The position numbers were made by a program, and so were the translations under genes. Positions 1-64,000 of a stretch of 64,000 bases of DNA are shown here, one piece after another; position 1 is the stretch's first letter; each line of letters starts with the position of its first letter. The stretch lies in assembly GCF_039555335.1 (NCBI RefSeq), contig NC_092637.1, positions 43,478,990-43,542,989 of the forward strand, given 5' to 3'. The notes under the pieces are model-generated. The model was not told the origin of the DNA. It ran no database searches and saw nothing but the letters and a program-made list of their open reading frames with translations. This DNA is from Amphiura filiformis (taxonomy: Eukaryota > Echinodermata > Ophiuroidea > Amphilepidida > Amphiuridae).

Positions 1-661
1 ACTTCGCTCCCCAAGTTGGTGCTTGGTCACTCACGGCTATCACGTACCCCGCCGAGCTTAGAGTGACGGGAAATCGGGAGTTGGCACTGTCCTCAAAATT
101 TCCCAATTCGCTCAGTTGGGCAAATTTTATGGGAACCCAGCCACTGTGAAAAAACTCTTTCACTCTCTGTACCTTTTCCTCGTTCTCTTTCCGAAATTCG
201 AATGCCCCTCGGTAGCGCGCCGTCTGTTCTGATTTCCCCCCTTGCCTGTCTTGTTGCTTGTTTAGAATTACCCGTCTAATCCTCAGAACGTTGTACTTGT
301 CGAGGTTGCTTTTTGCTTCCATATTCGCAAAAATATCGGAGGCATTATCAGCCAATGAGTATTTCTCGGTCATAGGTGTATCCGAGCGAAAAACCGGTGC
401 TAGAAGAGGACGTACGGTTTTGGCAAAGAGGTCCGTCTTCACGAAAAAACGCAAAAAATCCTCAGATTTGCCATCAAGCGGGAGCTCCTCGAGTTTATAC
501 CCGCTCATAAACAGGGACTTCGTATCCTTCGATTGGCAGTTGGAGTTGAGAATCCCCTCGAGGCACTCCTTAGATAGGTCGCTGAACGCCAGGTAATCAA
601 GATAACTTTCCTTGACCTCCTCATCCTCGTCGTAGCGAAAGAAATTTGAGAGCTGAGCCAT
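1..661 (-). CDS. Unknown protein, C-terminus off the left edge
   Basis: An open frame of 220 codons runs from an ATG at 661 to the window edge without a stop, so the gene is truncated here only because the window ends. The N-terminus is acidic (FFRYDEDEEVKE), followed by a charged, mostly soluble sequence with no signal peptide or membrane segment. I do not recognise the family. A strong TATA box (TATATAAAGG read on this strand, 705-696) lies about 35 nt upstream of the ATG, which supports both the start and the strand. It is divergent from the gene starting at 711. CpG-rich codon use matches the other island genes. Function unknown. Confidence 0.7.
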   Translation of the reverse strand, partial: MAQLSNFFRYDEDEEVKESYLDYLAFSDLSKECLEGILNSNCQSKDTKSLFMSGYKLEELPLDGKSEDFLRFFVKTDLFAKTVRPLLAPVFRSDTPMTEKYSLADNASDIFANMEAKSNLDKYNVLRIRRVILNKQQDRQGGKSEQTARYRGAFEFRKENEEKVQRVKEFFHSGWVPIKFAQLSELGNFEDSANSRFPVTLSSAGYVIAVSDQAPTWGAK

Positions 662-695
662 TTTGGTACACTGATCTTGTGTGACATTTTTTCTG

Positions 696-705
696 CCTTT
701 ATATA
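696..705 (-). promoter_or_regulatory. TATA box for the gene starting at 661
   Basis: TATATAAAGG on the minus strand, about 35 nt upstream of the minus-strand ATG at 661. It is a near-consensus TATA box at the short TATA-to-ATG distance seen for several other genes here. Confidence 0.6.
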
Positions 706-710
706 CATTT

Positions 711-2009
711 ATGGCGCTCTACCGATTTGTGAATTTCGACGACGATAATTTAGCAATTTTGCACCAGGTCGGTGGTAACGACACCGTTGTCGTTTCCAAC
801 GCACCTGGTCCGTTAGCGTTTATCTCGTATCGAGTATCGAAATCTGAGCGACTAGTAACCGAAGTATGTATTCCAACTACATTAGGAAGAGACGACATCG
901 TAAAAAGCTTAAAAACGTTTCGATTTTTAGACGGGAAAGTTGCCGTTTACAAAAAGATCGTTGCCTTGTTCGCAAAACGCTTAAAAACCGTTTTACCGCA
1001 AAAAAAATCTCTCAGCGACCATCTTGTTGACGATCTACTACGTGCAGTCAGTGACATTCCGACGGTTGATAAAGATGAAATAGCGGCCGTCGATGTTGTA
1101 CAAAGACTCGTTGGGCAACTGCGTCCACAAATCTTAAAAACTTTACGCGATATATATTCCGTGTGTCCGATTGACACAATTGGAACACATTCACGAAAAT
1201 GTGAGCAATACCATCGAATCGACTGGAATCCCGATGCGAGATACTTTATTCCACCGTTCTCACTGCATTCCGTAATAAACGGCGAATTCTTACCTCAAAC
1301 CGACGATCAAGTAAAGGCCACACGCTGCTGGCAGAGCCTTCGGCTCGGCGAAGCAATCGTTACCGGTGGTAAATCATTGCAAGGTGTCTCAACAGGAATC
1401 GTAGCTTATTGCGGAGTTTTATCAAACGGTGTTTGTACCTTGCTAGAGAACAATTTGGTGGATAGTTTTTGTTGCAATAACGGAAAACTTTACGTTGCCA
1501 CATTTGACGTTTGCACCGTATTAAAACAATTCGTAGACGTATGGCATCGATGGGATAAATTTCCCGAGATTAATTGGGAAGTATTCCTTCGAGAACGAAC
1601 GGATCTTGTCGACTCGTGCATAGTGCTATGCGCCGACGTTGTAAGCCGCTGTGAAACAAGAAAAAAAATCCCCTCGTTGTCAGCTGCATACCAATTGGAT
1701 GAAGCCATAGCGGGCCTCAACAGATTACCTCGTCAGAAGCGTTGCGTCATTCTTCATCAGTTTGACGAATGGACCGTGGACACATATCGACGATGCCTGA
1801 CACTTTTGACGGATTCCACTGTAACTGAAGTGTTGTCTACAAAGCGTACAGCTACGGACAGCGCAGACGAAGAGACTATCGCTTGCGGTTTTGACACGCG
1901 AATTATCGATATCTTAAAACGTTTTAGGAACTTGCATATAGTATGTTTTCATAGTCATTTTATTCGTTTTATATGCAGATTGCATCGCGAACGCTATTGT
2001 ACTAACTAA
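711..2009 (+). CDS. Unknown 432-residue protein
   Basis: Start chosen at ATG 711 (MALYRFVNFDDDN); the frame is open a little further up but without an ATG. It is a soluble, mixed alpha/beta-looking protein with scattered cysteines (for example SFCCNNGK and SCIVLCADV) and no obvious signal peptide, membrane segment or catalytic motif. I do not recognise the family. The stop at 2007-2009 sits inside the open frame of the downstream TNF-like gene, so the two genes overlap by up to about 70 nt. Divergent from the minus-strand gene at 661. An uncharacterised viral protein; a real gene judging by its length and CpG-rich codon use. Confidence 0.75.
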   Translation: MALYRFVNFDDDNLAILHQVGGNDTVVVSNAPGPLAFISYRVSKSERLVTEVCIPTTLGRDDIVKSLKTFRFLDGKVAVYKKIVALFAKRLKTVLPQKKSLSDHLVDDLLRAVSDIPTVDKDEIAAVDVVQRLVGQLRPQILKTLRDIYSVCPIDTIGTHSRKCEQYHRIDWNPDARYFIPPFSLHSVINGEFLPQTDDQVKATRCWQSLRLGEAIVTGGKSLQGVSTGIVAYCGVLSNGVCTLLENNLVDSFCCNNGKLYVATFDVCTVLKQFVDVWHRWDKFPEINWEVFLRERTDLVDSCIVLCADVVSRCETRKKIPSLSAAYQLDEAIAGLNRLPRQKRCVILHQFDEWTVDTYRRCLTLLTDSTVTEVLSTKRTATDSADEETIACGFDTRIIDILKRFRNLHIVCFHSHFIRFICRLHRERYCTN

Positions 2010-3093
2010 TGCGCCTGTATTTTCGAACTTTTCGCCAGTTATTTACCACGAAGCTTGCGTCGTGCTTGGAGCTCCACCTATTCTCCGTGTGTCTTCTGAT
2101 GGCGCGCCGTACGTCATTTGCGAACGAGGAAATGGCTCTGATATCGCCAGATGTCTATTCAAAAGTAACGACAACCGACGCGTCGCTCCGAAAGCCTCTT
2201 GTGCGATGTTGGGTGGCTTCTGTGCGAGACTTCGAAAAGACGTGGGAATTTGCGTGCCCGCAATTCCTATCGCCGGAGTTTGGTGGCCAGAAGCATTACC
2301 AACTGGGATGAACTGCAGTCGGCGTTGTGACGAAGACAGAGCCATTTTCATCGCGTGGGACGGATATGGAATGCGGGATAAAGTGTGCGCCTGTTCAGAG
2401 GTACCGAACGACGACGATAATCGTGCCGTATCCGTCATACTATCTCGAGCTAAAAATGCGACTTGTGACGTCTTCCAGTGGGACGAGCGTCATACTTTGC
2501 CGACGATGCGAGCGTTCGCAATTGTAGCCTTCGAAACCTCCCAGGCACAGCCGTGCTCCAATCAGAATGGACCGATCATGTTAGTTTCACATAAGACGTC
2601 ATGTTGGGATTCGAAGAGCTTTTTATTTTTGTTCCCTTCCCACCTCCCCCCGGTATTGTATCCGTCGGACATTCCCCCTTCGAAACTTTGTCTTAACTAT
2701 CAATTACGTGAAAGACCGTTCGCGTTTGTGGTATCCTTGGATGGTTTTGTCGATTACTGGAACGCGACTGCTCTAAGAGGCGGCTTTCGAATCGAAGGGA
2801 GGTATTTACGAGTACCTTTAGCCGGAGTCTACGCTATTTGGGGGCAAGTGGAGGAGGTACATGGAGCAACATCTTGGCGCGTAGTCCGTCGTTCGAAACA
2901 GACGGATAAAGTAGTGGCTTTTGCTCGAATCGAGCAACCTCGTCGTGGCACCGTTGTAATCGCTGATCTCGCTTGGTGCGATCCCGAAGACACTCTGTCA
3001 TTAGCAGTAGCCCATAGTGCCGCGAAACACTCTGTGGTACATCTCACCGTTGGACTAGTTGCGCAGAATAAAGAAAATGACGACATTTCTTGA
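1942..3093 (+). CDS. TNF/C1q-like protein 1 (start unclear)
   Basis: The C-terminal part looks like a TNF/C1q beta-sandwich: a buried strand plus aromatic turn (GRYLRVPLAGVYAIWGQV) followed by a DTLSLAV strand and a final hydrophobic strand (VVHLTVGLVAQ). This matches the family pattern of a G-Y-F/I-V strand, then L-x-GD-x-L-x-V, then a closing strand. The open frame begins right after a stop at 1939-1941 and opens with a hydrophobic stretch resembling a signal peptide, but it has no in-frame ATG there. The first in-frame ATG is at 2206 and would omit that segment. A nearby ATG (1943) is one base out of frame, beside a T run at 1946-1949. So the gene may be frameshifted, mis-sequenced, spliced or started at a non-ATG codon. 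The middle part is Cys-rich. First of three adjacent TNF-like genes. Confidence 0.6.
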   Translation, partial: YVFIVILFVLYADCIANAIVLTNAPVFSNFSPVIYHEACVVLGAPPILRVSSDGAPYVICERGNGSDIARCLFKSNDNRRVAPKASCAMLGGFCARLRKDVGICVPAIPIAGVWWPEALPTGMNCSRRCDEDRAIFIAWDGYGMRDKVCACSEVPNDDDNRAVSVILSRAKNATCDVFQWDERHTLPTMRAFAIVAFETSQAQPCSNQNGPIMLVSHKTSCWDSKSFLFLFPSHLPPVLYPSDIPPSKLCLNYQLRERPFAFVVSLDGFVDYWNATALRGGFRIEGRYLRVPLAGVYAIWGQVEEVHGATSWRVVRRSKQTDKVVAFARIEQPRRGTVVIADLAWCDPEDTLSLAVAHSAAKHSVVHLTVGLVAQNKENDDIS

Positions 3094-3625
3094 TGCCATT
3101 ATATCGTTACTCGCCTGCGTTACCGTCGCGCGATCTTTCCTTCATCCCGCTATCATGGAATACGCAAGGCCACTAGCCCGATTATCAGTTAGCGACGAAA
3201 GTTCTATTCGAACAATAGATAGCGTTTTTACGGTACAATCATGGACCGGTATTGAAACTCGTGCAGGGATGCGCTTGAACGAACGCGGCGAATTGATCGT
3301 TCCATTATACGGAGATTACGTATGTTTCGCCCAAATTGAAGTTAATAGCAATGGCAAGAACAACAGTGGGCTTTACGTGCTACGATTTTCGGATTCGTAC
3401 GACCCATTTTCCAATCATCTTTCTTCTAGGAATGATACCGTTGCATCCATTTACGTATCGAGTACATATCGGGGCTCCGTTAACTGCGGTAATGTAATTG
3501 CTCTTAAAAAGGGTGACAGGTTGTCGTTACGTTTTGACACTGCAATCAAACCTTTTTTCGACACTTCGTCAGCTATTCGCCTCTTCGTCTATCATGTTTA
3601 CCCTTCTTCGTTTTGGCTGGATTAG
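3077..3625 (+). CDS. TNF/C1q-like secreted protein 2 (182 aa)
   Basis: ATG at 3077 gives a clear signal peptide (TTFLDAIISLLACVTVARS). The rest is short enough to be a single TNF/C1q-type jelly roll: GELIVPLYGDYVCFAQIEV as the D-E strand region, LKKGDRLSLRFDT as the L-x-GD-x-L-x-V strand, and a closing strand (IRLFVYHV). Two potential N-glycosylation sites are visible (NNSG, NDTV). Its 5' end overlaps the end of TNF-like gene 1 by 17 nt and its 3' end overlaps the next gene by 32 nt. Family assignment is by pattern only; C1q and TNF domains cannot be told apart by eye. Likely a secreted cytokine-like ligand or a decoy acting on host receptors. Confidence 0.65.
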   Translation: MTTFLDAIISLLACVTVARSFLHPAIMEYARPLARLSVSDESSIRTIDSVFTVQSWTGIETRAGMRLNERGELIVPLYGDYVCFAQIEVNSNGKNNSGLYVLRFSDSYDPFSNHLSSRNDTVASIYVSSTYRGSVNCGNVIALKKGDRLSLRFDTAIKPFFDTSSAIRLFVYHVYPSSFWLD

Positions 3626-4604
3626 ATTGCTTCTTTCAGTTACGTTTTTCAGAGCTTTCGCGCACTCTTACTTTTTAGTGGAAACATACGGCGCCTATAT
3701 CTCTCGACCTTCATCTTCGCTTTCATTGTCGAAAACAATTCGCATCTTTAACGAGACTTTCGTCGTCGATCGACCCGTTGTTCAAGGATTTAGCGACGTT
3801 ATAGCTAGCGCCGGAGGCTACGTTAACCACCAAGACGGTTACTTGAGAATTCCTCGAAGCGGGTGGTATTTTGTCTACTATCCCTCGGACACTGCACTTA
3901 ATATCAATGGCGTGAGACGCAGTCCTTTATTCTCATCGCGGAATGTGATTTGGTTATGCGCGGGTGATGATATTGACGTAGATCTCCGTCTTGTACCGAC
4001 GGATACGCGCCATTGGGGGGCAGCAATGTTGGAGGGACCGATTGATCCGATCGTGCAACTCAAACAATGTTTTCGTCGACCTATCCCGGTTCCCAACACC
4101 GACGTTTTTCGCGCTCTTGACCTGTGTCGTTTCCGTCATCAGCAAAAAGTGGGTATGGATGAATTTTGGACCTACTCTGGTTATCCGGTGCACGTCACTT
4201 CCCTCGATTACGTGTACTTGCTCGCGTGGCTTATTTTGCCTTCGACCTTTCAACTCTCGGAGTTTGCTGAAACAACTTATCGAGGATATCGAGATATCGA
4301 GTTACCCTTGAAAGATTTAAGCGCGTATTACGTGTGTCCAAATAACGGTAATCTTATCACACGCGTGCTGTCCAGTCTTACGAAGGATCACACGATCGAC
4401 TTCCTGCGTCAATTCCTCGAATTTGGAGATGGGCGAATAACGTGGCACCCAGCAACGACAAAATACGTGACTGACCTCAGCAATCGCGCTCTAAATCATA
4501 CTAAAGCTTTAGATGATCGAGAGGATCGAATTTTAGCATGGGCTATGCACTTTCAGTGGCGAATTACGAGCGCGTTTGATATCAATTACGATCTCGAGAA
4601 CTAA
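3594..4604 (+). CDS. TNF/C1q-like secreted protein 3 with C-terminal extension
   Basis: ATG at 3594 gives a signal peptide (RFGWIRLLLSVTFFRAFAHS). Residues ~70-160 resemble the TNF/C1q fold of the two preceding genes: GYLRIPRSGWYFVYYPS, then LCAGDDIDVDLRLVP in place of L-x-GD-x-L-x-V, then a short closing strand with GAAMLEG. The ~170 residues after this have no relative I recognise and look alpha-helical. Possible N-glycosylation sites are NETF and NHTK. It starts inside the end of gene 2 and is the last of the trio; AT-rich host-like DNA begins straight after the stop, with a (TA)n run at 4609-4624 and an AATAAA at about 4643. Confidence 0.55.
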   Translation: MFTLLRFGWIRLLLSVTFFRAFAHSYFLVETYGAYISRPSSSLSLSKTIRIFNETFVVDRPVVQGFSDVIASAGGYVNHQDGYLRIPRSGWYFVYYPSDTALNINGVRRSPLFSSRNVIWLCAGDDIDVDLRLVPTDTRHWGAAMLEGPIDPIVQLKQCFRRPIPVPNTDVFRALDLCRFRHQQKVGMDEFWTYSGYPVHVTSLDYVYLLAWLILPSTFQLSEFAETTYRGYRDIELPLKDLSAYYVCPNNGNLITRVLSSLTKDHTIDFLRQFLEFGDGRITWHPATTKYVTDLSNRALNHTKALDDREDRILAWAMHFQWRITSAFDINYDLEN

Positions 4605-4859
4605 ATGACTATATATATATATATTTCGTCTTGTGTTTAGAATAAAAGTAGATGTGTTATAATTATGTCAATGAAATTTGTATCGCTTAATTTCATCAAA
4701 ATTTGTACGCCTACATAAATATACACATACATATGTAGGGGTTGTTAGAGGTCATTATGTGAAAATGTTTAAAATGCTACTAGTGCCAGGTGCTTGACCC
4801 GATTTCGACTAAACGTGGTCATAAGAACCGCTGACCGAGCTTAATAAAAGTTATTCACA

Positions 4860-5460
4860 GATAAGGGGCAAAGGTCATATAGGGGTTATTAAGGATAATT
4901 TTGTGAAAATCTTAAAAAAGCTACTCCTCATTTAAATTACATGCAAACTTGAGGTCACGAGGTGAACTCGACCCATTTGGGCTTAAACTTGGTTCAAAGT
5001 ATCCTTGATATGAGGGAAACATGAAGAGGTCACCCGAGGTCAAAGGTCACATGAGGTCAAATGTTAAAATCATCCTTAGTACGAGGAGCATAGAATGTTC
5101 AAAGGTTAAATGAGGTCAAATATTAAACTTGCCGGATTGGGCTTAAACTTGGTGCGAATTCATCCTTGGTATAAAAGAAACATGAAGAGGTCAACCTGAG
5201 GTCACCCAAGCTTAAAGGTCAAATGAGGTAACGTTTCAAACTTGACCCAATTGGGCTTAATCTTTGCGCAAAGCATCCTTGATATGAAGGAAGCATGAAA
5301 GTCAACCCGAAAAGTCAAATGAGATCACGAGGTAAACTCGATCCATTTGGGCTTAAACTTGGTTCAAAGTATCCTTGGTATGAGGGAAACATGAAGAGGT
5401 CACCCGAGGTCAAAGGTCACGTGAGGTCACGTGGTAAAATCATCCTTGGTATGATATTTG
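4860..5460. repeat. AGGTCA-rich diverged tandem repeat
   Basis: Imperfect units containing 'cccatttgggcttaaacttg', 'aaagtatccttg' and 'gaaacatgaagaggtcaccc' recur; the best pair starts near 4,954 and 5,325 (about 370 nt apart), with weaker copies between. Many AGGTCA half-sites occur. Similar AGGTCA-type arrays appear at 28.8-29.7 and 42.5-43.8 kb. Confidence 0.75.
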
Positions 5461-5930
5461 TAGCTAGTAGCTCTAGTTGATTTTGTACTTTTCCCGTTTA
5501 CACGGAGAATTTGTTTCACCGTATGCCCAATCGTGCGAAGTTTAAACGTAGGCCCTAAATGACCGTTGACCTCGGATGACCTCGATTGCATTTTAGTTAT
5601 ATTTACCTGATATCAGGGTCTCCTCTCACCAAGTTTTAAGTTTTGTTCAAGGACTCTTATCGTGCATATAGACCTATACCATATTAAACATCAAATTCGT
5701 GACATATTCAACTCGTTTGTGTATATAATTAGCGCATTTACTTCAGTAATCAGTCTTTATGTAGGCTATGTGGTCAATTCCAGCGAAAACGGGACAAAAG
5801 TCATTAATAAAGGAAATCACGGTATTGATTGAGCATATCATGTCACGTCCAATGTGCTCTCTTTGAGCATATAGGCCTTTACAAGCAAGTCATCCCAGGG
5901 GGCAAGTTATGATGGCTTAAATGAATTGGC

Positions 5931-7912
5931 TTTACCCACGAATTTAAAGATAAAGCACCATATATGTCATTGAATGTCCTTCAATCAAAATGAAATTATT
6001 ACCGTTAGAAAGAGGTTTGCATGATATCTCATCATATGTAAAACGATTGAATTCCACCAAAGTTTGTGGATTCCAGAGGCCATTAAGTCAATTTGGCTAA
6101 TAATTTTGTTACCCGCGTATCAAAAATAAAATGATCGTTCGGAAAATGTTAAGTGAATATGCCATAAATTATTATATTCATTCATTCATTCATTCATTCA
6201 TTCATTCATTCATTCATTCATTCATTCATTCATTCATTCATTCATGTATTTTATTGTCATATTTTAAATACAAAACATCAAATCAATGGCATACAAATGC
6301 AATATAATACAAGTTACTTCAAGCAAATAAGTGATCAATATAATCAAGAAAATACTCAGCATGCTATAACAGATCAATACAATGAACACAATATATATAA
6401 AGACAATGCCAGCAAAAACTTAGGCAATAACTAATAATATTATATATTTAAAGTAACATAGTGATTTATAAATCATATAAATCAAAACAATTTTATACAA
6501 ACTATTATAATTTAATTTAAAGTAATACAATACAAAATAAACAAGAAAATTTGCAGCATGCATGATGCAGATCTATGTGATCCATGCACTGTACGACGCA
6601 AACAAAAATTATAAAATTATCGTTTATACAGTAAGCGATATAAACAAGAAAATACGCATCATGCACGAAGTAGCCGATCTATATGATCCATGCACTGTAT
6701 TATGCAAACGAAAACTATACAATTAAATAATTTGCTTTTATTTTATATTTATATACATTTAAAAGAATGCCTATGGCGATCAATATCATCAAATTGATAA
6801 ATAAGTCAAAACTGAGACATGGAACATTTTTTGATTTTGCTATTGCAAAAAGTATACCAAAAAAAAAAGATGAAATATGGAGGAGAGGCCATTAAACTCA
6901 AATGAGCTTTCAGCTTGGCCCCACCTCTAACTTGGAAAATAATGCTGATTAATGGACGGGGACAAGACAGGACGGACAAGACAAAGGACAAGGGGGAAGT
7001 GAATTACTGGAGCAAATGGAGTCTAATACAATGGGAAACAGTCGTATATAGGAGTGCTATATGTATCAGTCATCCATATCAGGATTAAGACATTGAGCAC
7101 GTGCTGGTGGAATATAAATCAAATTTGACGTTACCAACGTATCAACTGTTACCCACGAGTCCAGCAAATATAATTGTCTTAACTTAAATTAACATTTAAT
7201 GACTTAGGACACTGAATTTAGTTTGACAAGCGCTTAACATTGTAAATCGTAAAAATACGTTCACCGCTTTAAAAAAAAGAATCTACGACGGTTTAAACTT
7301 TTGATACCCACGAATCCCGAATAGATGCTAACCTTGGAAAAAAAGGAGATTGTTTATTTTAAGTTTAAATCAGCACATATTCAAGCCATGGGTATGCTAT
7401 GATTTTTATAGTACTTACAGTTTATGCACATAAGAAACGCAAACCCCAAGCGGTACTATTATAGTACTTATAGCTTTACCCACGAATTCGGCTTTACCCA
7501 CGAATCCAATGATTTACTCGCAAATTATATGTATCTTATTCATCTTAACATTTTGAAAACATGCGAAATAGGTTTCAAAACAGTCCTGTTTAATAGCGTC
7601 CTCTTGAAGGTATACCGAAGCTGTATTATGAAGTTTTGATTGATTATCCTAAATTACCATTTTTATGGGGTGAATGCAATTGGTTAGAGAAACGGGAATT
7701 ATTGAAACACAATGGAGGAATAACCGCATGATGGTTCCAACCTTCTGTAATATTTTCTATTTTGCCGCTTACCAATACATACCTTCAAATATGTGTTACC
7801 CACGAACATTTTTCAGTGTATATGGGTTACGCATAAAATATTGAAAGATATTAAAGAAAGTGAAATTTTATGGCGTACAACAGGTGAAAAAGGCTTGGAT
7901 TCGTGGGTAACA
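5931..7912. repeat. Dispersed TTACCCACGAATC motif
   Basis: A 12-14 nt word, TTTACCCACGAATT or close variants, occurs at about 5,931, 7,148, 7,303, 7,476, 7,493 and 7,795, and inverted (GATTCGTGGGTAA) at about 7,898. Weaker matches lie at 6,108 and 7,130. The copies are not tandem and lie within 2 kb. Confidence 0.6.
6177..6245. repeat. (TTCA)n microsatellite
   Basis: Seventeen perfect TTCA units in a row. Confidence 0.97.
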
Positions 7913-8442
7913 TGCATATGCGCATTTAACACTTTATTTGGTCTAGCAAGAAAAGTTATTTTTGAATCCGATGGCACTTCCACCTGATGGTTCACTAGAT
8001 ATGATCGTCTCATTTGATAAGTCTAGAATTGAAAAGGAAAACATTTTCAAAATGGCCCCCAGAGAGAATTTTGTCCCGCTTTGGCTGGAATTGACCATAT
8101 ACCATTTCATAATGCATTTTTCTCATCTTTTGCGCGTTTCTATTTTCATTCGATGCGTTTGATTAATAATCATTTTTTTTAATTACATAGACTTATCATT
8201 ATATTCATACTACATGTTTTGGCTCTGATTTGATTTTATATATTTCGGCACTTTTGACTCTTATTTATTGGACTTTACTTTTGAATATATTTGAGTCTCA
8301 TATATGTTTTCATTTTACGGCAGAAACAATGTTTCGACCTTTTCTATTCAAACAAAATTGGTAAAAGTTATGGTCTTAGATCTTCGTATACTGTGTACGT
8401 GCCTTTTATTGGTATATGACAATGTTCGTTCCATTTCTAAAT

Positions 8443-8739
8443 CTACCCTGATAACAAAATGGAATGTTTATCGCGTGAAAGTGTTACTTGACAGAGATCA
8501 AAGATGTTGATGACGTATTCCGTTGTTGTGCATCCTAGTCGTCTCAGCGCCGTATGTGATATAGATGCGGGTCCTAACGAGATTTCTATTCCAATTTCAT
8601 CTTTAATTTTCAGCAACATCTTGCCTTTCATAACCATGGAAGGAATCGTAACAATCGATACCTCTTTGGTTCCAATTAACCATTGCTTTAAAGTCTGATT
8701 ATCATGGACCGCTATTTCTTCGAACATAATGCGCGCCAT
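8443..8739 (-). CDS. Small unknown protein (98 aa)
   Basis: ATG at 8739 (MARIMFEEIAVHDNQ). Small, with short alternating hydrophobic strands and no signal peptide or membrane segment. A TATATATG-like box on this strand (8,770-8,760) lies about 25-30 nt upstream. It is the outermost gene of the island that continues with the TIR and UBAN genes in the same orientation. I do not recognise the family, and the gene is short enough that it could be chance, though codon use resembles its neighbours. Confidence 0.45.
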   Translation of the reverse strand: MARIMFEEIAVHDNQTLKQWLIGTKEVSIVTIPSMVMKGKMLLKIKDEIGIEISLGPASISHTALRRLGCTTTEYVINIFDLCQVTLSRDKHSILLSG

Positions 8740-8927
8740 TTTGACAATTATATAATATTCATATATATTTACAACGTTAAAATAACGTATACTAATAGTT
8801 ATAACACATCACGATATTTTCGTGAATTGCACATTCATTCAATGAACAATGTGTCGTCTGAATCCATCGTGATGGTATAGTTAGATATTATAATACACAT
8901 TGAGTTCATTATCAGGAGGCTTCGTTT

Positions 8928-9311
8928 CTATGGCACAGTCTGAAATGCGCTTCTAAAGACTCGTTTAAAGTATGGATTCGAAGTGACGATTCCGGTTACA
9001 CCTTTTAGACCCGCTGGGATATCTTGATCGGCAAAGTGCTTGTCCATTACATGAAAAACAGACTCGTCTTGGTATTTTGTCGCCCCTTCACACGCACGTG
9101 TACATATTTCGTTGCATCGCTCATCGGTCAAAAAATTACGCGTTAATAGACAAACTGTACGGTAACAATCTCGTAGAGCAGTAGAAATATTAGTAACCTG
9201 TGGCGAACATAATACAGAAAGTTGATTTTCAGCGCAAACTTTAACAACTAAGTTGTATATCGCGGTGTTTTCATCTCGATGACTAAATACAAACAAGATG
9301 TCGTATCCCAT
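8928..9311 (-). CDS. Small TIR-domain-like protein (127 aa)
   Basis: ATG at 9311. The protein is about the length of one TIR domain. It begins with the betaA/box-1-like GYDILFVFSHRDENTA. Next come a betaB-like LSVLCS, a helix with ALRDCYRTVCLLTRNFLTD (betaC plus the usual 'NFL.s..C' segment) and a C-terminal NPYFKRVFRSAF. TIR domains mediate adaptor assembly in Toll-like and IL-1 receptor signalling; a stand-alone viral copy would most simply compete with MyD88-type adaptors. The conserved box-2 proline loop is not clear (SPQVTNISTAL), so the match is a pattern call. The UBAN/ABIN-like gene lies immediately upstream on the same strand, which supports an NF-kB-directed role. Confidence 0.65.
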   Translation of the reverse strand: MGYDILFVFSHRDENTAIYNLVVKVCAENQLSVLCSPQVTNISTALRDCYRTVCLLTRNFLTDERCNEICTRACEGATKYQDESVFHVMDKHFADQDIPAGLKGVTGIVTSNPYFKRVFRSAFQTVP

Positions 9312-9363
9312 TGTCTCACTGTATACTAAAGTGCTTCTGTTGACCTCTAAGTCTCTTTAACTT

Positions 9364-9967
9364 TCACTGGGTATCGTCGTTGCCACAATCAATTTCAACG
9401 TCGCTTGGAAGGTCTTGAAAATCAGGACGACAATTCTTACAGGTCAACTGCCCTCTCAGTCTATCGTACTTAGCTTTTAATTTCTCCCTATCTTTCCGCT
9501 CCTGATTGAAATCCTCCACGCAAACATTGACCTGCTCTTGTAAAATTGTCAGATTGTTAAAAGCATCTTTCGCTTCACTCTCCAAATGAGATATTTTTTT
9601 TGTGTAGTTTAGCGACCGGCTCCTCTATCGAATCGTCGATATTGTTGAGTGTCTGACCTCCTTCAGTGAACTTGAATCTCGGATGTTTAAGAGGACCGAT
9701 TGGCTCAGCCGGTGCACCTTTTATCAATCCTTCGTACTTGCGAAATTCCTCGAGTTGAAGTCGAAGACTCACCACTTCGTCTCTTAACGTTCTATTGTTT
9801 TTGGTAAGTTCGACTACCCATTGTTCTCTTTGCCCGTCGTATCGTTGCCAATGATTGTTCATCAAGACAGCCTCCTTAAATTGTTCATTGAGCTTAGCGT
9901 TTTCTAATTGCAGTTGCATATTCGCGATACGTAATTGGCTCTCCGCGGTGGCACTGGTCTTTTCCAT
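9364..9967 (-). pseudogene. ABIN/NEMO-like coiled-coil protein with UBAN motif, frameshifted
   Basis: ATG at 9967 (MEKTSATAESQL). The first 130 codons are coiled coil and include NNHWQRYDGQREQW (residues ~38-51), resembling the A20-binding AHD1 box of ABIN/TNIP proteins. The second part, in another frame, has VEDFNQERKDREKL (9,519-9,478), a near-exact UBAN motif (DF-x2-ER-x2-REKL) that in NEMO, optineurin and ABINs binds linear ubiquitin chains. It ends with CKNC and an acidic tail. The two frames meet around an eight-base T run at 9,594-9,601; the first frame stops at 9,575. Either the gene is newly broken or the run length is miscalled. Likely role: capturing ubiquitin chains to dampen NF-kB signalling. 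Confidence 0.8.
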
Positions 9968-10070
9968 AGTTGCGAACACTAGTAGCGAGGGTTCAATTAA
10001 ATCGTTCCTCTCTCAACGCATGCAGAGTCACAGAGTACACTGTTATAATTTTGTCCCTCTTTTATTTACC

Positions 10071-10646
10071 TCAGAGAGTACTATTATTTATCAACGTGTC
10101 GACGGTAAATAAAGTCTCGATGTTCGTAACTCCTTCGCTAAGGAGGCGTAGCTTGACGGTTTGCGACAAAACCAATTGAGACGCAGTGTCTCGACAAACG
10201 GGCATACTCCGACGAATATTGATCAGGCAACGATTATCGTCACAACGTGAATATTTCGTGCATGGATAACACGACGAGAAACAAAGTTGAACGCTAGAGT
10301 TAGCGTGCGTTTTACACAGTAATACTAATATTTTAGTCGCGTATACGTTGGACCATGACTGTGTTTGTATTGTTTTGCTCCCCACAATAACGTATCGCAA
10401 GAGGCTGCTGGATTCGGTACAGTTATAATCGTTGACGTGAATAAAAAATTGATTTTCCTCTTCAAAATTGGTTAAGTTATATAAATTGTGATCGAGTGAC
10501 GTCACACCGTATACGGTAATGCGTTGATTTTTTGATCTGGACGTAATACAAGCGATTACGGTTATTGAAACGATAACAGCGACAAAGCATCCACACGTCA
10601 CTCTTACGTCAAAGGTTAAGTTCGACTCTTTCACCGGCGACATCAT
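10071..10646 (-). CDS. Type II membrane glycoprotein, Cys-rich ectodomain
   Basis: Two ATGs in a row (10,646 and 10,643) start a 191-residue protein with a short cytoplasmic N-terminus, a single membrane segment at about residues 19-38 (CGCFVAVIVSITVIACI), and a Cys-rich ectodomain. Several N-x-S/T sites are visible (NLTN, NCTE, NSSV, NNST). There is no cleavable signal peptide, so a type II orientation is expected, as in TNF ligands, but I see no clear TNF strands. Its start codon overlaps that of the divergent gene at 10,645 within one CATG. Probably an envelope or infected-cell surface glycoprotein. Confidence 0.65.
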   Translation of the reverse strand: MMSPVKESNLTFDVRVTCGCFVAVIVSITVIACITSRSKNQRITVYGVTSLDHNLYNLTNFEEENQFFIHVNDYNCTESSSLLRYVIVGSKTIQTQSWSNVYATKILVLLCKTHANSSVQLCFSSCYPCTKYSRCDDNRCLINIRRSMPVCRDTASQLVLSQTVKLRLLSEGVTNIETLFTVDTLINNSTL

Positions 10647-11835
10647 GCTGAAAGTGCCGGTAATAACATTCAATCCACCGTTTCCAATATCTAGGGTAAA
10701 TTGGGCAAATATCGTAAACTTGACGGTAGAAGATTGTTCGAATGACGTCAAAGATATGTGGTTGGCAAAATTAACAGATACCGACGACCCTCTGACTCTG
10801 GTCAACTGCTTGTTGGCCCTAAAAGCAAACGAGTGGCAAAGGTACTTTCGTTTATCTGTACACGGTCAAGCGTTTGTATGGGCCTTTGACGGCATTAATC
10901 GTCACTCCAACAATCCCTTCTTTGAACTACTCTTTCGCACTCTCCGACGAGCGTGCATCGCTCTCAATGGTGAAGGAATTGGAGATATTGAATTGCAACA
11001 GCTGGCCACATGCGTTAAGGAATCATTGATGCGTTTGGATGACGAGAATGGAACGAAGGACGCCTACGAAATTAAATTTCAAACGATCGATCGCGATACG
11101 CCACATTATCATAATCATAGGGTGAAATCGAATCAGTCGTGGATAGATCCCAATTTCTATGTGGCGTTGTTCACTTTGTTCGCAGTGAAGCGCATGCTTC
11201 ATATCGTCTCAGAAAATTTCGCTGATTTTGTGGAAAGCGTTAAGAACGGAGGCGATATAGAAACTGATAAATTGTTTTTAAGTATTCGTGAGGCCTATTT
11301 AAATCTCAAACGGACGTTAGCGAGAGAAAAACATAACAGTAACAACCCACTGAGTTGTAAAGCCCCCTTTCTCTCTTTCGTATCTAGGACAGAAGAGTAT
11401 CTGGAAGCGATTTTCACAGCAGCCAATGCTCTGGTCACCAACGATTGCCCCCGATACGAAACCGCGGTTTCACGTTACGCACACCACTATCAGCCATCTT
11501 TCTTGAAGCTCTTGAAATGCAGAGGTTTCACTTTGTTGAAAACATCCTCCATAGGCCAAATTCACGAAGCCGATAGGAATGTTCAACGTATCATTTTCAC
11601 GTTGTTCAAGAAAGACGACAAAAACAACGAGGATAATGAATGTCACTGGAGGACTGAACTTAAAAATGTTATTACGAGCTACGAGAGGTTAAATATCGTC
11701 ACGTCCGATTTCCCTACATTTACTTTACAGAAGACGGACATTACGGCCTATCACCAATTCGGAATAGATGGAGAACAACTGGGGATTGTGGATGCGTTGC
11801 TAGGATGCTTAAAAACGGCTTTTTGTCTACAATGA
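10645..11835 (+). CDS. Unknown 396-residue protein
   Basis: ATG at 10,645 (MLKVPVITFNPPFP). Long, largely helical soluble protein with no signal peptide, membrane segment or catalytic motif that I recognise. The start codon shares CATG with the divergent glycoprotein gene. It ends at the island edge: only AT-rich repetitive DNA follows, with AATAAA-like words near 11,907. CpG-rich codon use throughout. Possibly a tegument or replication accessory protein, but nothing in the sequence decides this. Confidence 0.75.
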   Translation: MLKVPVITFNPPFPISRVNWANIVNLTVEDCSNDVKDMWLAKLTDTDDPLTLVNCLLALKANEWQRYFRLSVHGQAFVWAFDGINRHSNNPFFELLFRTLRRACIALNGEGIGDIELQQLATCVKESLMRLDDENGTKDAYEIKFQTIDRDTPHYHNHRVKSNQSWIDPNFYVALFTLFAVKRMLHIVSENFADFVESVKNGGDIETDKLFLSIREAYLNLKRTLAREKHNSNNPLSCKAPFLSFVSRTEEYLEAIFTAANALVTNDCPRYETAVSRYAHHYQPSFLKLLKCRGFTLLKTSSIGQIHEADRNVQRIIFTLFKKDDKNNEDNECHWRTELKNVITSYERLNIVTSDFPTFTLQKTDITAYHQFGIDGEQLGIVDALLGCLKTAFCLQ

Positions 11836-12203
11836 TACTAAATAACCATACAGACCAACGCTCGGCATCTATGATCACTTACTTTGGGCCTAATCAACCA
11901 TCACGATAAATAAATCAAGCCATCGTGTGTATGGTAAAATTGGTATATTTATAATGAGCCAAGTAAATAATCATTCTCTGTCAATCGTACATACCTTTCA
12001 ATAGAATAAAAAAGATTAAATAATCATGATTGAGTGATAACGATGTGAGTAAAAACCCGTATAATACATACAAATTGATGGATGGATATATCGTAATTGA
12101 TTGTTTGATTAATTACTTGATTGATTACTTAATTGACTAATAAATATAATTTTGATTGACTTAAAATTGAAGGGTTGGTTGATTGCACCATGGTTGATAT
12201 TTG

Positions 12204-12779
12204 ATGTTTAATTGATCGAGAAGTCGTTGCATAATCGTTTAAGATACATATTTGCTTGCGTTATTAATTCACTCGTGGATCAATACTTGCTATCAATTGA
12301 TATTTAATCTATTGATCGATTAATTGACGAATTAATTAGTAGGCCTACTTGATTTGTCGTAATGACGTATATTGATTTAATTTATTGATTAATGATTGAT
12401 TGGGTGATTGGTTGGTTACGATTGATTTAGTGATTAGTTGATTGATTAACTGAACGATTATACATTGGTTTGTTTAATTTATTTATATTTAATGTTTAAT
12501 TGATCGAGAAGTCGTTGCATAATCATTTAAGATACATAATTGATTGCGTTATTAATTCACTCGTGGATCAATACTTGCTATCAATTGATATTTAATCTAT
12601 TGATCGATTAATTGACGAATTAATTAGTAGGCCTACTTGATTTGTCGTAATGACGTATATTGATTTAATTTACTGATTACTGATTGATTGGGTGATTGGT
12701 TGGTTACGATTGATTGAGTGCTTAGTTGATTGATTGACTGAACGATTATACATTGGTTTGTTGATTAATTAGGCAAATG
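12204..12779 (+). repeat. Direct duplication, 288-bp unit
   Basis: The segment beginning 'tgtttaattgatcgagaagt' at 12,205 recurs at 12,493 with high identity through 'gaacgattatacattggttt'. Both copies are built on ATTGATT-type words. Confidence 0.9.
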
Positions 12780-14098
12780 ACTTTATTCCTTCATCGATCG
12801 ACTATTTGACCAATTAAGTAATTGGGGAAATTCTGTGTTTAAATAGTTAAAAATGGAACATAGGAACAATCAGCTGAAATTTACCTGAAGACCAGCTTCC
12901 AGCACAAAAACTTTTGTATGTTATTAGTGAAATACAAACTACTACAGAAAGTGCAAGAATCACTTGGAACAAAAATAAATGTAAACTCAAACCAAAGTGG
13001 ATTGAATAGCGTACTTTATACCAGTCTGGAATAAGAAAAATGTTTTGCTGAGAAACCAACAAGGACAATCAGCTGCTCTGTGAAAGCATGCATTCTTAGA
13101 AACTAAACTTGTACTAAAGAGGGTTGCCCACCAGATAACACGAACCGACTGACCGGGAGAAGTAGTGTGGCACTTGAAATTGCAACTTTACAAGGGGATG
13201 CTTAGATTAATAGCTCTCTCTCTCTCTGTTACGGAATGGTGCATCTTTTATTATATTTCTCTTGTTATGTGAAACGATTTGACAAAGAATATGGAGACAA
13301 AGTGTATTTTAATTTTTAAGAGTAACCAGGTAGTCTGTACGAAGGCGCCTTGTTTTTTTCCTGTTTGTTTTTATGTCATTATTTGAAAATAATATTAAAA
13401 CATGGTGCCGCATAAAATTCAGTCATTCATTTAACTTGTGTATTAGTTTCATCTCAAGTGCAATTCCCCTAGGGTTTCTAAGTGTGATCCAAATCAGCTT
13501 GTAGGAATTGAAAAAACAATTATATAGAAAAGAAATAATTCCCAAGTTGATTTGTGTTATTTTTGTGTTATCACTTTGAGTTAACTCAGCTTCACATCCC
13601 AATATTGAATGTGTCTCAGCTGTCGGATGACATTGAGAAACTTTGGGCTCTATGAAGCACTATTGTAGGTACCAAAGTTCCGTGATTCCTATGTGCATCT
13701 TGTTAAGTACTTTGCTCGGGACTATGATGTTGAGTAACTCAAAATTCGTCAGCCCCATAACAAAAGTCATTTTTCCATGTCACTTGTTTGCAATTTTGAC
13801 CTTATTGAGTAATAAACAAATAAATGTTCACCTTAGATGTGTTTCTTAATACATTGAAGAATAACTTCAAAAGAGATGTATTCCACAAGTTAATGAAGAA
13901 TGCGGTTGAAAATTTGATCAAGTATTACTCGGAAAATCAAAAATTGCAAATGAGAAACATTTAAGAATGACTTAAGCAATTTTCTTATGATGGTGTATAT
14001 TAGTGTGAATAGCTGTTGGTATTGTCCAGGTCTAGAATTGAACTTTATTATATAATATTGTGTTAGAAAATTTAATAAATGATCACATCAAACAACCG

Positions 14099-14296
14099 TT
14101 ATCATCAACACCCATATCAGTCGTGGATAGTTACTTCATCAACACCCATATCAGCAGTAGATAGTTACTTTAAAACTTACTTCAGCAGTAGATACTTCAT
14201 CAACACTCATATCACAATAGATAGTTACTTCATCAACACTCATTACATTAATAGATATATTTACTTCATCAACACCCGTAGCAATAGTCGATAGTT
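14099..14296 (+). repeat. Minisatellite, 33-39 bp unit
   Basis: About six imperfect copies of a unit containing TACTTCATCAACACCCATAT and (A/G)TAGATAGT. Confidence 0.85.
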
Positions 14297-14817
14297 AATT
14301 CATTAAGGGAAACGTTTTAATAAGAGTCCGAAAACCTCCTTGAAAACTTGATGCAAAACATGAAAATATATGTTTATCTAAGGCATATAGCATCCATTCA
14401 ACAGACTTGTTAACTTTCCTTTGTTTTGATTCTCTTTTTCTCACTTGTTTTTCATAAATTACGGTGTTTTTATTATCACAGTACATGAATATACAATTGA
14501 AAATACGAAGTCATAAGAATTATACACGTACGTAAGTTACATGTACGTACATCGTTTATTTTTCAAAACAGTTCTTAAAACTACCGATTATCTGTACATT
14601 TAACGTGTTTTATATAGCACCGTACTTGTTTGAACGATATTGACGTATCTAATGCTTAACATAAACATGATGAATAAATTTAAGATATAACTCCTTTCCA
14701 TTTCGCTCGAAAAGGAAAGACGATTGTACTAAATTGATAGATCAAAGTACAAAATTGGACGAGAAAACCTATATTACGAAAATTGTAAATTACGTACATA
14801 ATCTTAATCATTTCTAC

Positions 14818-15606
14818 TTAGTCGATCAGCTTTTCAATATCTAGTCGATATGAACTGCCTCGTGAAAATTCATGAGTTATCGACATATGACTTTGGTAAA
14901 ATTGAACGAGGCACGTGAAGTCCGGGAATTGGTATTCGTTTAGGCGACGCTTTTGAGGTCTTTTAACAGATGGACCTCTACACGATCTAACCAGGAGGTT
15001 CTTTTTGTACTCGCCCAAATCAGCGTCAACCGTTTCCTCTCTTGGTCTTGCGTATTCTTCGTACTCAATTGTTTGAATCGTCTGTCCATTTGTGTCTGAT
15101 GAAATGCAACGAAAGTCACCATCTTTCACCGCAAATTTTACGATCGGTCCATTCGGCGCGGTAGAGAGAGCTTGCAAGAGATCGTCCCGCCGTAATTTGA
15201 AAGCAAACATGGACCCGAGTTCTTTCAGTTTATCGTATTGTTGATCAATCATTTCAATGAGTCGCAATGTATGTTGTCGTTTTTTATTCTTAGCTTGGAT
15301 AACAAGCTCCCCCGGGGACTCTTCCGAATCGACTGTTATTTCCAACGCTGTACCGTCTCGTTCGCATTTTAAAGCAGAATGTAAACTGCTCGCGTTAACT
15401 CCGAGATGCAAGTCGGTGTCGCAATTATAGCTTTCAAATTCATCGGTACTAATGTGCAACGATTTCACCCATGCAAAGTTAGAGTCCGCATACTGCACGT
15501 GCAGTCCCTTGGGATTCCATATCAAATTTAAATCACAATCCGTCTCTTTGACAATGTTGATGGCCCAAGTCAAGATTGACACTTGCGTCAAAACAACATT
15601 AAACAT
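14818..15606 (-). CDS. PCNA: PCNA-like DNA sliding clamp
   Basis: ATG at 15,606 gives 262 residues, the usual size of eukaryotic PCNA (about 260). The N-terminal half has the family signature around NPKGLHVQYADSNFAWVKSL (compare N-x2-G-L-x-VQ-x2-D in PCNA). The LGVNASSLHSALKC and DDLLQAL segments fit the DNA-facing helices. The C-terminal domain ends in a short strand rather than the usual acidic PCNA tail. PCNA trims act as processivity factors for DNA polymerase and as docking sites for repair enzymes. The gene is intronless; a TATA box (15,668-15,661) lies about 55 nt upstream. It is diverged from animal PCNA, as expected of a viral copy. Confidence 0.92.
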   Translation of the reverse strand: MFNVVLTQVSILTWAINIVKETDCDLNLIWNPKGLHVQYADSNFAWVKSLHISTDEFESYNCDTDLHLGVNASSLHSALKCERDGTALEITVDSEESPGELVIQAKNKKRQHTLRLIEMIDQQYDKLKELGSMFAFKLRRDDLLQALSTAPNGPIVKFAVKDGDFRCISSDTNGQTIQTIEYEEYARPREETVDADLGEYKKNLLVRSCRGPSVKRPQKRRLNEYQFPDFTCLVQFYQSHMSITHEFSRGSSYRLDIEKLID

Positions 15607-15660
15607 GTTGACTCGTGGACATTCTACGAAGTAATGATTGATAGACAGCAACACGACGAG

Positions 15661-15668
15661 TTTTTATA
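15661..15668 (-). promoter_or_regulatory. TATA box for the PCNA gene
   Basis: TATAAAAA on the minus strand, about 55 nt upstream of ATG 15,606. Confidence 0.6.
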
Positions 15669-15733
15669 AGTTCATTAAGCATCATGATTTCAAAGTACTT
15701 GCGTAGAAACGTTGAAAATTAAAGTTGTCAAAA

Positions 15734-17686
15734 ATGAATCAAGTTATTGTACAAACTCCGCGTAACTGTTACGGTTTAGACCGTAACTTGTTTCAAAAAT
15801 ACTTTCCATATTACCACCTGGCATCGAGGGATGACCACGTGGTTAAACTACATCCCAACGTAAATCCGGATGCTTTTGATACCTTACTGAAGTGCGTGAA
15901 AGACTCGCAACGTTCAACGGGAAAACGAAAAAAAGGAAGCTTTCTAAATTGCAAAAACTTTCTCAAAGTTCTTCAAGCTGCAAATATATTACTCACTAAG
16001 TACGAGTTAGACGCTTATTTTGCCGTCGAAGTCGACCGTCAAAAAATATTCTTTACGCGATCAACGAGCGAATTGGAATTACCCGATGCCGAAATTGAAA
16101 GCTTCGTGAGTTGCGCGATATTTTTATGGAACGCACCTAATTTCAAAGAATTGAAAAGGTCTTTCTTGAATCTGCTTCTCTGGATATCTAAACGCGTCGT
16201 AGAGTCGCGATGCTTCTACCAATTACCCATTCTCTTGTTCGACGATTTAACGACGCTGACCACTAGACGCTTCGGTATAGAAGATGATGTTAATCGATTG
16301 GTACTTCGACGTTTAGAAAAACCCATTGATGACGTGAACTTTGATCAATTCAACGCGATCTTATCGCGTCTGCGATGCAAAAGGGTCGACACAAAACGTC
16401 ACGAACTCGTAAGTCAGTGGGCCAGTGCCAAAAGCCCCAGCATAGACGTAATCATCGACCTCGTTCGTTCCACCGTTAAGCTTATGATAGGGGAGGACGA
16501 AGACACCGCATTATTCGAAAATAACGAAGAGATCAAAACGTCCGCTTTGAAGTTTATTAACGAAGCTCGGGTAACTTCCGCCAGTTTTTTTTACGACGTT
16601 GACGTTTCCGTCGACGCGAGCCGTTTACCTCGTTCACCTCTTTTGATTGTAGACGGCGCTTTGGTTGAATATAACGTGTACTTAGGACTCTACCGGGTTC
16701 TTTGTTTACCCATCAATGATACGGTACTCGACACGTATTATCGAGAACCTTCCGAAGTTCATGCAATAAGCTTTTCGTCAGCAAATTCGTGTTTCACTTT
16801 ATGGACATTAGACTTAAATATCTTACAAAAGGGCGAAGCTCATTACGCATGGACCAAGGTTCGCGATTTTAAGAGAACTAACAACGTATTAATTGCGAAG
16901 CAACATGCGGAAACACCTCACGTAGTTTTTTTGCGCGATAAATCTTCTAATTGGCGATTATTTTGCCTAGATTGGGATGAGAGCATTAAATTGAACGAAC
17001 GATGGTCAGTTATTAGCGCTGCCTTATTTCCAATAGGAAACAATGCGGCAGGAATATTCATTGTGGGCTTTGATCGCCAAACGAAAAAAACATCGATCGT
17101 CCAATTCAAAATTTTCAAGAACACCGATAGTTCGATGACTCTTGAAGAAATTGTACTACCAACTTCGAAATCTCTCGAGTTATCGACGATTGTGTTCTAC
17201 GACGAATATCGAAAAACCCCGCTCTTAATTTCGTCTGCGGGAAAAGGGGAGCGTGCCCTGTGTGTAACCAGAGCCTTACCAGATGGCGAATGGGAAACAT
17301 TTATACCGACGTTCGAAATGGTCAAAAACATGCCTGACGTTATCAAGATCTTCAAAACCTTAAGCGGAGTATTACGCGGAAATCAACTTACGCTGTGGAA
17401 CGGGGAACTTACATCCAAACCTGACGTCTTTTCTGGTCGTTTTCTTTCCATTGACCTGCACGAACAAAATATTGAGTGGCACCAGTGGAACGATGCAATG
17501 CGCGAAGTAGTGCAATGCAAACATAAGTTTGATCCCGACATTGTTCGAGCATCGTGGAAGAAAAAGACTCCGGTAACGTCTAGAGACCTACCCATTCCTA
17601 GAGGGGAACAGCCAGCTAAGTTGGTTTACGATCGGGCTCTTGTTCCTAGCACTCGTGAAAATTTTTGGGTGTTTTCTCCCATATAA
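15734..17686 (+). CDS. BTB-BACK protein with kelch/propeller-like C-terminus
   Basis: ATG at 15,734, 650 residues. Residues ~15-95 read as a BTB domain: DRNLFQKYFPYY, then VKLHPNVNPDAFDTLLKCV, then NFLKVLQAANILLTKYEL, matching 'L...S.YF', 'v.p.aFe.lL' and 'vl.vLqaA..L'. Residues ~140-230 fit a BACK domain (CFYQLPILLFDDLTTL). The ~370-residue remainder is rich in beta-strand pairs such as FTLWTLDL, WRLFCLDWDE and LTLWNGELTS, consistent with a degenerate kelch-type propeller. BTB-kelch proteins are substrate adaptors for Cullin-3 ubiquitin ligases, and poxviruses use them to alter host signalling. Kelch double-glycines are not clear, so the C-terminal call is weaker. Confidence 0.7.
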   Translation: MNQVIVQTPRNCYGLDRNLFQKYFPYYHLASRDDHVVKLHPNVNPDAFDTLLKCVKDSQRSTGKRKKGSFLNCKNFLKVLQAANILLTKYELDAYFAVEVDRQKIFFTRSTSELELPDAEIESFVSCAIFLWNAPNFKELKRSFLNLLLWISKRVVESRCFYQLPILLFDDLTTLTTRRFGIEDDVNRLVLRRLEKPIDDVNFDQFNAILSRLRCKRVDTKRHELVSQWASAKSPSIDVIIDLVRSTVKLMIGEDEDTALFENNEEIKTSALKFINEARVTSASFFYDVDVSVDASRLPRSPLLIVDGALVEYNVYLGLYRVLCLPINDTVLDTYYREPSEVHAISFSSANSCFTLWTLDLNILQKGEAHYAWTKVRDFKRTNNVLIAKQHAETPHVVFLRDKSSNWRLFCLDWDESIKLNERWSVISAALFPIGNNAAGIFIVGFDRQTKKTSIVQFKIFKNTDSSMTLEEIVLPTSKSLELSTIVFYDEYRKTPLLISSAGKGERALCVTRALPDGEWETFIPTFEMVKNMPDVIKIFKTLSGVLRGNQLTLWNGELTSKPDVFSGRFLSIDLHEQNIEWHQWNDAMREVVQCKHKFDPDIVRASWKKKTPVTSRDLPIPRGEQPAKLVYDRALVPSTRENFWVFSPI

Positions 17687-18119
17687 GACGCAAAACTGGA
17701 CGAATTTTGAGCTGGTTGGTCGTTATTGTCAATTCATTTTAAGTCGCTGGTAACCAGTATTTCAAAAAATAGTGTAGCTTGAATGTGATGGGATTCAATT
17801 TTATTCAATATCTATGCTGACCAACATATCGTTCTACGGTTACTATAGGCCTATGGCCCGAGATTGCCGAGAAGGCATAGAGGCGAACAGCATGCATGTG
17901 AAATGTTCCAAAAACAACATTTCTTTTCATTATAGACTTTTTTATAGTTTACATTTTCTTCATTTCAGCTTAATTTAGCAGTTGTCATGGTTGTGTGTAA
18001 ATTCCTATTAATATTAGATACGTTGTAATAAAATATTTGTTTATTAATTTTCTCTGAGGGCTTGCAGCAAAATTGATATTTTATTTTCCTTGGTATGGAT
18101 TTAAGGCTAGTAGTCAGGT

Positions 18120-18275
18120 AATGATGATGGTGATGATGATGATGATGATGATATGATGATGACGACGACGACGATGATGATGATAATGGTAATGAACAAA
18201 TCAAATCAAATCAAATCAAAGATGATAATGATGACGACGACGACGACGACGATGATGATGATGATGATGATGATT
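18120..18275 (+). repeat. (GAT)n/(GAC)n microsatellite
   Basis: GAT and GAC triplets in runs, interrupted by an (AATCA)-type stretch near 18,200. Confidence 0.95.
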
Positions 18276-18902
18276 AATACACAAACGACAAAGAGGAGCA
18301 AACATGCTAGGCATGTAATTCTATTTTTAACATGGACAAATTTGACCACTTATCTTCTCGCAAACTGAGATTATGCGTATCTTATCTCTTCAATAAACAT
18401 CGTAAACGTCGATTTGGCCTTGGCACGGGGCCCTTGCCGAAAATATGTCACATGCTGTTCAAATTATAAAGACACAGTTTGTTGACCCTATAATGTCTGC
18501 GCACTCATAAATTGACCTCTGAGCGTATTGTTTATAAACGCATGATCCTCTATACCAGCAAGTTAACTTTCTTGTTGAATGGAGGCCTCGAGGTCACTGA
18601 ACTGTGTATTTGGAGATGGTGTATTTTTTGGGTCATAGCACACGTGTTAAGCAAAAACATATACATGAGAAGTAAGCAGGTTACTGTGACTGATACCATA
18701 GAAACGTGCTCTTTGTTTAAACATTACAAGTAACATGAGTGGCAAACATTAATGTTTCATATTGCTTGCATCCCCCCCAAGCAATGTTGGAGCCAAAACT
18801 AGGCCAATTGTCCGTTCCTGTCTCAGTATCAAAACAGCATTGACTGGGTGGGTGCGGGAGGGGAAGTAAAGATTGCATACTTAATAAAATCCCTCATATC
18901 AT

Positions 18903-19310
18903 AATCAACATCATCAGCATTACATCATTAACATCATCATCATCATTAACATCATCTTCAACATCATCATCATCATCATCAACATCATTTTGAACATCAT
19001 CATCATCAATACATCATTAACATCATCATCATCATTACATCATTAACATCATCATCATCATCATTAACATCATCATCAACATCATCATCATCATCAACAT
19101 CATTTTGAACATCATCATTATCAATACATCATTAACATCATCATCAACATCATCACCATTAACATTATAATCAACATAATCTACATCATCATCACCATTA
19201 CATCAGTAAGATCATCATTAACATCATCATCATTACTACATCATTAACATCATCATCATCATTAACATCATCATCCTCATCATCATCATCATTACCACTA
19301 CAACCACATC
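18903..19310 (+). repeat. (CAT)n-rich simple-sequence array
   Basis: CATCAT runs broken by AACATCATTA-type words over about 400 nt. Confidence 0.95.
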
Positions 19311-20429
19311 AATATAATATATGTTAACTGCAGCTCAAAACAAATCAGTTTTTTTTACTGCGCCCACAGTTTGCAATAGCAAAATCAACTGCTAGATTAT
19401 GCTCAGATGAAAAAAAAAAAGATTATTTTAAGTCTTTAAGGAAAAAATTCTTTGTTCAAAGGTTAATGATCGAGAATGAAAAGAACATATTAACTTTATC
19501 ATGTTTGTCTCCCTATGAATGAGTGTTATATTAATGGCCTTTACAATATTTTCTTGGTTAGGTATGGGGTATTATTAAAATAAAAATAGTTATGGTCCTG
19601 TGTCACAACCTGGGGTACCTCTGTGTTTCATAGTAAAAAAATGAAATGGTTCAAACATTTTACCTACACATCTCATTTGAAGTGTTCATCCTCCTGAGCA
19701 TTTTGACACCTTTTTTTTTAATGAAATTCGGTCAAAAAATGAGAGTGTGCGGGCAAAAACAGTCACAAAGTATGGAAGATGTAACCCCACCTCTTTTTTC
19801 TACATTTACAATCATTCTGAGAAAGTATTGGTCTTTTAAATAAACTTCTGTATTTATTTACTTGGCTTAGATGTCTGGAAGTTCATTTAGACATTTTTTT
19901 ACTAGATTCAAATTTTTAATGGGTGTTTAAAATCAAATTTACGATATGAATCCCTCCCCCTAATCCTCAGCCACCCTTGGCACATTTTATGCCAAACGTC
20001 ATAAGAAAATATTTTTTAAATATTTTAAAACAGCATAAAAACATGAGTAATATAGAATAAATTTACCTCAATTTAAGACCTAATTGAATCTTCTAAGTGA
20101 AGGAATACTCAAGAGACAGTGTTTTGAAATCCAAGCTGCACATCAAAATGTAATAAAACCACCGTTTTGGGTACCCCAGTATATGACACAGGATCTTATT
20201 TTAAATCCTATAACAAATAAATCGTCTTCATTCAATTGTGCTCTCTTTAAAGCAAGTAGAAATAGCTTGTCAACTTTCAACATGGGAACACGTTATGAAG
20301 TATCTATAATTAGTGAGAAAAGATGTAGCTCAGCGGCCGGCCAACAAAAAGAAATTGTCTTTAGTAGGCCCTATACGTTTCAGTCGCATTATCGTGTATA
20401 CTCTAGTGTAAGTTTGGGCCCTATTTGAC

Positions 20430-21185
20430 TCATTGGAACGTTCGAAAGGATCTCCCGCGACTATCAAGGTAAAATGAATCAAGTATAGCGTCGGGTGTCA
20501 AATAAGTGTCATAGAAAACCGTCAGCTTAGGAAGGATTTCGGTACGCCACAAAGATTCATCGAAGGCAATACGTTCAATATGAATTTTGCCTGAATACGG
20601 ATGATAAACGACGAAATCGCAAAATTTCAGTTCACGAATCGCCATCTGACCCTGTACCTGATAAAAGTAATTGTGGTTTTCTTTCAGGGCTAATTGGCCA
20701 CGATCGTTAAATCTCAAGTAAAACCTTGATTTTCGTTCACGGGCTACCTCTTGGATGGAACTAGCTTTGAAGTCATAAATCACCTTCACCTCGAGATTAC
20801 CACGACCGTGTTTTTCGTCGTAAATGTCGCCATCAACGCTAGCGCCTAACCAACCGTGACCCTCCCAAGTGGGAACCCATAAACCCATGGGTGTTACCAC
20901 CACTTTTTCACCAAGCTCGTTTTTTGTAGCTACGTACTTTTCGATTGCCTCGGATTCGTATTGAATTCCGTGGTCAGTGGCTGCCGAAACGAAGGTCTGT
21001 CCAGTTAAAAGCTCATTCGCCGTCCTTTTAAAAGCCGAATCTTTTTTATGCTTTACTATCTTGCCAAAATTTGACGCGGTTACCCTGCCCCTGCGATGAC
21101 CAAACCATTCGCTAGAATCTCGTTGTTTCCTAGTATTTTTTTCGATATTTAATTGCGTCTCTTTCGTTATGCTAAACGGGGCCAT
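20430..21185 (-). CDS. YqaJ-family exonuclease (viral recombinase/alkaline nuclease type)
   Basis: ATG at 21,185 (MAPFSITKETQ), 251 residues. The YqaJ core is visible: RRGRVTASNFGKIV, a glycine and glutamate helix (HGIQYESEAIEKY), the catalytic Asp in LGASVDGD, the LEVKV motif with the E-x-K pair, and YFYQVQGQMAI with the motif-IV glutamine. These are the PD-(D/E)XK active-site elements of lambda-exonuclease-like enzymes that resect DNA 5'-3' and work with single-strand annealing proteins. The start overlaps the end of the upstream dNK gene by 14 nt. The stop lies at the island edge. Confidence 0.87.
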   Translation of the reverse strand: MAPFSITKETQLNIEKNTRKQRDSSEWFGHRRGRVTASNFGKIVKHKKDSAFKRTANELLTGQTFVSAATDHGIQYESEAIEKYVATKNELGEKVVVTPMGLWVPTWEGHGWLGASVDGDIYDEKHGRGNLEVKVIYDFKASSIQEVARERKSRFYLRFNDRGQLALKENHNYFYQVQGQMAIRELKFCDFVVYHPYSGKIHIERIAFDESLWRTEILPKLTVFYDTYLTPDAILDSFYLDSRGRSFRTFQ

Positions 21186-21810
21186 CGCGACGAGAGACTT
21201 TGTATCCACTGAGCCTTAAGAAAGTGTCGCAAATGTTGTCGACTGGTTGAGCACCATCGATAATTATGACGGGTATGTCCCAAGCCGTCTTCCCTTTATC
21301 ACCGCTGAAAATCTTTTCGTGAGCGAGATACAGTTGGTGAAGATACGCACAATCATTCGTCGTGTATCGACTAATTTCGCCCAATCGATCTCGCTTAATG
21401 ATTCTCTCCAAAGCTACCGACGGGTCCGTGCGTAAATATACGTACAACGTGGTTTTGTTACTTTTCTGCAATTCGCACAGTTGTTGTACGATTTGCCTGC
21501 CTTCGACGAGAATATGGCCATTTTCTATAGCAACTTGAGTAAATATTTTCGTGGAACTAATCGCGTCCCTCTCACGAACTATTCCGTCATTACCGGATAC
21601 GTCTCGTTTGATTAAGTCTAAAACGGCTTTAATTTGAAACGCAAGCGCATACTTGGCGGGATCTCTTAATGCCTTGTGCAGCAGGTTTCCGCAAGATCCC
21701 GTCATCCACTCGTCCAACGGCGCGTGAGCTACCCGTACGCCTCGACCCGCTAAACATCGGATAAGCGACGATTTTCCGCACCCGGGCAGCCCAACGACCG
21801 ATACATTCAT
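21172..21810 (-). CDS. Deoxynucleoside kinase (thymidine kinase-like)
   Basis: ATG at 21,810, 212 residues. P-loop GLPGCGKSS at residues 7-15. RERDAISSTKIFTQV fits the E-R-S region of dCK/dGK/TK2-type kinases, and YLRTDPSVALERIIKRDR holds the Arg-rich LID. The last part is a short helix and strand (PVIIIDGAQPVDN). Such enzymes phosphorylate deoxynucleosides to feed DNA synthesis outside S phase and are common in large DNA viruses. It overlaps the YqaJ nuclease gene by 14 nt, and the pair is probably co-expressed. Substrate choice cannot be read from the sequence. Confidence 0.85.
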   Translation of the reverse strand: MNVSVVGLPGCGKSSLIRCLAGRGVRVAHAPLDEWMTGSCGNLLHKALRDPAKYALAFQIKAVLDLIKRDVSGNDGIVRERDAISSTKIFTQVAIENGHILVEGRQIVQQLCELQKSNKTTLYVYLRTDPSVALERIIKRDRLGEISRYTTNDCAYLHQLYLAHEKIFSGDKGKTAWDIPVIIIDGAQPVDNICDTFLRLSGYKVSRRDGPV

Positions 21811-21822
21811 TTTAATATTTAT

Positions 21823-22416
21823 CTATACAATTTGCCCCAGTTGCAAAGCTTCTATGGAAGCTTTACCCAAGCATTGTGCTATAAGTAATGGATCAACGTT
21901 GTTCTGCAAATTGAAGTCGACGAAAGAATCAACATTGAAAGCTATCCATACTATCTTTAAATAGTCTACGATCGTCGAATCAACTAGTAAAGATTCGGAA
22001 TTAGCGTCTACTTTTTTCGCACCCTCTAGAAACTCGGCAAACGTGACATTTCGTCGACATTTTTCGACGCAGCTCATAGATTCCCAGGTTTTTTCAGGGT
22101 TTGATATAAATTTTAGACGTTTCGTTATTGTCGTGCGCTTTGTTATGTCGCAACAACCATTCGAACTGTGTGTTCGAAGTGTTCGCGGTACAAACCTCTG
22201 TAAGAGATCAATCAACACGCTAGCTTCAGGGGTATCACTAAATGCCACGTGACAAATATCGTCCGCTATTTCTACCCATCTTTTTACGAACTCATCGCGA
22301 AGCTCAAAGTACCTAGACACTCGCTGATCATCATCACGATCCTCGTGGCAACGTTCACGAAACTGGCCATCTCTAAGGTAAGCGAGACGAAACTTCATGT
22401 AATCTACGCTAGCCAT
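21823..22416 (-). CDS. Unknown 197-residue protein
   Basis: ATG at 22,416 (MASVDYMKFRLAYLRDGQ). Soluble, mostly helical, with a basic middle (TKRTTITKRLKF) and a few cysteines (SSNGCCD, SCVEKCRR). No family recognised. It stands 12 nt upstream of the dNK gene on the same strand and is divergent from the gene at 22,428, with only 11 nt between the two start codons, so each promoter must lie inside the opposing gene. Confidence 0.7.
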   Translation of the reverse strand: MASVDYMKFRLAYLRDGQFRERCHEDRDDDQRVSRYFELRDEFVKRWVEIADDICHVAFSDTPEASVLIDLLQRFVPRTLRTHSSNGCCDITKRTTITKRLKFISNPEKTWESMSCVEKCRRNVTFAEFLEGAKKVDANSESLLVDSTIVDYLKIVWIAFNVDSFVDFNLQNNVDPLLIAQCLGKASIEALQLGQIV

Positions 22417-22427
22417 TCTTGACAGTC

Positions 22428-23234
22428 ATGGACATTTACGTTAACTCGTCGCGTTTAGAAGCTGATCTCAGACGTCATTTTGACGGCGTTGACGACATTA
22501 CATACGTTGAAATCGCGTTAAATACTTTCCCAGTGCCACCAGTTTTTATCGACGGTCGACTACTGACCTGGTCTGATATTCGTTTTCAATCAAGCACAGC
22601 TGTCGAAAAAACCCGGAGCCGAAATGCCGAATACGGTTACGACCCTTATCCTTGCATGTTATTGGCCGTAAAACGACTTAACGACGCTTCCGATAGGATG
22701 AAAATCATTTACGGCGCTTGGAAACGGGCCGATTTTTACCAACTTCACTTCCAAAACAAACTGTTTCAGAGCCTTTTCATGGAAAGCATACCTACAATCG
22801 ACGCCGAAACTTTCGCAATTATCGAAAGCGAATTTAATTGCCGAATAATCGTTGCTCTTACCGGATTAGCGCGAAGATTGCGAGAGGTGTCTCCCTCTTA
22901 CCATTGGCTTAAGCGAATTTGCGAGTTATTTACCGAAACGATTCGTTTGTATGACGAAGAGGAAAATCGGTTGGTAACAGCTTGTCAACTCGCTTCTGGC
23001 ATTCACAGACGCAGAAGAAGTTGTCACAGAGAGGTTACTGTAAAACGAGAACCGCACAAATGGACATTCGGATGGACCGACTGCGCCTTAATTGCACCAA
23101 ATGAAATAACCTATTTTGAACGACGCGATGAACGTTTAAAATGGATTAGTGTCCTTTTGTGGGAGGTGATGATGAATCGTCTTTGTATTAACAGGGTCCC
23201 TCTGTGCATTTTATTATCTTTAAGTCAGAAATAA
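22428..23234 (+). CDS. Unknown 268-residue protein
   Basis: ATG at 22,428 (MDIYVNSSRLEADLRRHF). Helix-rich soluble protein with no recognised motif; the C-terminal part is basic (HRRRRSCHR) and ends hydrophobic (VPLCILLSLSQK). Its stop codon TAA overlaps the next gene's ATG as TAATG at 23,232-23,236, suggesting linked expression with the downstream gene and the protease-scaffold candidate. Possibly a capsid-assembly or replication accessory protein, on position alone. Confidence 0.7.
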   Translation: MDIYVNSSRLEADLRRHFDGVDDITYVEIALNTFPVPPVFIDGRLLTWSDIRFQSSTAVEKTRSRNAEYGYDPYPCMLLAVKRLNDASDRMKIIYGAWKRADFYQLHFQNKLFQSLFMESIPTIDAETFAIIESEFNCRIIVALTGLARRLREVSPSYHWLKRICELFTETIRLYDEEENRLVTACQLASGIHRRRRSCHREVTVKREPHKWTFGWTDCALIAPNEITYFERRDERLKWISVLLWEVMMNRLCINRVPLCILLSLSQK

Positions 23235-23818
23235 TGACTAGTAACTTTTTGTCTAAAGTGTCTCGTGCCGACGTCAAGGCCACTATCGATGCGGCAACAC
23301 CCGGCACTACGGTTTGTTTTGATTTTGGTGAATTAGTGGGACGTGTTGTAATGAACTCCGATCGTTGCGAATGTCACAGTGCTCGCTATCCAGTTCCGAG
23401 CGCCGATGAATCTTTCGAACACAAACTTATCGTTAATGACGAGATATTACGAATGGTTGCCTACCGACTAAAACCTTATTCGAGCAGCGTTACCGTCGAA
23501 CATTGTCAAGATGGTTGCGTAAGATGCACTTTTAAAGATACGGTTCACGTTGATTATTTAACTATCGACACTTTGCTGTCGGAAACCAAGGTTTGGTTTC
23601 AAGCCGATTTGATAGCCGGGACCTTTACCGTATCTACGACAAACACTGCGTCAGTTGACGAAGCGACGTATAAAACTCAAGAACGTGACATCGTCCAACG
23701 AATATTCGAGTTTTCCACGGAATTTTTGCGTCGAAAAAGAAAGAAGGGGAGAAAAAATCTCACGCTAAAACGCTCAGCGGATGAAATACTTCGTGGCATA
23801 CGTCGTTACCGACGTTAA
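23234..23818 (+). CDS. Unknown 194-residue protein with basic tail
   Basis: ATG at 23,234 overlaps the stop of the upstream gene (TAATG). The first ~145 residues alternate short beta strands; the C-terminus is strongly basic (RRKRKKGRKNLTLKRS), a likely nuclear localisation or DNA-binding tail. No family recognised. The 3' end overlaps the protease-scaffold candidate by 38 nt. Confidence 0.7.
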   Translation: MTSNFLSKVSRADVKATIDAATPGTTVCFDFGELVGRVVMNSDRCECHSARYPVPSADESFEHKLIVNDEILRMVAYRLKPYSSSVTVEHCQDGCVRCTFKDTVHVDYLTIDTLLSETKVWFQADLIAGTFTVSTTNTASVDEATYKTQERDIVQRIFEFSTEFLRRKRKKGRKNLTLKRSADEILRGIRRYRR

Positions 23819-25112
23819 ACAAACATGGCGTGATGTGAGGGACGGTCGTTACGACGTTACGGTAGAGGAGGTAAAGAGTTGGCGCTTAACGGGGTTACCA
23901 GTTCGTTGGAAGCACGAAATGCCACGTGATTCTAGCCATCAAAGTGCAATATTTTCTTCGCAAGGTATAGGATCGGTCCACAATTGGTGGTTGGACACGT
24001 CTTATAAGTGGAATCCTTTTGCCGTCGCTGTACTGTTAAGAATCTCCGACCCCGACTTTCTTTCGGCACCTACAATTGACCACTATCGTTGTGTTTCATT
24101 GAGCTACTTGGAGTCGGATCATACGCAATGTGTTGAAATTTCTCTGGTACGTACTGGCAAACGTGTGGGTACTGCCGGTATTTATGTGTCCACTGCCTCG
24201 TTGACTGAAGTTTGTCGAGCCTTTGGTTATCCCTTGACGAAGACGTATAAACGTCAGTATCAAGACTGTTCGAAAAACGTAATCATGGAGCCAGATCCTT
24301 TAAACGCAAAACCGAACGGATTGCCTGCCAATGACGACAAAATATCCGAGTCTACGGTTAATGAATTGATGAAAGAAGCCGAGACTCTCAATGCCGTATT
24401 AAAGTCAATTCCGACCAAGGAAGCCGAGAACGTTATGAAGATTATTAACGACAGGGACAGACGGGCTGAAGACTTTGAGAAAACTATCGACCGACGTTTA
24501 GAGTGCTGGTCGGTTCAGCTAAAAGATATTTTGGATCACTTATCCAAATGCGTCGATGGTCAGTGTGATTCGGAGCTCAAGAAACGCAAAGACGACGTAG
24601 ACAAACTTCGAAATCAGATCGCGAACATTAACGACGTTTGGCAAAAATTTGATCTGGTCAGTGCATCCTTCGAAACTGTCCGTGACACCGTTGAATCTGC
24701 GTCAAAACGACAATCGCGCGCTGCCAAAGATTTGAAACGGTTGTTGACGGTTCTCACCGAAAAGTGGCCCCGTGGAGAGGACCGGGTAAACGACGACTCA
24801 AACCAAGACGACGTCAACAAAATGGTGGACCATTTTATTGATGCCCATCGTAGAGATCAAGAACGGGAAATCGTGCAAAACTTAAAAGGGCAAGTAGATA
24901 ATTACTATAAATGTTTAGAAACAAAACTCAGTCTATTGAAACAAGCGGCTTCCGGTACGAAACGACAAATACGCGAAGACGTCGATTCTGTGGAGCCGGA
25001 AACAAGACCCAAAAAAATCAAGAACGCCGTGGAAAAGGTAGACGCGAACTTCGAATCCGCTCGGCCTACAGAACCGATTTCGTTTAACTATTGGAAAGAT
25101 AGGCGTTATTAA
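23781..25112 (+). CDS. Herpesvirus-type capsid maturation protease-scaffold (assemblin-like)
   Basis: ATG at 23,781, 443 residues. The first ~150 fit the assemblin fold: LPVRWKHE (His45, compare the LP-I-N-x-H motif), VSLSYLE (Ser106 or Ser108, compare V-S-L-S-S) and VRTGKRVGTAGIYV (compare V-G-R-R-R-G-T-x-x-V-Y). In known herpes proteases a His 12 residues before that GT threonine completes the Ser-His-His triad; here that site is Glu119, with His114 nearby. The rest (170-443) is charged coiled coil typical of a scaffold. An internal Met169 could start a scaffold-only form, and KQAASG about 53 residues from the end is a candidate Ala-Ser release site. Followed after 5 nt by another structural candidate. 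Confidence 0.62.
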   Translation: MKYFVAYVVTDVKQTWRDVRDGRYDVTVEEVKSWRLTGLPVRWKHEMPRDSSHQSAIFSSQGIGSVHNWWLDTSYKWNPFAVAVLLRISDPDFLSAPTIDHYRCVSLSYLESDHTQCVEISLVRTGKRVGTAGIYVSTASLTEVCRAFGYPLTKTYKRQYQDCSKNVIMEPDPLNAKPNGLPANDDKISESTVNELMKEAETLNAVLKSIPTKEAENVMKIINDRDRRAEDFEKTIDRRLECWSVQLKDILDHLSKCVDGQCDSELKKRKDDVDKLRNQIANINDVWQKFDLVSASFETVRDTVESASKRQSRAAKDLKRLLTVLTEKWPRGEDRVNDDSNQDDVNKMVDHFIDAHRRDQEREIVQNLKGQVDNYYKCLETKLSLLKQAASGTKRQIREDVDSVEPETRPKKIKNAVEKVDANFESARPTEPISFNYWKDRRY

Positions 25113-25117
25113 AGACG

Positions 25118-25987
25118 ATGGACCAAATCAAGGCGTTTCCCGTCAGAGGAGTATCTATAGCCTATCGCCTCGATAAGCAATACATCAACAATAATAATTC
25201 GACGGACGAAAAAAACCAATTACGTTATCCGCCCTCTAAAGAAACTACGCTAGTTCCTGGCCAAGTTATTTTAGGTCGAGTATCCCCCAACTATCCGAGT
25301 CCCGGATTTTGGCCATCGCCACATGGACTTCCAATGATTCTCTCAGAAACTCTGTCCCGTCATTCGTTCAGAGTGTTGGGAGTGGCTTCGACAGAGATGA
25401 CTGACGTAGACAAGGGTCGCTTATTTTCAGTCGTTACGCATTCACCACAAACCAAGTTTGTAAATACCGGCGGAGAGGTCATACGCAGCGGACAAGACGT
25501 TTATGTGCGTCTGCCCACGTCGCAAGAGTGTAAGAAACACATGGAAAAATACAAATCCTATAAATTTGCCACTTACGGTCGTTTCCCGATCAATACATCG
25601 GAAAGGTTGCGAGACTGCCGCGATTACTTTCGACATATGAAGTCATCACCTCCCGACGCGAACGTTTCGAATTTTGAAATGGAAAGAGCCCGTAAGGCGT
25701 TTGTGTCCGTATTCGGCCATGTTGCAACGATTTTGAGACGCAAAATTGTATCCGGAAGCGGAGATTCAAGTACCCTGGAAAAGTGGAAAGACGGGACGAT
25801 CACCCGGGATGATTTCACCCAACTGTTTACCGATGAGAAAGAACAATTTGCGTTGACTGAACTGATGAATCAATTCGTTAAATTTGCGCATTGCATTTCT
25901 GGCGAAAATGACGCTCTTGTTTTAGGTACAGCGACTGAAGACGTGGATGCATTCGCCGAAGGACGAATAGCTCTTCGTACGCATTAA
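25118..25987 (+). CDS. Unknown 289-residue protein, capsid-associated candidate
   Basis: ATG at 25,118, only 5 nt after the protease-scaffold stop. The N-terminal half is proline- and glycine-rich with beta strands (LVPGQVILGRVSPNYPSPGF); the C-terminal half is helical (ARKAFVSVFGHVATILRRK). No signal peptide or membrane segment. I do not recognise the family. Its coupling to the protease-scaffold candidate suggests a capsid component such as a triplex subunit, but this is inference from position. Host-like DNA begins directly after its stop. Confidence 0.7.
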   Translation: MDQIKAFPVRGVSIAYRLDKQYINNNNSTDEKNQLRYPPSKETTLVPGQVILGRVSPNYPSPGFWPSPHGLPMILSETLSRHSFRVLGVASTEMTDVDKGRLFSVVTHSPQTKFVNTGGEVIRSGQDVYVRLPTSQECKKHMEKYKSYKFATYGRFPINTSERLRDCRDYFRHMKSSPPDANVSNFEMERARKAFVSVFGHVATILRRKIVSGSGDSSTLEKWKDGTITRDDFTQLFTDEKEQFALTELMNQFVKFAHCISGENDALVLGTATEDVDAFAEGRIALRTH

Positions 25988-26199
25988 AAATGTATTAAAA
26001 ATGTATTTTGTTAGGCCTATATTTGTCACATTATCGATTCATTAAATTAAATTCATAATTTAAGGTATAACTGCTTTCAATAGGTCTACTTCGATTTTTT
26101 GTTGGTACCGTGTCAAGAGCAAGTTGGTCGTAAAAGAGTATATTCCTGTCTGATCATAGTTAATCGTGTTAATTAATAAACCAAATCCGAGTCAAATGA

Positions 26200-26733
26200 C
26201 CCAGCAAACACAAAAAACGTTTTTAAAAATGTTTTAAATAAGTTATATTTTGGGTTTTGGTTTAGGTCAAAACGTTTTAATAACATTAAAATATCGTGCT
26301 ATATGAAGGTCATGAAATCGTTTAAAACGTTTTGCATGAAAACACACTACAACAATATTTTTAAAATGTTCTCGAAATGTCATTGTAAACTATTTTTGCA
26401 AACATTTTTGGCCAAATATTTGTCAACACTTAAATAACGTTATGTTAAAATATTTGCACCCAGCAAACACAGAAATGTTCTTAAAATATTTGTTACAAAA
26501 CGTTTTAATACCATTTAAATGTCTGGTTATATAAAGGTGGTGAAAACATTTTAAAAACGTTATTGTAAATATTTTGGGCAAACATTTTTTTGGCAAAATA
26601 TTTTTTCAACACCAAAATAACATTCTGTTTAGAATGATTTGTACCAAGTTTTCAGAAATGTTTTTAAAACGTTTTATGACAACCTTTTATAACCTTTTGC
26701 GAATAATGTCGAAAACGTTTTGTGTTTGCTGGG
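26200..26733. mobile_element. MITE with CCCAGCAAACAC ends, copy 1
   Basis: Left end CCCAGCAAACACAAAA..., right end ...AAAACGTTTTGTGTTTGCTGGG, inverted copies of each other over about 20 nt. The interior is AT-rich with many AAAACGTTTT palindromes and a second internal CCCAGCAAACACAGAAATG start at about 26,459, as if one copy inserted in another. No coding capacity. Confidence 0.85.
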
Positions 26734-26749
26734 GACTCATTTAATCGGG

Positions 26750-28330
26750 TCTGGCGATAATGACAACCAGTCGTGACTCATATATGTTAGTCAATTTGTA
26801 TCGCATGACTCATCTTGGTTATTCAGTATAGTTAATAAGATATTGACGAGACTAAGTGAGTCGAAGCGAGTCACATGGACTCATCAATATGAGTCCGGCA
26901 GCAATAGCAATTAAATATGACTAATCTAGATTAGCCAATATTCAAATGACATATTCAGAAAAAGTCAAAAGGCTATTGACTAGACTAATTGAGTCGTAGC
27001 GAGCATCAGTTATGAGTCCGGCAACAATAATCAACCAGAGGCAACTCATCTAGATTAGTCAATCTGTATCAAAGGGCTCCGACATGAAAAGTTCAGCAAT
27101 CAATGCCAACCAAATTTAACTCATCTTGGTAATTCAGATGACATTGACTATACTTAATTTAAAATGAGTCACACGTACTCATCAAAGTGATTTCAACAGC
27201 AATATCAAATGATTGTGACTCAGCTAATGTAGTCTGTTTGTATAAAATCACTTATCTCGTTACTAAAGAGACACTGACTAGACTGATTGAGTCACTTTCA
27301 CTAATTAGCACAACTAAGTAAGCCTATTAGTATAAACAATAAAACTGAATGAATAAATGAAAATATTAATGAAATATCCAGATACGTTATGACCTATACC
27401 ATAAATGCAAAACTAATCTTATCACTTTGTTAATGTCGATGCCACCAATTACAATGTAGTCTAAAACTATAGAAACTGGGTCAGTTTAGACAAACCTGAT
27501 TGAGACATAACTTGAATCAGCGCGTGAGTCAAGTCTGGACTCATCTTTGTTAGTCACGCTGACTCAGTTTGGTATATTAAAACTCAGTGCAACAAACCAT
27601 AATTAAACATAAAATAAATAACATTGGCTAACAAATAATTATTGTGATGAGTACTAGTCTCTGCATGACCTTCTCTAAAAGGTAAATATTATACGGAGTT
27701 GAATTAATATTAAATAAAACCACGGATGATGAAAATGCTATTTAACACCACTGATTGATTTTACATTTTCAAACAAATATATTAGAATTTTCTTCCCGTT
27801 CGTCTTTGAAGAATAATTTCTGGAGTATGTATCGCCATTCTATTAAACACACTTATGGATATCCAATACCATTGAAATGGGCAGCTTAAACTGTTCATGA
27901 GATGACTCATCTTTGTCAGTCATCATGGATTGTTTACTGACTCACTTGGCTGGGTCAAATTAGCCATAGCTAAAATCGCCATATGAGTCAAGACTGGACT
28001 CATCTGTTAGTCACCCTGACTCAAAGTTTTAATGACTCATTTAACTGGGTCATTTTAGACATAGCTTGACTCACTCATGCGAGTCAAGGCTGGACTCATC
28101 TTTGTTAGTCACGCTGACTCAAGATTTTACTGACTCATTTAACTGGGTCATTTTAGACATAGCTTGACTCAACCATGTGAGTCAAGGCTGGGCTTATCTT
28201 TGTTAGTCACACTCTAGGTGTAAAATGACCCGGTTAAGTGAGTCAATAAAACGTTTTACTGACTCACTTAACTGGGTCATTTTAGACATAGCGCTGGGCT
28301 CGTGTTGATGAGTCATTGTGACTCGGATTT
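26750..28330. repeat. Satellite rich in TGACTCA/TGAGTCA
   Basis: Clearest units (about 98 bp) begin TGACTCATTTAACTGGGTCA near 28,033 and 28,131, with further diverged copies upstream and at about 28,260. At least 14 TGACTCA or TGAGTCA heptamers occur across the region. Confidence 0.8.
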
Positions 28331-28829
28331 GGTTTTCAGTGATGACGAGGTATGAACGATGTACGTATGAACATGTTGATGATAAGCGTTATAGCTATAC
28401 ATTTTTGTATTGTTCTGTTTTATTGCATTTTTAAATATCTATTTTTACAAATGTTGTCATACTTTCACTGATATGATTTTAATGGCTTATCTAGTATATT
28501 ATAGGCGCATCAAAACACCGATATATTATTTAATTATTAAAAGGACTTCAATAATGCTAATAGTATTATGAAATAGGTCTATAGTCCGTTTTTATTTCCG
28601 AGTAGTGCAGTTGGGTCAATTTTTTTCTTCAAGCTGCAGTTTTCTGATGCATTTATCATTGCCCTTTAATGTCTTTCTTTTTTAGTTCTAAGTGTATGTA
28701 TGTATGTATAACTGCACAAAATACTAATGGTTTAGGCCTACACTTTGCAATAATTGCAATTGTTATACAAAACTAGATGCAAATGAAACTATAGACCACA
28801 AACCTAACTGGGTGGTGCGTGTTGCATGT

Positions 28830-29735
28830 TTTGGAGCCATGACCTGACCTCTGCAAAATGCCCCCCTGGTTGTTTTCATCTTGTACGCAGTGAGTAATTG
28901 ACCCACTGACTCTATTTAAAAGTTTAAACGGGCAATTTAAAATTTGACCTAGATGACCTTTCTCCCACTGACCATTGCAAAATGTTTCCTGTCGATCATG
29001 AGGGTTGTTGTCAGCGAGTTTGAGCTCATTCGGAGCAATTTTAAGATTGGATCATGTGACCTTCGACCCACTGAATGAAATTTGGTACGTTCTCTTGATC
29101 ATGAGGTTTCTTGCCACTGGGTTGGGGCAATTTTAAGTTGATCCTTACACGACCTTTGACCTGACCCCTGTTTATGGGGAAATTTCTGGTATATAACCAA
29201 ATACCTTCGAAATACTTCTTCTGCCACATTATATAGCACAATGACGTCACTTGCACTTATGCATCGGCTATACCCAGTGCCCATAGGTTGCTCACAGAGT
29301 TGGGGTCAAAGGTCATTAAGGGGCTAAATCTTGCAACTACATTATTTGGATATATGTTAGGGGTGTGGGGCTCAAACTCAGTGATAACAAACCTCATGCC
29401 CAGTAAAACATTGTGCAGAGTTCGTGTCAAAGGTCATGCAGAGGGCAATCTTAGAAATGCTTTTTCTGGACATCTCTAGGGGTACGGGGCTCAATCTCGG
29501 TGACAACAAACCTCGCGACTAGGTTAACATCTGGAACGTTTTTCATGGGCAAGGTCAAAGGTCATCTGGGGTTAAATTTTAGAGTTGCATTTTCAGCACA
29601 CCTTTAAGAGGCACGGGACTCAAACTCCGCGACAACAAACCTCATGATCTGGGAATATTTTGCAGACGTCAGGTCAAAGGTCATATTGGATAAAATCCTA
29701 GAATTGAGTTTTCTGGACGTCTGAAAGTCGCTTTG
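28830..29735. repeat. AGGTCA-type repeat array
   Basis: Units of roughly 120 nt carry GGTCAAAGGTCAT, 'tttctggaca', 'gggctcaaactc' and 'gacaacaaacctc'. The clearest run is 29,290-29,735. Confidence 0.8.
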
Positions 29736-29869
29736 ACTAATTACACCTTGTTAGAAAGCATTACCGAATTAACGAATAAATATTGAACATCGCTGATTCG
29801 ATTGGATATTGTATTCTATCTCAGCCGATAGCTATTAACGTTTTTAATATTTCGACATATTGCTACGAG

Positions 29870-32800
29870 ATGGATTATCAAGCTCCCGTACAACCGTATT
29901 TGGGGTTAGAACCTTTAAGCTTAATCGACATTGCGCTTGAAAATGCCTTTCCCGAGCGAAGGTTACTTTCAATCGCCGGTCAACCAGGGTACATAGGGCA
30001 GCAAAGAATAGGAGAAACGGTATCGGATCGCGATACGATACTTAAACAAGATGTTCGTTTGTCCAATCAGATTATTTTGGAAGCTGTCGGCCCGCCGAGC
30101 GACGAGACCGACAAAACATGGTGGATAAGTCCTTGCGTACTCTACAGGGGCTCAAAAACATTTTCCATGACAGAATTGGTATTGCCTTCTGCGTGTCTCG
30201 ACAAATGCACGGCAACTTCTGAACTTTCAGCAATGGGAATGTTTAAGGTCACAAGGGAGTATGCCGGTCACATGTTTGGCGGCTCCATCGATTTCAGTGC
30301 AGAGGTTATTCAAAAATGCGCAGACGATGGTGTACTACTGGATTCGTGGAAACTAAAGTGTATGCAACTCGCAAATAGCACGCAGATGACTTTCCGGGAA
30401 GACATCTACAAACGCATAATGGCAGGGCCTACGTTAGATTACGTGGAATTTCGAAAAAAGGTTAATCCCGATCGCGTCAATAAAGCAGATTTATTCTTCA
30501 GTCATTCTCGAAAAGCTATCGATATGTTTTGCGCATGGAATTTTAGGCGAACCGATACATTGGCCGTTCTAGTCGATTTAGATAACAGCTTAAAATTCGA
30601 CGGTACTCTAGGGGATAAAAAAGACGCGGACACGTACGTCATGCATCCCGTAATGATCAATCGTCTAATGGACAGACTCGTTACCGTCGATCAAGAGGCG
30701 GCCAGACGACAGGTGTATTACACGTGCTTAGATTCCGTGAGGAAGGAATTGCGCGAGAAAGACATTCTAGAATTTAAAGGCGGTGAATACCACGATAGTC
30801 CCATGTACGCCATCAACGTGAATGGCTCGTGGAAATACGTTGTCGCTGCGCCTAATGTTACCGTAAATGACGTCAGAAGTAACCCGGCCGAACTTATGGT
30901 AACGTTCAACAGTTTTGTCGTCATTGGTTGCAACCCGTCGCGATCAGTGACGAGGCGAATCAAATTCGAGAATGTCAAAGACGTTGATTGGAATTCAATT
31001 TGCGTTACAGATCTCGAGAGAGGCGCCGATGCGCACGTTAAAATGCTCGATGTTGTGACGAAAGGTGGATACCTACACGAAGAAACGTACGATCCGGGGC
31101 AGTATAATCAACTTCTCGCTTGCGACGCGTCTCTTCTCACGCTTCGTGACAAACTGTCACCCCACCAATTCTACGCGGCTGTAGAGAGGCCCTACGATGG
31201 TACCGATGATGTGTCAAAATTCCGGCCGAGTAGAAAGGTATATTTCGATCCCGAGAGTAAAACGTACGAGGCGAGCATATCATACGGACACAGCGATGTA
31301 GACACGTCACCAGTCGATAACGGTGACGTATTATCGGCGATGACCATCATGAGTGCGGTGCTTGCACCGAATGACGACTTTACGCTCGGCACCACCTACC
31401 TCAACGGTTGCATGGAATTAAAATGGACGCAGAAAGATATCGAATTTCTGAAAACATTTTACGAAACGGACTTTAGGGAGTTGCTAGACGCTGATAATAC
31501 GCACCCTGTGCGTCACTATATGTTTGAAGACGTCATTAGAAATGAAGGTTTTACGCATTTTATCAATTACGATCAGCTGCTAATCTTACAGAGCGTCTTA
31601 ACAGACACGTCCATATCGGATGCGGATGACATAGTTGTAAAAGCTTCGAAGCACGCATCTGCCGGTGTTGATCTCATTTTTGTACGCATAGATGAGATAC
31701 TTGATGCCTACTACAAATTAGTGGCATCGTGCGACAATTACACCCATACGTGGCTCTTTACGACACCGGGAAAACGAACCTTACAACGGTTATTCACGAA
31801 TGTGAATGAAGGGAGTGACGAAAACTTTATGAAGATCAGGCAATACGCCGTCATCTATCATCGAATCATTTTACGTCTGCTCTCTCCTCGTATAGTAGCC
31901 GTTGGTAACGTGGAAGTTGATCAAATCGATGACGTCTATTTTCATTCCGTTCCCGGACACCATAACTGCCATTTTAATATCCTCAGATGCCCCTATACTT
32001 TCGTCACTAAAACGACATTGTATCCTTCGAAACCAGATCTCACCGTAGTGTCTAAACTTTCCCCTTACCATTCGTGGGTAACGCTCCCTCGAGACACGTC
32101 CGACGTGGAAGATTACTCAATCGATCGTGACTTTATCAACTTTAACTATTCGTATCGCATAAACAGAATCTCCCAATTAGAGGCACAAACGTTTACTGTA
32201 CGATGTTACGCGCTCCTTTTCATCTCTTTTCTGCAGAATCCCACGACGACTCGAATGCTTCTCACGAAGAACGTTTCGATAAACACTGCGTTCATGCTTA
32301 CTAGAACAGTGACCGTTCGTACGGCGGGTATAGCCATGCTTAGAACGGGGTTAAACCATAGGGCCTATTTCGTAGGCAATGGCATAGTGACGTCGACGGA
32401 GACGAATACGGCCGCCTACAAAGCAGATCTAAGGGTGGAAGGGGTATATGTTGACCGTAATCCTATCGACAATACGCGAACGCAACACAACGTTTGCTGC
32501 TTGGGTTACGTACGCGGAATGGGAAGTGTTATTTACGAACCTGACAAGCAAATCGGGGACTTCCTCGCTATTCCACTGCCTTCATCCTACGATCCGGTGG
32601 AAAATTCGTCCATTCAATCTATAAACGGTCGCTTTTCCGGCACTGATGGCAATCACGCTACGACCGTAGCTGAAGACGACGACATTACGTCTACGTACTC
32701 ATCGAATCCTTTCGCAGTGGTAGGCAATTCGGAAGCCCACGTAACTTTTGGTCAGAAAAACCACCCATTCTGGGGCATAGACTTTGATCCCGGTGAAGGG

Positions 32801-33178
32801 GTCTATACTTTGTTAACGAAGGCGAAAAATCCACAGTACTTTAACAGACAAGGATTCCACGACGATCTAATTCGTCCTATAGTTCTACAGCACGGAGCTT
32901 CGCCAATCAGCGTTCAGGGACGTCAGTACGTCGATGGGTCACAATTTAACCCTCTCGTTTTCAAAACTCGAAATTTGGGATATCTAGGTGTCAACGAGCA
33001 TAGCGATTCGTCCTTCAAAGACACTCTGGATATTTCCACGGTACGTTTTGACCAAGGCCTTGTGCTGGTAGATCCTGACACGTGTAAGCCTTCCAAGGAA
33101 GCGCCGATAGCCACGGGACTTTTGAAATCGCACGCGCCACAACGTTTGGAACCGCCAGGACGACGTCTAATACTCTAG
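29870..33178 (+). CDS. Major capsid protein candidate (1,102 aa)
   Basis: The frame is open from 29,783 but the first ATG is 29,870 (MDYQAPVQPYLG). It is the largest gene in the window. The length matches major capsid proteins of fish and mollusc herpesviruses (about 1,100-1,300). There is no signal peptide, membrane segment or enzyme motif; the sequence is evenly mixed with many beta-rich patches (for example TRTVTVRTAGIAMLRTG and HNVCCLGYVRGMGSV), as expected of a big capsid protein. The assignment rests on size, composition and the company of a protease-scaffold candidate, not on a recognised motif. A smaller gene with its own TATA box follows 70 nt later. Alternatives: a large tegument protein. 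Confidence 0.5.
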   Translation: MDYQAPVQPYLGLEPLSLIDIALENAFPERRLLSIAGQPGYIGQQRIGETVSDRDTILKQDVRLSNQIILEAVGPPSDETDKTWWISPCVLYRGSKTFSMTELVLPSACLDKCTATSELSAMGMFKVTREYAGHMFGGSIDFSAEVIQKCADDGVLLDSWKLKCMQLANSTQMTFREDIYKRIMAGPTLDYVEFRKKVNPDRVNKADLFFSHSRKAIDMFCAWNFRRTDTLAVLVDLDNSLKFDGTLGDKKDADTYVMHPVMINRLMDRLVTVDQEAARRQVYYTCLDSVRKELREKDILEFKGGEYHDSPMYAINVNGSWKYVVAAPNVTVNDVRSNPAELMVTFNSFVVIGCNPSRSVTRRIKFENVKDVDWNSICVTDLERGADAHVKMLDVVTKGGYLHEETYDPGQYNQLLACDASLLTLRDKLSPHQFYAAVERPYDGTDDVSKFRPSRKVYFDPESKTYEASISYGHSDVDTSPVDNGDVLSAMTIMSAVLAPNDDFTLGTTYLNGCMELKWTQKDIEFLKTFYETDFRELLDADNTHPVRHYMFEDVIRNEGFTHFINYDQLLILQSVLTDTSISDADDIVVKASKHASAGVDLIFVRIDEILDAYYKLVASCDNYTHTWLFTTPGKRTLQRLFTNVNEGSDENFMKIRQYAVIYHRIILRLLSPRIVAVGNVEVDQIDDVYFHSVPGHHNCHFNILRCPYTFVTKTTLYPSKPDLTVVSKLSPYHSWVTLPRDTSDVEDYSIDRDFINFNYSYRINRISQLEAQTFTVRCYALLFISFLQNPTTTRMLLTKNVSINTAFMLTRTVTVRTAGIAMLRTGLNHRAYFVGNGIVTSTETNTAAYKADLRVEGVYVDRNPIDNTRTQHNVCCLGYVRGMGSVIYEPDKQIGDFLAIPLPSSYDPVENSSIQSINGRFSGTDGNHATTVAEDDDITSTYSSNPFAVVGNSEAHVTFGQKNHPFWGIDFDPGEGVYTLLTKAKNPQYFNRQGFHDDLIRPIVLQHGASPISVQGRQYVDGSQFNPLVFKTRNLGYLGVNEHSDSSFKDTLDISTVRFDQGLVLVDPDTCKPSKEAPIATGLLKSHAPQRLEPPGRRLIL

Positions 33179-33188
33179 ACCGAACAGA

Positions 33189-33194
33189 TATAAA
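33189..33194 (+). promoter_or_regulatory. TATA box for the gene at 33,248
   Basis: TATAAA 54 nt upstream of ATG 33,248, in the short gap after the major capsid candidate. Confidence 0.5.
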
Positions 33195-33247
33195 CTCCAG
33201 ATTGAATTGGAACTCAAACAGTAACTGTTGCTCTCACTGGTAGACAC

Positions 33248-34084
33248 ATGGATTATCCAGTAGCTAAACTGTGCGCAGGTCTACAACATCAAGTGTTATG
33301 GCGGGAAAGCAAACTCTCTGCAGAAATGAGGGAGGACTATTTTCAAGCTTTTGACGGATGGGCAATAACCTACGGCAACACGTTTCAAAGACAGCACGCC
33401 AAAGCATTGTCGCTAGCGTTTTTAAACGCGATGCTGACCACTGAAGTCGTCCACACTGCACAGATAACTGACAAGCCGACGCGACTAACATTGTCCGTCG
33501 GTAATTGTCGGCTGATGGGTATCTCCATGGCAAACATCGCCAATGGCCGCACGCTTTACGAGCAATGCTACCAAATGGTGAAGAGACGGTTCACTTACAG
33601 GGGCTACGTCTCCGCGCGCATAAAACATAATTTTGCCGCTGCTTTGCATCGCATTGTCTACCCATACTACGTAGACGAATTTATTCGAATAATGTTGAAG
33701 AGTTACCGGAAGGAGACGACGCCTGCTAAGCTATTTGCAGAAGTCATCGAACAAGCCACGTTTGTCAGTGGTGAGAGAAAACGAGAAGGATTTGGGATTG
33801 TATCAGTGCGTGAAACATTTGTCGTTCAAGGCGAATACTGGAAGGATAGATTCAAGCGACGACCCGTGGCTACCGAAGAAATTGTGAAATGTAATCTAGC
33901 GACGCAGACCTCTCCGATCGATCGTGGGATTGACTTAACTACGGCCGTTGCCAAAGCTGCCGCAGAATCTGCTGTGGAAATGTTTCATAGATGCTGTTGG
34001 AACCATTGGTACGCCATTCAAGACTCGGAAATAAAACGTGACATTACGGGACAGGGGAATGCGTACGAAGTTATTACTCCATGA
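33248..34084 (+). CDS. Unknown 278-residue protein, capsid-associated candidate
   Basis: ATG at 33,248 (MDYPVAKLCAGLQHQVLW). Helical soluble protein with several aromatic-rich segments (YCFAQ-like motifs absent; YPYYVDEFIRIML present) and no recognised catalytic motif. Placed directly after the 1,102-residue capsid candidate with its own TATA box. A capsid triplex subunit would be a natural guess from size and position but is unsupported by motif. Island edge follows the stop. Confidence 0.7.
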   Translation: MDYPVAKLCAGLQHQVLWRESKLSAEMREDYFQAFDGWAITYGNTFQRQHAKALSLAFLNAMLTTEVVHTAQITDKPTRLTLSVGNCRLMGISMANIANGRTLYEQCYQMVKRRFTYRGYVSARIKHNFAAALHRIVYPYYVDEFIRIMLKSYRKETTPAKLFAEVIEQATFVSGERKREGFGIVSVRETFVVQGEYWKDRFKRRPVATEEIVKCNLATQTSPIDRGIDLTTAVAKAAAESAVEMFHRCCWNHWYAIQDSEIKRDITGQGNAYEVITP

Positions 34085-34351
34085 CTGTATTTTTCCAAAA
34101 CGAGCAATTACATTGGCAATGATTACGTAATATCAAATAGATACAATATGTAATTTGATTTTATTTAGATTTTCTTCAAAGAAGGTGTTTTTTTTTTCAA
34201 AATATACTTTAAGTAGGCTATTGGGTTTTTTTTTCATTTCAGCATGATCTAGCAGTTGATGTTGTCATTGCAAACTGTGCGTGAAGTAATAAAACAATAA
34301 TTTGATTTTCTGATAATAACAACTAATAATATATGATTTATATTTCTATTG

Positions 34352-34360
34352 GTGATGATA

Positions 34361-34426
<66 letters not shown>

Positions 34427-34427
34427 T
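34352..34427 (+). repeat. (GAT)n microsatellite
   Basis: Nearly pure GAT repeats. Confidence 0.97.
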
Positions 34428-34794
34428 CAGATGATTATCATGATCGTGGTGGTGATGATTTTAAAAAGATGATGATGGCAGAAAATGATGGATTTAATCA
34501 AGTAACCTTATTTAAACATTACGAGTAACATGAGTGGCAAACATTAATGTTTGATATTGATTTTGAAATCAATCCCGGAACCAACACTAGATTAATTATT
34601 AATTAGCGAAATACCATTAATTGGGTGGCTGTGGGATGGGGGGGGCAGTGAACATAATATCCAGTACCTTCAAAGGTCAATTTATGAGTGCGCAAACATT
34701 TTACCGTCAACCAACTATGTCTTTATCATTAAAAGAGCATGTCAAATATTTTCTGCAAGGCCAAACCGACTTTTACAATAAATAGATATGCATA

Positions 34795-35145
34795 CCCAGC
34801 AAGCACAAAAATGTTTTAAAAACGTTTTAACAAATTACATTTTGAGTTTTGGTTTAAGTAAAAACGTTTTAATAACATTAAATATCGGGTTATATAAAGG
34901 TCACGCAAATGTTTTAAAACATTTTGTATAAAAACACACTACAACAAATTTTCAATATGTTATTGTAAACTATTTTTAATATGCCAAATATTTTCTCAGC
35001 ACTAACATAACATTATGTAAAAATGTTTGCAGTAAGTTATCAAAAAATGTGTTTTAATTTTATAAAAACATTATATGCACTTTATATAACCCGACGTTTA
35101 AACGTTTTCTTACAATCTTTTGCAAAACATTTTGTGTTTGCTGGG
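34795..35145. mobile_element. MITE with CCCAGCAAACAC ends, copy 2
   Basis: CCCAGCAAGCACAAAAATG at the left, CATTTTGTGTTTGCTGGG at the right, about 350 bp. Flanked on both sides by TA, consistent with a TA target duplication. The interior resembles copy 1. Confidence 0.85.
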
Positions 35146-35204
35146 TAACTGCATGTTAAAAATAAAATTATATGCTAAGCATGTTTGTTTTTGTATTAAT
35201 CCTC

Positions 35205-35342
35205 CTCATCATTTATCATCATCATTTTCATTTATCATCTATCATCATCATCATCATTTTCATTTATTATCATCTTCAACATCATTATCATCTTCTTCAT
35301 CATCATCATTATCATCATCATCATCATTTTCTTTTGTCATCT

Positions 35343-35389
<47 letters not shown>

Positions 35390-36327
35390 TTTCATTTATT
35401 ATCATCGTCAACATCATCATCATCATTTTCATTTATTATCATCATTTTCATTTATTATCATCGTCAACATCATCATCATCATCATCATCATCATTATTTT
35501 CATTTATCATCATCGTCAACATCATCATTTTCATTTATTTTCATCGTCAACATCATCATCATTTTCATTTATTATCATCGTCAACATCATCATCATCATT
35601 ATCATTATTTTCATTTATCATCATCGTCAACATCATTATCATCTTCGTCATCATCATCATTTATCATTTATCATCATCATCATTTTCATTTATCATCTAT
35701 CATCAACATCATCTATCATTTATCATCATCATTATCATCATCATTATTTTCATTTATCATCATCGTCAACATCATCATTTTCATTTATTTTCATCGTCAA
35801 CATCATCATCATTTTCATTTATTATCATCGTCAACATCATCATCATCATTATCATTATTTTCATTTATCATCATCGTCAACATCATTATCATCTTCGTCA
35901 TCATCATCATTTATCATCATCATTTTCATTTATCATCTATCATCAACATCATCTATCATTTATCATCATCATTATCATCATCATTATTTTCATTTATCAT
36001 CATCGTCAACATCATTATCATCTTCGTCATCATCATTTATCATCTATCATCATCATTTTCATTTATCATCTATCATCAACATCATCTATCATCTATCATT
36101 TATCATCATCATTATCATCATCATTATTTTCATTTATTTTCATCGTCAACATCATCATCATTTTCATTTATTATCATCGTCAACATCATCATCATTTTCA
36201 TTATTTTCATTTATCATCGTCGTCAACATCATTATCATCTTCATCATCATCATCATCATCATTTTCATTTATCATCATCGTCAAACATCACCATCATAAT
36301 CATCATCATCATCATCATCATCATCCG
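35205..36327 (+). repeat. CAT-rich minisatellite array
   Basis: Alternating (CAT)n, TTTTCATTTATCATCATCGT and CAACATCATC blocks with higher-order repeats of roughly 240-300 nt (compare 35,500-35,720 with 35,740-35,970). Confidence 0.95.
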
Positions 36328-37081
36328 ATCACTAGCCGCGTCATCGCATCAATAAAAATACAATTAGATCAATAAATTTACCACGAGTCATCAAAGAAAG
36401 TTAATATACAAATATTTATAACATGTTTATTAAAATATTTCTAATTGCGATTACAAACACAACTGCTAAATTAAGCTGAAATGAAAAAATAGAATAGAAA
36501 ATAGATATTATTTTCCCAATATTCCCGTTCTGCTTAATATTTAAGGAAATAAATAAATCCATCAAAATAATAATAAGATTGCAAACACATTTCAACACGC
36601 TTAATCGTGTATTTTTTTATACAAATTGTCGTCCATGTTGTTGGGGGGGTAATCGCTGCAGAAGCTATTATTATATAATTCATTAGAATGCTGCCTTTTC
36701 ACATTTGGAAATATAATAAGTGATTCTTAATTTTGGGAAATATGCCGAGTCAGAAGCAAATGTATATTCCTCATGAATTCATTACACATATAAAGCATTT
36801 ATATATAGGCATACGCAAATATTAAAAGCGATTCAATGTCAAAGGATACGAAATAGTCTCAAGCAAGGATATACTGGGATAATATAACTTGCATTCTGTA
36901 ATAATTGAATTAATTATTAATGAAGTTATCGAGGGTTGAATGTGTTAAGAGATATTCCCAACCAGCATTGGCAATACTTTGCCTGATGGTATAAACGATA
37001 AAACCCACGCTCTATTTACGCATCTAGAAAAGTTATACGTCCAAAGTACCGTGTGAATTTGAAGACGATTCCTAACAAAAC

Positions 37082-37510
37082 CTAAACGTCTTCGTAAGGG
37101 TAGTGAGAACGAACATTTCCATGTTGAATGGTGTAATGTTTAGGAATCTCGTAATGCGTACCTTTTGACGGAATTTCCGCGTAGATTCCGTCTTCTTTAT
37201 CATTATCTTTTCGATACTTTCTCATTATAAAGCAGTTAAGAACGAGTACCCAGACGAACAGCAGTAACGCCAACGTAGACGTTGTTCCAGCAGCTAATAA
37301 CAACGAGTGTATCGGTTGCCACGAATTGGGCTCTGCTATCGTTTCTGCGGAAAGCCAATTGTTACTAAGCCGATTCGTAATTAACTCGGGCGTTATTTTG
37401 AACGGCGTCGTGCTCTTATTCAGTATCCACAATTCGGTGACTGTGTCGTTGAGGTCGAGAGGTTTATGAGCAATAAGGTTTAAACAGGCAAATATCGTCC
37501 GATAGTTCAT
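37082..37510 (-). CDS. Single-pass membrane protein with tyrosine-rich tail (142 aa)
   Basis: ATG at 37,510 overlaps the stop of the upstream gene as ATGA. About 75 N-terminal residues carry two N-glycosylation sites (NDTV, NKST). One membrane segment follows (STLALLLFVWVLVLNCFI, about residues 78-96), then a basic stop-transfer (RKYRKDN) and a cytoplasmic tail with four or more tyrosines: IYAEIPSKG, HYEIPKHYTI and YPYEDV. The YxxI-type motifs resemble immunoreceptor or endocytic signals, though not a perfect ITAM. A cleavable signal peptide is not obvious. Likely an envelope or signalling-decoy membrane protein. Confidence 0.65.
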   Translation of the reverse strand: MNYRTIFACLNLIAHKPLDLNDTVTELWILNKSTTPFKITPELITNRLSNNWLSAETIAEPNSWQPIHSLLLAAGTTSTLALLLFVWVLVLNCFIMRKYRKDNDKEDGIYAEIPSKGTHYEIPKHYTIQHGNVRSHYPYEDV

Positions 37511-38598
37511 TTTGATTCGTTTTTTCCCTCGGGCTTTTGCGAAGTAACTAATATCAGCCGATCGTTCGTGGCTATCGACAAAGAATGGTGCAGAAACACG
37601 ACAGTCGCTCTTAAATACTGGCTACCTGTAGTTACCCTCGCCCAGGCACGTCCTAATTTGTTAACCGGGCAATTTCTAATTTCCGAAAGAATCGCGCTAG
37701 ATGCCAAAATACCCCGAAGGCACTCATCCAGGGAACCTTCGTTTACATTGCATACGGTTTTGATTTGACCATCGGTGGCGCAAATCCCCCAAGAGTAGAG
37801 TAATTGATTTCTCGTTATGTCGCAAGCGGAGCAGATGACGCTGGCTATAGTCACGATACGTTCGACTCGATCAAATGATTCTGTTAGTCGAGGGCTCTCG
37901 GAAACGCCGTAGCGTTCTCTCCAGAAAGCCGCGATTCCAGCGATTATATACAGCGTACACGGCTCCCAAGAGTAAGATGGATAATACACTTTTGACGTCA
38001 AGGTCTCGACGAAAAAACAAGAAATTAAGACGAGCGTGCCAATGGCGTACAAAGCGACGCAATTAGTCAGTGTGGCCTTTAAGGCTACTCTTCTCCACTC
38101 GCTATTCAAAAAACCGTGTATAGCTAATGGTAAAACAAAACCGGCGCCGAAACGGAATATAAATGCAGTTGCGTAATAAAATGAACCGATTTGGGATCCA
38201 AGACGAACCCATGGACATTTGCTTTGATCAATGAGGCTCTCGTCTGCAGAATGCAATTTATGTTCGCACTCCGACCATTCACCGTTATTGGGAGAGTCGC
38301 AGGACGTAGGAAATGATAAGGGTGTATATCCGCAGGGACCGCACAACTCTCGCAAGTGGTAAAGGAACGATACACCGGTCGACACGACCAAAGCTGCCCG
38401 AGATAACGTAATCAGCGCTCCATCTATTTCCGACGAAGCGCTAGTTCTCGTATGCGTTGTCAATAAGTAGAAAAACGCCGGTATGAATACCGCGTACCAG
38501 TCTACGGGCGGATACACGTCGGCTTGCAATATGATTTCGATCACGTATGACACAAACGCGCAAACTGACACAACCCTTGCTACGTAACGATCTTTCAT
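37507..38598 (-). CDS. Multi-pass membrane protein (363 aa)
   Basis: ATG at 38,598 overlaps the upstream stop as ATGA. Five to six hydrophobic segments are visible: VVSVCAFVSYVIEIIL, YAVFIPAFFYLL, a third near ALVVSTGVSFLYHL, FYYATAFIFRFGAGFVLPLAI, and LYAIGTLVLISCFFV. Cysteines in the loop after segment three (CGPCGYTP and SECEHK) suggest a disulphide-bonded luminal loop. No family recognised; multi-pass envelope proteins occur in herpesviruses (gM, alloherpesvirus multi-TM proteins), but no specific match is claimed. Middle gene of a three-gene minus-strand run. Confidence 0.7.
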   Translation of the reverse strand: MKDRYVARVVSVCAFVSYVIEIILQADVYPPVDWYAVFIPAFFYLLTTHTRTSASSEIDGALITLSRAALVVSTGVSFLYHLRELCGPCGYTPLSFPTSCDSPNNGEWSECEHKLHSADESLIDQSKCPWVRLGSQIGSFYYATAFIFRFGAGFVLPLAIHGFLNSEWRRVALKATLTNCVALYAIGTLVLISCFFVETLTSKVYYPSYSWEPCTLYIIAGIAAFWRERYGVSESPRLTESFDRVERIVTIASVICSACDITRNQLLYSWGICATDGQIKTVCNVNEGSLDECLRGILASSAILSEIRNCPVNKLGRAWARVTTGSQYLRATVVFLHHSLSIATNDRLILVTSQKPEGKNESK

Positions 38599-39599
38599 GT
38601 CCGGTTTCCAACTGGAACTGACACGGTCCAAACCAGGGTTGCCTCGTTGAAAGATACCGGACTTCGTTTACGTCGGTAAAACGAATGCAACGATTTAAGC
38701 AGATCATCGATCGTTGAATAACCAGTTTCAGACAATACGCGACTTCCGCTTTCCTCTTTCAAATACATCGGCCATTTAAACTGTAAATGCTCGTTCCTTT
38801 TAGCGTCGTATACCGGTGGGTATCCACGCAAACACATGATCGATTTAACGTCACCATTCGTTCTCCATTCGGTAAAATCCTCGTCGGGTCGAATATCGTC
38901 ACAGCCGACAAGGTCTAATCGATCGAAACACAGCGCTACGGTGTTGAGACTTATTACGGGTGGAAAAGGGAGTTTTAGAGTGAACGGATCTTCACGAACC
39001 CACGGTATTGCGTCATTATCGATCCAAGTACGCAAACTACGGTAATACGTTTCGATGTCGATATTATATTCGTCGTTTAACACGTCGACAAAATCGCCCC
39101 TCACTTCTCGAATATCGAACGTTGTCGAATGATTTCCGCAAATTATCGGAACGTGGTCGTATGCTGCACCACCTTTGAATTTAACCCGCTTCAACGCTTG
39201 AACGATTGAACCAAATTTTGGTCTATGATCGTCATACCATTTTGGATGATCGCATTGTAATCGCGAAATGACGCGACTGGAAACGTCACCTATGTCGAGA
39301 TAAACGAAGTCAGTCGCATTGTCGCAAATCCACCTACACGCTATTCGATCGTTGTTCTCAACGCTCCACCTACAATTTTGCAATTTTATAAACGCTTCGT
39401 CGAAATTACGACAGCCAATTTTCTGGAGCGCTTGCAGTGTCAGATCTTCGACACGTATGATTCTCGAATCGGTTTTGGTTTTCAATTGAAATAGACAGCG
39501 AACGCTCCCTGCTGCTGCAACGATATGTGGATCGCTTAATTTGGAGAGTTTTTGACTTAAGCCGTTAATGCGAAAATCCGAACAATTGAACACCACCAT
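38595..39599 (-). CDS. Unknown 334-residue protein
   Basis: Two starts are possible: ATG 39,695 (366 aa) or ATG 39,599 (334 aa, MVVFNCSDFRING). I prefer 39,599 because a TATAAACG box lies about 30 nt upstream on this strand, as at other genes here. Soluble, no membrane segment, with paired Trp/Cys motifs (CRWSVENNDRIACRWIC). No family recognised. First of three minus-strand genes joined by ATGA overlaps, so it is likely transcribed together with the two membrane protein genes. Confidence 0.7.
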   Translation of the reverse strand: MVVFNCSDFRINGLSQKLSKLSDPHIVAAAGSVRCLFQLKTKTDSRIIRVEDLTLQALQKIGCRNFDEAFIKLQNCRWSVENNDRIACRWICDNATDFVYLDIGDVSSRVISRLQCDHPKWYDDHRPKFGSIVQALKRVKFKGGAAYDHVPIICGNHSTTFDIREVRGDFVDVLNDEYNIDIETYYRSLRTWIDNDAIPWVREDPFTLKLPFPPVISLNTVALCFDRLDLVGCDDIRPDEDFTEWRTNGDVKSIMCLRGYPPVYDAKRNEHLQFKWPMYLKEESGSRVLSETGYSTIDDLLKSLHSFYRRKRSPVSFNEATLVWTVSVPVGNRT

Positions 39600-39680
39600 T
39601 TTAGCTGTAAAATCGCACAGACGTTTATACATGAACAAGTGCAAACAAAACCTCGCTGTTCCATCAAGGTATCCGTGTCT

Positions 39681-39688
39681 TATAAAAG
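39681..39688 (+). promoter_or_regulatory. TATA box for the gene at 39,749
   Basis: TATAAAAG about 60 nt upstream of ATG 39,749. Confidence 0.55.
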
Positions 39689-39748
39689 AACTCATTCAGT
39701 CAGCACCATTTACTGAATAAGGCATTGTACGCTTGTAAAGACCTTACT

Positions 39749-40303
39749 ATGGCACCTACTTCTTTCGCTTGGAAAATTGTCTCTACAATAGAAGCTAAAG
39801 TAGACTTAATCGAAACAAATGGTGTACACTCTGTTACAGTAGCAAATTATGATTCTCACTACATCATTCTTATTCAGACAGATACGCGAGTATCTGTTAA
39901 AAAGGCCCTACGATGTCTAGAAATACCTGAAACGGCGGTCAACTATTACGACAGAGTAACAAATTCGGATCCCGTTCACGATGAAATGATGACGAAATGT
40001 GGCAAAACTATAGTGGGATCTTACAGGACGCAACATGTTGTGAATTTACGCGCATCTCTGAACAAGTTCATCACGGAATTAGATTTCTACTCCACCACCA
40101 TGATTGAGACGATAGTGTTCTCAACAAAGGGTAGCGTGATTGGGAACGTGATACGCTTTCGTGGTCAATTTAAGGATTTTGACGAATGGATGCGGACCTA
40201 CAAACATTTAAAACCTATTATTGGAAAATGTCAAAAACTGATGGAACAATCTTGGCTGATCCAAGTTGGATCTCCCGAATCGCTATCTGAATACATTTGT
40301 TGA
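39749..40303 (+). CDS. Unknown 184-residue protein
   Basis: ATG at 39,749 (MAPTSFAWKIVST). Alternating strands and helices, no signal peptide, membrane segment or recognised motif. A TATAAAAG box is upstream. Divergent from the minus-strand run at 39,599. Slightly more AT-rich than most island genes. Followed by a spacer with a copy of the recurring box at 40,983. Confidence 0.65.
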   Translation: MAPTSFAWKIVSTIEAKVDLIETNGVHSVTVANYDSHYIILIQTDTRVSVKKALRCLEIPETAVNYYDRVTNSDPVHDEMMTKCGKTIVGSYRTQHVVNLRASLNKFITELDFYSTTMIETIVFSTKGSVIGNVIRFRGQFKDFDEWMRTYKHLKPIIGKCQKLMEQSWLIQVGSPESLSEYIC

Positions 40304-41166
40304 ACTTAATGAGTGTTTACTAAAATCGGAATAGGTAAATTTTATTCTTTCGTGTAGTTAATCAATACCTCATATCGACAGAAAAAAACCCATTACGAAT
40401 TGATGAACATTAAATATCGATAAATATGAAATTTTTTATTTCTTCACATTCTTAGTCAATACGGTATCTTGAGTATATAGTACATCAGCCCCACCATGAC
40501 TAAATTGCTTTCGTTATACCTCTCATTTTGATGAGAAGGCAGATATCTCGGTGCTTCTATTACCGGCTTTAAGCTCGTGTCGCTATTGTTATCACTCTTG
40601 AGATAAGGAATTCATGGGTAATTAGGATGCACGTTGCATATTAAACAATGACGTCATTGATAATATTTATAAGCAGTGATTTCATTAATGTAGGTTCACG
40701 TCGTACTTTCGAATAACCACGACATAACGTCATGTCGTAAATATTTATTAATGACATCGTGAACTTTCATTATTTATATGTCATTTTGGGACCTCAGTTT
40801 ATCCTGAGGGTCATTATAAATATTATTTCGGTTGAATAAATTATGTGGCGTTACGTGATTCATTTGAACGCACGATATCAAACATAATTATTGAAGATGG
40901 CTAAGATAGTACAATTAGATCTATAACCTTTCATCGATTTCAATAACAACAAGGTATTTTTTTAATAAACTTTAAATAGTATTTTTCATTTAAGCATTAT
41001 AATCTAGCAGTTGATGTCGTTATTGTACGTAGTAATAAACCAATGTATTTACGAAAACGGACCAAAAGAAAATAATGATGAAAAAATCGCGTGCCTGACT
41101 TGAAAGTACATAATCTGGCATAAACACAGACCTGGGCAACAAAGAAATAACTTCGAAGAAAGCAAA
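40304..41166. other. AT-rich spacer, nothing recognised but one box copy
   Basis: No open frame of note. Contains the recurring TCTAGCAGTTGATG box (40,983-41,030) followed by AATAAAC. No TATA box is obvious before the phosphatase gene. Confidence 0.7.
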
Positions 41167-41847
41167 ATGGCTTTTGAATTTTACGATGCGTCCTTGTACC
41201 TCGACAGTTACATATCTGGTAAAAAGGTGAGTGGTCAGAATTTAATTGTACCCGAAGTTCAAAGACAATTACAAGATCTGACGACCTTTTTTGACTCCCG
41301 TGATCAATTATGTTACAGTGACAACTGTAGACCAGATGAAATAATAACCAATCTCTTCATCAGTGGTTACAACTCCGCCATACAGTTTGAACAGCTTAAA
41401 GAGCAAGGTTTCACTCACGTTCTGAATGTAAATTCTCGAGTTAGCTTAGAACACATTGATGCGTACGAATCACGTGGTATCAAATTTACACACGTTCCGA
41501 TGGAAGATGACCTTGGATATGATATGAGACGAAATTTTAACGCCGCAATAGCTTTTATTCGGATGGCCATAATCGACGGAGGACGCATCTTGGTACATTG
41601 TCAGGTTGGAAAAAGCAGATCGTCTACCGTCATCGCAGCATACTTGATCGTTTTCAGAGATTACAGCGCATCGACTGCTTTAAAAGAAATGGTTTTTAAG
41701 CGTCCGATGATTTCACCAAACCGAAGATTTCTACAGTTTTTGTGCGAATTAGAAGTAAAAGTGAAAGAATCAAAAAGGACAGACGCCCCTCCCGGGAAAC
41801 CTAATTTGGTCGTAGAAGACAAAAGCATGCCTAATTTAAAAATTTAA
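41167..41847 (+). CDS. Dual-specificity protein phosphatase
   Basis: ATG at 41,167, 226 residues. The DUSP catalytic domain spans ~55-210: DEIITNLFISGYNSA, then FTHVLNVNSR, a general-acid Asp in MEDDLGYDM (Asp114/115), and the P-loop VHCQVGKSRSS with catalytic Cys145 and Arg151, followed by YLI and a substrate-recognition 'RPMISPNRRFL'. All catalytic residues are present, so the enzyme should be active on phospho-Tyr/Ser/Thr. The ~45-residue tail is basic and Pro-containing. It stands alone between two spacers, so either host or viral origin is possible; it is intronless. A second, dead relative lies at 56.5 kb. MAP kinases would be typical targets (inference). Confidence 0.93.
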   Translation: MAFEFYDASLYLDSYISGKKVSGQNLIVPEVQRQLQDLTTFFDSRDQLCYSDNCRPDEIITNLFISGYNSAIQFEQLKEQGFTHVLNVNSRVSLEHIDAYESRGIKFTHVPMEDDLGYDMRRNFNAAIAFIRMAIIDGGRILVHCQVGKSRSSTVIAAYLIVFRDYSASTALKEMVFKRPMISPNRRFLQFLCELEVKVKESKRTDAPPGKPNLVVEDKSMPNLKI

Positions 41848-44217
41848 AATAGTGTAACAAAAAATAATGAACATACTGAATAACAAATCTAGCCAACTTT
41901 AGCCCAGTTCATATTCACAAGGTTTTAACTCATCACGTAATCCGTGAATATTTAAAATGGCGTATTCCTGACACTTATCTAATGATGATGATGATGATGA
42001 TGACGCGACGAGGGATAACAATGATGGATAATGCTGCTGCTGCTGATGATGATGAAACGATGTGATTACATCGTATTTAATTGAAACTACAAACACAACT
42101 GCAGATTAAGATGAAATGAAAATAAAATAGACTGTTTTGAAAATAAATAGTGGGTCTAAACATAAATTCGCATTAATTAACTACTCTCTCCAGTATATCT
42201 ATTTGTAAAATTTGAATCATAAGACTCTTTCTTTGTAAATTTTTTTCCACGACAATCATTATTTCATTCAAATATAAAATATAACAGCACAACAATTAAA
42301 CACATACATTGAATGACAATACTGAAGACTCTCCACGTGATTTAAACTAAAACGATGATATCTAAACTACAAACATTGCTTTTCATACACACGTAGTCGA
42401 AGTTCAGTTTACTATATCAGTACAGTAACAACGTAATTTTATAGGCCTATGATTATTTACTAGGCTGTCACCCGTATTTGACGGTTCTCTGTCGCGATTA
42501 CCTAGCTGATGGTGACTGTACCCACCAAGTTTAATGCCCATACAAGTCTTTACTAATTTGACCTCAGATGACCCCTGGTGACCCCAAAATGACCTTCCAA
42601 AAATTTAGCTTTAAATGTTGACTGTATCTACCAAGTTTCATGCCCACATGACAGTTTTTTAAAATTAATTTGACCTCATGACCACTGGATGACCTCAGGT
42701 GACCTTGACCCACTAACCAATATAAACTTGTTCTGTCTCGGGTCAAGACGCACCCACCCGTCAAGTTTGAGGAACGTGTGAACCCCAGTCTCCGAGAAAA
42801 ATAGTTTTTACTAATTTGACCTCGGATGACCTCGGGTGACCTCGACCCACTAACAATATAAACCTGTTCTGTCTCGGATCAAAATAGGCGGACAGACACC
42901 CCGACAGCTACCAGTATTATTATATAGACTAGGCGCGATTACCTGGCTGATGGTGACTGTACCCACTAAGTTTCATACCCATCCGATAGTTTTTACTAAT
43001 TTGACCTCAGATGACCCCGGTGACCCCTAAATGACCTTCACAAAATTTGTCTTTAAATGGTGAAGTTTCATGCCCACACGACAGTTTTTATTAACTTGAC
43101 CTCGGATGACCCTTGGTGTCCCCTAAATGACCGTCACAAAATTTGGTGCTAAATGGTGACTGTACCCACCAAGTTTCATACCCATACGACAGTTTTTACT
43201 AATTTTGAGCTCGGCTGACCCCGATATGACCTCCCAAAACTTGCCTCTAAATGTTAACTATTCTAACCAAGTTTCATACCCATATGAGTTTTAAGTAATT
43301 TGACCTCAGGTGACCCCTGGGTGACCTCGAAACACCCCGAAATGACTTTCCAAAAATTTGATTCTAAACGTTGAATGTTTCATGCGCATACAACATTTTT
43401 AGTTATTTGACCTCAAATGACCCCTAGGTGACCCCGAATGCCCCCAAAATGACCTTCTTAAAATGTGGCTTTAAATGTTGACTGTACTCGCCAAGTTTCA
43501 TGCCCATACGACAGTGTTTACTAATTTGACCTCAAATGACCCCTAGGTGACCCCGAATGACCCCAAAATGACCTTCTTAAAATTTGGCTCTAAATGTTGA
43601 CTGTACTCACCAAGTTTCATGCCCACACGACAGTTTTTACTAATTTGACCTCAGATGACCCTTGGATGACCTCGGGTGACCTTAACCCATTAACCAAAAC
43701 AAACTTATTCTGTCTGGGGTCAAGATGCACCCACCCAACAAGTTTGAGGAACGTGCGACCCCTAGTCTCCGAGAAAATAGGCGGACAGACAGACACACAG
43801 ATGATGCGTATTATTATATAGATTTATTGAATCGGGGTTTTTTATATGAAAGATTATTTAGGCATATCATCCGTTTACTTCCTCACGAGGTTGTTTATTT
43901 TATCTATCCCACTATGATACTTCGAAAATGCTCTTCAAGCCAAGTTTGTGGTTGAATATCTAAATTGACTTAATCAACTCTATGCAATAAACTACAGAGT
44001 AGTTACCATGGCTACAGGAACTCGCTCCAAAAAGTGTCTAGTATAGATCATTCCCTTTTAAGCATGTTCGTGGGTGACACAGTGGCATAAATTGAAAGAG
44101 AGTCTTCATGTTACTATTAATAGACCTTAATAAAATTTGAGTTTATTGGTATTATTAACAATTTACGTCATCCCTCGTTTGGAATATAAACGCTGAACAG
44201 TCCTGGAATAATGGCCC
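41848..44217. other. Repeat-filled spacer, no gene seen
   Basis: Short (GAT)n at 41,980-42,003, an inverted recurring box (42,081-42,120), a TGACCTC-type satellite (42,470-43,790), then AT-rich unique DNA to 44,217. Confidence 0.75.
42470..43790. repeat. TGACCTC/AGGTCA-type satellite
   Basis: About ten imperfect units of roughly 115-130 nt carrying CCAAGTTTCATGCCCA, ACGACAGTTTTTACTAATTT, GACCTCAGATGACCCC and CAAAATTTGGCTCTAAATG. Two units end in a CGGACAGACA tail (near 42,890 and 43,787). Confidence 0.85.
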
Positions 44218-44442
44218 TCAATATTTAGGCGTTCTAATAACTACCAATGTACACGCGTTTCTTAGCTTAACATCGTCTAAAACCGGTTCACCTGTATCCT
44301 CGTGAAATAAATGTAGATCGTTAAGCCTAGGATTCAGCCTGTTTTCCAGTAGCACTCGATGTTTGACGTCGGCACCGGTTTCCACGTCATTAAGTAGACG
44401 ACAGGTGTTTTCACTGTTGAATTTATACCGCACAAAGGGCAT
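44218..44442 (-). CDS. DWNN-domain ubiquitin-like protein (RBBP6-like), stand-alone
   Basis: Start taken at ATG 44,442 (74 aa, MPFVRYKFNSEN), which aligns with the N-terminus of RBBP6 DWNN domains; an upstream ATG at 44,451 would add three residues. The domain fills the protein: VRYKF strand, a degraded middle (ETGADVKHRVLLENRL), DLHLFHEDTGEPVLDD (compare D-L-Q-I-x-N-x-x-T-x-x-x-Y-x-D-D) and ACTLVVIRTP (compare S-S-V-I-V-R-R-I-P). DWNN is a ubiquitin-like fold, normally the N-terminus of the RBBP6 ubiquitin ligase; hosts also make a DWNN-only isoform. Its start shares CATG with the divergent HNH gene. A RING gene lies 1 kb away. Confidence 0.83.
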   Translation of the reverse strand: MPFVRYKFNSENTCRLLNDVETGADVKHRVLLENRLNPRLNDLHLFHEDTGEPVLDDVKLRNACTLVVIRTPKY

Positions 44443-45568
44443 GTTGGCCATCAGAACGACACTTCGTAGCGCTAAACCCTTAAAAAAGGTTAAACGTGAA
44501 AAGGATCGACGACAGAATGATGAAGAGCAACCGCTTTCCCGCGAAAATACCCCACCCCCTTCACCACCGGTGGCTATTGATGATAAAGTCGATAAGCGCT
44601 TGATAGACAGACGTAAGCTTCCGCGGTATCTCTACGCACGTTTGAGCAAGGGACACGTGGCGACTTTTAAAGGGCTGAGTGGAAAATCAGACCCTATAGT
44701 AGTGTACGCACTTCGTTCGAAAAATTCACAATATAGAATACGTCTAACATTCGACTGGAAAGACGACGTTAAAATTCTGGACGAAACGCGAGGGACTAAA
44801 CATCTGTCCTTTGCCACAGCGGCGAAAACTTATGATGGCTTGGTACGAATGTTGGGTATCAAGAAAAACAGGGAGGCCTGGAGAATATTCGACGCGTCGC
44901 AAATTACCTCCGTATTCGATACGAGAACAAAGCGTGAATTCCTGAATGAGAATGAAGCGCAAGATAGGGAAGAGAATGTTACTTTAGAGCCCCCGCAGAC
45001 TATCGATCTAGACGAAACCCCGTTACCATACTCGGAGAAATTGGCTCATCGTTTGTTCGACCATTTCGGATCTGATCATTACGATTGGTCGGCAGATTTT
45101 ATCGACGTTAACGCTGTAGCTAAACGACTCAATGTTGATATCGACACTCTCCTAACTCGAATGACGCGCGTTTTTACGGAATGTCAAGTATTCGCGCAAA
45201 GTGGATGCTGGTTGTCTCCAAAAAGCAGCATTTATAGGACGGCGGCAAGGTGGAAATACGACGGATTCTCTCCCAAGGATCTATTTTCGCACAACGGGGA
45301 GGGTATGGAACGTCACGTTGTCCGCCATCACCCTTTGAGGTGCGAACTGTTTATCGGCACAGATCACAATCGATGTTGCCGTCCATCTCATTTATGTTAC
45401 GGGTCCGGAACGGCTAATACTAGAGACATGCAATTGCGACAGGCAGTTTCGAATCTTTTAATTCTATTCGCTCGTCACGATACCAGACTAAAGCTCGTTG
45501 AATTAGTCGACGTATGTGGCGCTTTACTCGCGGAAACGCAAGTTGAGGACGCGCCTCCTCCCATATAA
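44441..45568 (+). CDS. HNH/His-Me-finger-like protein (375 aa)
   Basis: ATG at 44,441, overlapping the divergent DWNN start. Basic N-terminus (KPLKKVKREKDRRQ) and a proline patch. Residues ~292-330 hold DHNRCCRPSHLCYGSG followed by ANTRDM, closely resembling the zinc loop of His-Me-finger nucleases such as I-PpoI (CHN-x2-C-x-NP-x-HL-C-x3-S-x2-DN) and Pfam HNH_3-type proteins. The catalytic His usually just before this loop is not certain here (HHPLRC, about 15 residues earlier). A helix-turn-helix-like segment (VNAVAKRLNVDIDTLLTRM) precedes it. A DNA-binding or nicking role is likely, though it may have lost catalysis. The 3' end overlaps the RING gene by 94 nt. Confidence 0.6.
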   Translation: MLAIRTTLRSAKPLKKVKREKDRRQNDEEQPLSRENTPPPSPPVAIDDKVDKRLIDRRKLPRYLYARLSKGHVATFKGLSGKSDPIVVYALRSKNSQYRIRLTFDWKDDVKILDETRGTKHLSFATAAKTYDGLVRMLGIKKNREAWRIFDASQITSVFDTRTKREFLNENEAQDREENVTLEPPQTIDLDETPLPYSEKLAHRLFDHFGSDHYDWSADFIDVNAVAKRLNVDIDTLLTRMTRVFTECQVFAQSGCWLSPKSSIYRTAARWKYDGFSPKDLFSHNGEGMERHVVRHHPLRCELFIGTDHNRCCRPSHLCYGSGTANTRDMQLRQAVSNLLILFARHDTRLKLVELVDVCGALLAETQVEDAPPPI

Positions 45569-46302
45569 TCATCATCTTCATCGTCGTAATGACAAATTCG
45601 TTTGGTTTTTCGGTACTCTGCGCCGCAGCTTGTTTCATCTTCGCCGTCGCGCTTAACGCGTCCGCGTTTGTTGAGATTCGAGTCAAATAGCGACGATTTG
45701 CTCAATTTCAACATGATCTCGATCAATTTCTTTGCTTTTTTCTCCCGATCTTCATCAAACGGTATCACGTAGTCAAAGGCCTTACCCAAACTGAACGGAT
45801 CTAGGTCACGAGTGGACCTCGACCGTCGCGTTATCGATTCGAATTCCATCTGCTTAGTCACATTTTCTAGCAGACAGTGGTCTGTGGACATCAAAAAGTT
45901 CGAAGAACGATCAAGAAAAGTTTTTGTCTCGAACGTTTCGTCGCTCGGCTCCTGATCCTTTTCTAAACTAAACAACTTAAAACGCACCGTATTCAGAGCG
46001 TCAAAGTCATAAAACGTCTCGGTACATTCGGGACATCTAACGCTTCTACTCGCCGCGTCGAGAGCGTTCGTTCGGATCCATTGTCGCAAACAGGACTTGT
46101 GAAATATGTGAGCGCCATTCCACTCGCTACTGGAGGGAACCGACAGGTCGACGAGTTCCACATCGGAAGGGGAGGACGTTCCGGACTCTCGAGCCAAACG
46201 AATAGACATGCAAGGTACCGCTTCCAGAGGCCGGCCTTCGAAGGAATCTCGGCAGATCGCGCAATGTCCATGACCCTCGTGTCGCAAGCTCGCTTTGGTC
46301 AT
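45475..46302 (-). CDS. RING-type zinc-finger protein, candidate ubiquitin ligase
   Basis: ATG at 46,302, 275 residues. The N-terminal ~100 residues form a RING-like finger: C14-x2-C17, a long loop with C31, then HIFHKSC (H65, H68, C71) and CPEC (C90, C93), with Trp75 in the usual CLRQW place. The canonical third ligand just before HIFH is missing (Gly-Ala instead of Cys-Gly), so C31 may serve or one site is incomplete. The remainder is acidic/basic low-complexity with likely nuclear signals (KRGRVKRDGED). RING proteins recruit E2 enzymes for ubiquitin transfer. Its end overlaps the HNH gene convergently; the DWNN gene is close by. Confidence 0.8.
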   Translation of the reverse strand: MTKASLRHEGHGHCAICRDSFEGRPLEAVPCMSIRLARESGTSSPSDVELVDLSVPSSSEWNGAHIFHKSCLRQWIRTNALDAASRSVRCPECTETFYDFDALNTVRFKLFSLEKDQEPSDETFETKTFLDRSSNFLMSTDHCLLENVTKQMEFESITRRSRSTRDLDPFSLGKAFDYVIPFDEDREKKAKKLIEIMLKLSKSSLFDSNLNKRGRVKRDGEDETSCGAEYRKTKRICHYDDEDDDYMGGGASSTCVSASKAPHTSTNSTSFSLVS

Positions 46303-46397
46303 TTCGACACGAATCTCGTTGCTGACATTGTCAATGCCAACGTTCGGAGTTTCGACCCCTCTCTCCCGAATGTACGGCTGATCTCGATTGTATTCGA

Positions 46398-48581
46398 CTA
46401 CATTTTCGAAGGGTCTCCCCTTCTAAACTTTCTAGTGGCAAAAAACTCGTTCAGCCTTCCGCTATCATTGCAATTGAGATAGCGAAAAAGTTGACCGAAA
46501 TGATAATAAAAGGCAGTTTGCCGGGCATTTGGATTTTTTTCCAAAAGCCGACGATTTAATTCGTTCAAGTATTGACTGACAAACTCTTCACCCACCGAGC
46601 TCAATCGAAATGCCCCTACCAAAAGACAACGAACTCTCTCGCTGACCCTTAAAAGTTCGCGATTGTCCAGTGATTCGTTTTGGTATAAAGCATTGACGAT
46701 AGCGCAAACACTCCCAATTATGTCGAAACGATGTACTTTAATTTTCAGCGGATCTACTACGTCCAATTCATTAGTATCGCTAGTGACGGGTGAAGATTCT
46801 GGATGACTCGATGACGGCAAAGAAGCGATATCGTGTGCCTTTTGACGAAATTCTCGAACCACGGATGACGAACTCGTTCTATCGCGAAGCGCCCTTGCCG
46901 AATACAAAGCGGATCGATAAGATCCTCTTTGATCGTCGACATCGTCGTTCTCAGACTGGAATATCAAACTGGTATCTGTCAAGTGCGAAAAATCTGCACC
47001 ATCGATCCGCTTTGCTGCTTCGCGAAATTCATCTGCCGCCGTTCGGAAAGTTCGCACTAATTCGCTTTCTCTAGCGTTTTGACGTTGCTGTTCTACAAAG
47101 TCGGCGATATGTCGAATTTCCATAGTACGTTCTTTGGTCACCTTCAACCAAAAAGCGAAATATCTCGCAAATTCCCCTTCCCCGATCACGTACCGTTCGC
47201 CTATCTTTAAATGATTTCTTAAATGCGACAGCTGCGCATCTATTCCTGGATGTGACATGCCTGACAGGGACTCGATTTCGCTTCGCACACGTTTCAAATT
47301 GGTCAAATTTTGAGCGTGAATCTCTAACATGTTTTCGATTTGATCGGTCGCATCGACTGTTTGCCTACAATTCTCTTCCGTCGTTATGTCAGGATGATTC
47401 TCCAACCATTCTCGCTCATTTACGAATTTGTACCAAGATGCCGTCTTCTGTTCGTCGGCAGAACGTATCTGCGTTAAGCTTTCCAACGTCAAACCGTGAT
47501 CATCGAGCAAATGTTGCGCCCGTATAGTCTCGTTTCTAAACCGTCGTGTGCACATCTTTGCCATGCAGCGCACCCTATAACCCACGTAAAGATCAGCGTA
47601 TGTCTTAGTCTCAGTCAACGCTGCACGAGCTATTCGTAGTCGTTCGGGAAGCTCTTTTCGAGCCAAATTCGACTCTACCACGGTTCCGTGACGATCAAAG
47701 ATGAAAGCGTTCAATTCCGTCCAGTCAAACTGTCGCAAATATCGCTCCAATCCGCTGCTTGAAACTAGATGTTTCATATTATTCTCCTCATGCAGCAAAA
47801 CTACTAGATCGCAAAATGGATACACCCCGTTTTTTCGTACTAAAGCCTCGTGAACAGAGGATCGCCATCTTCGAGGTACGCATACAACGCACGCGTTTTC
47901 CCTATCTCGTAACGTGTGAAATTCGAAACGGCGTTGGGAGGATTTTGATGAGGTTATTAACCTGGCGAGAAGGAGAATGTTCAGCTGTGTCCAAGAGGTC
48001 CTTTTCCCCCCGAGGACATACGGTTGTCCGGCAGAAAGTTGATTTCTTAAAACACGCGCGATTTCGAAAGCAGCAGTGCTCGATGCAACTACTAACGCAG
48101 GTGAGAGACCATTCGAAATACGGTCGACATCTGCGCTATCTCTTAGATACTTAATCCAATCGTCCGTTTTATCGTCGACCCGAAAGGGATCATCTAATCG
48201 ACTTAATCCGGCGTCCCTTGCGGCATTTAATCCGTACACTAGGAATGTGTCCGGGTTAGAGACGAAGGTGCGAACGAGATAATCGACTGGCCTTTTACCG
48301 TTTCTTTCAAAGTGAATGTACACTTTATCCGACCATAAAGAAGCTATCTCACGAAGCGTTAAACAGTCGCGAGTCTCCAAATATTGACGTATTTTATCGA
48401 CGTAGGCGTGAGGACTGATGACTTCAACTTCGGCGCTTGTCGCATATTCTGGTCGGCGTTCTTCCAATATCTTATTGATGACTTCGTAATCGGGTCGTTG
48501 CCGTTCATCTTGACGATAGACGAGTAATGACGTGCGATCGAGAGAAGGGTAGCATCCACTGTACGAATTAAAGTTTGACAT
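46398..48581 (-). CDS. Large unknown protein with C2H2-like finger (727 aa)
   Basis: ATG at 48,581. Residues ~60-110 (VDKIRQYLETRDCLTLREIA, then DYLVRTFVSNPDTF) resemble a winged-helix of OST-HTH/LOTUS type, tentatively. A C2H2-like finger lies near residue 345 (C-x4-C-x12-H-x4-H around MAKMCTRRFRN). The middle is coiled coil (EIESLSGMSHPG onwards) and the C-terminus helical. No signal peptide or membrane segment. Family not recognised; a tegument or nucleic-acid-binding protein would fit. Its first ~220 nt overlap the end of the upstream membrane protein gene in another frame. Confidence 0.75.
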   Translation of the reverse strand: MSNFNSYSGCYPSLDRTSLLVYRQDERQRPDYEVINKILEERRPEYATSAEVEVISPHAYVDKIRQYLETRDCLTLREIASLWSDKVYIHFERNGKRPVDYLVRTFVSNPDTFLVYGLNAARDAGLSRLDDPFRVDDKTDDWIKYLRDSADVDRISNGLSPALVVASSTAAFEIARVLRNQLSAGQPYVLGGKRTSWTQLNILLLARLITSSKSSQRRFEFHTLRDRENACVVCVPRRWRSSVHEALVRKNGVYPFCDLVVLLHEENNMKHLVSSSGLERYLRQFDWTELNAFIFDRHGTVVESNLARKELPERLRIARAALTETKTYADLYVGYRVRCMAKMCTRRFRNETIRAQHLLDDHGLTLESLTQIRSADEQKTASWYKFVNEREWLENHPDITTEENCRQTVDATDQIENMLEIHAQNLTNLKRVRSEIESLSGMSHPGIDAQLSHLRNHLKIGERYVIGEGEFARYFAFWLKVTKERTMEIRHIADFVEQQRQNARESELVRTFRTAADEFREAAKRIDGADFSHLTDTSLIFQSENDDVDDQRGSYRSALYSARALRDRTSSSSVVREFRQKAHDIASLPSSSHPESSPVTSDTNELDVVDPLKIKVHRFDIIGSVCAIVNALYQNESLDNRELLRVSERVRCLLVGAFRLSSVGEEFVSQYLNELNRRLLEKNPNARQTAFYYHFGQLFRYLNCNDSGRLNEFFATRKFRRGDPSKM

Positions 48582-49384
48582 GGCGCTGGTGTAGCGCTTA
48601 GACCGAGTGACCCTAATACTTCAACGTTACAAATCGGGTAGTATTTGTAATTTGCTTTTGTCGATTTTTTAAACCTATGGGGTTTCTTGGGTGCCTGCTT
48701 CTTCATCGAGAACTCATCTGCCTCAAATTCAGTATCGCTCTGTCCCAGTAACGACACAAAATCGTCTTGCTTACGATGAACATCTCGTCCTACTGGTTGA
48801 GTATGTCTGTAGGCATGATAGAGACCGTACACAAAGTACAGCTGTTCGATTAACACGGCGATTATAAGAACGGCCTTTAAAACGTAATCGTTGAAAGCTT
48901 CGCAAAACGTAGTGCCTAGACGTGAATCGTCGAGTGCGCAAAGCGGTATGCTATAAAACAATAAAATGAGACAAATAACGATAGGTATGGGAATCGTGTG
49001 TAGTAATAGTCTCTCCAAAACGCTGGGCTCTTTGAATTGCTTCAGATGGGTTTCGTGAACAAAACGACTGCAGATAAAAATGCAATTGACTACCACCGTA
49101 ACAGCGTCTATACCCGCAGCCCATAAAAACGGCCTCGAAATCCACACAAAGTCCATAGACCCTGGGTCACTTTTCGTTCGCTTCGATTCGTTCAACAAGA
49201 AAATCAAACTTATCATGGCGCTCGTATAGTAGATATTTTTTTGTAATCTTAAGAGAATATGATCGTGCCACGCTCGCAAGCCTTTGGTGCGATACGCGGC
49301 CATAATGCTTTCATCCCATAAGTTGGAAGCTACGCTCACGTAGTTGTCAAAATCCGATATTTTACTATATTTATTCCCCTTCAT
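48359..49384 (-). CDS. Four-pass membrane protein (341 aa)
   Basis: ATG at 49,384 (MKGNKYSKI) with a TATA-like TATAAGTG about 30 nt upstream. Four hydrophobic segments: YYTSAMISLIFLL, AAGIDAVTVVVNCIFICSRF, TIPIPIVICLILLFYSIPL and YVLKAVLIIAVLIEQLYFVY. The C-terminal ~130 residues are basic (KKQAPKKPHRFKKSTK) and probably cytoplasmic. The last ~73 codons overlap the next gene on the same strand, longer than usual here, so the true stop might once have been earlier. No family recognised; likely a viral envelope or host-membrane protein. Confidence 0.7.
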   Translation of the reverse strand: MKGNKYSKISDFDNYVSVASNLWDESIMAAYRTKGLRAWHDHILLRLQKNIYYTSAMISLIFLLNESKRTKSDPGSMDFVWISRPFLWAAGIDAVTVVVNCIFICSRFVHETHLKQFKEPSVLERLLLHTIPIPIVICLILLFYSIPLCALDDSRLGTTFCEAFNDYVLKAVLIIAVLIEQLYFVYGLYHAYRHTQPVGRDVHRKQDDFVSLLGQSDTEFEADEFSMKKQAPKKPHRFKKSTKANYKYYPICNVEVLGSLGLSATPAPCQTLIRTVDATLLSIARHYSSIVKMNGNDPITKSSIRYWKNADQNMRQAPKLKSSVLTPTSIKYVNIWRLATV

Positions 49385-49411
49385 CTTGACATACACGTTG
49401 CACGAACGATA

Positions 49412-49419
49412 CACTTATA
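49412..49419 (-). promoter_or_regulatory. TATA-like box for the gene at 49,384
   Basis: TATAAGTG on the minus strand, about 28 nt upstream of the ATG. Confidence 0.45.
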
Positions 49420-52400
49420 ATAAGGGCAATTTAACTGATTACAAAATTGCACGATATGACAATGCTATTCGGATGCTGGTAATAATATCGTGCATTTGAA
49501 ATGGCTTATTGGCACTGGCGCGCAGAAGGAGGTTGCCCTGTAATGAGGATGAACTTGTTTCTCTCCTAATAGGGCAGAAATTACCTCAGGGAGTTTACAG
49601 TCGGTACAACCCGTGTCACTGATATTTGACACGTGATGATGGACGTCATTCTCATTATCAACCAGATCAGTACTTTCAATTCAGTGCCTGCAGTTGCATG
49701 TTTCTCTGCCAAGAGAACAACGTCAATTATACTGTGATATGACGTGCGATATTATGTATAGGCCTACTGCACTGTCTTCACATATACAGGGTGAGTAAAA
49801 AAAAAAGCGCAATAGCGCAAAGAATCGATATTTATGCAAGAACCAAGTCGAACTTTCCCATTATTGACAAATTTAATAAATGTCGCACTCAATAGTCACC
49901 TTCTGCGAAAATATGAAGTGAATCGTGACCACCGTTTGATTTTTATGAGTCCTTTTGCTGCGATACCCAATTTCGTTATTTGTCCACGAGATACCATGTA
50001 CTTTGAATGAGAGCACACAGTGCGCGGTAAAGGCACCAGATCTGAAATTGACTTTAATTTAAATAAGGTTGATTTTTGCGTTATTTTCATTTCTTTTTTC
50101 TGTTCAAACAAACTTTGTAACATTACTTTAAATCCTTCATACCTCACTCGACTCCAACTCCAGGTTTTTTTTTTATCCCAATATGTCCAACTTACTGGAT
50201 ATTTTGTAATTCACTCCACTTCAATTTGCGCGCATTTCATTTTGACATTTGAAAAACCCGCCTACAAATTTGTCTGTTTTTGATAGAGAATAAACATCTT
50301 TTAAGTAAAGGTGAAATAAAAATAACAACGAATAATGTTTCTTTTACTTAAACAATACCAAGGGCAATAACAATTTGGGTGCTCCATTTTATTTCAATGC
50401 CAATGCGGTTTAGGAAATGGCAGTTGTTCCAAATCTACCTTACACAGAGTGGGCTGACATTCAAATTTCATATGTCTCTTGGACAAACATTAAAATTGGG
50501 TATCGCTACAAAATGTGTCATAAAAACAAAACGGTAAATGATAATTCCTTGATTCTTTCACACAAGGTCACTGATGGATATACCACATATAAAATGTTTT
50601 AGAACCTAAAAGGTTCGACTCGGTTCTTAAATAAAAATGGATGCTTCTCTCTATTGCACTTTTTTGACTCATCCTGTATGTATCCCACACTAGTATATCG
50701 CTTGTATTTTGTTTTACTTCGTGAATTATTTATCTATATTATAAGTTGTTTTATTTTCTATTTTAATTTTTTTATGACCCCTACTCCCGAAACGTTAAAT
50801 ATTTGCTATTATAACATACATTCAAAACAGTTTGACCTCCGTCTGAGGGGCAAAACACACTAAAAATACATTCAATGTAGGCCAAGATTTTAAGTTTTTT
50901 GTTCGGCAGTAGCATCCTGTTATAGCAACAAAGTGATAATACGTAAAACGGACTCTAAGCATGTACATGTAGCAATAAAGACACTTGCAAAATATAATTC
51001 TGATAAACATACATGTCAACGTCGGCAATCCAGACAAACTTATATAACACTGCAAAATTCAAGCGTTTAGATTCTAAACACCTTTTTGTAACACTTATGA
51101 AACGTGTCAGTGTATTTATTTTCTAAACATGTCACAGTGTTTAGTTTATATAACAGTCAACACCATGTTTAGAAACTAAACACTATAGTGTCCAGGTCAA
51201 CTAAGTGTTTAGTTTCTAAATATGATGTTGACTGCTATAAAAACTAAATATGTCGCAGCATTTAGAAACTAAACACCGCGACACGTTTAATTACCTGTAA
51301 CGCCTATTACACAAGTGACGCGTTTAGTTTCTACTGCGGTCAACACCATGTTTAGAAACTAAACACAATAAAGTTTAGTTGACCTGGACACTATAGTGTT
51401 TAGTTTCTAAACATGCTGTTCAACACATGACATGTTTAGGACAATGTGTTTAGCCAAGAAGTGATTAGGATTTTCAATCACATACCTAATCTTGAACATG
51501 TGACATGTTTAATACGATTTCAACCAAAACATGATAGATTTCCATTCCTACACTATTTTTCTTAAAATAATATGATAATGTCATTAATGCACCGCTTAGT
51601 GCTACAATTGCTGTATACAAACATACAAAAACTTACATTTTCTTTGTCATTTTAATAATTAACCAAATTTCAGAAAACACGTTACTACCTTCAACCATTT
51701 CCATGTTTAACACATTTGTTTTCAGAATTTCTACCATAAAAAAGTGGTAAACATTTGATACAATGCATCAAGTATGAATGTCATTAAATAAGGAACACTA
51801 TGGCACTATCCTTACCATTTTTCTGACATAAATATGCTAACATGCATAATTAAATATCCATAAACATGCTCATGAAATATCAGAATAGTCACGATTTCAA
51901 GCAAAATGCAATACAGGTACTTGATTCACAAGATCAACTTTAGGTCAGGTGACCCCATATTTTCTCAATTTGCATGATAAATGAAATACTGTAAGCTAAA
52001 TATTAAACGCGTCACACGTCACCGATTTTTACAGCGTAGGCCTAATTAGTTCGAGCCTCTGAATCTCAGATCCAGAAAAAAAAAATGCATTAAAGTTCGG
52101 AGTGGGTCTGACACAGGAATAAGAATTATGAAACAGCGTCAATTTAACGTTGGGAACATTTTTACCTTATTCCCAACTCTATTTTGATCGATAATAAAGT
52201 GAAATTGCGAGTTTCTTCCGTATCTATATAATTAGTATAAAATGTTAATCTTTAAACGCTGGCTCTGTTATTGTTGTTGTTGTTGTTAAAGAATATCTTA
52301 TTTTGTTGATGCATAAAATTTACCTAAATATTATTAAAGATACTATCGTCATACCTTCAAAGAGTGGATGTCTCTTGTTTGTGTTTGTGAATTGAATACA

Positions 52401-52700
52401 CAAATTTCATGCATGTTAACAAATACATTGCTACATAATTATACAAGATACGGTTAATTTCTAATTGCAATACCTATAATAAGGCATACCTAACTCTAAA
52501 AGTCTGTTTAGGTAGGAGAGTATAAAGCACGAAATGCGCAATTAACTCAGTTTGTATTTTGTAACAAACTGATAACAAAATCACATCGTTCGTTATGCAA
52601 AAGATAAAACATAGGCGAACTGTTTATACACTTTCGCGGCTATTGTCCTATGAATTGCACATGGATTTGCGTGCATTAATTGACATGACCCTTAAGAAAG
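49420..52700. other. AT-rich spacer with a foldback element, no gene seen
   Basis: Mostly unique AT-rich DNA. A GTTTAGTTTCTAAAC-rich foldback lies at 51,158-51,421. Short open frames at 50.0-50.9 kb are A/T-biased and without gene-like codon use. Confidence 0.7.
51158..51421. mobile_element. Foldback element with 46-bp inverted arms
   Basis: Arm 51,158-51,204 (starting CAACACCATGTTTAGAAACT) and its near-perfect inverted copy 51,375-51,420. Between and around them are further palindromic GTTTAGAAACTAAAC words from about 51,060 to 51,440. Non-coding. Confidence 0.85.
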
Positions 52701-53636
52701 TTAAGCGAATAACGGGTCGAAATTCAAGCAAAAGTAACCGTTCTTATCGCGACGCCAACTTAAGTCGGGTAAAAGTGCATCAACGTTGACGAAGTCGTAA
52801 CTAATATTTACGTTGTTTTCTGTCGTTAGACGCTTATTCAGTCGATACTTTGAATCGACACCGACGATACGAAACTGAAATCGACGTAAAAATTCTTCAC
52901 GAGTCACTCGTTTGGTGATTACTGGATCGGTGCAAAATTCATAAACTTCGCGTAGTCTGCAGAGTATGCATCTATGTCGCCCGTAAGATTGAACATAGCG
53001 TACCGCGCGCGGATCGTCGTCGAGTAGACGTTGAACAACTTGGGCCGAAAGGCATTCCGCTAATCGTCGACGTTCAACACCGACGTATTCCGACAAACAA
53101 TTACTCTCGCTACAAGGACGAAGGTGTAAATCGCCGTGCCGTTTGCCTGTTTCGTACGCGTTAAAATCTACCACTTCGCGTGTCCAGGGTTCGGGTTCAA
53201 AATCGGCCTGCGTGTCGTTCTTCATGCGCTCCAAAATATTTTGAGATCGAGCGATATCGCTTAGTAGAGCTCGAAAGGTGACTTCAAATGTCAAGTCTGG
53301 TTGCGCCTTCATTCTTCGTTTCGCCGCGTCCATGGCTAATCGTTTCAATCGATCAGTGTCACCATGGTCCCTCTCTAATTCCGCCATCAACTCCGAAACG
53401 TTACACAGCGAAAGCACGGGCATCGTTTTCCCCTCATTGACGACTTTCTGTTTGAAATGACTGTCTGCGCTGCGACTCGAAACGTGACATCTTCGTGATG
53501 GACTACTAGTAGCTCTATCTCTTGACCGAGTTTTACGTGTTCGCCTGGGAACGATTGATATTTCTTCTAATGTGACGTTAGTCGGTGCCTCATTCGATTG
53601 AACGAAAAAATCCTTCAACTTTAACTCTGAAGCCAT
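52701..53636 (-). CDS. Unknown 311-residue protein with Cys pairs
   Basis: ATG at 53,636 (MASELKLKDFFVQSN). A basic, Ser-rich N-terminus (TRKTRSRDRATSSPSRR) is followed by a helical region, CSESNC (x4 spacing), then HRCILCRLREVYEFC, a possible zinc site. The C-terminal ~70 residues are strand-rich. The size and basic N-terminus with Cys cluster recall the herpesvirus nuclear egress lamina protein (UL31), but this is only a suggestion. It overlaps the end of the small membrane-protein gene at 53,621 by 16 nt, same strand. Confidence 0.65.
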   Translation of the reverse strand: MASELKLKDFFVQSNEAPTNVTLEEISIVPRRTRKTRSRDRATSSPSRRCHVSSRSADSHFKQKVVNEGKTMPVLSLCNVSELMAELERDHGDTDRLKRLAMDAAKRRMKAQPDLTFEVTFRALLSDIARSQNILERMKNDTQADFEPEPWTREVVDFNAYETGKRHGDLHLRPCSESNCLSEYVGVERRRLAECLSAQVVQRLLDDDPRAVRYVQSYGRHRCILCRLREVYEFCTDPVITKRVTREEFLRRFQFRIVGVDSKYRLNKRLTTENNVNISYDFVNVDALLPDLSWRRDKNGYFCLNFDPLFA

Positions 53637-53806
53637 AACGAAGACGTGTTCGTTCGTGAATCGAATCGATCGACTAAGTGCCAAATTTGGAATGCGATGT
53701 AAATGACGAAAACTAATATCAACAAGCAGCAACCGTAACAGATAATCTCACACAGAATGGAAAAACACTCGCAAGGAAAGCATAACACTTTTGTTGATTT
53801 ACTCAT
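53621..53806 (-). CDS. Small Cys-rich membrane protein (61 aa)
   Basis: ATG at 53,806 (MSKSTKVLCFPCECF) gives seven cysteines in the first 27 residues and a membrane segment (CCLLILVFVIYIAFQIW), then a short polar tail. A TATATATATA box 20-33 nt upstream supports a real start. The cysteines next to the membrane are candidates for palmitoylation. It overlaps the next gene by 16 nt. A small envelope or membrane-anchoring protein is likely; no family recognised. Confidence 0.6.
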   Translation of the reverse strand: MSKSTKVLCFPCECFSILCEIICYGCCLLILVFVIYIAFQIWHLVDRFDSRTNTSSLWLQS

Positions 53807-53825
53807 TTTATTAACTATCACGCAC

Positions 53826-53839
53826 TATATATATATATT
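53826..53839. promoter_or_regulatory. Shared (TA)n TATA element between divergent genes
   Basis: TATATATATATATA lies 20-33 nt upstream of the minus-strand ATG at 53,806 and about 50 nt upstream of the plus-strand ATG at 53,888. As a palindrome it can serve both strands. Confidence 0.5.
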
Positions 53840-53887
53840 TGAATAAAGCTTTAGCGACGTTAACGTGCGATTTTTCTTTTGAATGCG

Positions 53888-54256
53888 ATGGCTAAATTCG
53901 TAATTGCCTATAATATCGTATTGTCTATAGCAACGACGGTGTTTCTAGTTCGCATATGCAATTTCTACCTTCCGCGTGAAAGTCTAGTGCAACCGATAGA
54001 GTTTCGCTGCAGTTACAGAATTCATTCCACGAACGGTTCGACGTTATGTCCAATGCCTACGACGTTCCAAGACGTAGCAACGACGCTAATGTTAATGCCG
54101 GCGCAAACCTTCCCCCCTCTGGCGCGGGTACCCAGATGGCGAAGGTTCTGGTTAGCCGAGCCGATGATTGCGTCGCATGTACGCGTGTACGCGAAAGACG
54201 GAATGGACTCTTCCTTCGGTTTCGTCGGGAATCTCTCCCATATTTACTGGCCATAG
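53888..54256 (+). CDS. Small secreted or anchored protein (122 aa)
   Basis: ATG at 53,888 with a hydrophobic N-terminus (KFVIAYNIVLSIATTVFLVRIC) that could be a signal peptide or signal anchor. The rest is short, with possible glycosylation at NGST and NLSH. It overlaps the next gene by 211 nt in another frame, so one of the two may be over-extended. No family recognised. Confidence 0.5.
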   Translation: MAKFVIAYNIVLSIATTVFLVRICNFYLPRESLVQPIEFRCSYRIHSTNGSTLCPMPTTFQDVATTLMLMPAQTFPPLARVPRWRRFWLAEPMIASHVRVYAKDGMDSSFGFVGNLSHIYWP

Positions 54257-54789
54257 CACAAACCATGGTCGCTATTATGGCTGTGACGGCGTACTTTATA
54301 GCCTTCGAGGATCGTGCTACGCTTCAATTACTCAAGTGTCAACTGCCGTTCGGTGACGTGTTGCGAAGAAATCGGTTTGGCTACGAAATCGTTCACAAAA
54401 ATGGTTTAGGGCTTTTTTCCAGGAGAGAAAATGCGTCCGTTGTAACACCGACGGCTTGTAACGTTTCCTTCAACCTGGAAACCGAAGGACGGGTCCAATG
54501 CCTTACTCAAAGTTTCCTCTACCATCGTGGTCAGCCGTATTACGCCTTTCGCTTATTTCATAGCCCTCGTGGTTATTTCGTGGTTCAAGGGGCAGTCGAT
54601 ACGGAAGTTGGCGATTGGATATCTCCTTCTAAAGCAAAACTCGTGCAAGTCGTAATGAGAACCGATTTTTCAACGGGACACTGGACTATAGGCTACCCAC
54701 CCATCCCGACGAGAGCTAGATCGGGACACAACTCGTCAACGTTTTTCGTTGATGGGTCCGTGCGATCTTTGACAACCCACGACTCGTAA
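54046..54789 (+). CDS. Type II membrane glycoprotein (247 aa)
   Basis: ATG at 54,046. A ~64-residue N-terminal cytoplasmic part is followed by a membrane segment (YLLAIAQTMVAIMAVTAYFI) and a ~155-residue ectodomain with NASV, NVSF and NSST glycosylation sites and cysteines. Strand-like pieces (YYAFRLFHSPRGYFVVQGAV) give a weak resemblance to TNF ligands, which share the type II topology, but I do not claim the family. The 3' end overlaps the primase gene convergently by 54 nt. Confidence 0.6.
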   Translation: MSNAYDVPRRSNDANVNAGANLPPSGAGTQMAKVLVSRADDCVACTRVRERRNGLFLRFRRESLPYLLAIAQTMVAIMAVTAYFIAFEDRATLQLLKCQLPFGDVLRRNRFGYEIVHKNGLGLFSRRENASVVTPTACNVSFNLETEGRVQCLTQSFLYHRGQPYYAFRLFHSPRGYFVVQGAVDTEVGDWISPSKAKLVQVVMRTDFSTGHWTIGYPPIPTRARSGHNSSTFFVDGSVRSLTTHDS

Positions 54790-56493
54790 ACCCTCGAAGC
54801 GGCCTACAATGACGGATTTGGATTGGCAATCCCCGTACCAACACTTTCTTAAAACTATGTTTGACTCAGGTTGATAATAAAAGTATTGTTTTGCTGCGCC
54901 GTGTGAGCGTCGAACGAAAAGGCACTGTCTCTCGTCCGTATCGAAAAACGCGCCTCGTGTCGTTACTTTTCGTCTGACAACTCGAACTCCCAGGTCGTCT
55001 GCTATAAACGTTTTAATAGCTTCTAGAGTAATCGGTGTTATTGAACGAACGGGGTTACTTTCGCGTTTAATGTAATCGCCAGACCTCTTCAATACTAATC
55101 GTCTCCATCCATAACATAGGGTGTCGTGGGGATAGTGCGACAATGCACCGATGACGTCATCTTCCATGACGGGTCTAGTCGTACCCGTGCTAACTACCCA
55201 AGCGTTCATTGTGTTACTCTGTCTAGATTTGGCGCAACCAGGTAGCCTCAAGCTTCCATTCTTGCGATAAATTCCGACATCGACGAAAGAGATAAAATCG
55301 TTCAAAACTGGAGTCGCGTTCGCGACTTCCCTTCCGTCGGCGTCGTAAAATGTTGAGTGTCCGTCTTCGAACCTAGTTTCCCAAGAGCCCCGACGCCAAA
55401 CACCTAGTAAGGTCGATTTCACGCCTCTCAAATGACGCACCGTGCTCACCATGTCACCGACAATATTTCCAAGTTCTTCGATATTCGCTACAGTTACGTT
55501 GCTAGGTAACGTTTGATAGATGTGCAGTGACAATTTGTCGATTGTCTCACCTCGAAAAACTCGAAAAGGCCAATCCAACAAGTTGAAGTGCTCCCCAGTC
55601 ATGCAAAAACGTAAGGCTGTCGTCATTCGCTGACGCAATTCGTCTACGACCCTAGCGACGAAAATTTTCTCGCCGCACTTCGAGGAAAACTTCCGCCATG
55701 ATACACCGTCAATATCAAGATCAAATGGCAAGCAAGTGATTTCCAAGTTTTCGCGATAAATTTCACTAAACGTGCGTAATTCATCTTGGCAATGAACTAT
55801 ATCGTTCGCTAAACGTTTTGGAGAGTATGCTACGAACTGTCGCGAGGCAGAGATGATTTCACTAACAACAATTAACGTTCGTTCGGGTACTGACAAATCA
55901 AAAGCCCTCCAGTCATCGGTAGTTGGTGCATTCGGCGGTGCTTGCCTGTCGGCGTATCGTTTCGTGATAGATAACAAACTCGGCAAATTTTCAGTGTTGG
56001 AAAAAGCGCGTAAAAAGGGGTTCCATGTATTATAATACAATTTAACGGCTAAACTCGGATCATTTTCGTAACAAAATCGCCGTAATCGAACGCTGCCTTC
56101 GATGTCGTAAGTGCGTTGGTCTACCCGGTGCGTCTTTCTGGGGAAAGCGATGCACACGTCATTGGCTATTAGACTTTCATTCGTTATTCCTCGGCGCATC
56201 AAATCCTCCACCATTTCTTCCTCATTGCGAGTATAGGTATATACAAAATGAGAAAAGTCCTCTGCCAATAGACGAGCAATCTTTTGCGGCGGAAGTTTCA
56301 TCGACAACTGCTCATCGACAGGGATATAACCGAGTTTAACACTGTTCCTACTATACGGGAATTGCACGAGACATATTATTTTTCCACCTATGGAATGGGT
56401 TCCATTCTGGTCCATGATTCGGCATCCCTGAGATTTGTAATGCTTTAAAAGTGGAAGATATTCCAATTCGCAAAAACATTCCATCTTCACCAT
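54736..56493 (-). CDS. DNA primase candidate (herpes UL52/AEP type)
   Basis: ATG at 56,493 (585 aa; 56,484 is also possible). Archaeo-eukaryotic primase features: PFDLDIDG (Asp-x-Asp around residues 258-262), a downstream VDVGIYRKNGSLRLPGCAKS matching the 'D-x-x-V-Y-x5-R-L-P-x-x-x-K' segment of herpes UL52-type primases, and a C-terminal zinc cluster C-x6-H...C-x3-C (CLFVRRSH and CWYGDC). The enzyme would make RNA primers at the viral fork. It is shorter than herpes UL52 (about 1,000 aa). The start codon shares CATG with the divergent pseudo-phosphatase gene. Confidence 0.65.
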   Translation of the reverse strand: MVKMECFCELEYLPLLKHYKSQGCRIMDQNGTHSIGGKIICLVQFPYSRNSVKLGYIPVDEQLSMKLPPQKIARLLAEDFSHFVYTYTRNEEEMVEDLMRRGITNESLIANDVCIAFPRKTHRVDQRTYDIEGSVRLRRFCYENDPSLAVKLYYNTWNPFLRAFSNTENLPSLLSITKRYADRQAPPNAPTTDDWRAFDLSVPERTLIVVSEIISASRQFVAYSPKRLANDIVHCQDELRTFSEIYRENLEITCLPFDLDIDGVSWRKFSSKCGEKIFVARVVDELRQRMTTALRFCMTGEHFNLLDWPFRVFRGETIDKLSLHIYQTLPSNVTVANIEELGNIVGDMVSTVRHLRGVKSTLLGVWRRGSWETRFEDGHSTFYDADGREVANATPVLNDFISFVDVGIYRKNGSLRLPGCAKSRQSNTMNAWVVSTGTTRPVMEDDVIGALSHYPHDTLCYGWRRLVLKRSGDYIKRESNPVRSITPITLEAIKTFIADDLGVRVVRRKVTTRGAFFDTDERQCLFVRRSHGAAKQYFYYQPESNIVLRKCWYGDCQSKSVIVGRFEGLRVVGCQRSHGPINEKR

Positions 56494-56953
56494 GCCCAAG
56501 TTGTATCCAATGATAGACACTCTCGGGGAACGATACGCTCTTTATAATATACACGAACGTTACGAGGGTCTGTATACGAGTAATAGTTTGATTTGCACCG
56601 ATAAAAACGTGACTGATGATTTCCAGACGATTTTAAATCTAACCGCCGTACGAGTTCATCGTCAGTGCGTATACCTACCCGTCCCCTTTACAGACTCTCT
56701 CGAACTAAACGAGCTGATTGGCCTACTCGCACCATTTTTTAAAGGAGCTTCCTGTGGTAAAGTTTTAATAGTGTGCGACGATGGAAACAAACTTTCACCG
56801 CTACTTGTCGTAGCTTTCCTCGTTAAATATCGGGAATTCACTTTCGATCAAGCTCGTCGAATTATCAACGAGGAGTTTTTTGTGTCGAACTTCTATCGTC
56901 GACAAATCGAAAAATTTGAAGGGCAACATCGCTGGTTTATGTTTCCGTCGTAA
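56492..56953 (+). CDS. Inactive dual-specificity-phosphatase-like protein
   Basis: ATG at 56,492, 153 residues. The fold fits a small DUSP: YTSNSLICTD, a central FTDSLELNELIGLLAPFF, the P-loop strand KVLIVCDDGNKLSPLLVVAFLV and the closing helices (YREFTFDQARRIINEEF). The P-loop keeps Cys95 but lacks the His before it and the Arg that binds phosphate (normally HC-x5-R; here VCDDGNKL), so catalysis is unlikely. Such pseudophosphatases bind phosphoproteins without dephosphorylating them. Starts share CATG with the primase; the 3' end overlaps the nuclease gene by 17 nt. Confidence 0.72.
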   Translation: MPKLYPMIDTLGERYALYNIHERYEGLYTSNSLICTDKNVTDDFQTILNLTAVRVHRQCVYLPVPFTDSLELNELIGLLAPFFKGASCGKVLIVCDDGNKLSPLLVVAFLVKYREFTFDQARRIINEEFFVSNFYRRQIEKFEGQHRWFMFPS

Positions 56954-57635
56954 CAACCGAAGAAAAACCGCGAATCCACGCGAATTTAGACGGTGGTATT
57001 TCTTCTAAGCAGAAAAGATTAATGTCTTCTTCGCCATCTTCAGTGGTAGCTATTACCACCAAATACGACTCACTGCGAATTTTGTACGTTTCGCTGAAAC
57101 ACAGCGATCCAATTTGGGCTTGCATTCGGGCCTTGTCAAAAAAACTGCGCTTCCGACCGGTTTTTCTACAACGAGGCGCGTCGCCGTGTTCGGTCAGTAC
57201 CTCTAGCATTGTTTTCCCAGTTCGTTTGATTTCAACGCAAGCATAAATGTTGTTACGGGAATTGTAAGCAACCAAGTCGATTTCCGAACAACTAGCCTTT
57301 GTACAACTAACGTTGTAACCTGCGTTGGTCGTCCATATTTTCGCGGTTACCGGTTCCAACCGGTTGGCTCGAAGCACGTCACACACAGGGTGCGATCCGC
57401 CCTCTTTTACGATCGATTCCACTTCACGGTCGTATTGGCGACCACGTTCGAGTCCGGCCAATCGTCCTTCGTAACACTGTTTCTTGACCCTAAATCTTGC
57501 GTTCAAAATGTGATGAGGACGATGATACGCATTGATCTGCGATGTGATACCCGACACTTCCACTTGCCGTTTCCCATTTTCGGCAATACGTTTACGACCC
57601 CTGATTACGCGCCAGTACGCTTCAGGAAGTTTCAT
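56937..57635 (-). CDS. PD-(D/E)XK nuclease-like protein (232 aa)
   Basis: ATG at 57,635. An active-site pattern is visible: helix with Glu (GRQYDREVESIVKEG, Glu71/73), SEIDLVAY (Asp120), CVEIKRTGK (Glu135-x-Lys137), and a helix with Gln (MQAQIGSLCFS). This is the order of RecB/Cas4-like PD-(D/E)XK nucleases. The basic N-terminus (RVIRGRKRIAENGKRQ) may target the nucleus. With the YqaJ protein this makes two nucleases of the superfold in the window. A TATA-like TATTATATG lies upstream near 57,658. The family within the superfold is not identified. Confidence 0.65.
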   Translation of the reverse strand: MKLPEAYWRVIRGRKRIAENGKRQVEVSGITSQINAYHRPHHILNARFRVKKQCYEGRLAGLERGRQYDREVESIVKEGGSHPVCDVLRANRLEPVTAKIWTTNAGYNVSCTKASCSEIDLVAYNSRNNIYACVEIKRTGKTMLEVLTEHGDAPRCRKTGRKRSFFDKARMQAQIGSLCFSETYKIRSESYLVVIATTEDGEEDINLFCLEEIPPSKFAWIRGFSSVVTTET

Positions 57636-57651
57636 GATTAAAGTTAATTCA

Positions 57652-57659
57652 TATAATAG
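57652..57659 (+). promoter_or_regulatory. TATA-like box for the UDG gene
   Basis: TATAATAG about 40 nt upstream of ATG 57,697; the reverse strand reads TATTATATGA toward the nuclease gene, so the site may be shared. Confidence 0.4.
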
Positions 57660-57696
57660 ACGTTAATGGGACTCATAGGTCATACAAAAATACAAC

Positions 57697-58492
57697 ATGC
57701 CTAAAGAAACACTGCGAAAGAAAGCGCTTAAACGAAAATCTCAATCAACGAAAAACAGCGTAATATCGCCTCGTTTTTCAATCTATTCAACCTATAGATT
57801 TTGCCGAGCGATGCGGTGCTTGGGTACCCTATGGTATTCCACCCGCATGGGGCAGACCGCTGAGGCATGAATTCACTAAGCCGTACTATAAACGTTTGTT
57901 TCAATTTATCGCTGACGAAAGGGAACATGGCACCGTCTTTCCCGATAACGAAAGATTGTTTCAGTGGACAAAGTTCTGTCGACCTTATGACGTAAAAGCA
58001 GTGATATTGGCAAATCAACCTTACAATGACTCTCTACTTGCTCACGGATTGGCCTACAGCGTACCGGATGGTGTTCCCGTACCAGAAGCGCTGCGTAACG
58101 TGTTCTTGGAACTGAATCGAGACATTAGTGCGCCTATCCCAAAATCTGGGAATCTTGAGCCTTGGGCAAAAAGAGGTGTTCTCTTACTCAATATAATCGG
58201 TACTGTGAGAGCTTTCAATCATTTCACGCATCACGATCGTGGCTGGGAGGAATTTACAAAAGCCGTACTTCAATTTCTCTCTGATACCTACTCCAATCTA
58301 GTGTTTATGTTATGGGGATCTTTCGCCCAGAAATTTACCCATTGTATCGATGCTAAACGTCATTTCGTTTTAAAAACGAGTCATCCGTCATCATTATCGG
58401 TCGATCGTGGTTTTCATCGGTGTGGTCACTTCTCGAAAACCAATTTGTATCTTCGCGAGATGGGTAAACCACCGATCGACTGGCATCTTTAA
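57697..58492 (+). pseudogene. UNG: Family-1 uracil-DNA glycosylase, frameshifted and with altered active site
   Basis: UDG removes uracil from DNA. The family-1 pattern is clear: KPYYKRLFQFIADERE, LLLNIIGTVRAFNHF (Asn of the uracil pocket), VFMLWGSFAQK, and HPSSLS (58,382-58,399; leucine-loop motif). The water-activating motif, normally GQDPYHG, reads ANQPYND (58,010-58,030), so the catalytic Asp is Gln and the following His is Asn. The UDG frame is open from 57,764 but has no in-frame ATG; a basic ATG-started segment (57,697-57,870) lies in another frame, the two meeting near a T5 run at 57,774-57,778. So the copy is either frameshifted or mis-called, and probably weak or inactive as an enzyme. 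Confidence 0.85.
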
Positions 58493-58494
58493 TT

Positions 58495-58869
58495 CTATTT
58501 TTTCTTCCATCCCGACCTGCAACCACAATCCAAGCATCCGCTTATCGAGTTCCTACCGCCGCATAGATAACATCGCACGTATTCGGCGATATAGTCACGA
58601 AGAAAATATCGTAATTTCTCCTGGTTGTGATTACCGCAGAGTTTGTTTTTGCCGATACACGGCACTGCCGTACGATAGGCTAAATATTCAACGATATTAC
58701 TTGACGGACAGTCTATATAAGAACTAATTGAATCTACGTTCTCTAACAAAGTGTATTGGTTGCTCCAGCACACGATCAACTCTGGAATCATATCGTCACT
58801 TCTCAAAATGTCACGAAATGATGAAGTTCTCACGAGACCTAATCCCTCTCGGTTTGTTATTTTGCCCAT
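58495..58869 (-). CDS. eIF2-beta/eIF5-like zinc-domain protein
   Basis: ATG at 58,869 gives 124 residues (a second ATG at 58,791 would give 98). It fits the C-terminal domain of eIF2-beta/aIF2-beta: [39 protein letters not shown] (compare L-R-R-Y-I-x-E-Y-V-x-C-x-x-C) and a zinc ribbon with C100, C103, C112, C115. In host eIF2-beta this region contacts eIF2-gamma and the Met-tRNA. A viral mimic could compete in initiation or alter start-codon choice. It ends 2 nt after the UDG stop (convergent), and its 5' end overlaps the RNR2 gene. Confidence 0.75.
58714..58721 (+). promoter_or_regulatory. TATA box for the RNR2 gene
   Basis: TATATAAG about 87 nt upstream of ATG 58,808. It sits inside the coding region of the opposing eIF2-beta-like gene. 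Confidence 0.55.
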
Positions 58870-59777
58870 TCAGTACCACGACATTTGGCATATGTATAAA
58901 CAGGCAGAGGCCTCTTTTTGGACAGTTTCGGAAATAGATCTACCAAGGACATCGATCACTGGATCAATCTTACCGAGAAAGAGAGACAATTTTTGAAATT
59001 TATTCTAGCTTTTTTTGCCTCAAGTGACGGAATAATAATCGAAAATTTAGCGACGAGGTTCTGTCGAGATGTTCAAATTCCGGAAGCGCGTGCTTTTTAT
59101 GGTTTTCAGATTGCTATGGAAAATATCCATTCCGAAATGTACAGTACCCTCATCGACACATATATTCGAGACGGGGACGAGAGAATGAGATTGCTGAGCG
59201 CCTTGGAAACAATTCCAGCGGTGACGAAAAAAGCAGAATGGGCTTTACGCTGGATTGAAGATGACGAAAATAATTTTGCCACCAGACTCGTAGCTTTTGC
59301 CGTAGTAGAAGGTGTGTTCTTCTCGGGATCATTCGCCGCTATTTACTGGCTCAAAAACGCGGCCTGATGCCAGGTTTGACATTTTCCAACGAGCTTATCA
59401 GTCGTGACGAAGCCCTTCATTGCGATTTTGCGTGTTTACTATTTTCCCATCTGAAAAACAAACCTTCTCGACACGAGGTCTTGAGTATCGTTCGGGAAGC
59501 TGTCGACATCGAAGGTGAATTCATGACGGATGCTTTGTCGTGTTCACTGATTGGTATGAACGAGCGACTTATGCGTCGCTATATTGAATTTATAGCGGAT
59601 CGATTATTGATCGAGCTTGGTTTTGACAAGTTTTACAACGTAAATAATCCTTTCGATTTCATGGAAAATATTTCCTTGGAGGGTAAAACGAATTTCTTTG
59701 AACGTCGTGTCGGTGAATACCAGAAAGCGGGAGTTATGGCAAAGGATCGAACATTTACGCTCGATGCAGAATTTTAA
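58808..59777 (+). pseudogene. RRM2: Ribonucleotide reductase small subunit, two apparent frameshifts
   Basis: Class Ia R2 makes the tyrosyl radical for dNTP synthesis. ATG at 58,808. All metal-site residues are visible: the Asp in SSDGI, the Glu/His/Tyr of [10 protein letters not shown], the Glu of VEGVFFSG and the Glu/His of [10 protein letters not shown], and the C-terminal FTLDAEF tail that binds R1. The frame changes at 58,940-58,945 and again at an A5 run (59,353-59,357), each by one base, so no single frame covers the gene although both breaks fall in otherwise perfectly conserved sequence. This looks like very recent damage or sequence error. Highly similar to animal R2, implying acquisition from an animal or strong constraint. 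Confidence 0.95.
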
Positions 59778-59947
59778 CGGACAACACGCAAATATGCGTG
59801 TAACACAATGAATAAAAAGACGTTTATGTTCATGCCACCCGTCAAAATCAGACAGTTCATCATTTATATTATTACAATTATTTACTAATGTAATGTGACA
59901 AATACTAATTGAAATAAGATTTTAGATAATGGCTATAGCGTTAGGGT

Positions 59948-61166
59948 TATATGAAGAGCTTATTTCCAAACCGTGTTAAGTCCACCCACCTTCAAAATTG
60001 AGATTTTGATGAAAATGAGTAGTGAGTAACTAGGGCTATCCAGCAATGTGAGTGCTTTTTTCCAAAATTAGTCAAGTCCCGAAATATTGACACACAAAGT
60101 ACCAATCCAGTTTGGTAGCAAACTGTGTTAAGTCCACGAACAATGCCCTTGTGGGTAGCTTGTAGGCAAGTAGCACGGCATAGGGCTTCCAATAGTTAAT
60201 CGCCCAAGTTCTGCATGATTGATAACACTGCCTTGCTTTGTGTCTTCGTTCTTGTTTGGTCCTGAGACTAGTATACCTGAATTTGGTCTGAATAAAAAGT
60301 TGTTGTTGTTGGTTTTTGTTTTAATAATTAGTAGGCCTAGTTTGTATGGGATTTCTTAAATATTTGATAGATACCTCCAGAAAGACATGAGAAGGGGGAG
60401 AGGGAGAGGTTGTGATGGTAGAATTAATGTTAGAGGATGGTGATAGAGTTAGTTTTTGATATTATTATTTTGTATGATTATCAAAATGTGCTACTAAATT
60501 CAAGGTATTATTTTAAAGTTAAAGGTATAAAAAACTTAGGACTTAAAGACTTAAAAACTTATGGCTGTCAATATGACTATTATGAGATTAGGGTGGCAGC
60601 ATGGGGGAGGGGGAATTGTGATAACTGATAATGTGATAAAACAAGTGGGTATTTCGGGTCATCACTTATTGTCAGTGAAATGATGTTGATTTAATTCTGA
60701 GAAATGCAATACAACTCAGTTTTGAATTTTGAACTATTTTAAACATCGAATTTTGGTAACAAAAATGGTTGGGAGGAGGGGGTTCGAGATGCAAGGTGTT
60801 TTGTGGTAAAATTGTGTTTTATAGTAGAGAGAATCACATTTTGTATGTTTTTAATAAATTTGTTATCTTTTAAGACTAGTTTGAGAAAAAATATGGTTAG
60901 TTCTGTGTTAGTCCATGCCAGAAATTGAGTTTTGTGTCAAAACGTGTTAAGTCAATGCTATTTTTAAAACAAATTAATTCATTTAAAAAAATCAAAAGTC
61001 TCTAGATTTTAACTTAACATGTTTTATGGTCCTATATATGTCACCTTCACTTCACTGTAATTTTATAGAAATCGAACTTTATTTCATTGCTATAAAGAAA
61101 ATTCCTGATTTTCTTCAAAGTGAATCTTGTGGACTTAACACGGTTTGGAAATAAGCTCTTCATATA
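59948..61166. mobile_element. Non-autonomous DNA transposon with 38-bp TIRs
   Basis: Left end 59,948-59,985 starts TATATGAAGAGCTTATTTCC; its exact reverse complement is at 61,129-61,166. GTGTTAAGTCCA words recur inside (about 60,124 and 60,945), as in subterminal repeats. No transposase frame inside, so it would depend on an enzyme elsewhere. Confidence 0.9.
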
Positions 61167-61345
61167 TCGAAAATATAAGATCTAGTTATTCCAAAAGTGA
61201 AAATACGCCTTATAAATTTACTTAATTATAAATCAAGATAGATGGCAAGTACTGTTAGTGGCTTTTATTTCATCGTGGACTTTATTGTGAGTGCATAATC
61301 ACGCTTTCATTACCGTACGCCTGCATTTTGCCATAAACACGCATT

Positions 61346-61432
61346 CCCAGCAAACACAAAACATTTTTGACATTATTCGCAAAAGGTTACAAAAGGTTGC
61401 CATATTTTTTATAACGTTTTGTGTTTTCTGGG
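61346..61432. mobile_element. MITE with CCCAGCAAACAC ends, copy 3 (short)
   Basis: CCCAGCAAACACAAAACATT at the left and AACGTTTTGTGTTTTCTGGG at the right, 87 bp. Shares both ends with copies at 26.2 and 34.8 kb. Confidence 0.8.
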
Positions 61433-62217
61433 TTTGTATAATTTTAAAAATAAGTAAAAATACATTTATAACAGCATAGATTTTACTCAATATGCATTGA
61501 ATAGTTTATGATAAAATTATTACAGAAAAAATCTAAAGCAAGGTTATATAAATTATCAAAGAAAATAAATATAAATTTCAAAGACCAAAAAGGAACCACA
61601 AAAATGAATTCATAAATGATATATATCTATATTACATGTAGGCCTATAATGAGACAAATTATGATCCAGTTTTTGGACACAATGTTTTTAGGAATAATCT
61701 TTGTGATCTTTCTGGATGTTGCTCTCAACTCAAGATAGCTCATATTACGACACGTGAAACTGCTATCTTCAGTAGATAGCAGCATTTACATAGTCAAATA
61801 TGAACTCTGCTATCTACTGAAGATAGCTCATATTACGATAGAACTTATCCCTTTGAATAAGAATGAACGTTTACCAGCTTCAGTTCTGGCTTTGAAATTT
61901 AACGCAATACATGCATTACCACGTGTATCGTGAAGATGACTGGATCACAGAAGTAAAAATTGTTTGCATATACTGTGTAGCAAAACCGGCAATATATTTA
62001 TAAGAAATAATAAAAGTTATATGCATAAAGCAACATAACTGCAATTTGTATAATAATACAGATTAAAATATATGATATATTAATGGGCCTTTTTAACATC
62101 AATAAATGAAAAATTAATTTATCATACAATTTACAGTCAAGTACATATGTCTACGTATTGTCTAAGGTTGCTGAGAAGCTTCCATTTAAGTTTTTACCCT
62201 GATTAAAGAGACGGTGT

Positions 62218-62690
62218 CCTATACATGGCCATACATTACCATACATGACTATACATGATCATATATAGCTATAAGCGGTTATACAAGCTTGTACGTGCTT
62301 ATATGCATGGCTATACATGCCTATCCATAGCTATGCATGGCCATACATGACCATTCACAGCTATACATAGCTATGCATGACTATACATGCCTATACGCAG
62401 CTATACATGGCCATATATAGCTATTAATACATGGCTGATAGCTAGGCATGACTATACATTTCTATACACACCAATACATGCCTATACACAGCTATGCATG
62501 GTTATATATAATTATAACCATAAATGCTTATACATGGCTATACATAGCTAGACTATACGGAGCTATACATGATCATATAATAGATATGCATGGCTATATA
62601 TAGCTTTGCATGTCCATACACGCCTTTATATAGCTATACATGGCCATACATAGCTACACATGCAAATACATAGCTATGATTGCGTGGCTA
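62218..62690. repeat. CTATACATG minisatellite
   Basis: Dozens of imperfect 10-14 bp words such as CTATACATGGCCATACATAG. Confidence 0.9.
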
Positions 62691-63048
62691 ATAATGATTA
62701 TGATGAAATTGGAACACAATTTTGATCAAATTGGCGGGTGTCCATTTCAGTTGGTGGTTTCTCTGTTGGGCCTATATAGTTGAAGGTAATCGGGAACAAT
62801 AAGGGCGTACGTGCAATTGTCGTATCGACTTTTATCATAGTGTATATCATAAACGTATCACGCAACAATAAAAGCAAACAATCATGAGACAGAATCTCCG
62901 TGTTTTCTCATTATGATACTTTATTACCTTTAATGATCATTATTTGTTGTTTTAAAAAAATCTCTTTATACACTCGCGCTCCTGCCTGATAATCCGCGGC
63001 AAGAATGATCCACCCCAACCCAAAAACAAAAATGAAACGATAGAAAAT

Positions 63049-63765
63049 TCAGGAAAACTGACTGCGATCAATAAGGGGTTTTAAAGCAAGCTCTTCGGTT
63101 AAGTCTAATTTTCGACCCAGTTCCCACTCACGTTGCACACAAGCATCGCACCATTCCGAGCTAAAGTCCACGTATTTTAGCACTATATCGAGAAATTTCT
63201 GTCCTGTATTGAGCAATGATGTGGTGGATTGGAACTGCGTATTGACGTTGAATTTCGGCAAGAATAGTTGATATCTGCGAAAGCTTTCCTCAAAGGGAAT
63301 GGTGAATTTCAACGAGGGAAAGTTGTCGTTTTTATCAACGACGTGGGTGTCGAAAGTCAATGCGTCCTGTATTATATTTCGGGCTGAAATGACGCCGTAT
63401 AACTGACCCGAATGATTCAAGTTATTCGTCGAATAACTCATCGCTATACTCCCTTCTTTGTTCCACGTGAGATGAGAGTGTAACAGATAGTTGTAAGAAG
63501 CCTGCATTCGCAAATCAAAGTTGTCTCTCACCGTTACGTTAGTGGCACCCGTCGAGGGGAAATGCAGAACTGTCGATCCGTGACCAGTAGGTGATCGGAA
63601 TTCGATCATATCATCTTGAAGTTTCGATCCACGCACGTGATTAGAAAAAGATGCACTTGCTGACTTTGTCAAATGCACCACGTTTTGAGAGGATACTATA
63701 TTTACCAAATAAAAAGTAACTTTGGCGCGTCCATCACTCGACTTTACTATCAGTCGCTCGCTCAT
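63049..63765 (-). CDS. Unknown 238-residue protein
   Basis: ATG at 63,765 (MSERLIVKSSDGRAKVTF). Strand-rich, with many N-x-S/T sites (NVTV, NHSG) but no signal peptide, so probably not glycosylated. The C-terminus is helical with a CDAC pair. No family recognised. It overlaps the upstream partial gene by 32 nt on the same strand, and its stop is at the island edge. Confidence 0.7.
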   Translation of the reverse strand: MSERLIVKSSDGRAKVTFYLVNIVSSQNVVHLTKSASASFSNHVRGSKLQDDMIEFRSPTGHGSTVLHFPSTGATNVTVRDNFDLRMQASYNYLLHSHLTWNKEGSIAMSYSTNNLNHSGQLYGVISARNIIQDALTFDTHVVDKNDNFPSLKFTIPFEESFRRYQLFLPKFNVNTQFQSTTSLLNTGQKFLDIVLKYVDFSSEWCDACVQREWELGRKLDLTEELALKPLIDRSQFS

Positions 63766-64000
63766 TTTGTACGTTCAGTTTCATACAAAATCCGTTCTTA
63801 TCCCTCTTTACATTGGGTAACTCCAAAGTCGAAGTTAAGCGATGTCGCTCTGCGTCGTTCACGGTGAAAATAAAAAGCATTATCGGCTTACTCAAATCCA
63901 GAACTCCGTTGTCGAATTCTTTTTCCGCGAGTAACAGTGCCTTGCGAAGAAATCGTATTAAGTCAAAGTGAACGAGTGGTTGATATATCAACCAATCTAC
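63734..64000 (-). CDS. Unknown protein, N-terminus off the right edge
   Basis: The frame is open from the window edge to the stop at 63,734 (at least 88 residues). The visible part runs LVHFDLIRFLRKALLLAEKE, then a strand pair (PIMLFIFTVNDAERHRL) and a charged tail. No motif recognised. It overlaps the downstream gene's start by 32 nt, a typical spacing here. Confidence 0.6.
   Translation of the reverse strand, partial: VDWLIYQPLVHFDLIRFLRKALLLAEKEFDNGVLDLSKPIMLFIFTVNDAERHRLTSTLELPNVKRDKNGFCMKLNVQNERATDSKVE

What the first reader, a model, noticed from the sequence alone, without database searches (positions are those of the whole stretch)
1..64000. Endogenous herpesvirus-like element in animal DNA
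More than 40 intronless genes include RNR2, dNK, UDG, PCNA, YqaJ exonuclease, a UL52-type primase candidate and an assemblin-like protease-scaffold, alongside host-style spacers full of MITEs and satellites. The gene set points to a large dsDNA virus of the herpesvirus kind, and the spacers to a chromosome. Both edges are inside open frames, so the element extends further.
Basis: partly seen in the sequence, partly recalled or inferred. Interest (0 to 1): 0.9.

Follow-up and report, generated by a model that had tools for sequence, protein, structure and literature searches.

The report
Herpesvirus-like gene islands with repeat spacers
This DNA carries part of a large herpesvirus-like virus whose tightly packed genes are split into islands by repeat-rich spacers that look like animal chromosome, which suggests a virus built into an animal genome and kept there long enough to collect host repeats between its genes.

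Summary
The observation mostly holds. Ten islands of intronless genes (97% coding, GC 0.45, CpG o/e 1.50) alternate with AT-rich, repeat-filled spacers (GC 0.33, CpG o/e 0.85). Pfam confirms PCNA, YqaJ/alkaline exonuclease, dNK, RNR2 and UDG; RNR2 lies in three frames and UDG has lost its catalytic Asp. The best herpesvirus evidence is the 443-aa protease-scaffold: its low-confidence model still finds herpesvirus proteases in 35 of the 36 listed PDB rows that cover its N-terminal domain, and a frog-herpesvirus ORF28-type protein first in the viral library. It lies beside a weak match to the catfish-herpesvirus ORF27 family. The 1,102-aa protein is conserved (8 homologs) and the likely major capsid protein, but its fold could not be established. 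Integration is inferred: no host gene or empty site is in the window. New here: six of eight long spacers lie between tail-to-tail genes, none between divergent ones; all 48 repeat pairs found are spacer-to-spacer; a relative appears to lack one spacer. Best reading: part of a herpesvirus-like provirus, far by sequence from described families, colonised by host repeats where they do least damage. Integrated herpesviruses are known, so this is a new variant.

The parts
2..661 (-). ORF cut by the window's left edge, unknown
   Evidence: no Pfam family
711..2009 (+). 432-aa ORF, unknown
   Evidence: only a weak match below cut-off (E 0.0098)
2206..4604 (+). three overlapping ORFs (295, 182, 336 aa); the middle one is a TNF-family ligand
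   Evidence: PF00229 E 3.1e-6, 27.6 bits (cut-off 23) at 3077-3622; third ORF E 0.091; first ORF no TNF match
4605..8927 (.). spacer 1, between convergent genes
8928..9311 (-). TIR-like protein (weak)
   Evidence: PF13676 E 0.011, below cut-off
9367..9967 (-). NEMO/CEP55-like coiled-coil protein, in two frames
   Evidence: EABR 1.3e-5; CC2-LZ of NEMO 1.5e-8
10071..11835 (.). 191-aa (-) and 396-aa (+) ORFs, unknown
11836..14817 (.). spacer 2, between convergent genes
14818..15606 (-). PCNA
   Evidence: PF00705 1.1e-14
15734..17686 (+). 650-aa ORF, unknown
17687..20429 (.). spacer 3, between convergent genes
20430..21185 (-). YqaJ / viral alkaline exonuclease
   Evidence: PF09588 6.5e-13, PF01771 1.9e-6; 3syy exonuclease 2e-4
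21172..21810 (-). deoxynucleoside kinase
   Evidence: PF01712 2.3e-23
21823..23818 (.). three unknown ORFs (197 aa -, 268 aa +, 194 aa +)
23781..25112 (+). protease-scaffold (assemblin-like), 443 aa
25118..25987 (+). triplex-2 candidate (IcHV-1 ORF27-like), 289 aa
25988..29869 (.). spacer 4 (tandem gene pair); apparently absent in a relative
29870..33178 (+). 1,102-aa major capsid protein candidate
   Evidence: fold unresolved
33248..34084 (+). 278-aa ORF, unknown
34085..37081 (.). spacer 5 (TGA/TCA satellites), between convergent genes
37082..40303 (.). ORFs of 142, 363, 366 aa (-) and 184 aa (+), unknown
40304..41166 (.). short AT-rich gap (863 bp) with island-like CpG
   Evidence: CpG o/e 1.53
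41167..41847 (+). dual-specificity phosphatase
   Evidence: PF00782 2.7e-29
41848..44217 (.). spacer 6, between convergent genes
44218..46302 (.). DWNN ubiquitin-like ORF (-), 375-aa ORF (+), RING-finger ORF (-)
   Evidence: PF08783 2.7e-5 (below cut-off); zf-C3HC4 2.9e-4, 21.1 bits (cut-off 21)
46398..49384 (-). 727-aa and 341-aa ORFs, unknown
49385..52700 (.). spacer 7 (tandem gene pair); holds a short inverted-repeat element around 51160-51419
52701..54789 (.). 311-aa (-), 247-aa (+) ORFs, unknown
54736..56493 (-). primase candidate, 585 aa, motif level only
   Evidence: sequence; no family match
56492..56953 (+). second phosphatase-like ORF
   Evidence: DSPc 6.7e-5, below cut-off
56937..57635 (-). 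possible second PD-(D/E)XK nuclease
   Evidence: UPF0102 0.069 (weak); motif read by me
57690..58492 (+). uracil-DNA glycosylase; no ATG before the conserved part in its frame; catalytic Asp replaced
58495..58869 (-). eIF5/eIF2B-type domain protein
   Evidence: PF01873 5.1e-9
58780..59777 (+). RNR small subunit in three frames
   Evidence: PF00268 profile 1-31, 32-174, 178-281
59778..63048 (.). spacer 8, between convergent genes; 38-bp perfect inverted repeats at 59948-59985/61129-61166
63049..64000 (-). 238-aa ORF and a frame running off the right edge, unknown; one broken gene or two

Best explanation
A 64-kb part of the genome of a herpesvirus-like virus, most likely integrated in an animal chromosome. 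Shown: intronless, tightly packed genes for DNA metabolism (PCNA, exonuclease, dNK, RNR2, UDG) and host-type signalling genes. Supported: a herpesvirus-type capsid protease fused to a coiled-coil scaffold, next to a possible triplex-2 gene. Inferred: the 1,102-aa protein is the major capsid protein; host-type repeats entered after integration; insertions survived mainly at tail-to-tail gene ends because there they break neither a frame nor a promoter, which means that the genes were under selection while at least some spacers accumulated. RNR2 and a NEMO-like gene show frame changes and UDG has lost its catalytic residue, so decay may have begun, unless some of this is sequencing error. How it works: presumably as a herpesvirus does, with the protease cutting the scaffold inside a procapsid, and with TNF-, NEMO- and TIR-like proteins acting on host NF-kB signalling (inferred).
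Confidence: 0.62

Rival explanations
1. A free (exogenous) herpesvirus-like virus whose own genome has AT-rich, repeat-filled intergenic regions; no integration.
For: Most genes intact; islands show no CpG loss; AciHV-3 of sturgeon has five internal repeat regions of its own and retrotransposon remnants (PMC12031113, passages; it too was found integrated); a relative's protease gene is on a 144-kb contig.
Against: Spacers are 42% of the window (26.7 of 64 kb) and hold satellites and inverted-repeat elements of several families; one spacer seems absent in a relative.
Confidence: 0.22
2. A large dsDNA virus of another kind (mirusvirus-, nimavirus- or NCLDV-like) that only shares the HK97-type protease fold.
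For: PCNA, YqaJ, RNR2, UDG and translation-factor-like genes are common in NCLDVs (recalled); capsid and triplex candidates unproven by sequence.
Against: Protease matches are mainly herpesviral; phage prohead proteases start at rank 7 of the BFVD list, E 0.047. No NCLDV capsid, ATPase or polymerase match among 50 window sequences scanned with Pfam (40; 10, six of them spacer frames).
Confidence: 0.12
3. Assembly chimera of viral and host contigs.
For: Source unknown; reads not available.
Against: No flanking gene of the 8 long spacers is cut at the spacer, and 6 of 8 spacers fall in one orientation class; chimeric joins would be expected to cut genes at random.
Confidence: 0.03

Closest known systems
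BelcheriHV-1, malacoherpesvirus integrated in amphioxus (PMC12373286, passages)
   Same: herpes-like, 45.7% GC, integrated between repeat-rich regions, one gene-poor 21-kb block with repeats
   Different: 150 kb in three blocks rather than many islands of 1-7 kb with spacers of 2-4 kb; 27 of its 62 ORFs resemble malacoherpesvirus genes, while here the capsid candidate has no sequence match; the words PCNA, exonuclease, primase and reductase do not occur in the held main text of that paper
Teratorn (PMC5601938, passages)
   Same: herpesvirus genome kept in an animal chromosome with intact capsid, protease and triplex genes
   Different: fused to a piggyBac transposon and alloherpesviral by sequence; no transposase recognised here
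AciHV-3 of lake sturgeon (PMC12031113, passages)
   Same: integrated herpesvirus with repeat regions and transposon remnants inside
   Different: five internal repeat regions and telomere-like ends; here spacers recur every few kb, mostly at convergent gene ends
Alloherpesvirus capsid module (SalHV-1 ORF23 and ORF24, PMC13030845, passages)
   Same: triplex-2 and maturational protease genes are neighbours by number
   Different: sequence similarity here is below family cut-offs; that IcHV-1 ORF27 is the triplex-2 counterpart is recalled

Membership tests
Herpesvirales | assemblin-type maturational protease fused to scaffold | tested here: met
   low-confidence model; coiled coil after residue 190 from the model's long helices; catalytic residues not mapped structurally
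Herpesvirales | HK97-fold herpesvirus major capsid protein | tested here: inconclusive
Herpesvirales | triplex protein(s) | tested here: inconclusive
   VG27 E 0.0038, below cut-off, 2 of 4 members; no triplex in the PDB profile search
Herpesvirales | terminase ATPase and B-family DNA polymerase | not testable with these tools
   no such match among the window sequences scanned; the element runs off both ends and no flanks are held
Herpesvirales | UL52-type primase | tested here: inconclusive
   no family or PDB match; primase-like motifs only as recalled
Herpesvirales | alkaline exonuclease | tested here: met
   PF01771 1.9e-6, 27.3 bits (cut-off 20), but PF09588 YqaJ scores higher
Malacoherpesviridae or Alloherpesviridae | capsid proteins alike in sequence to that family | tested here: inconclusive
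   best fold matches of the protease are frog and abalone herpesvirus proteins; no sequence match above cut-off
Endogenous viral element | junction with unique host DNA or presence in a host assembly | not testable with these tools
   no genome held; spacers are host-like only by composition and repeats
Teratorn-type transposon-herpesvirus | piggyBac transposase and matching ends | tested here: inconclusive
   no transposase among scanned sequences, but the window has neither end of the element

The most novel reading that the evidence does not exclude
A deep, unnamed lineage of herpesvirus-like viruses that lives as an inherited provirus: selection keeps its virion and replication genes while host transposable elements colonise mainly tail-to-tail gene junctions, so that the virus has become a chromosome-style array of gene islands, comparable to the dispersed, domesticated viral clusters of parasitoid wasps (recalled).
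Probability: 0.2. Interest if true: 0.85.

Novelty: new variant of a known kind. Interest (0 to 1): 0.62.

Why it matters
Herpesviruses of invertebrates are known from very few genomes. A lineage whose capsid protein none of my sequence searches links to a described family, in an apparently integrated form, would widen the order and give a record of it. The placement of the spacers makes a testable claim: insertions were filtered by selection, so the viral genes did something after integration. The window also offers a natural experiment on where host repeats can enter a compact viral genome.

Tried and rejected

Rejected: assembly chimera; spacers as decayed genes only (that would not favour convergent pairs), though survivorship is a real caveat. 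The convergence test was made after the pattern was seen. An earlier count said 47 repeat pairs; the recount gives 48.

Full report
What is there. The window holds 41 ORFs of at least 120 aa from ATG. Leaving out two satellite frames and overlapping antisense or alternative frames, and counting broken genes once, I map 39 genes. They form ten islands, 37.3 kb in all, 96.7% coding, separated by eight spacers of 2.4-4.3 kb and one short gap of 863 bp. Islands have GC 0.446 and CpG o/e 1.50; spacers GC 0.334 and CpG o/e 0.85, the short gap 1.53. The change is sharp at the gene edge: mean GC of 16 edges falls from 0.423 in the last 100 bp of the gene to 0.334 in the first 100 bp of the spacer.

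Genes confirmed by Pfam above cut-off (50 window sequences, six of them spacer frames): PCNA, YqaJ and viral alkaline exonuclease, dNK, a dual-specificity phosphatase, a TNF ligand, an eIF5/eIF2B-type domain, RNR small subunit, UDG, and, just at the cut-off, a RING finger, EABR and the NEMO leucine-zipper domain. RNR2 lies in three frames, which match profile positions 1-31, 32-174 and 178-281. The UDG frame has no ATG before its conserved part; an upstream piece in another frame has no family match. In the alignment to a solved UDG the catalytic Asp position is Gln (the role of that Asp is recalled). The best UDG matches score 233 bits; the first herpesvirus UDGs in the list score about 144 bits and less (which rows are vertebrate or herpesviral is recalled from entry codes), so UDG looks like a later capture from an animal (inference).

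The next gene, 289 aa, matches the IcHV-1 ORF27 family at E 0.0038, below cut-off, in 2 of 4 family members. That ORF27 is a triplex protein is recalled; in salmonid herpesvirus 1 triplex 2 and protease are ORF23 and ORF24. The homologs P0009 and P0018 share a contig length of 10,714, and P0012 and P0019 one of 11,038, as expected if the two genes stay together.

Spacers. All 48 self-match pairs (E<=1e-6, low complexity masked) join spacer to spacer; 8 join different spacers, and no end touches an island. They include satellites, a stretch with 38-bp perfect terminal inverted repeats (59948-61166) and a short inverted-repeat element (about 51160-51419). No transposase was recognised. Of 38 neighbouring gene pairs 10 are convergent, 10 divergent, 18 tandem; gaps over 2 kb fall on 6 convergent, 2 tandem and 0 divergent pairs (Fisher p 0.0017, chosen after seeing the pattern). 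Spacers are the gaps between detected genes, so a gene destroyed by an insertion would be counted as spacer. The capsid and protease homologs P0002 and P0013 both list a contig of 6,833 bp in the same source; if it is one contig, spacer 4 is absent there.

Reading. Host-like repeats entered a compact virus genome and survived where neither frame nor promoter was hit. That implies selection on the genes during at least part of the time. Integration is the simplest setting for this, but a free virus with repeat-rich gaps is not excluded: AciHV-3 has internal repeat regions and retrotransposon remnants of its own. Integrated herpesviruses are reported from amphioxus (passages; abstract), medaka (passages) and sturgeon (passages), so the kind is known. 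The island-spacer design and the distance of the capsid candidates from described families are what is new here, as far as my searches reach.

Noticed in passing
2206-4604 and 8928-9967: Host-type immune signalling genes: a TNF-family ligand flanked by two ORFs that look similar to me (TNF E 0.091 and no match), a weak TIR domain and a NEMO/CEP55-like coiled-coil protein, pointing at NF-kB signalling.
   Followed up: partly
57690-58492: UDG with the catalytic Asp position changed to Gln; either decay or a structural pseudo-enzyme.
   Followed up: partly
58495-58869: Stand-alone eIF5/eIF2B-type domain protein, unusual for a herpesvirus (recalled).
   Followed up: no
44218-46302: Ubiquitin-like DWNN ORF (below cut-off) close to a RING-finger ORF: possible viral ubiquitin-system pair.
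   Followed up: no
56937-57635: Possible second PD-(D/E)XK nuclease besides YqaJ (motif read by eye).
   Followed up: no
23781-25112: Cys 117 kept in 9 of 9 and His 114 in 8 of 9 protease homologs; either could be the third catalytic residue.
   Followed up: partly
26200-26733 and 61346-61404: Repeat family with CCCAGCAAACACAAAA-type inverted ends shared between two spacers (93% over 59 bp).
   Followed up: partly
P0014: A protease homolog sits on a 144-kb public contig, which may hold a much fuller relative.
   Followed up: no
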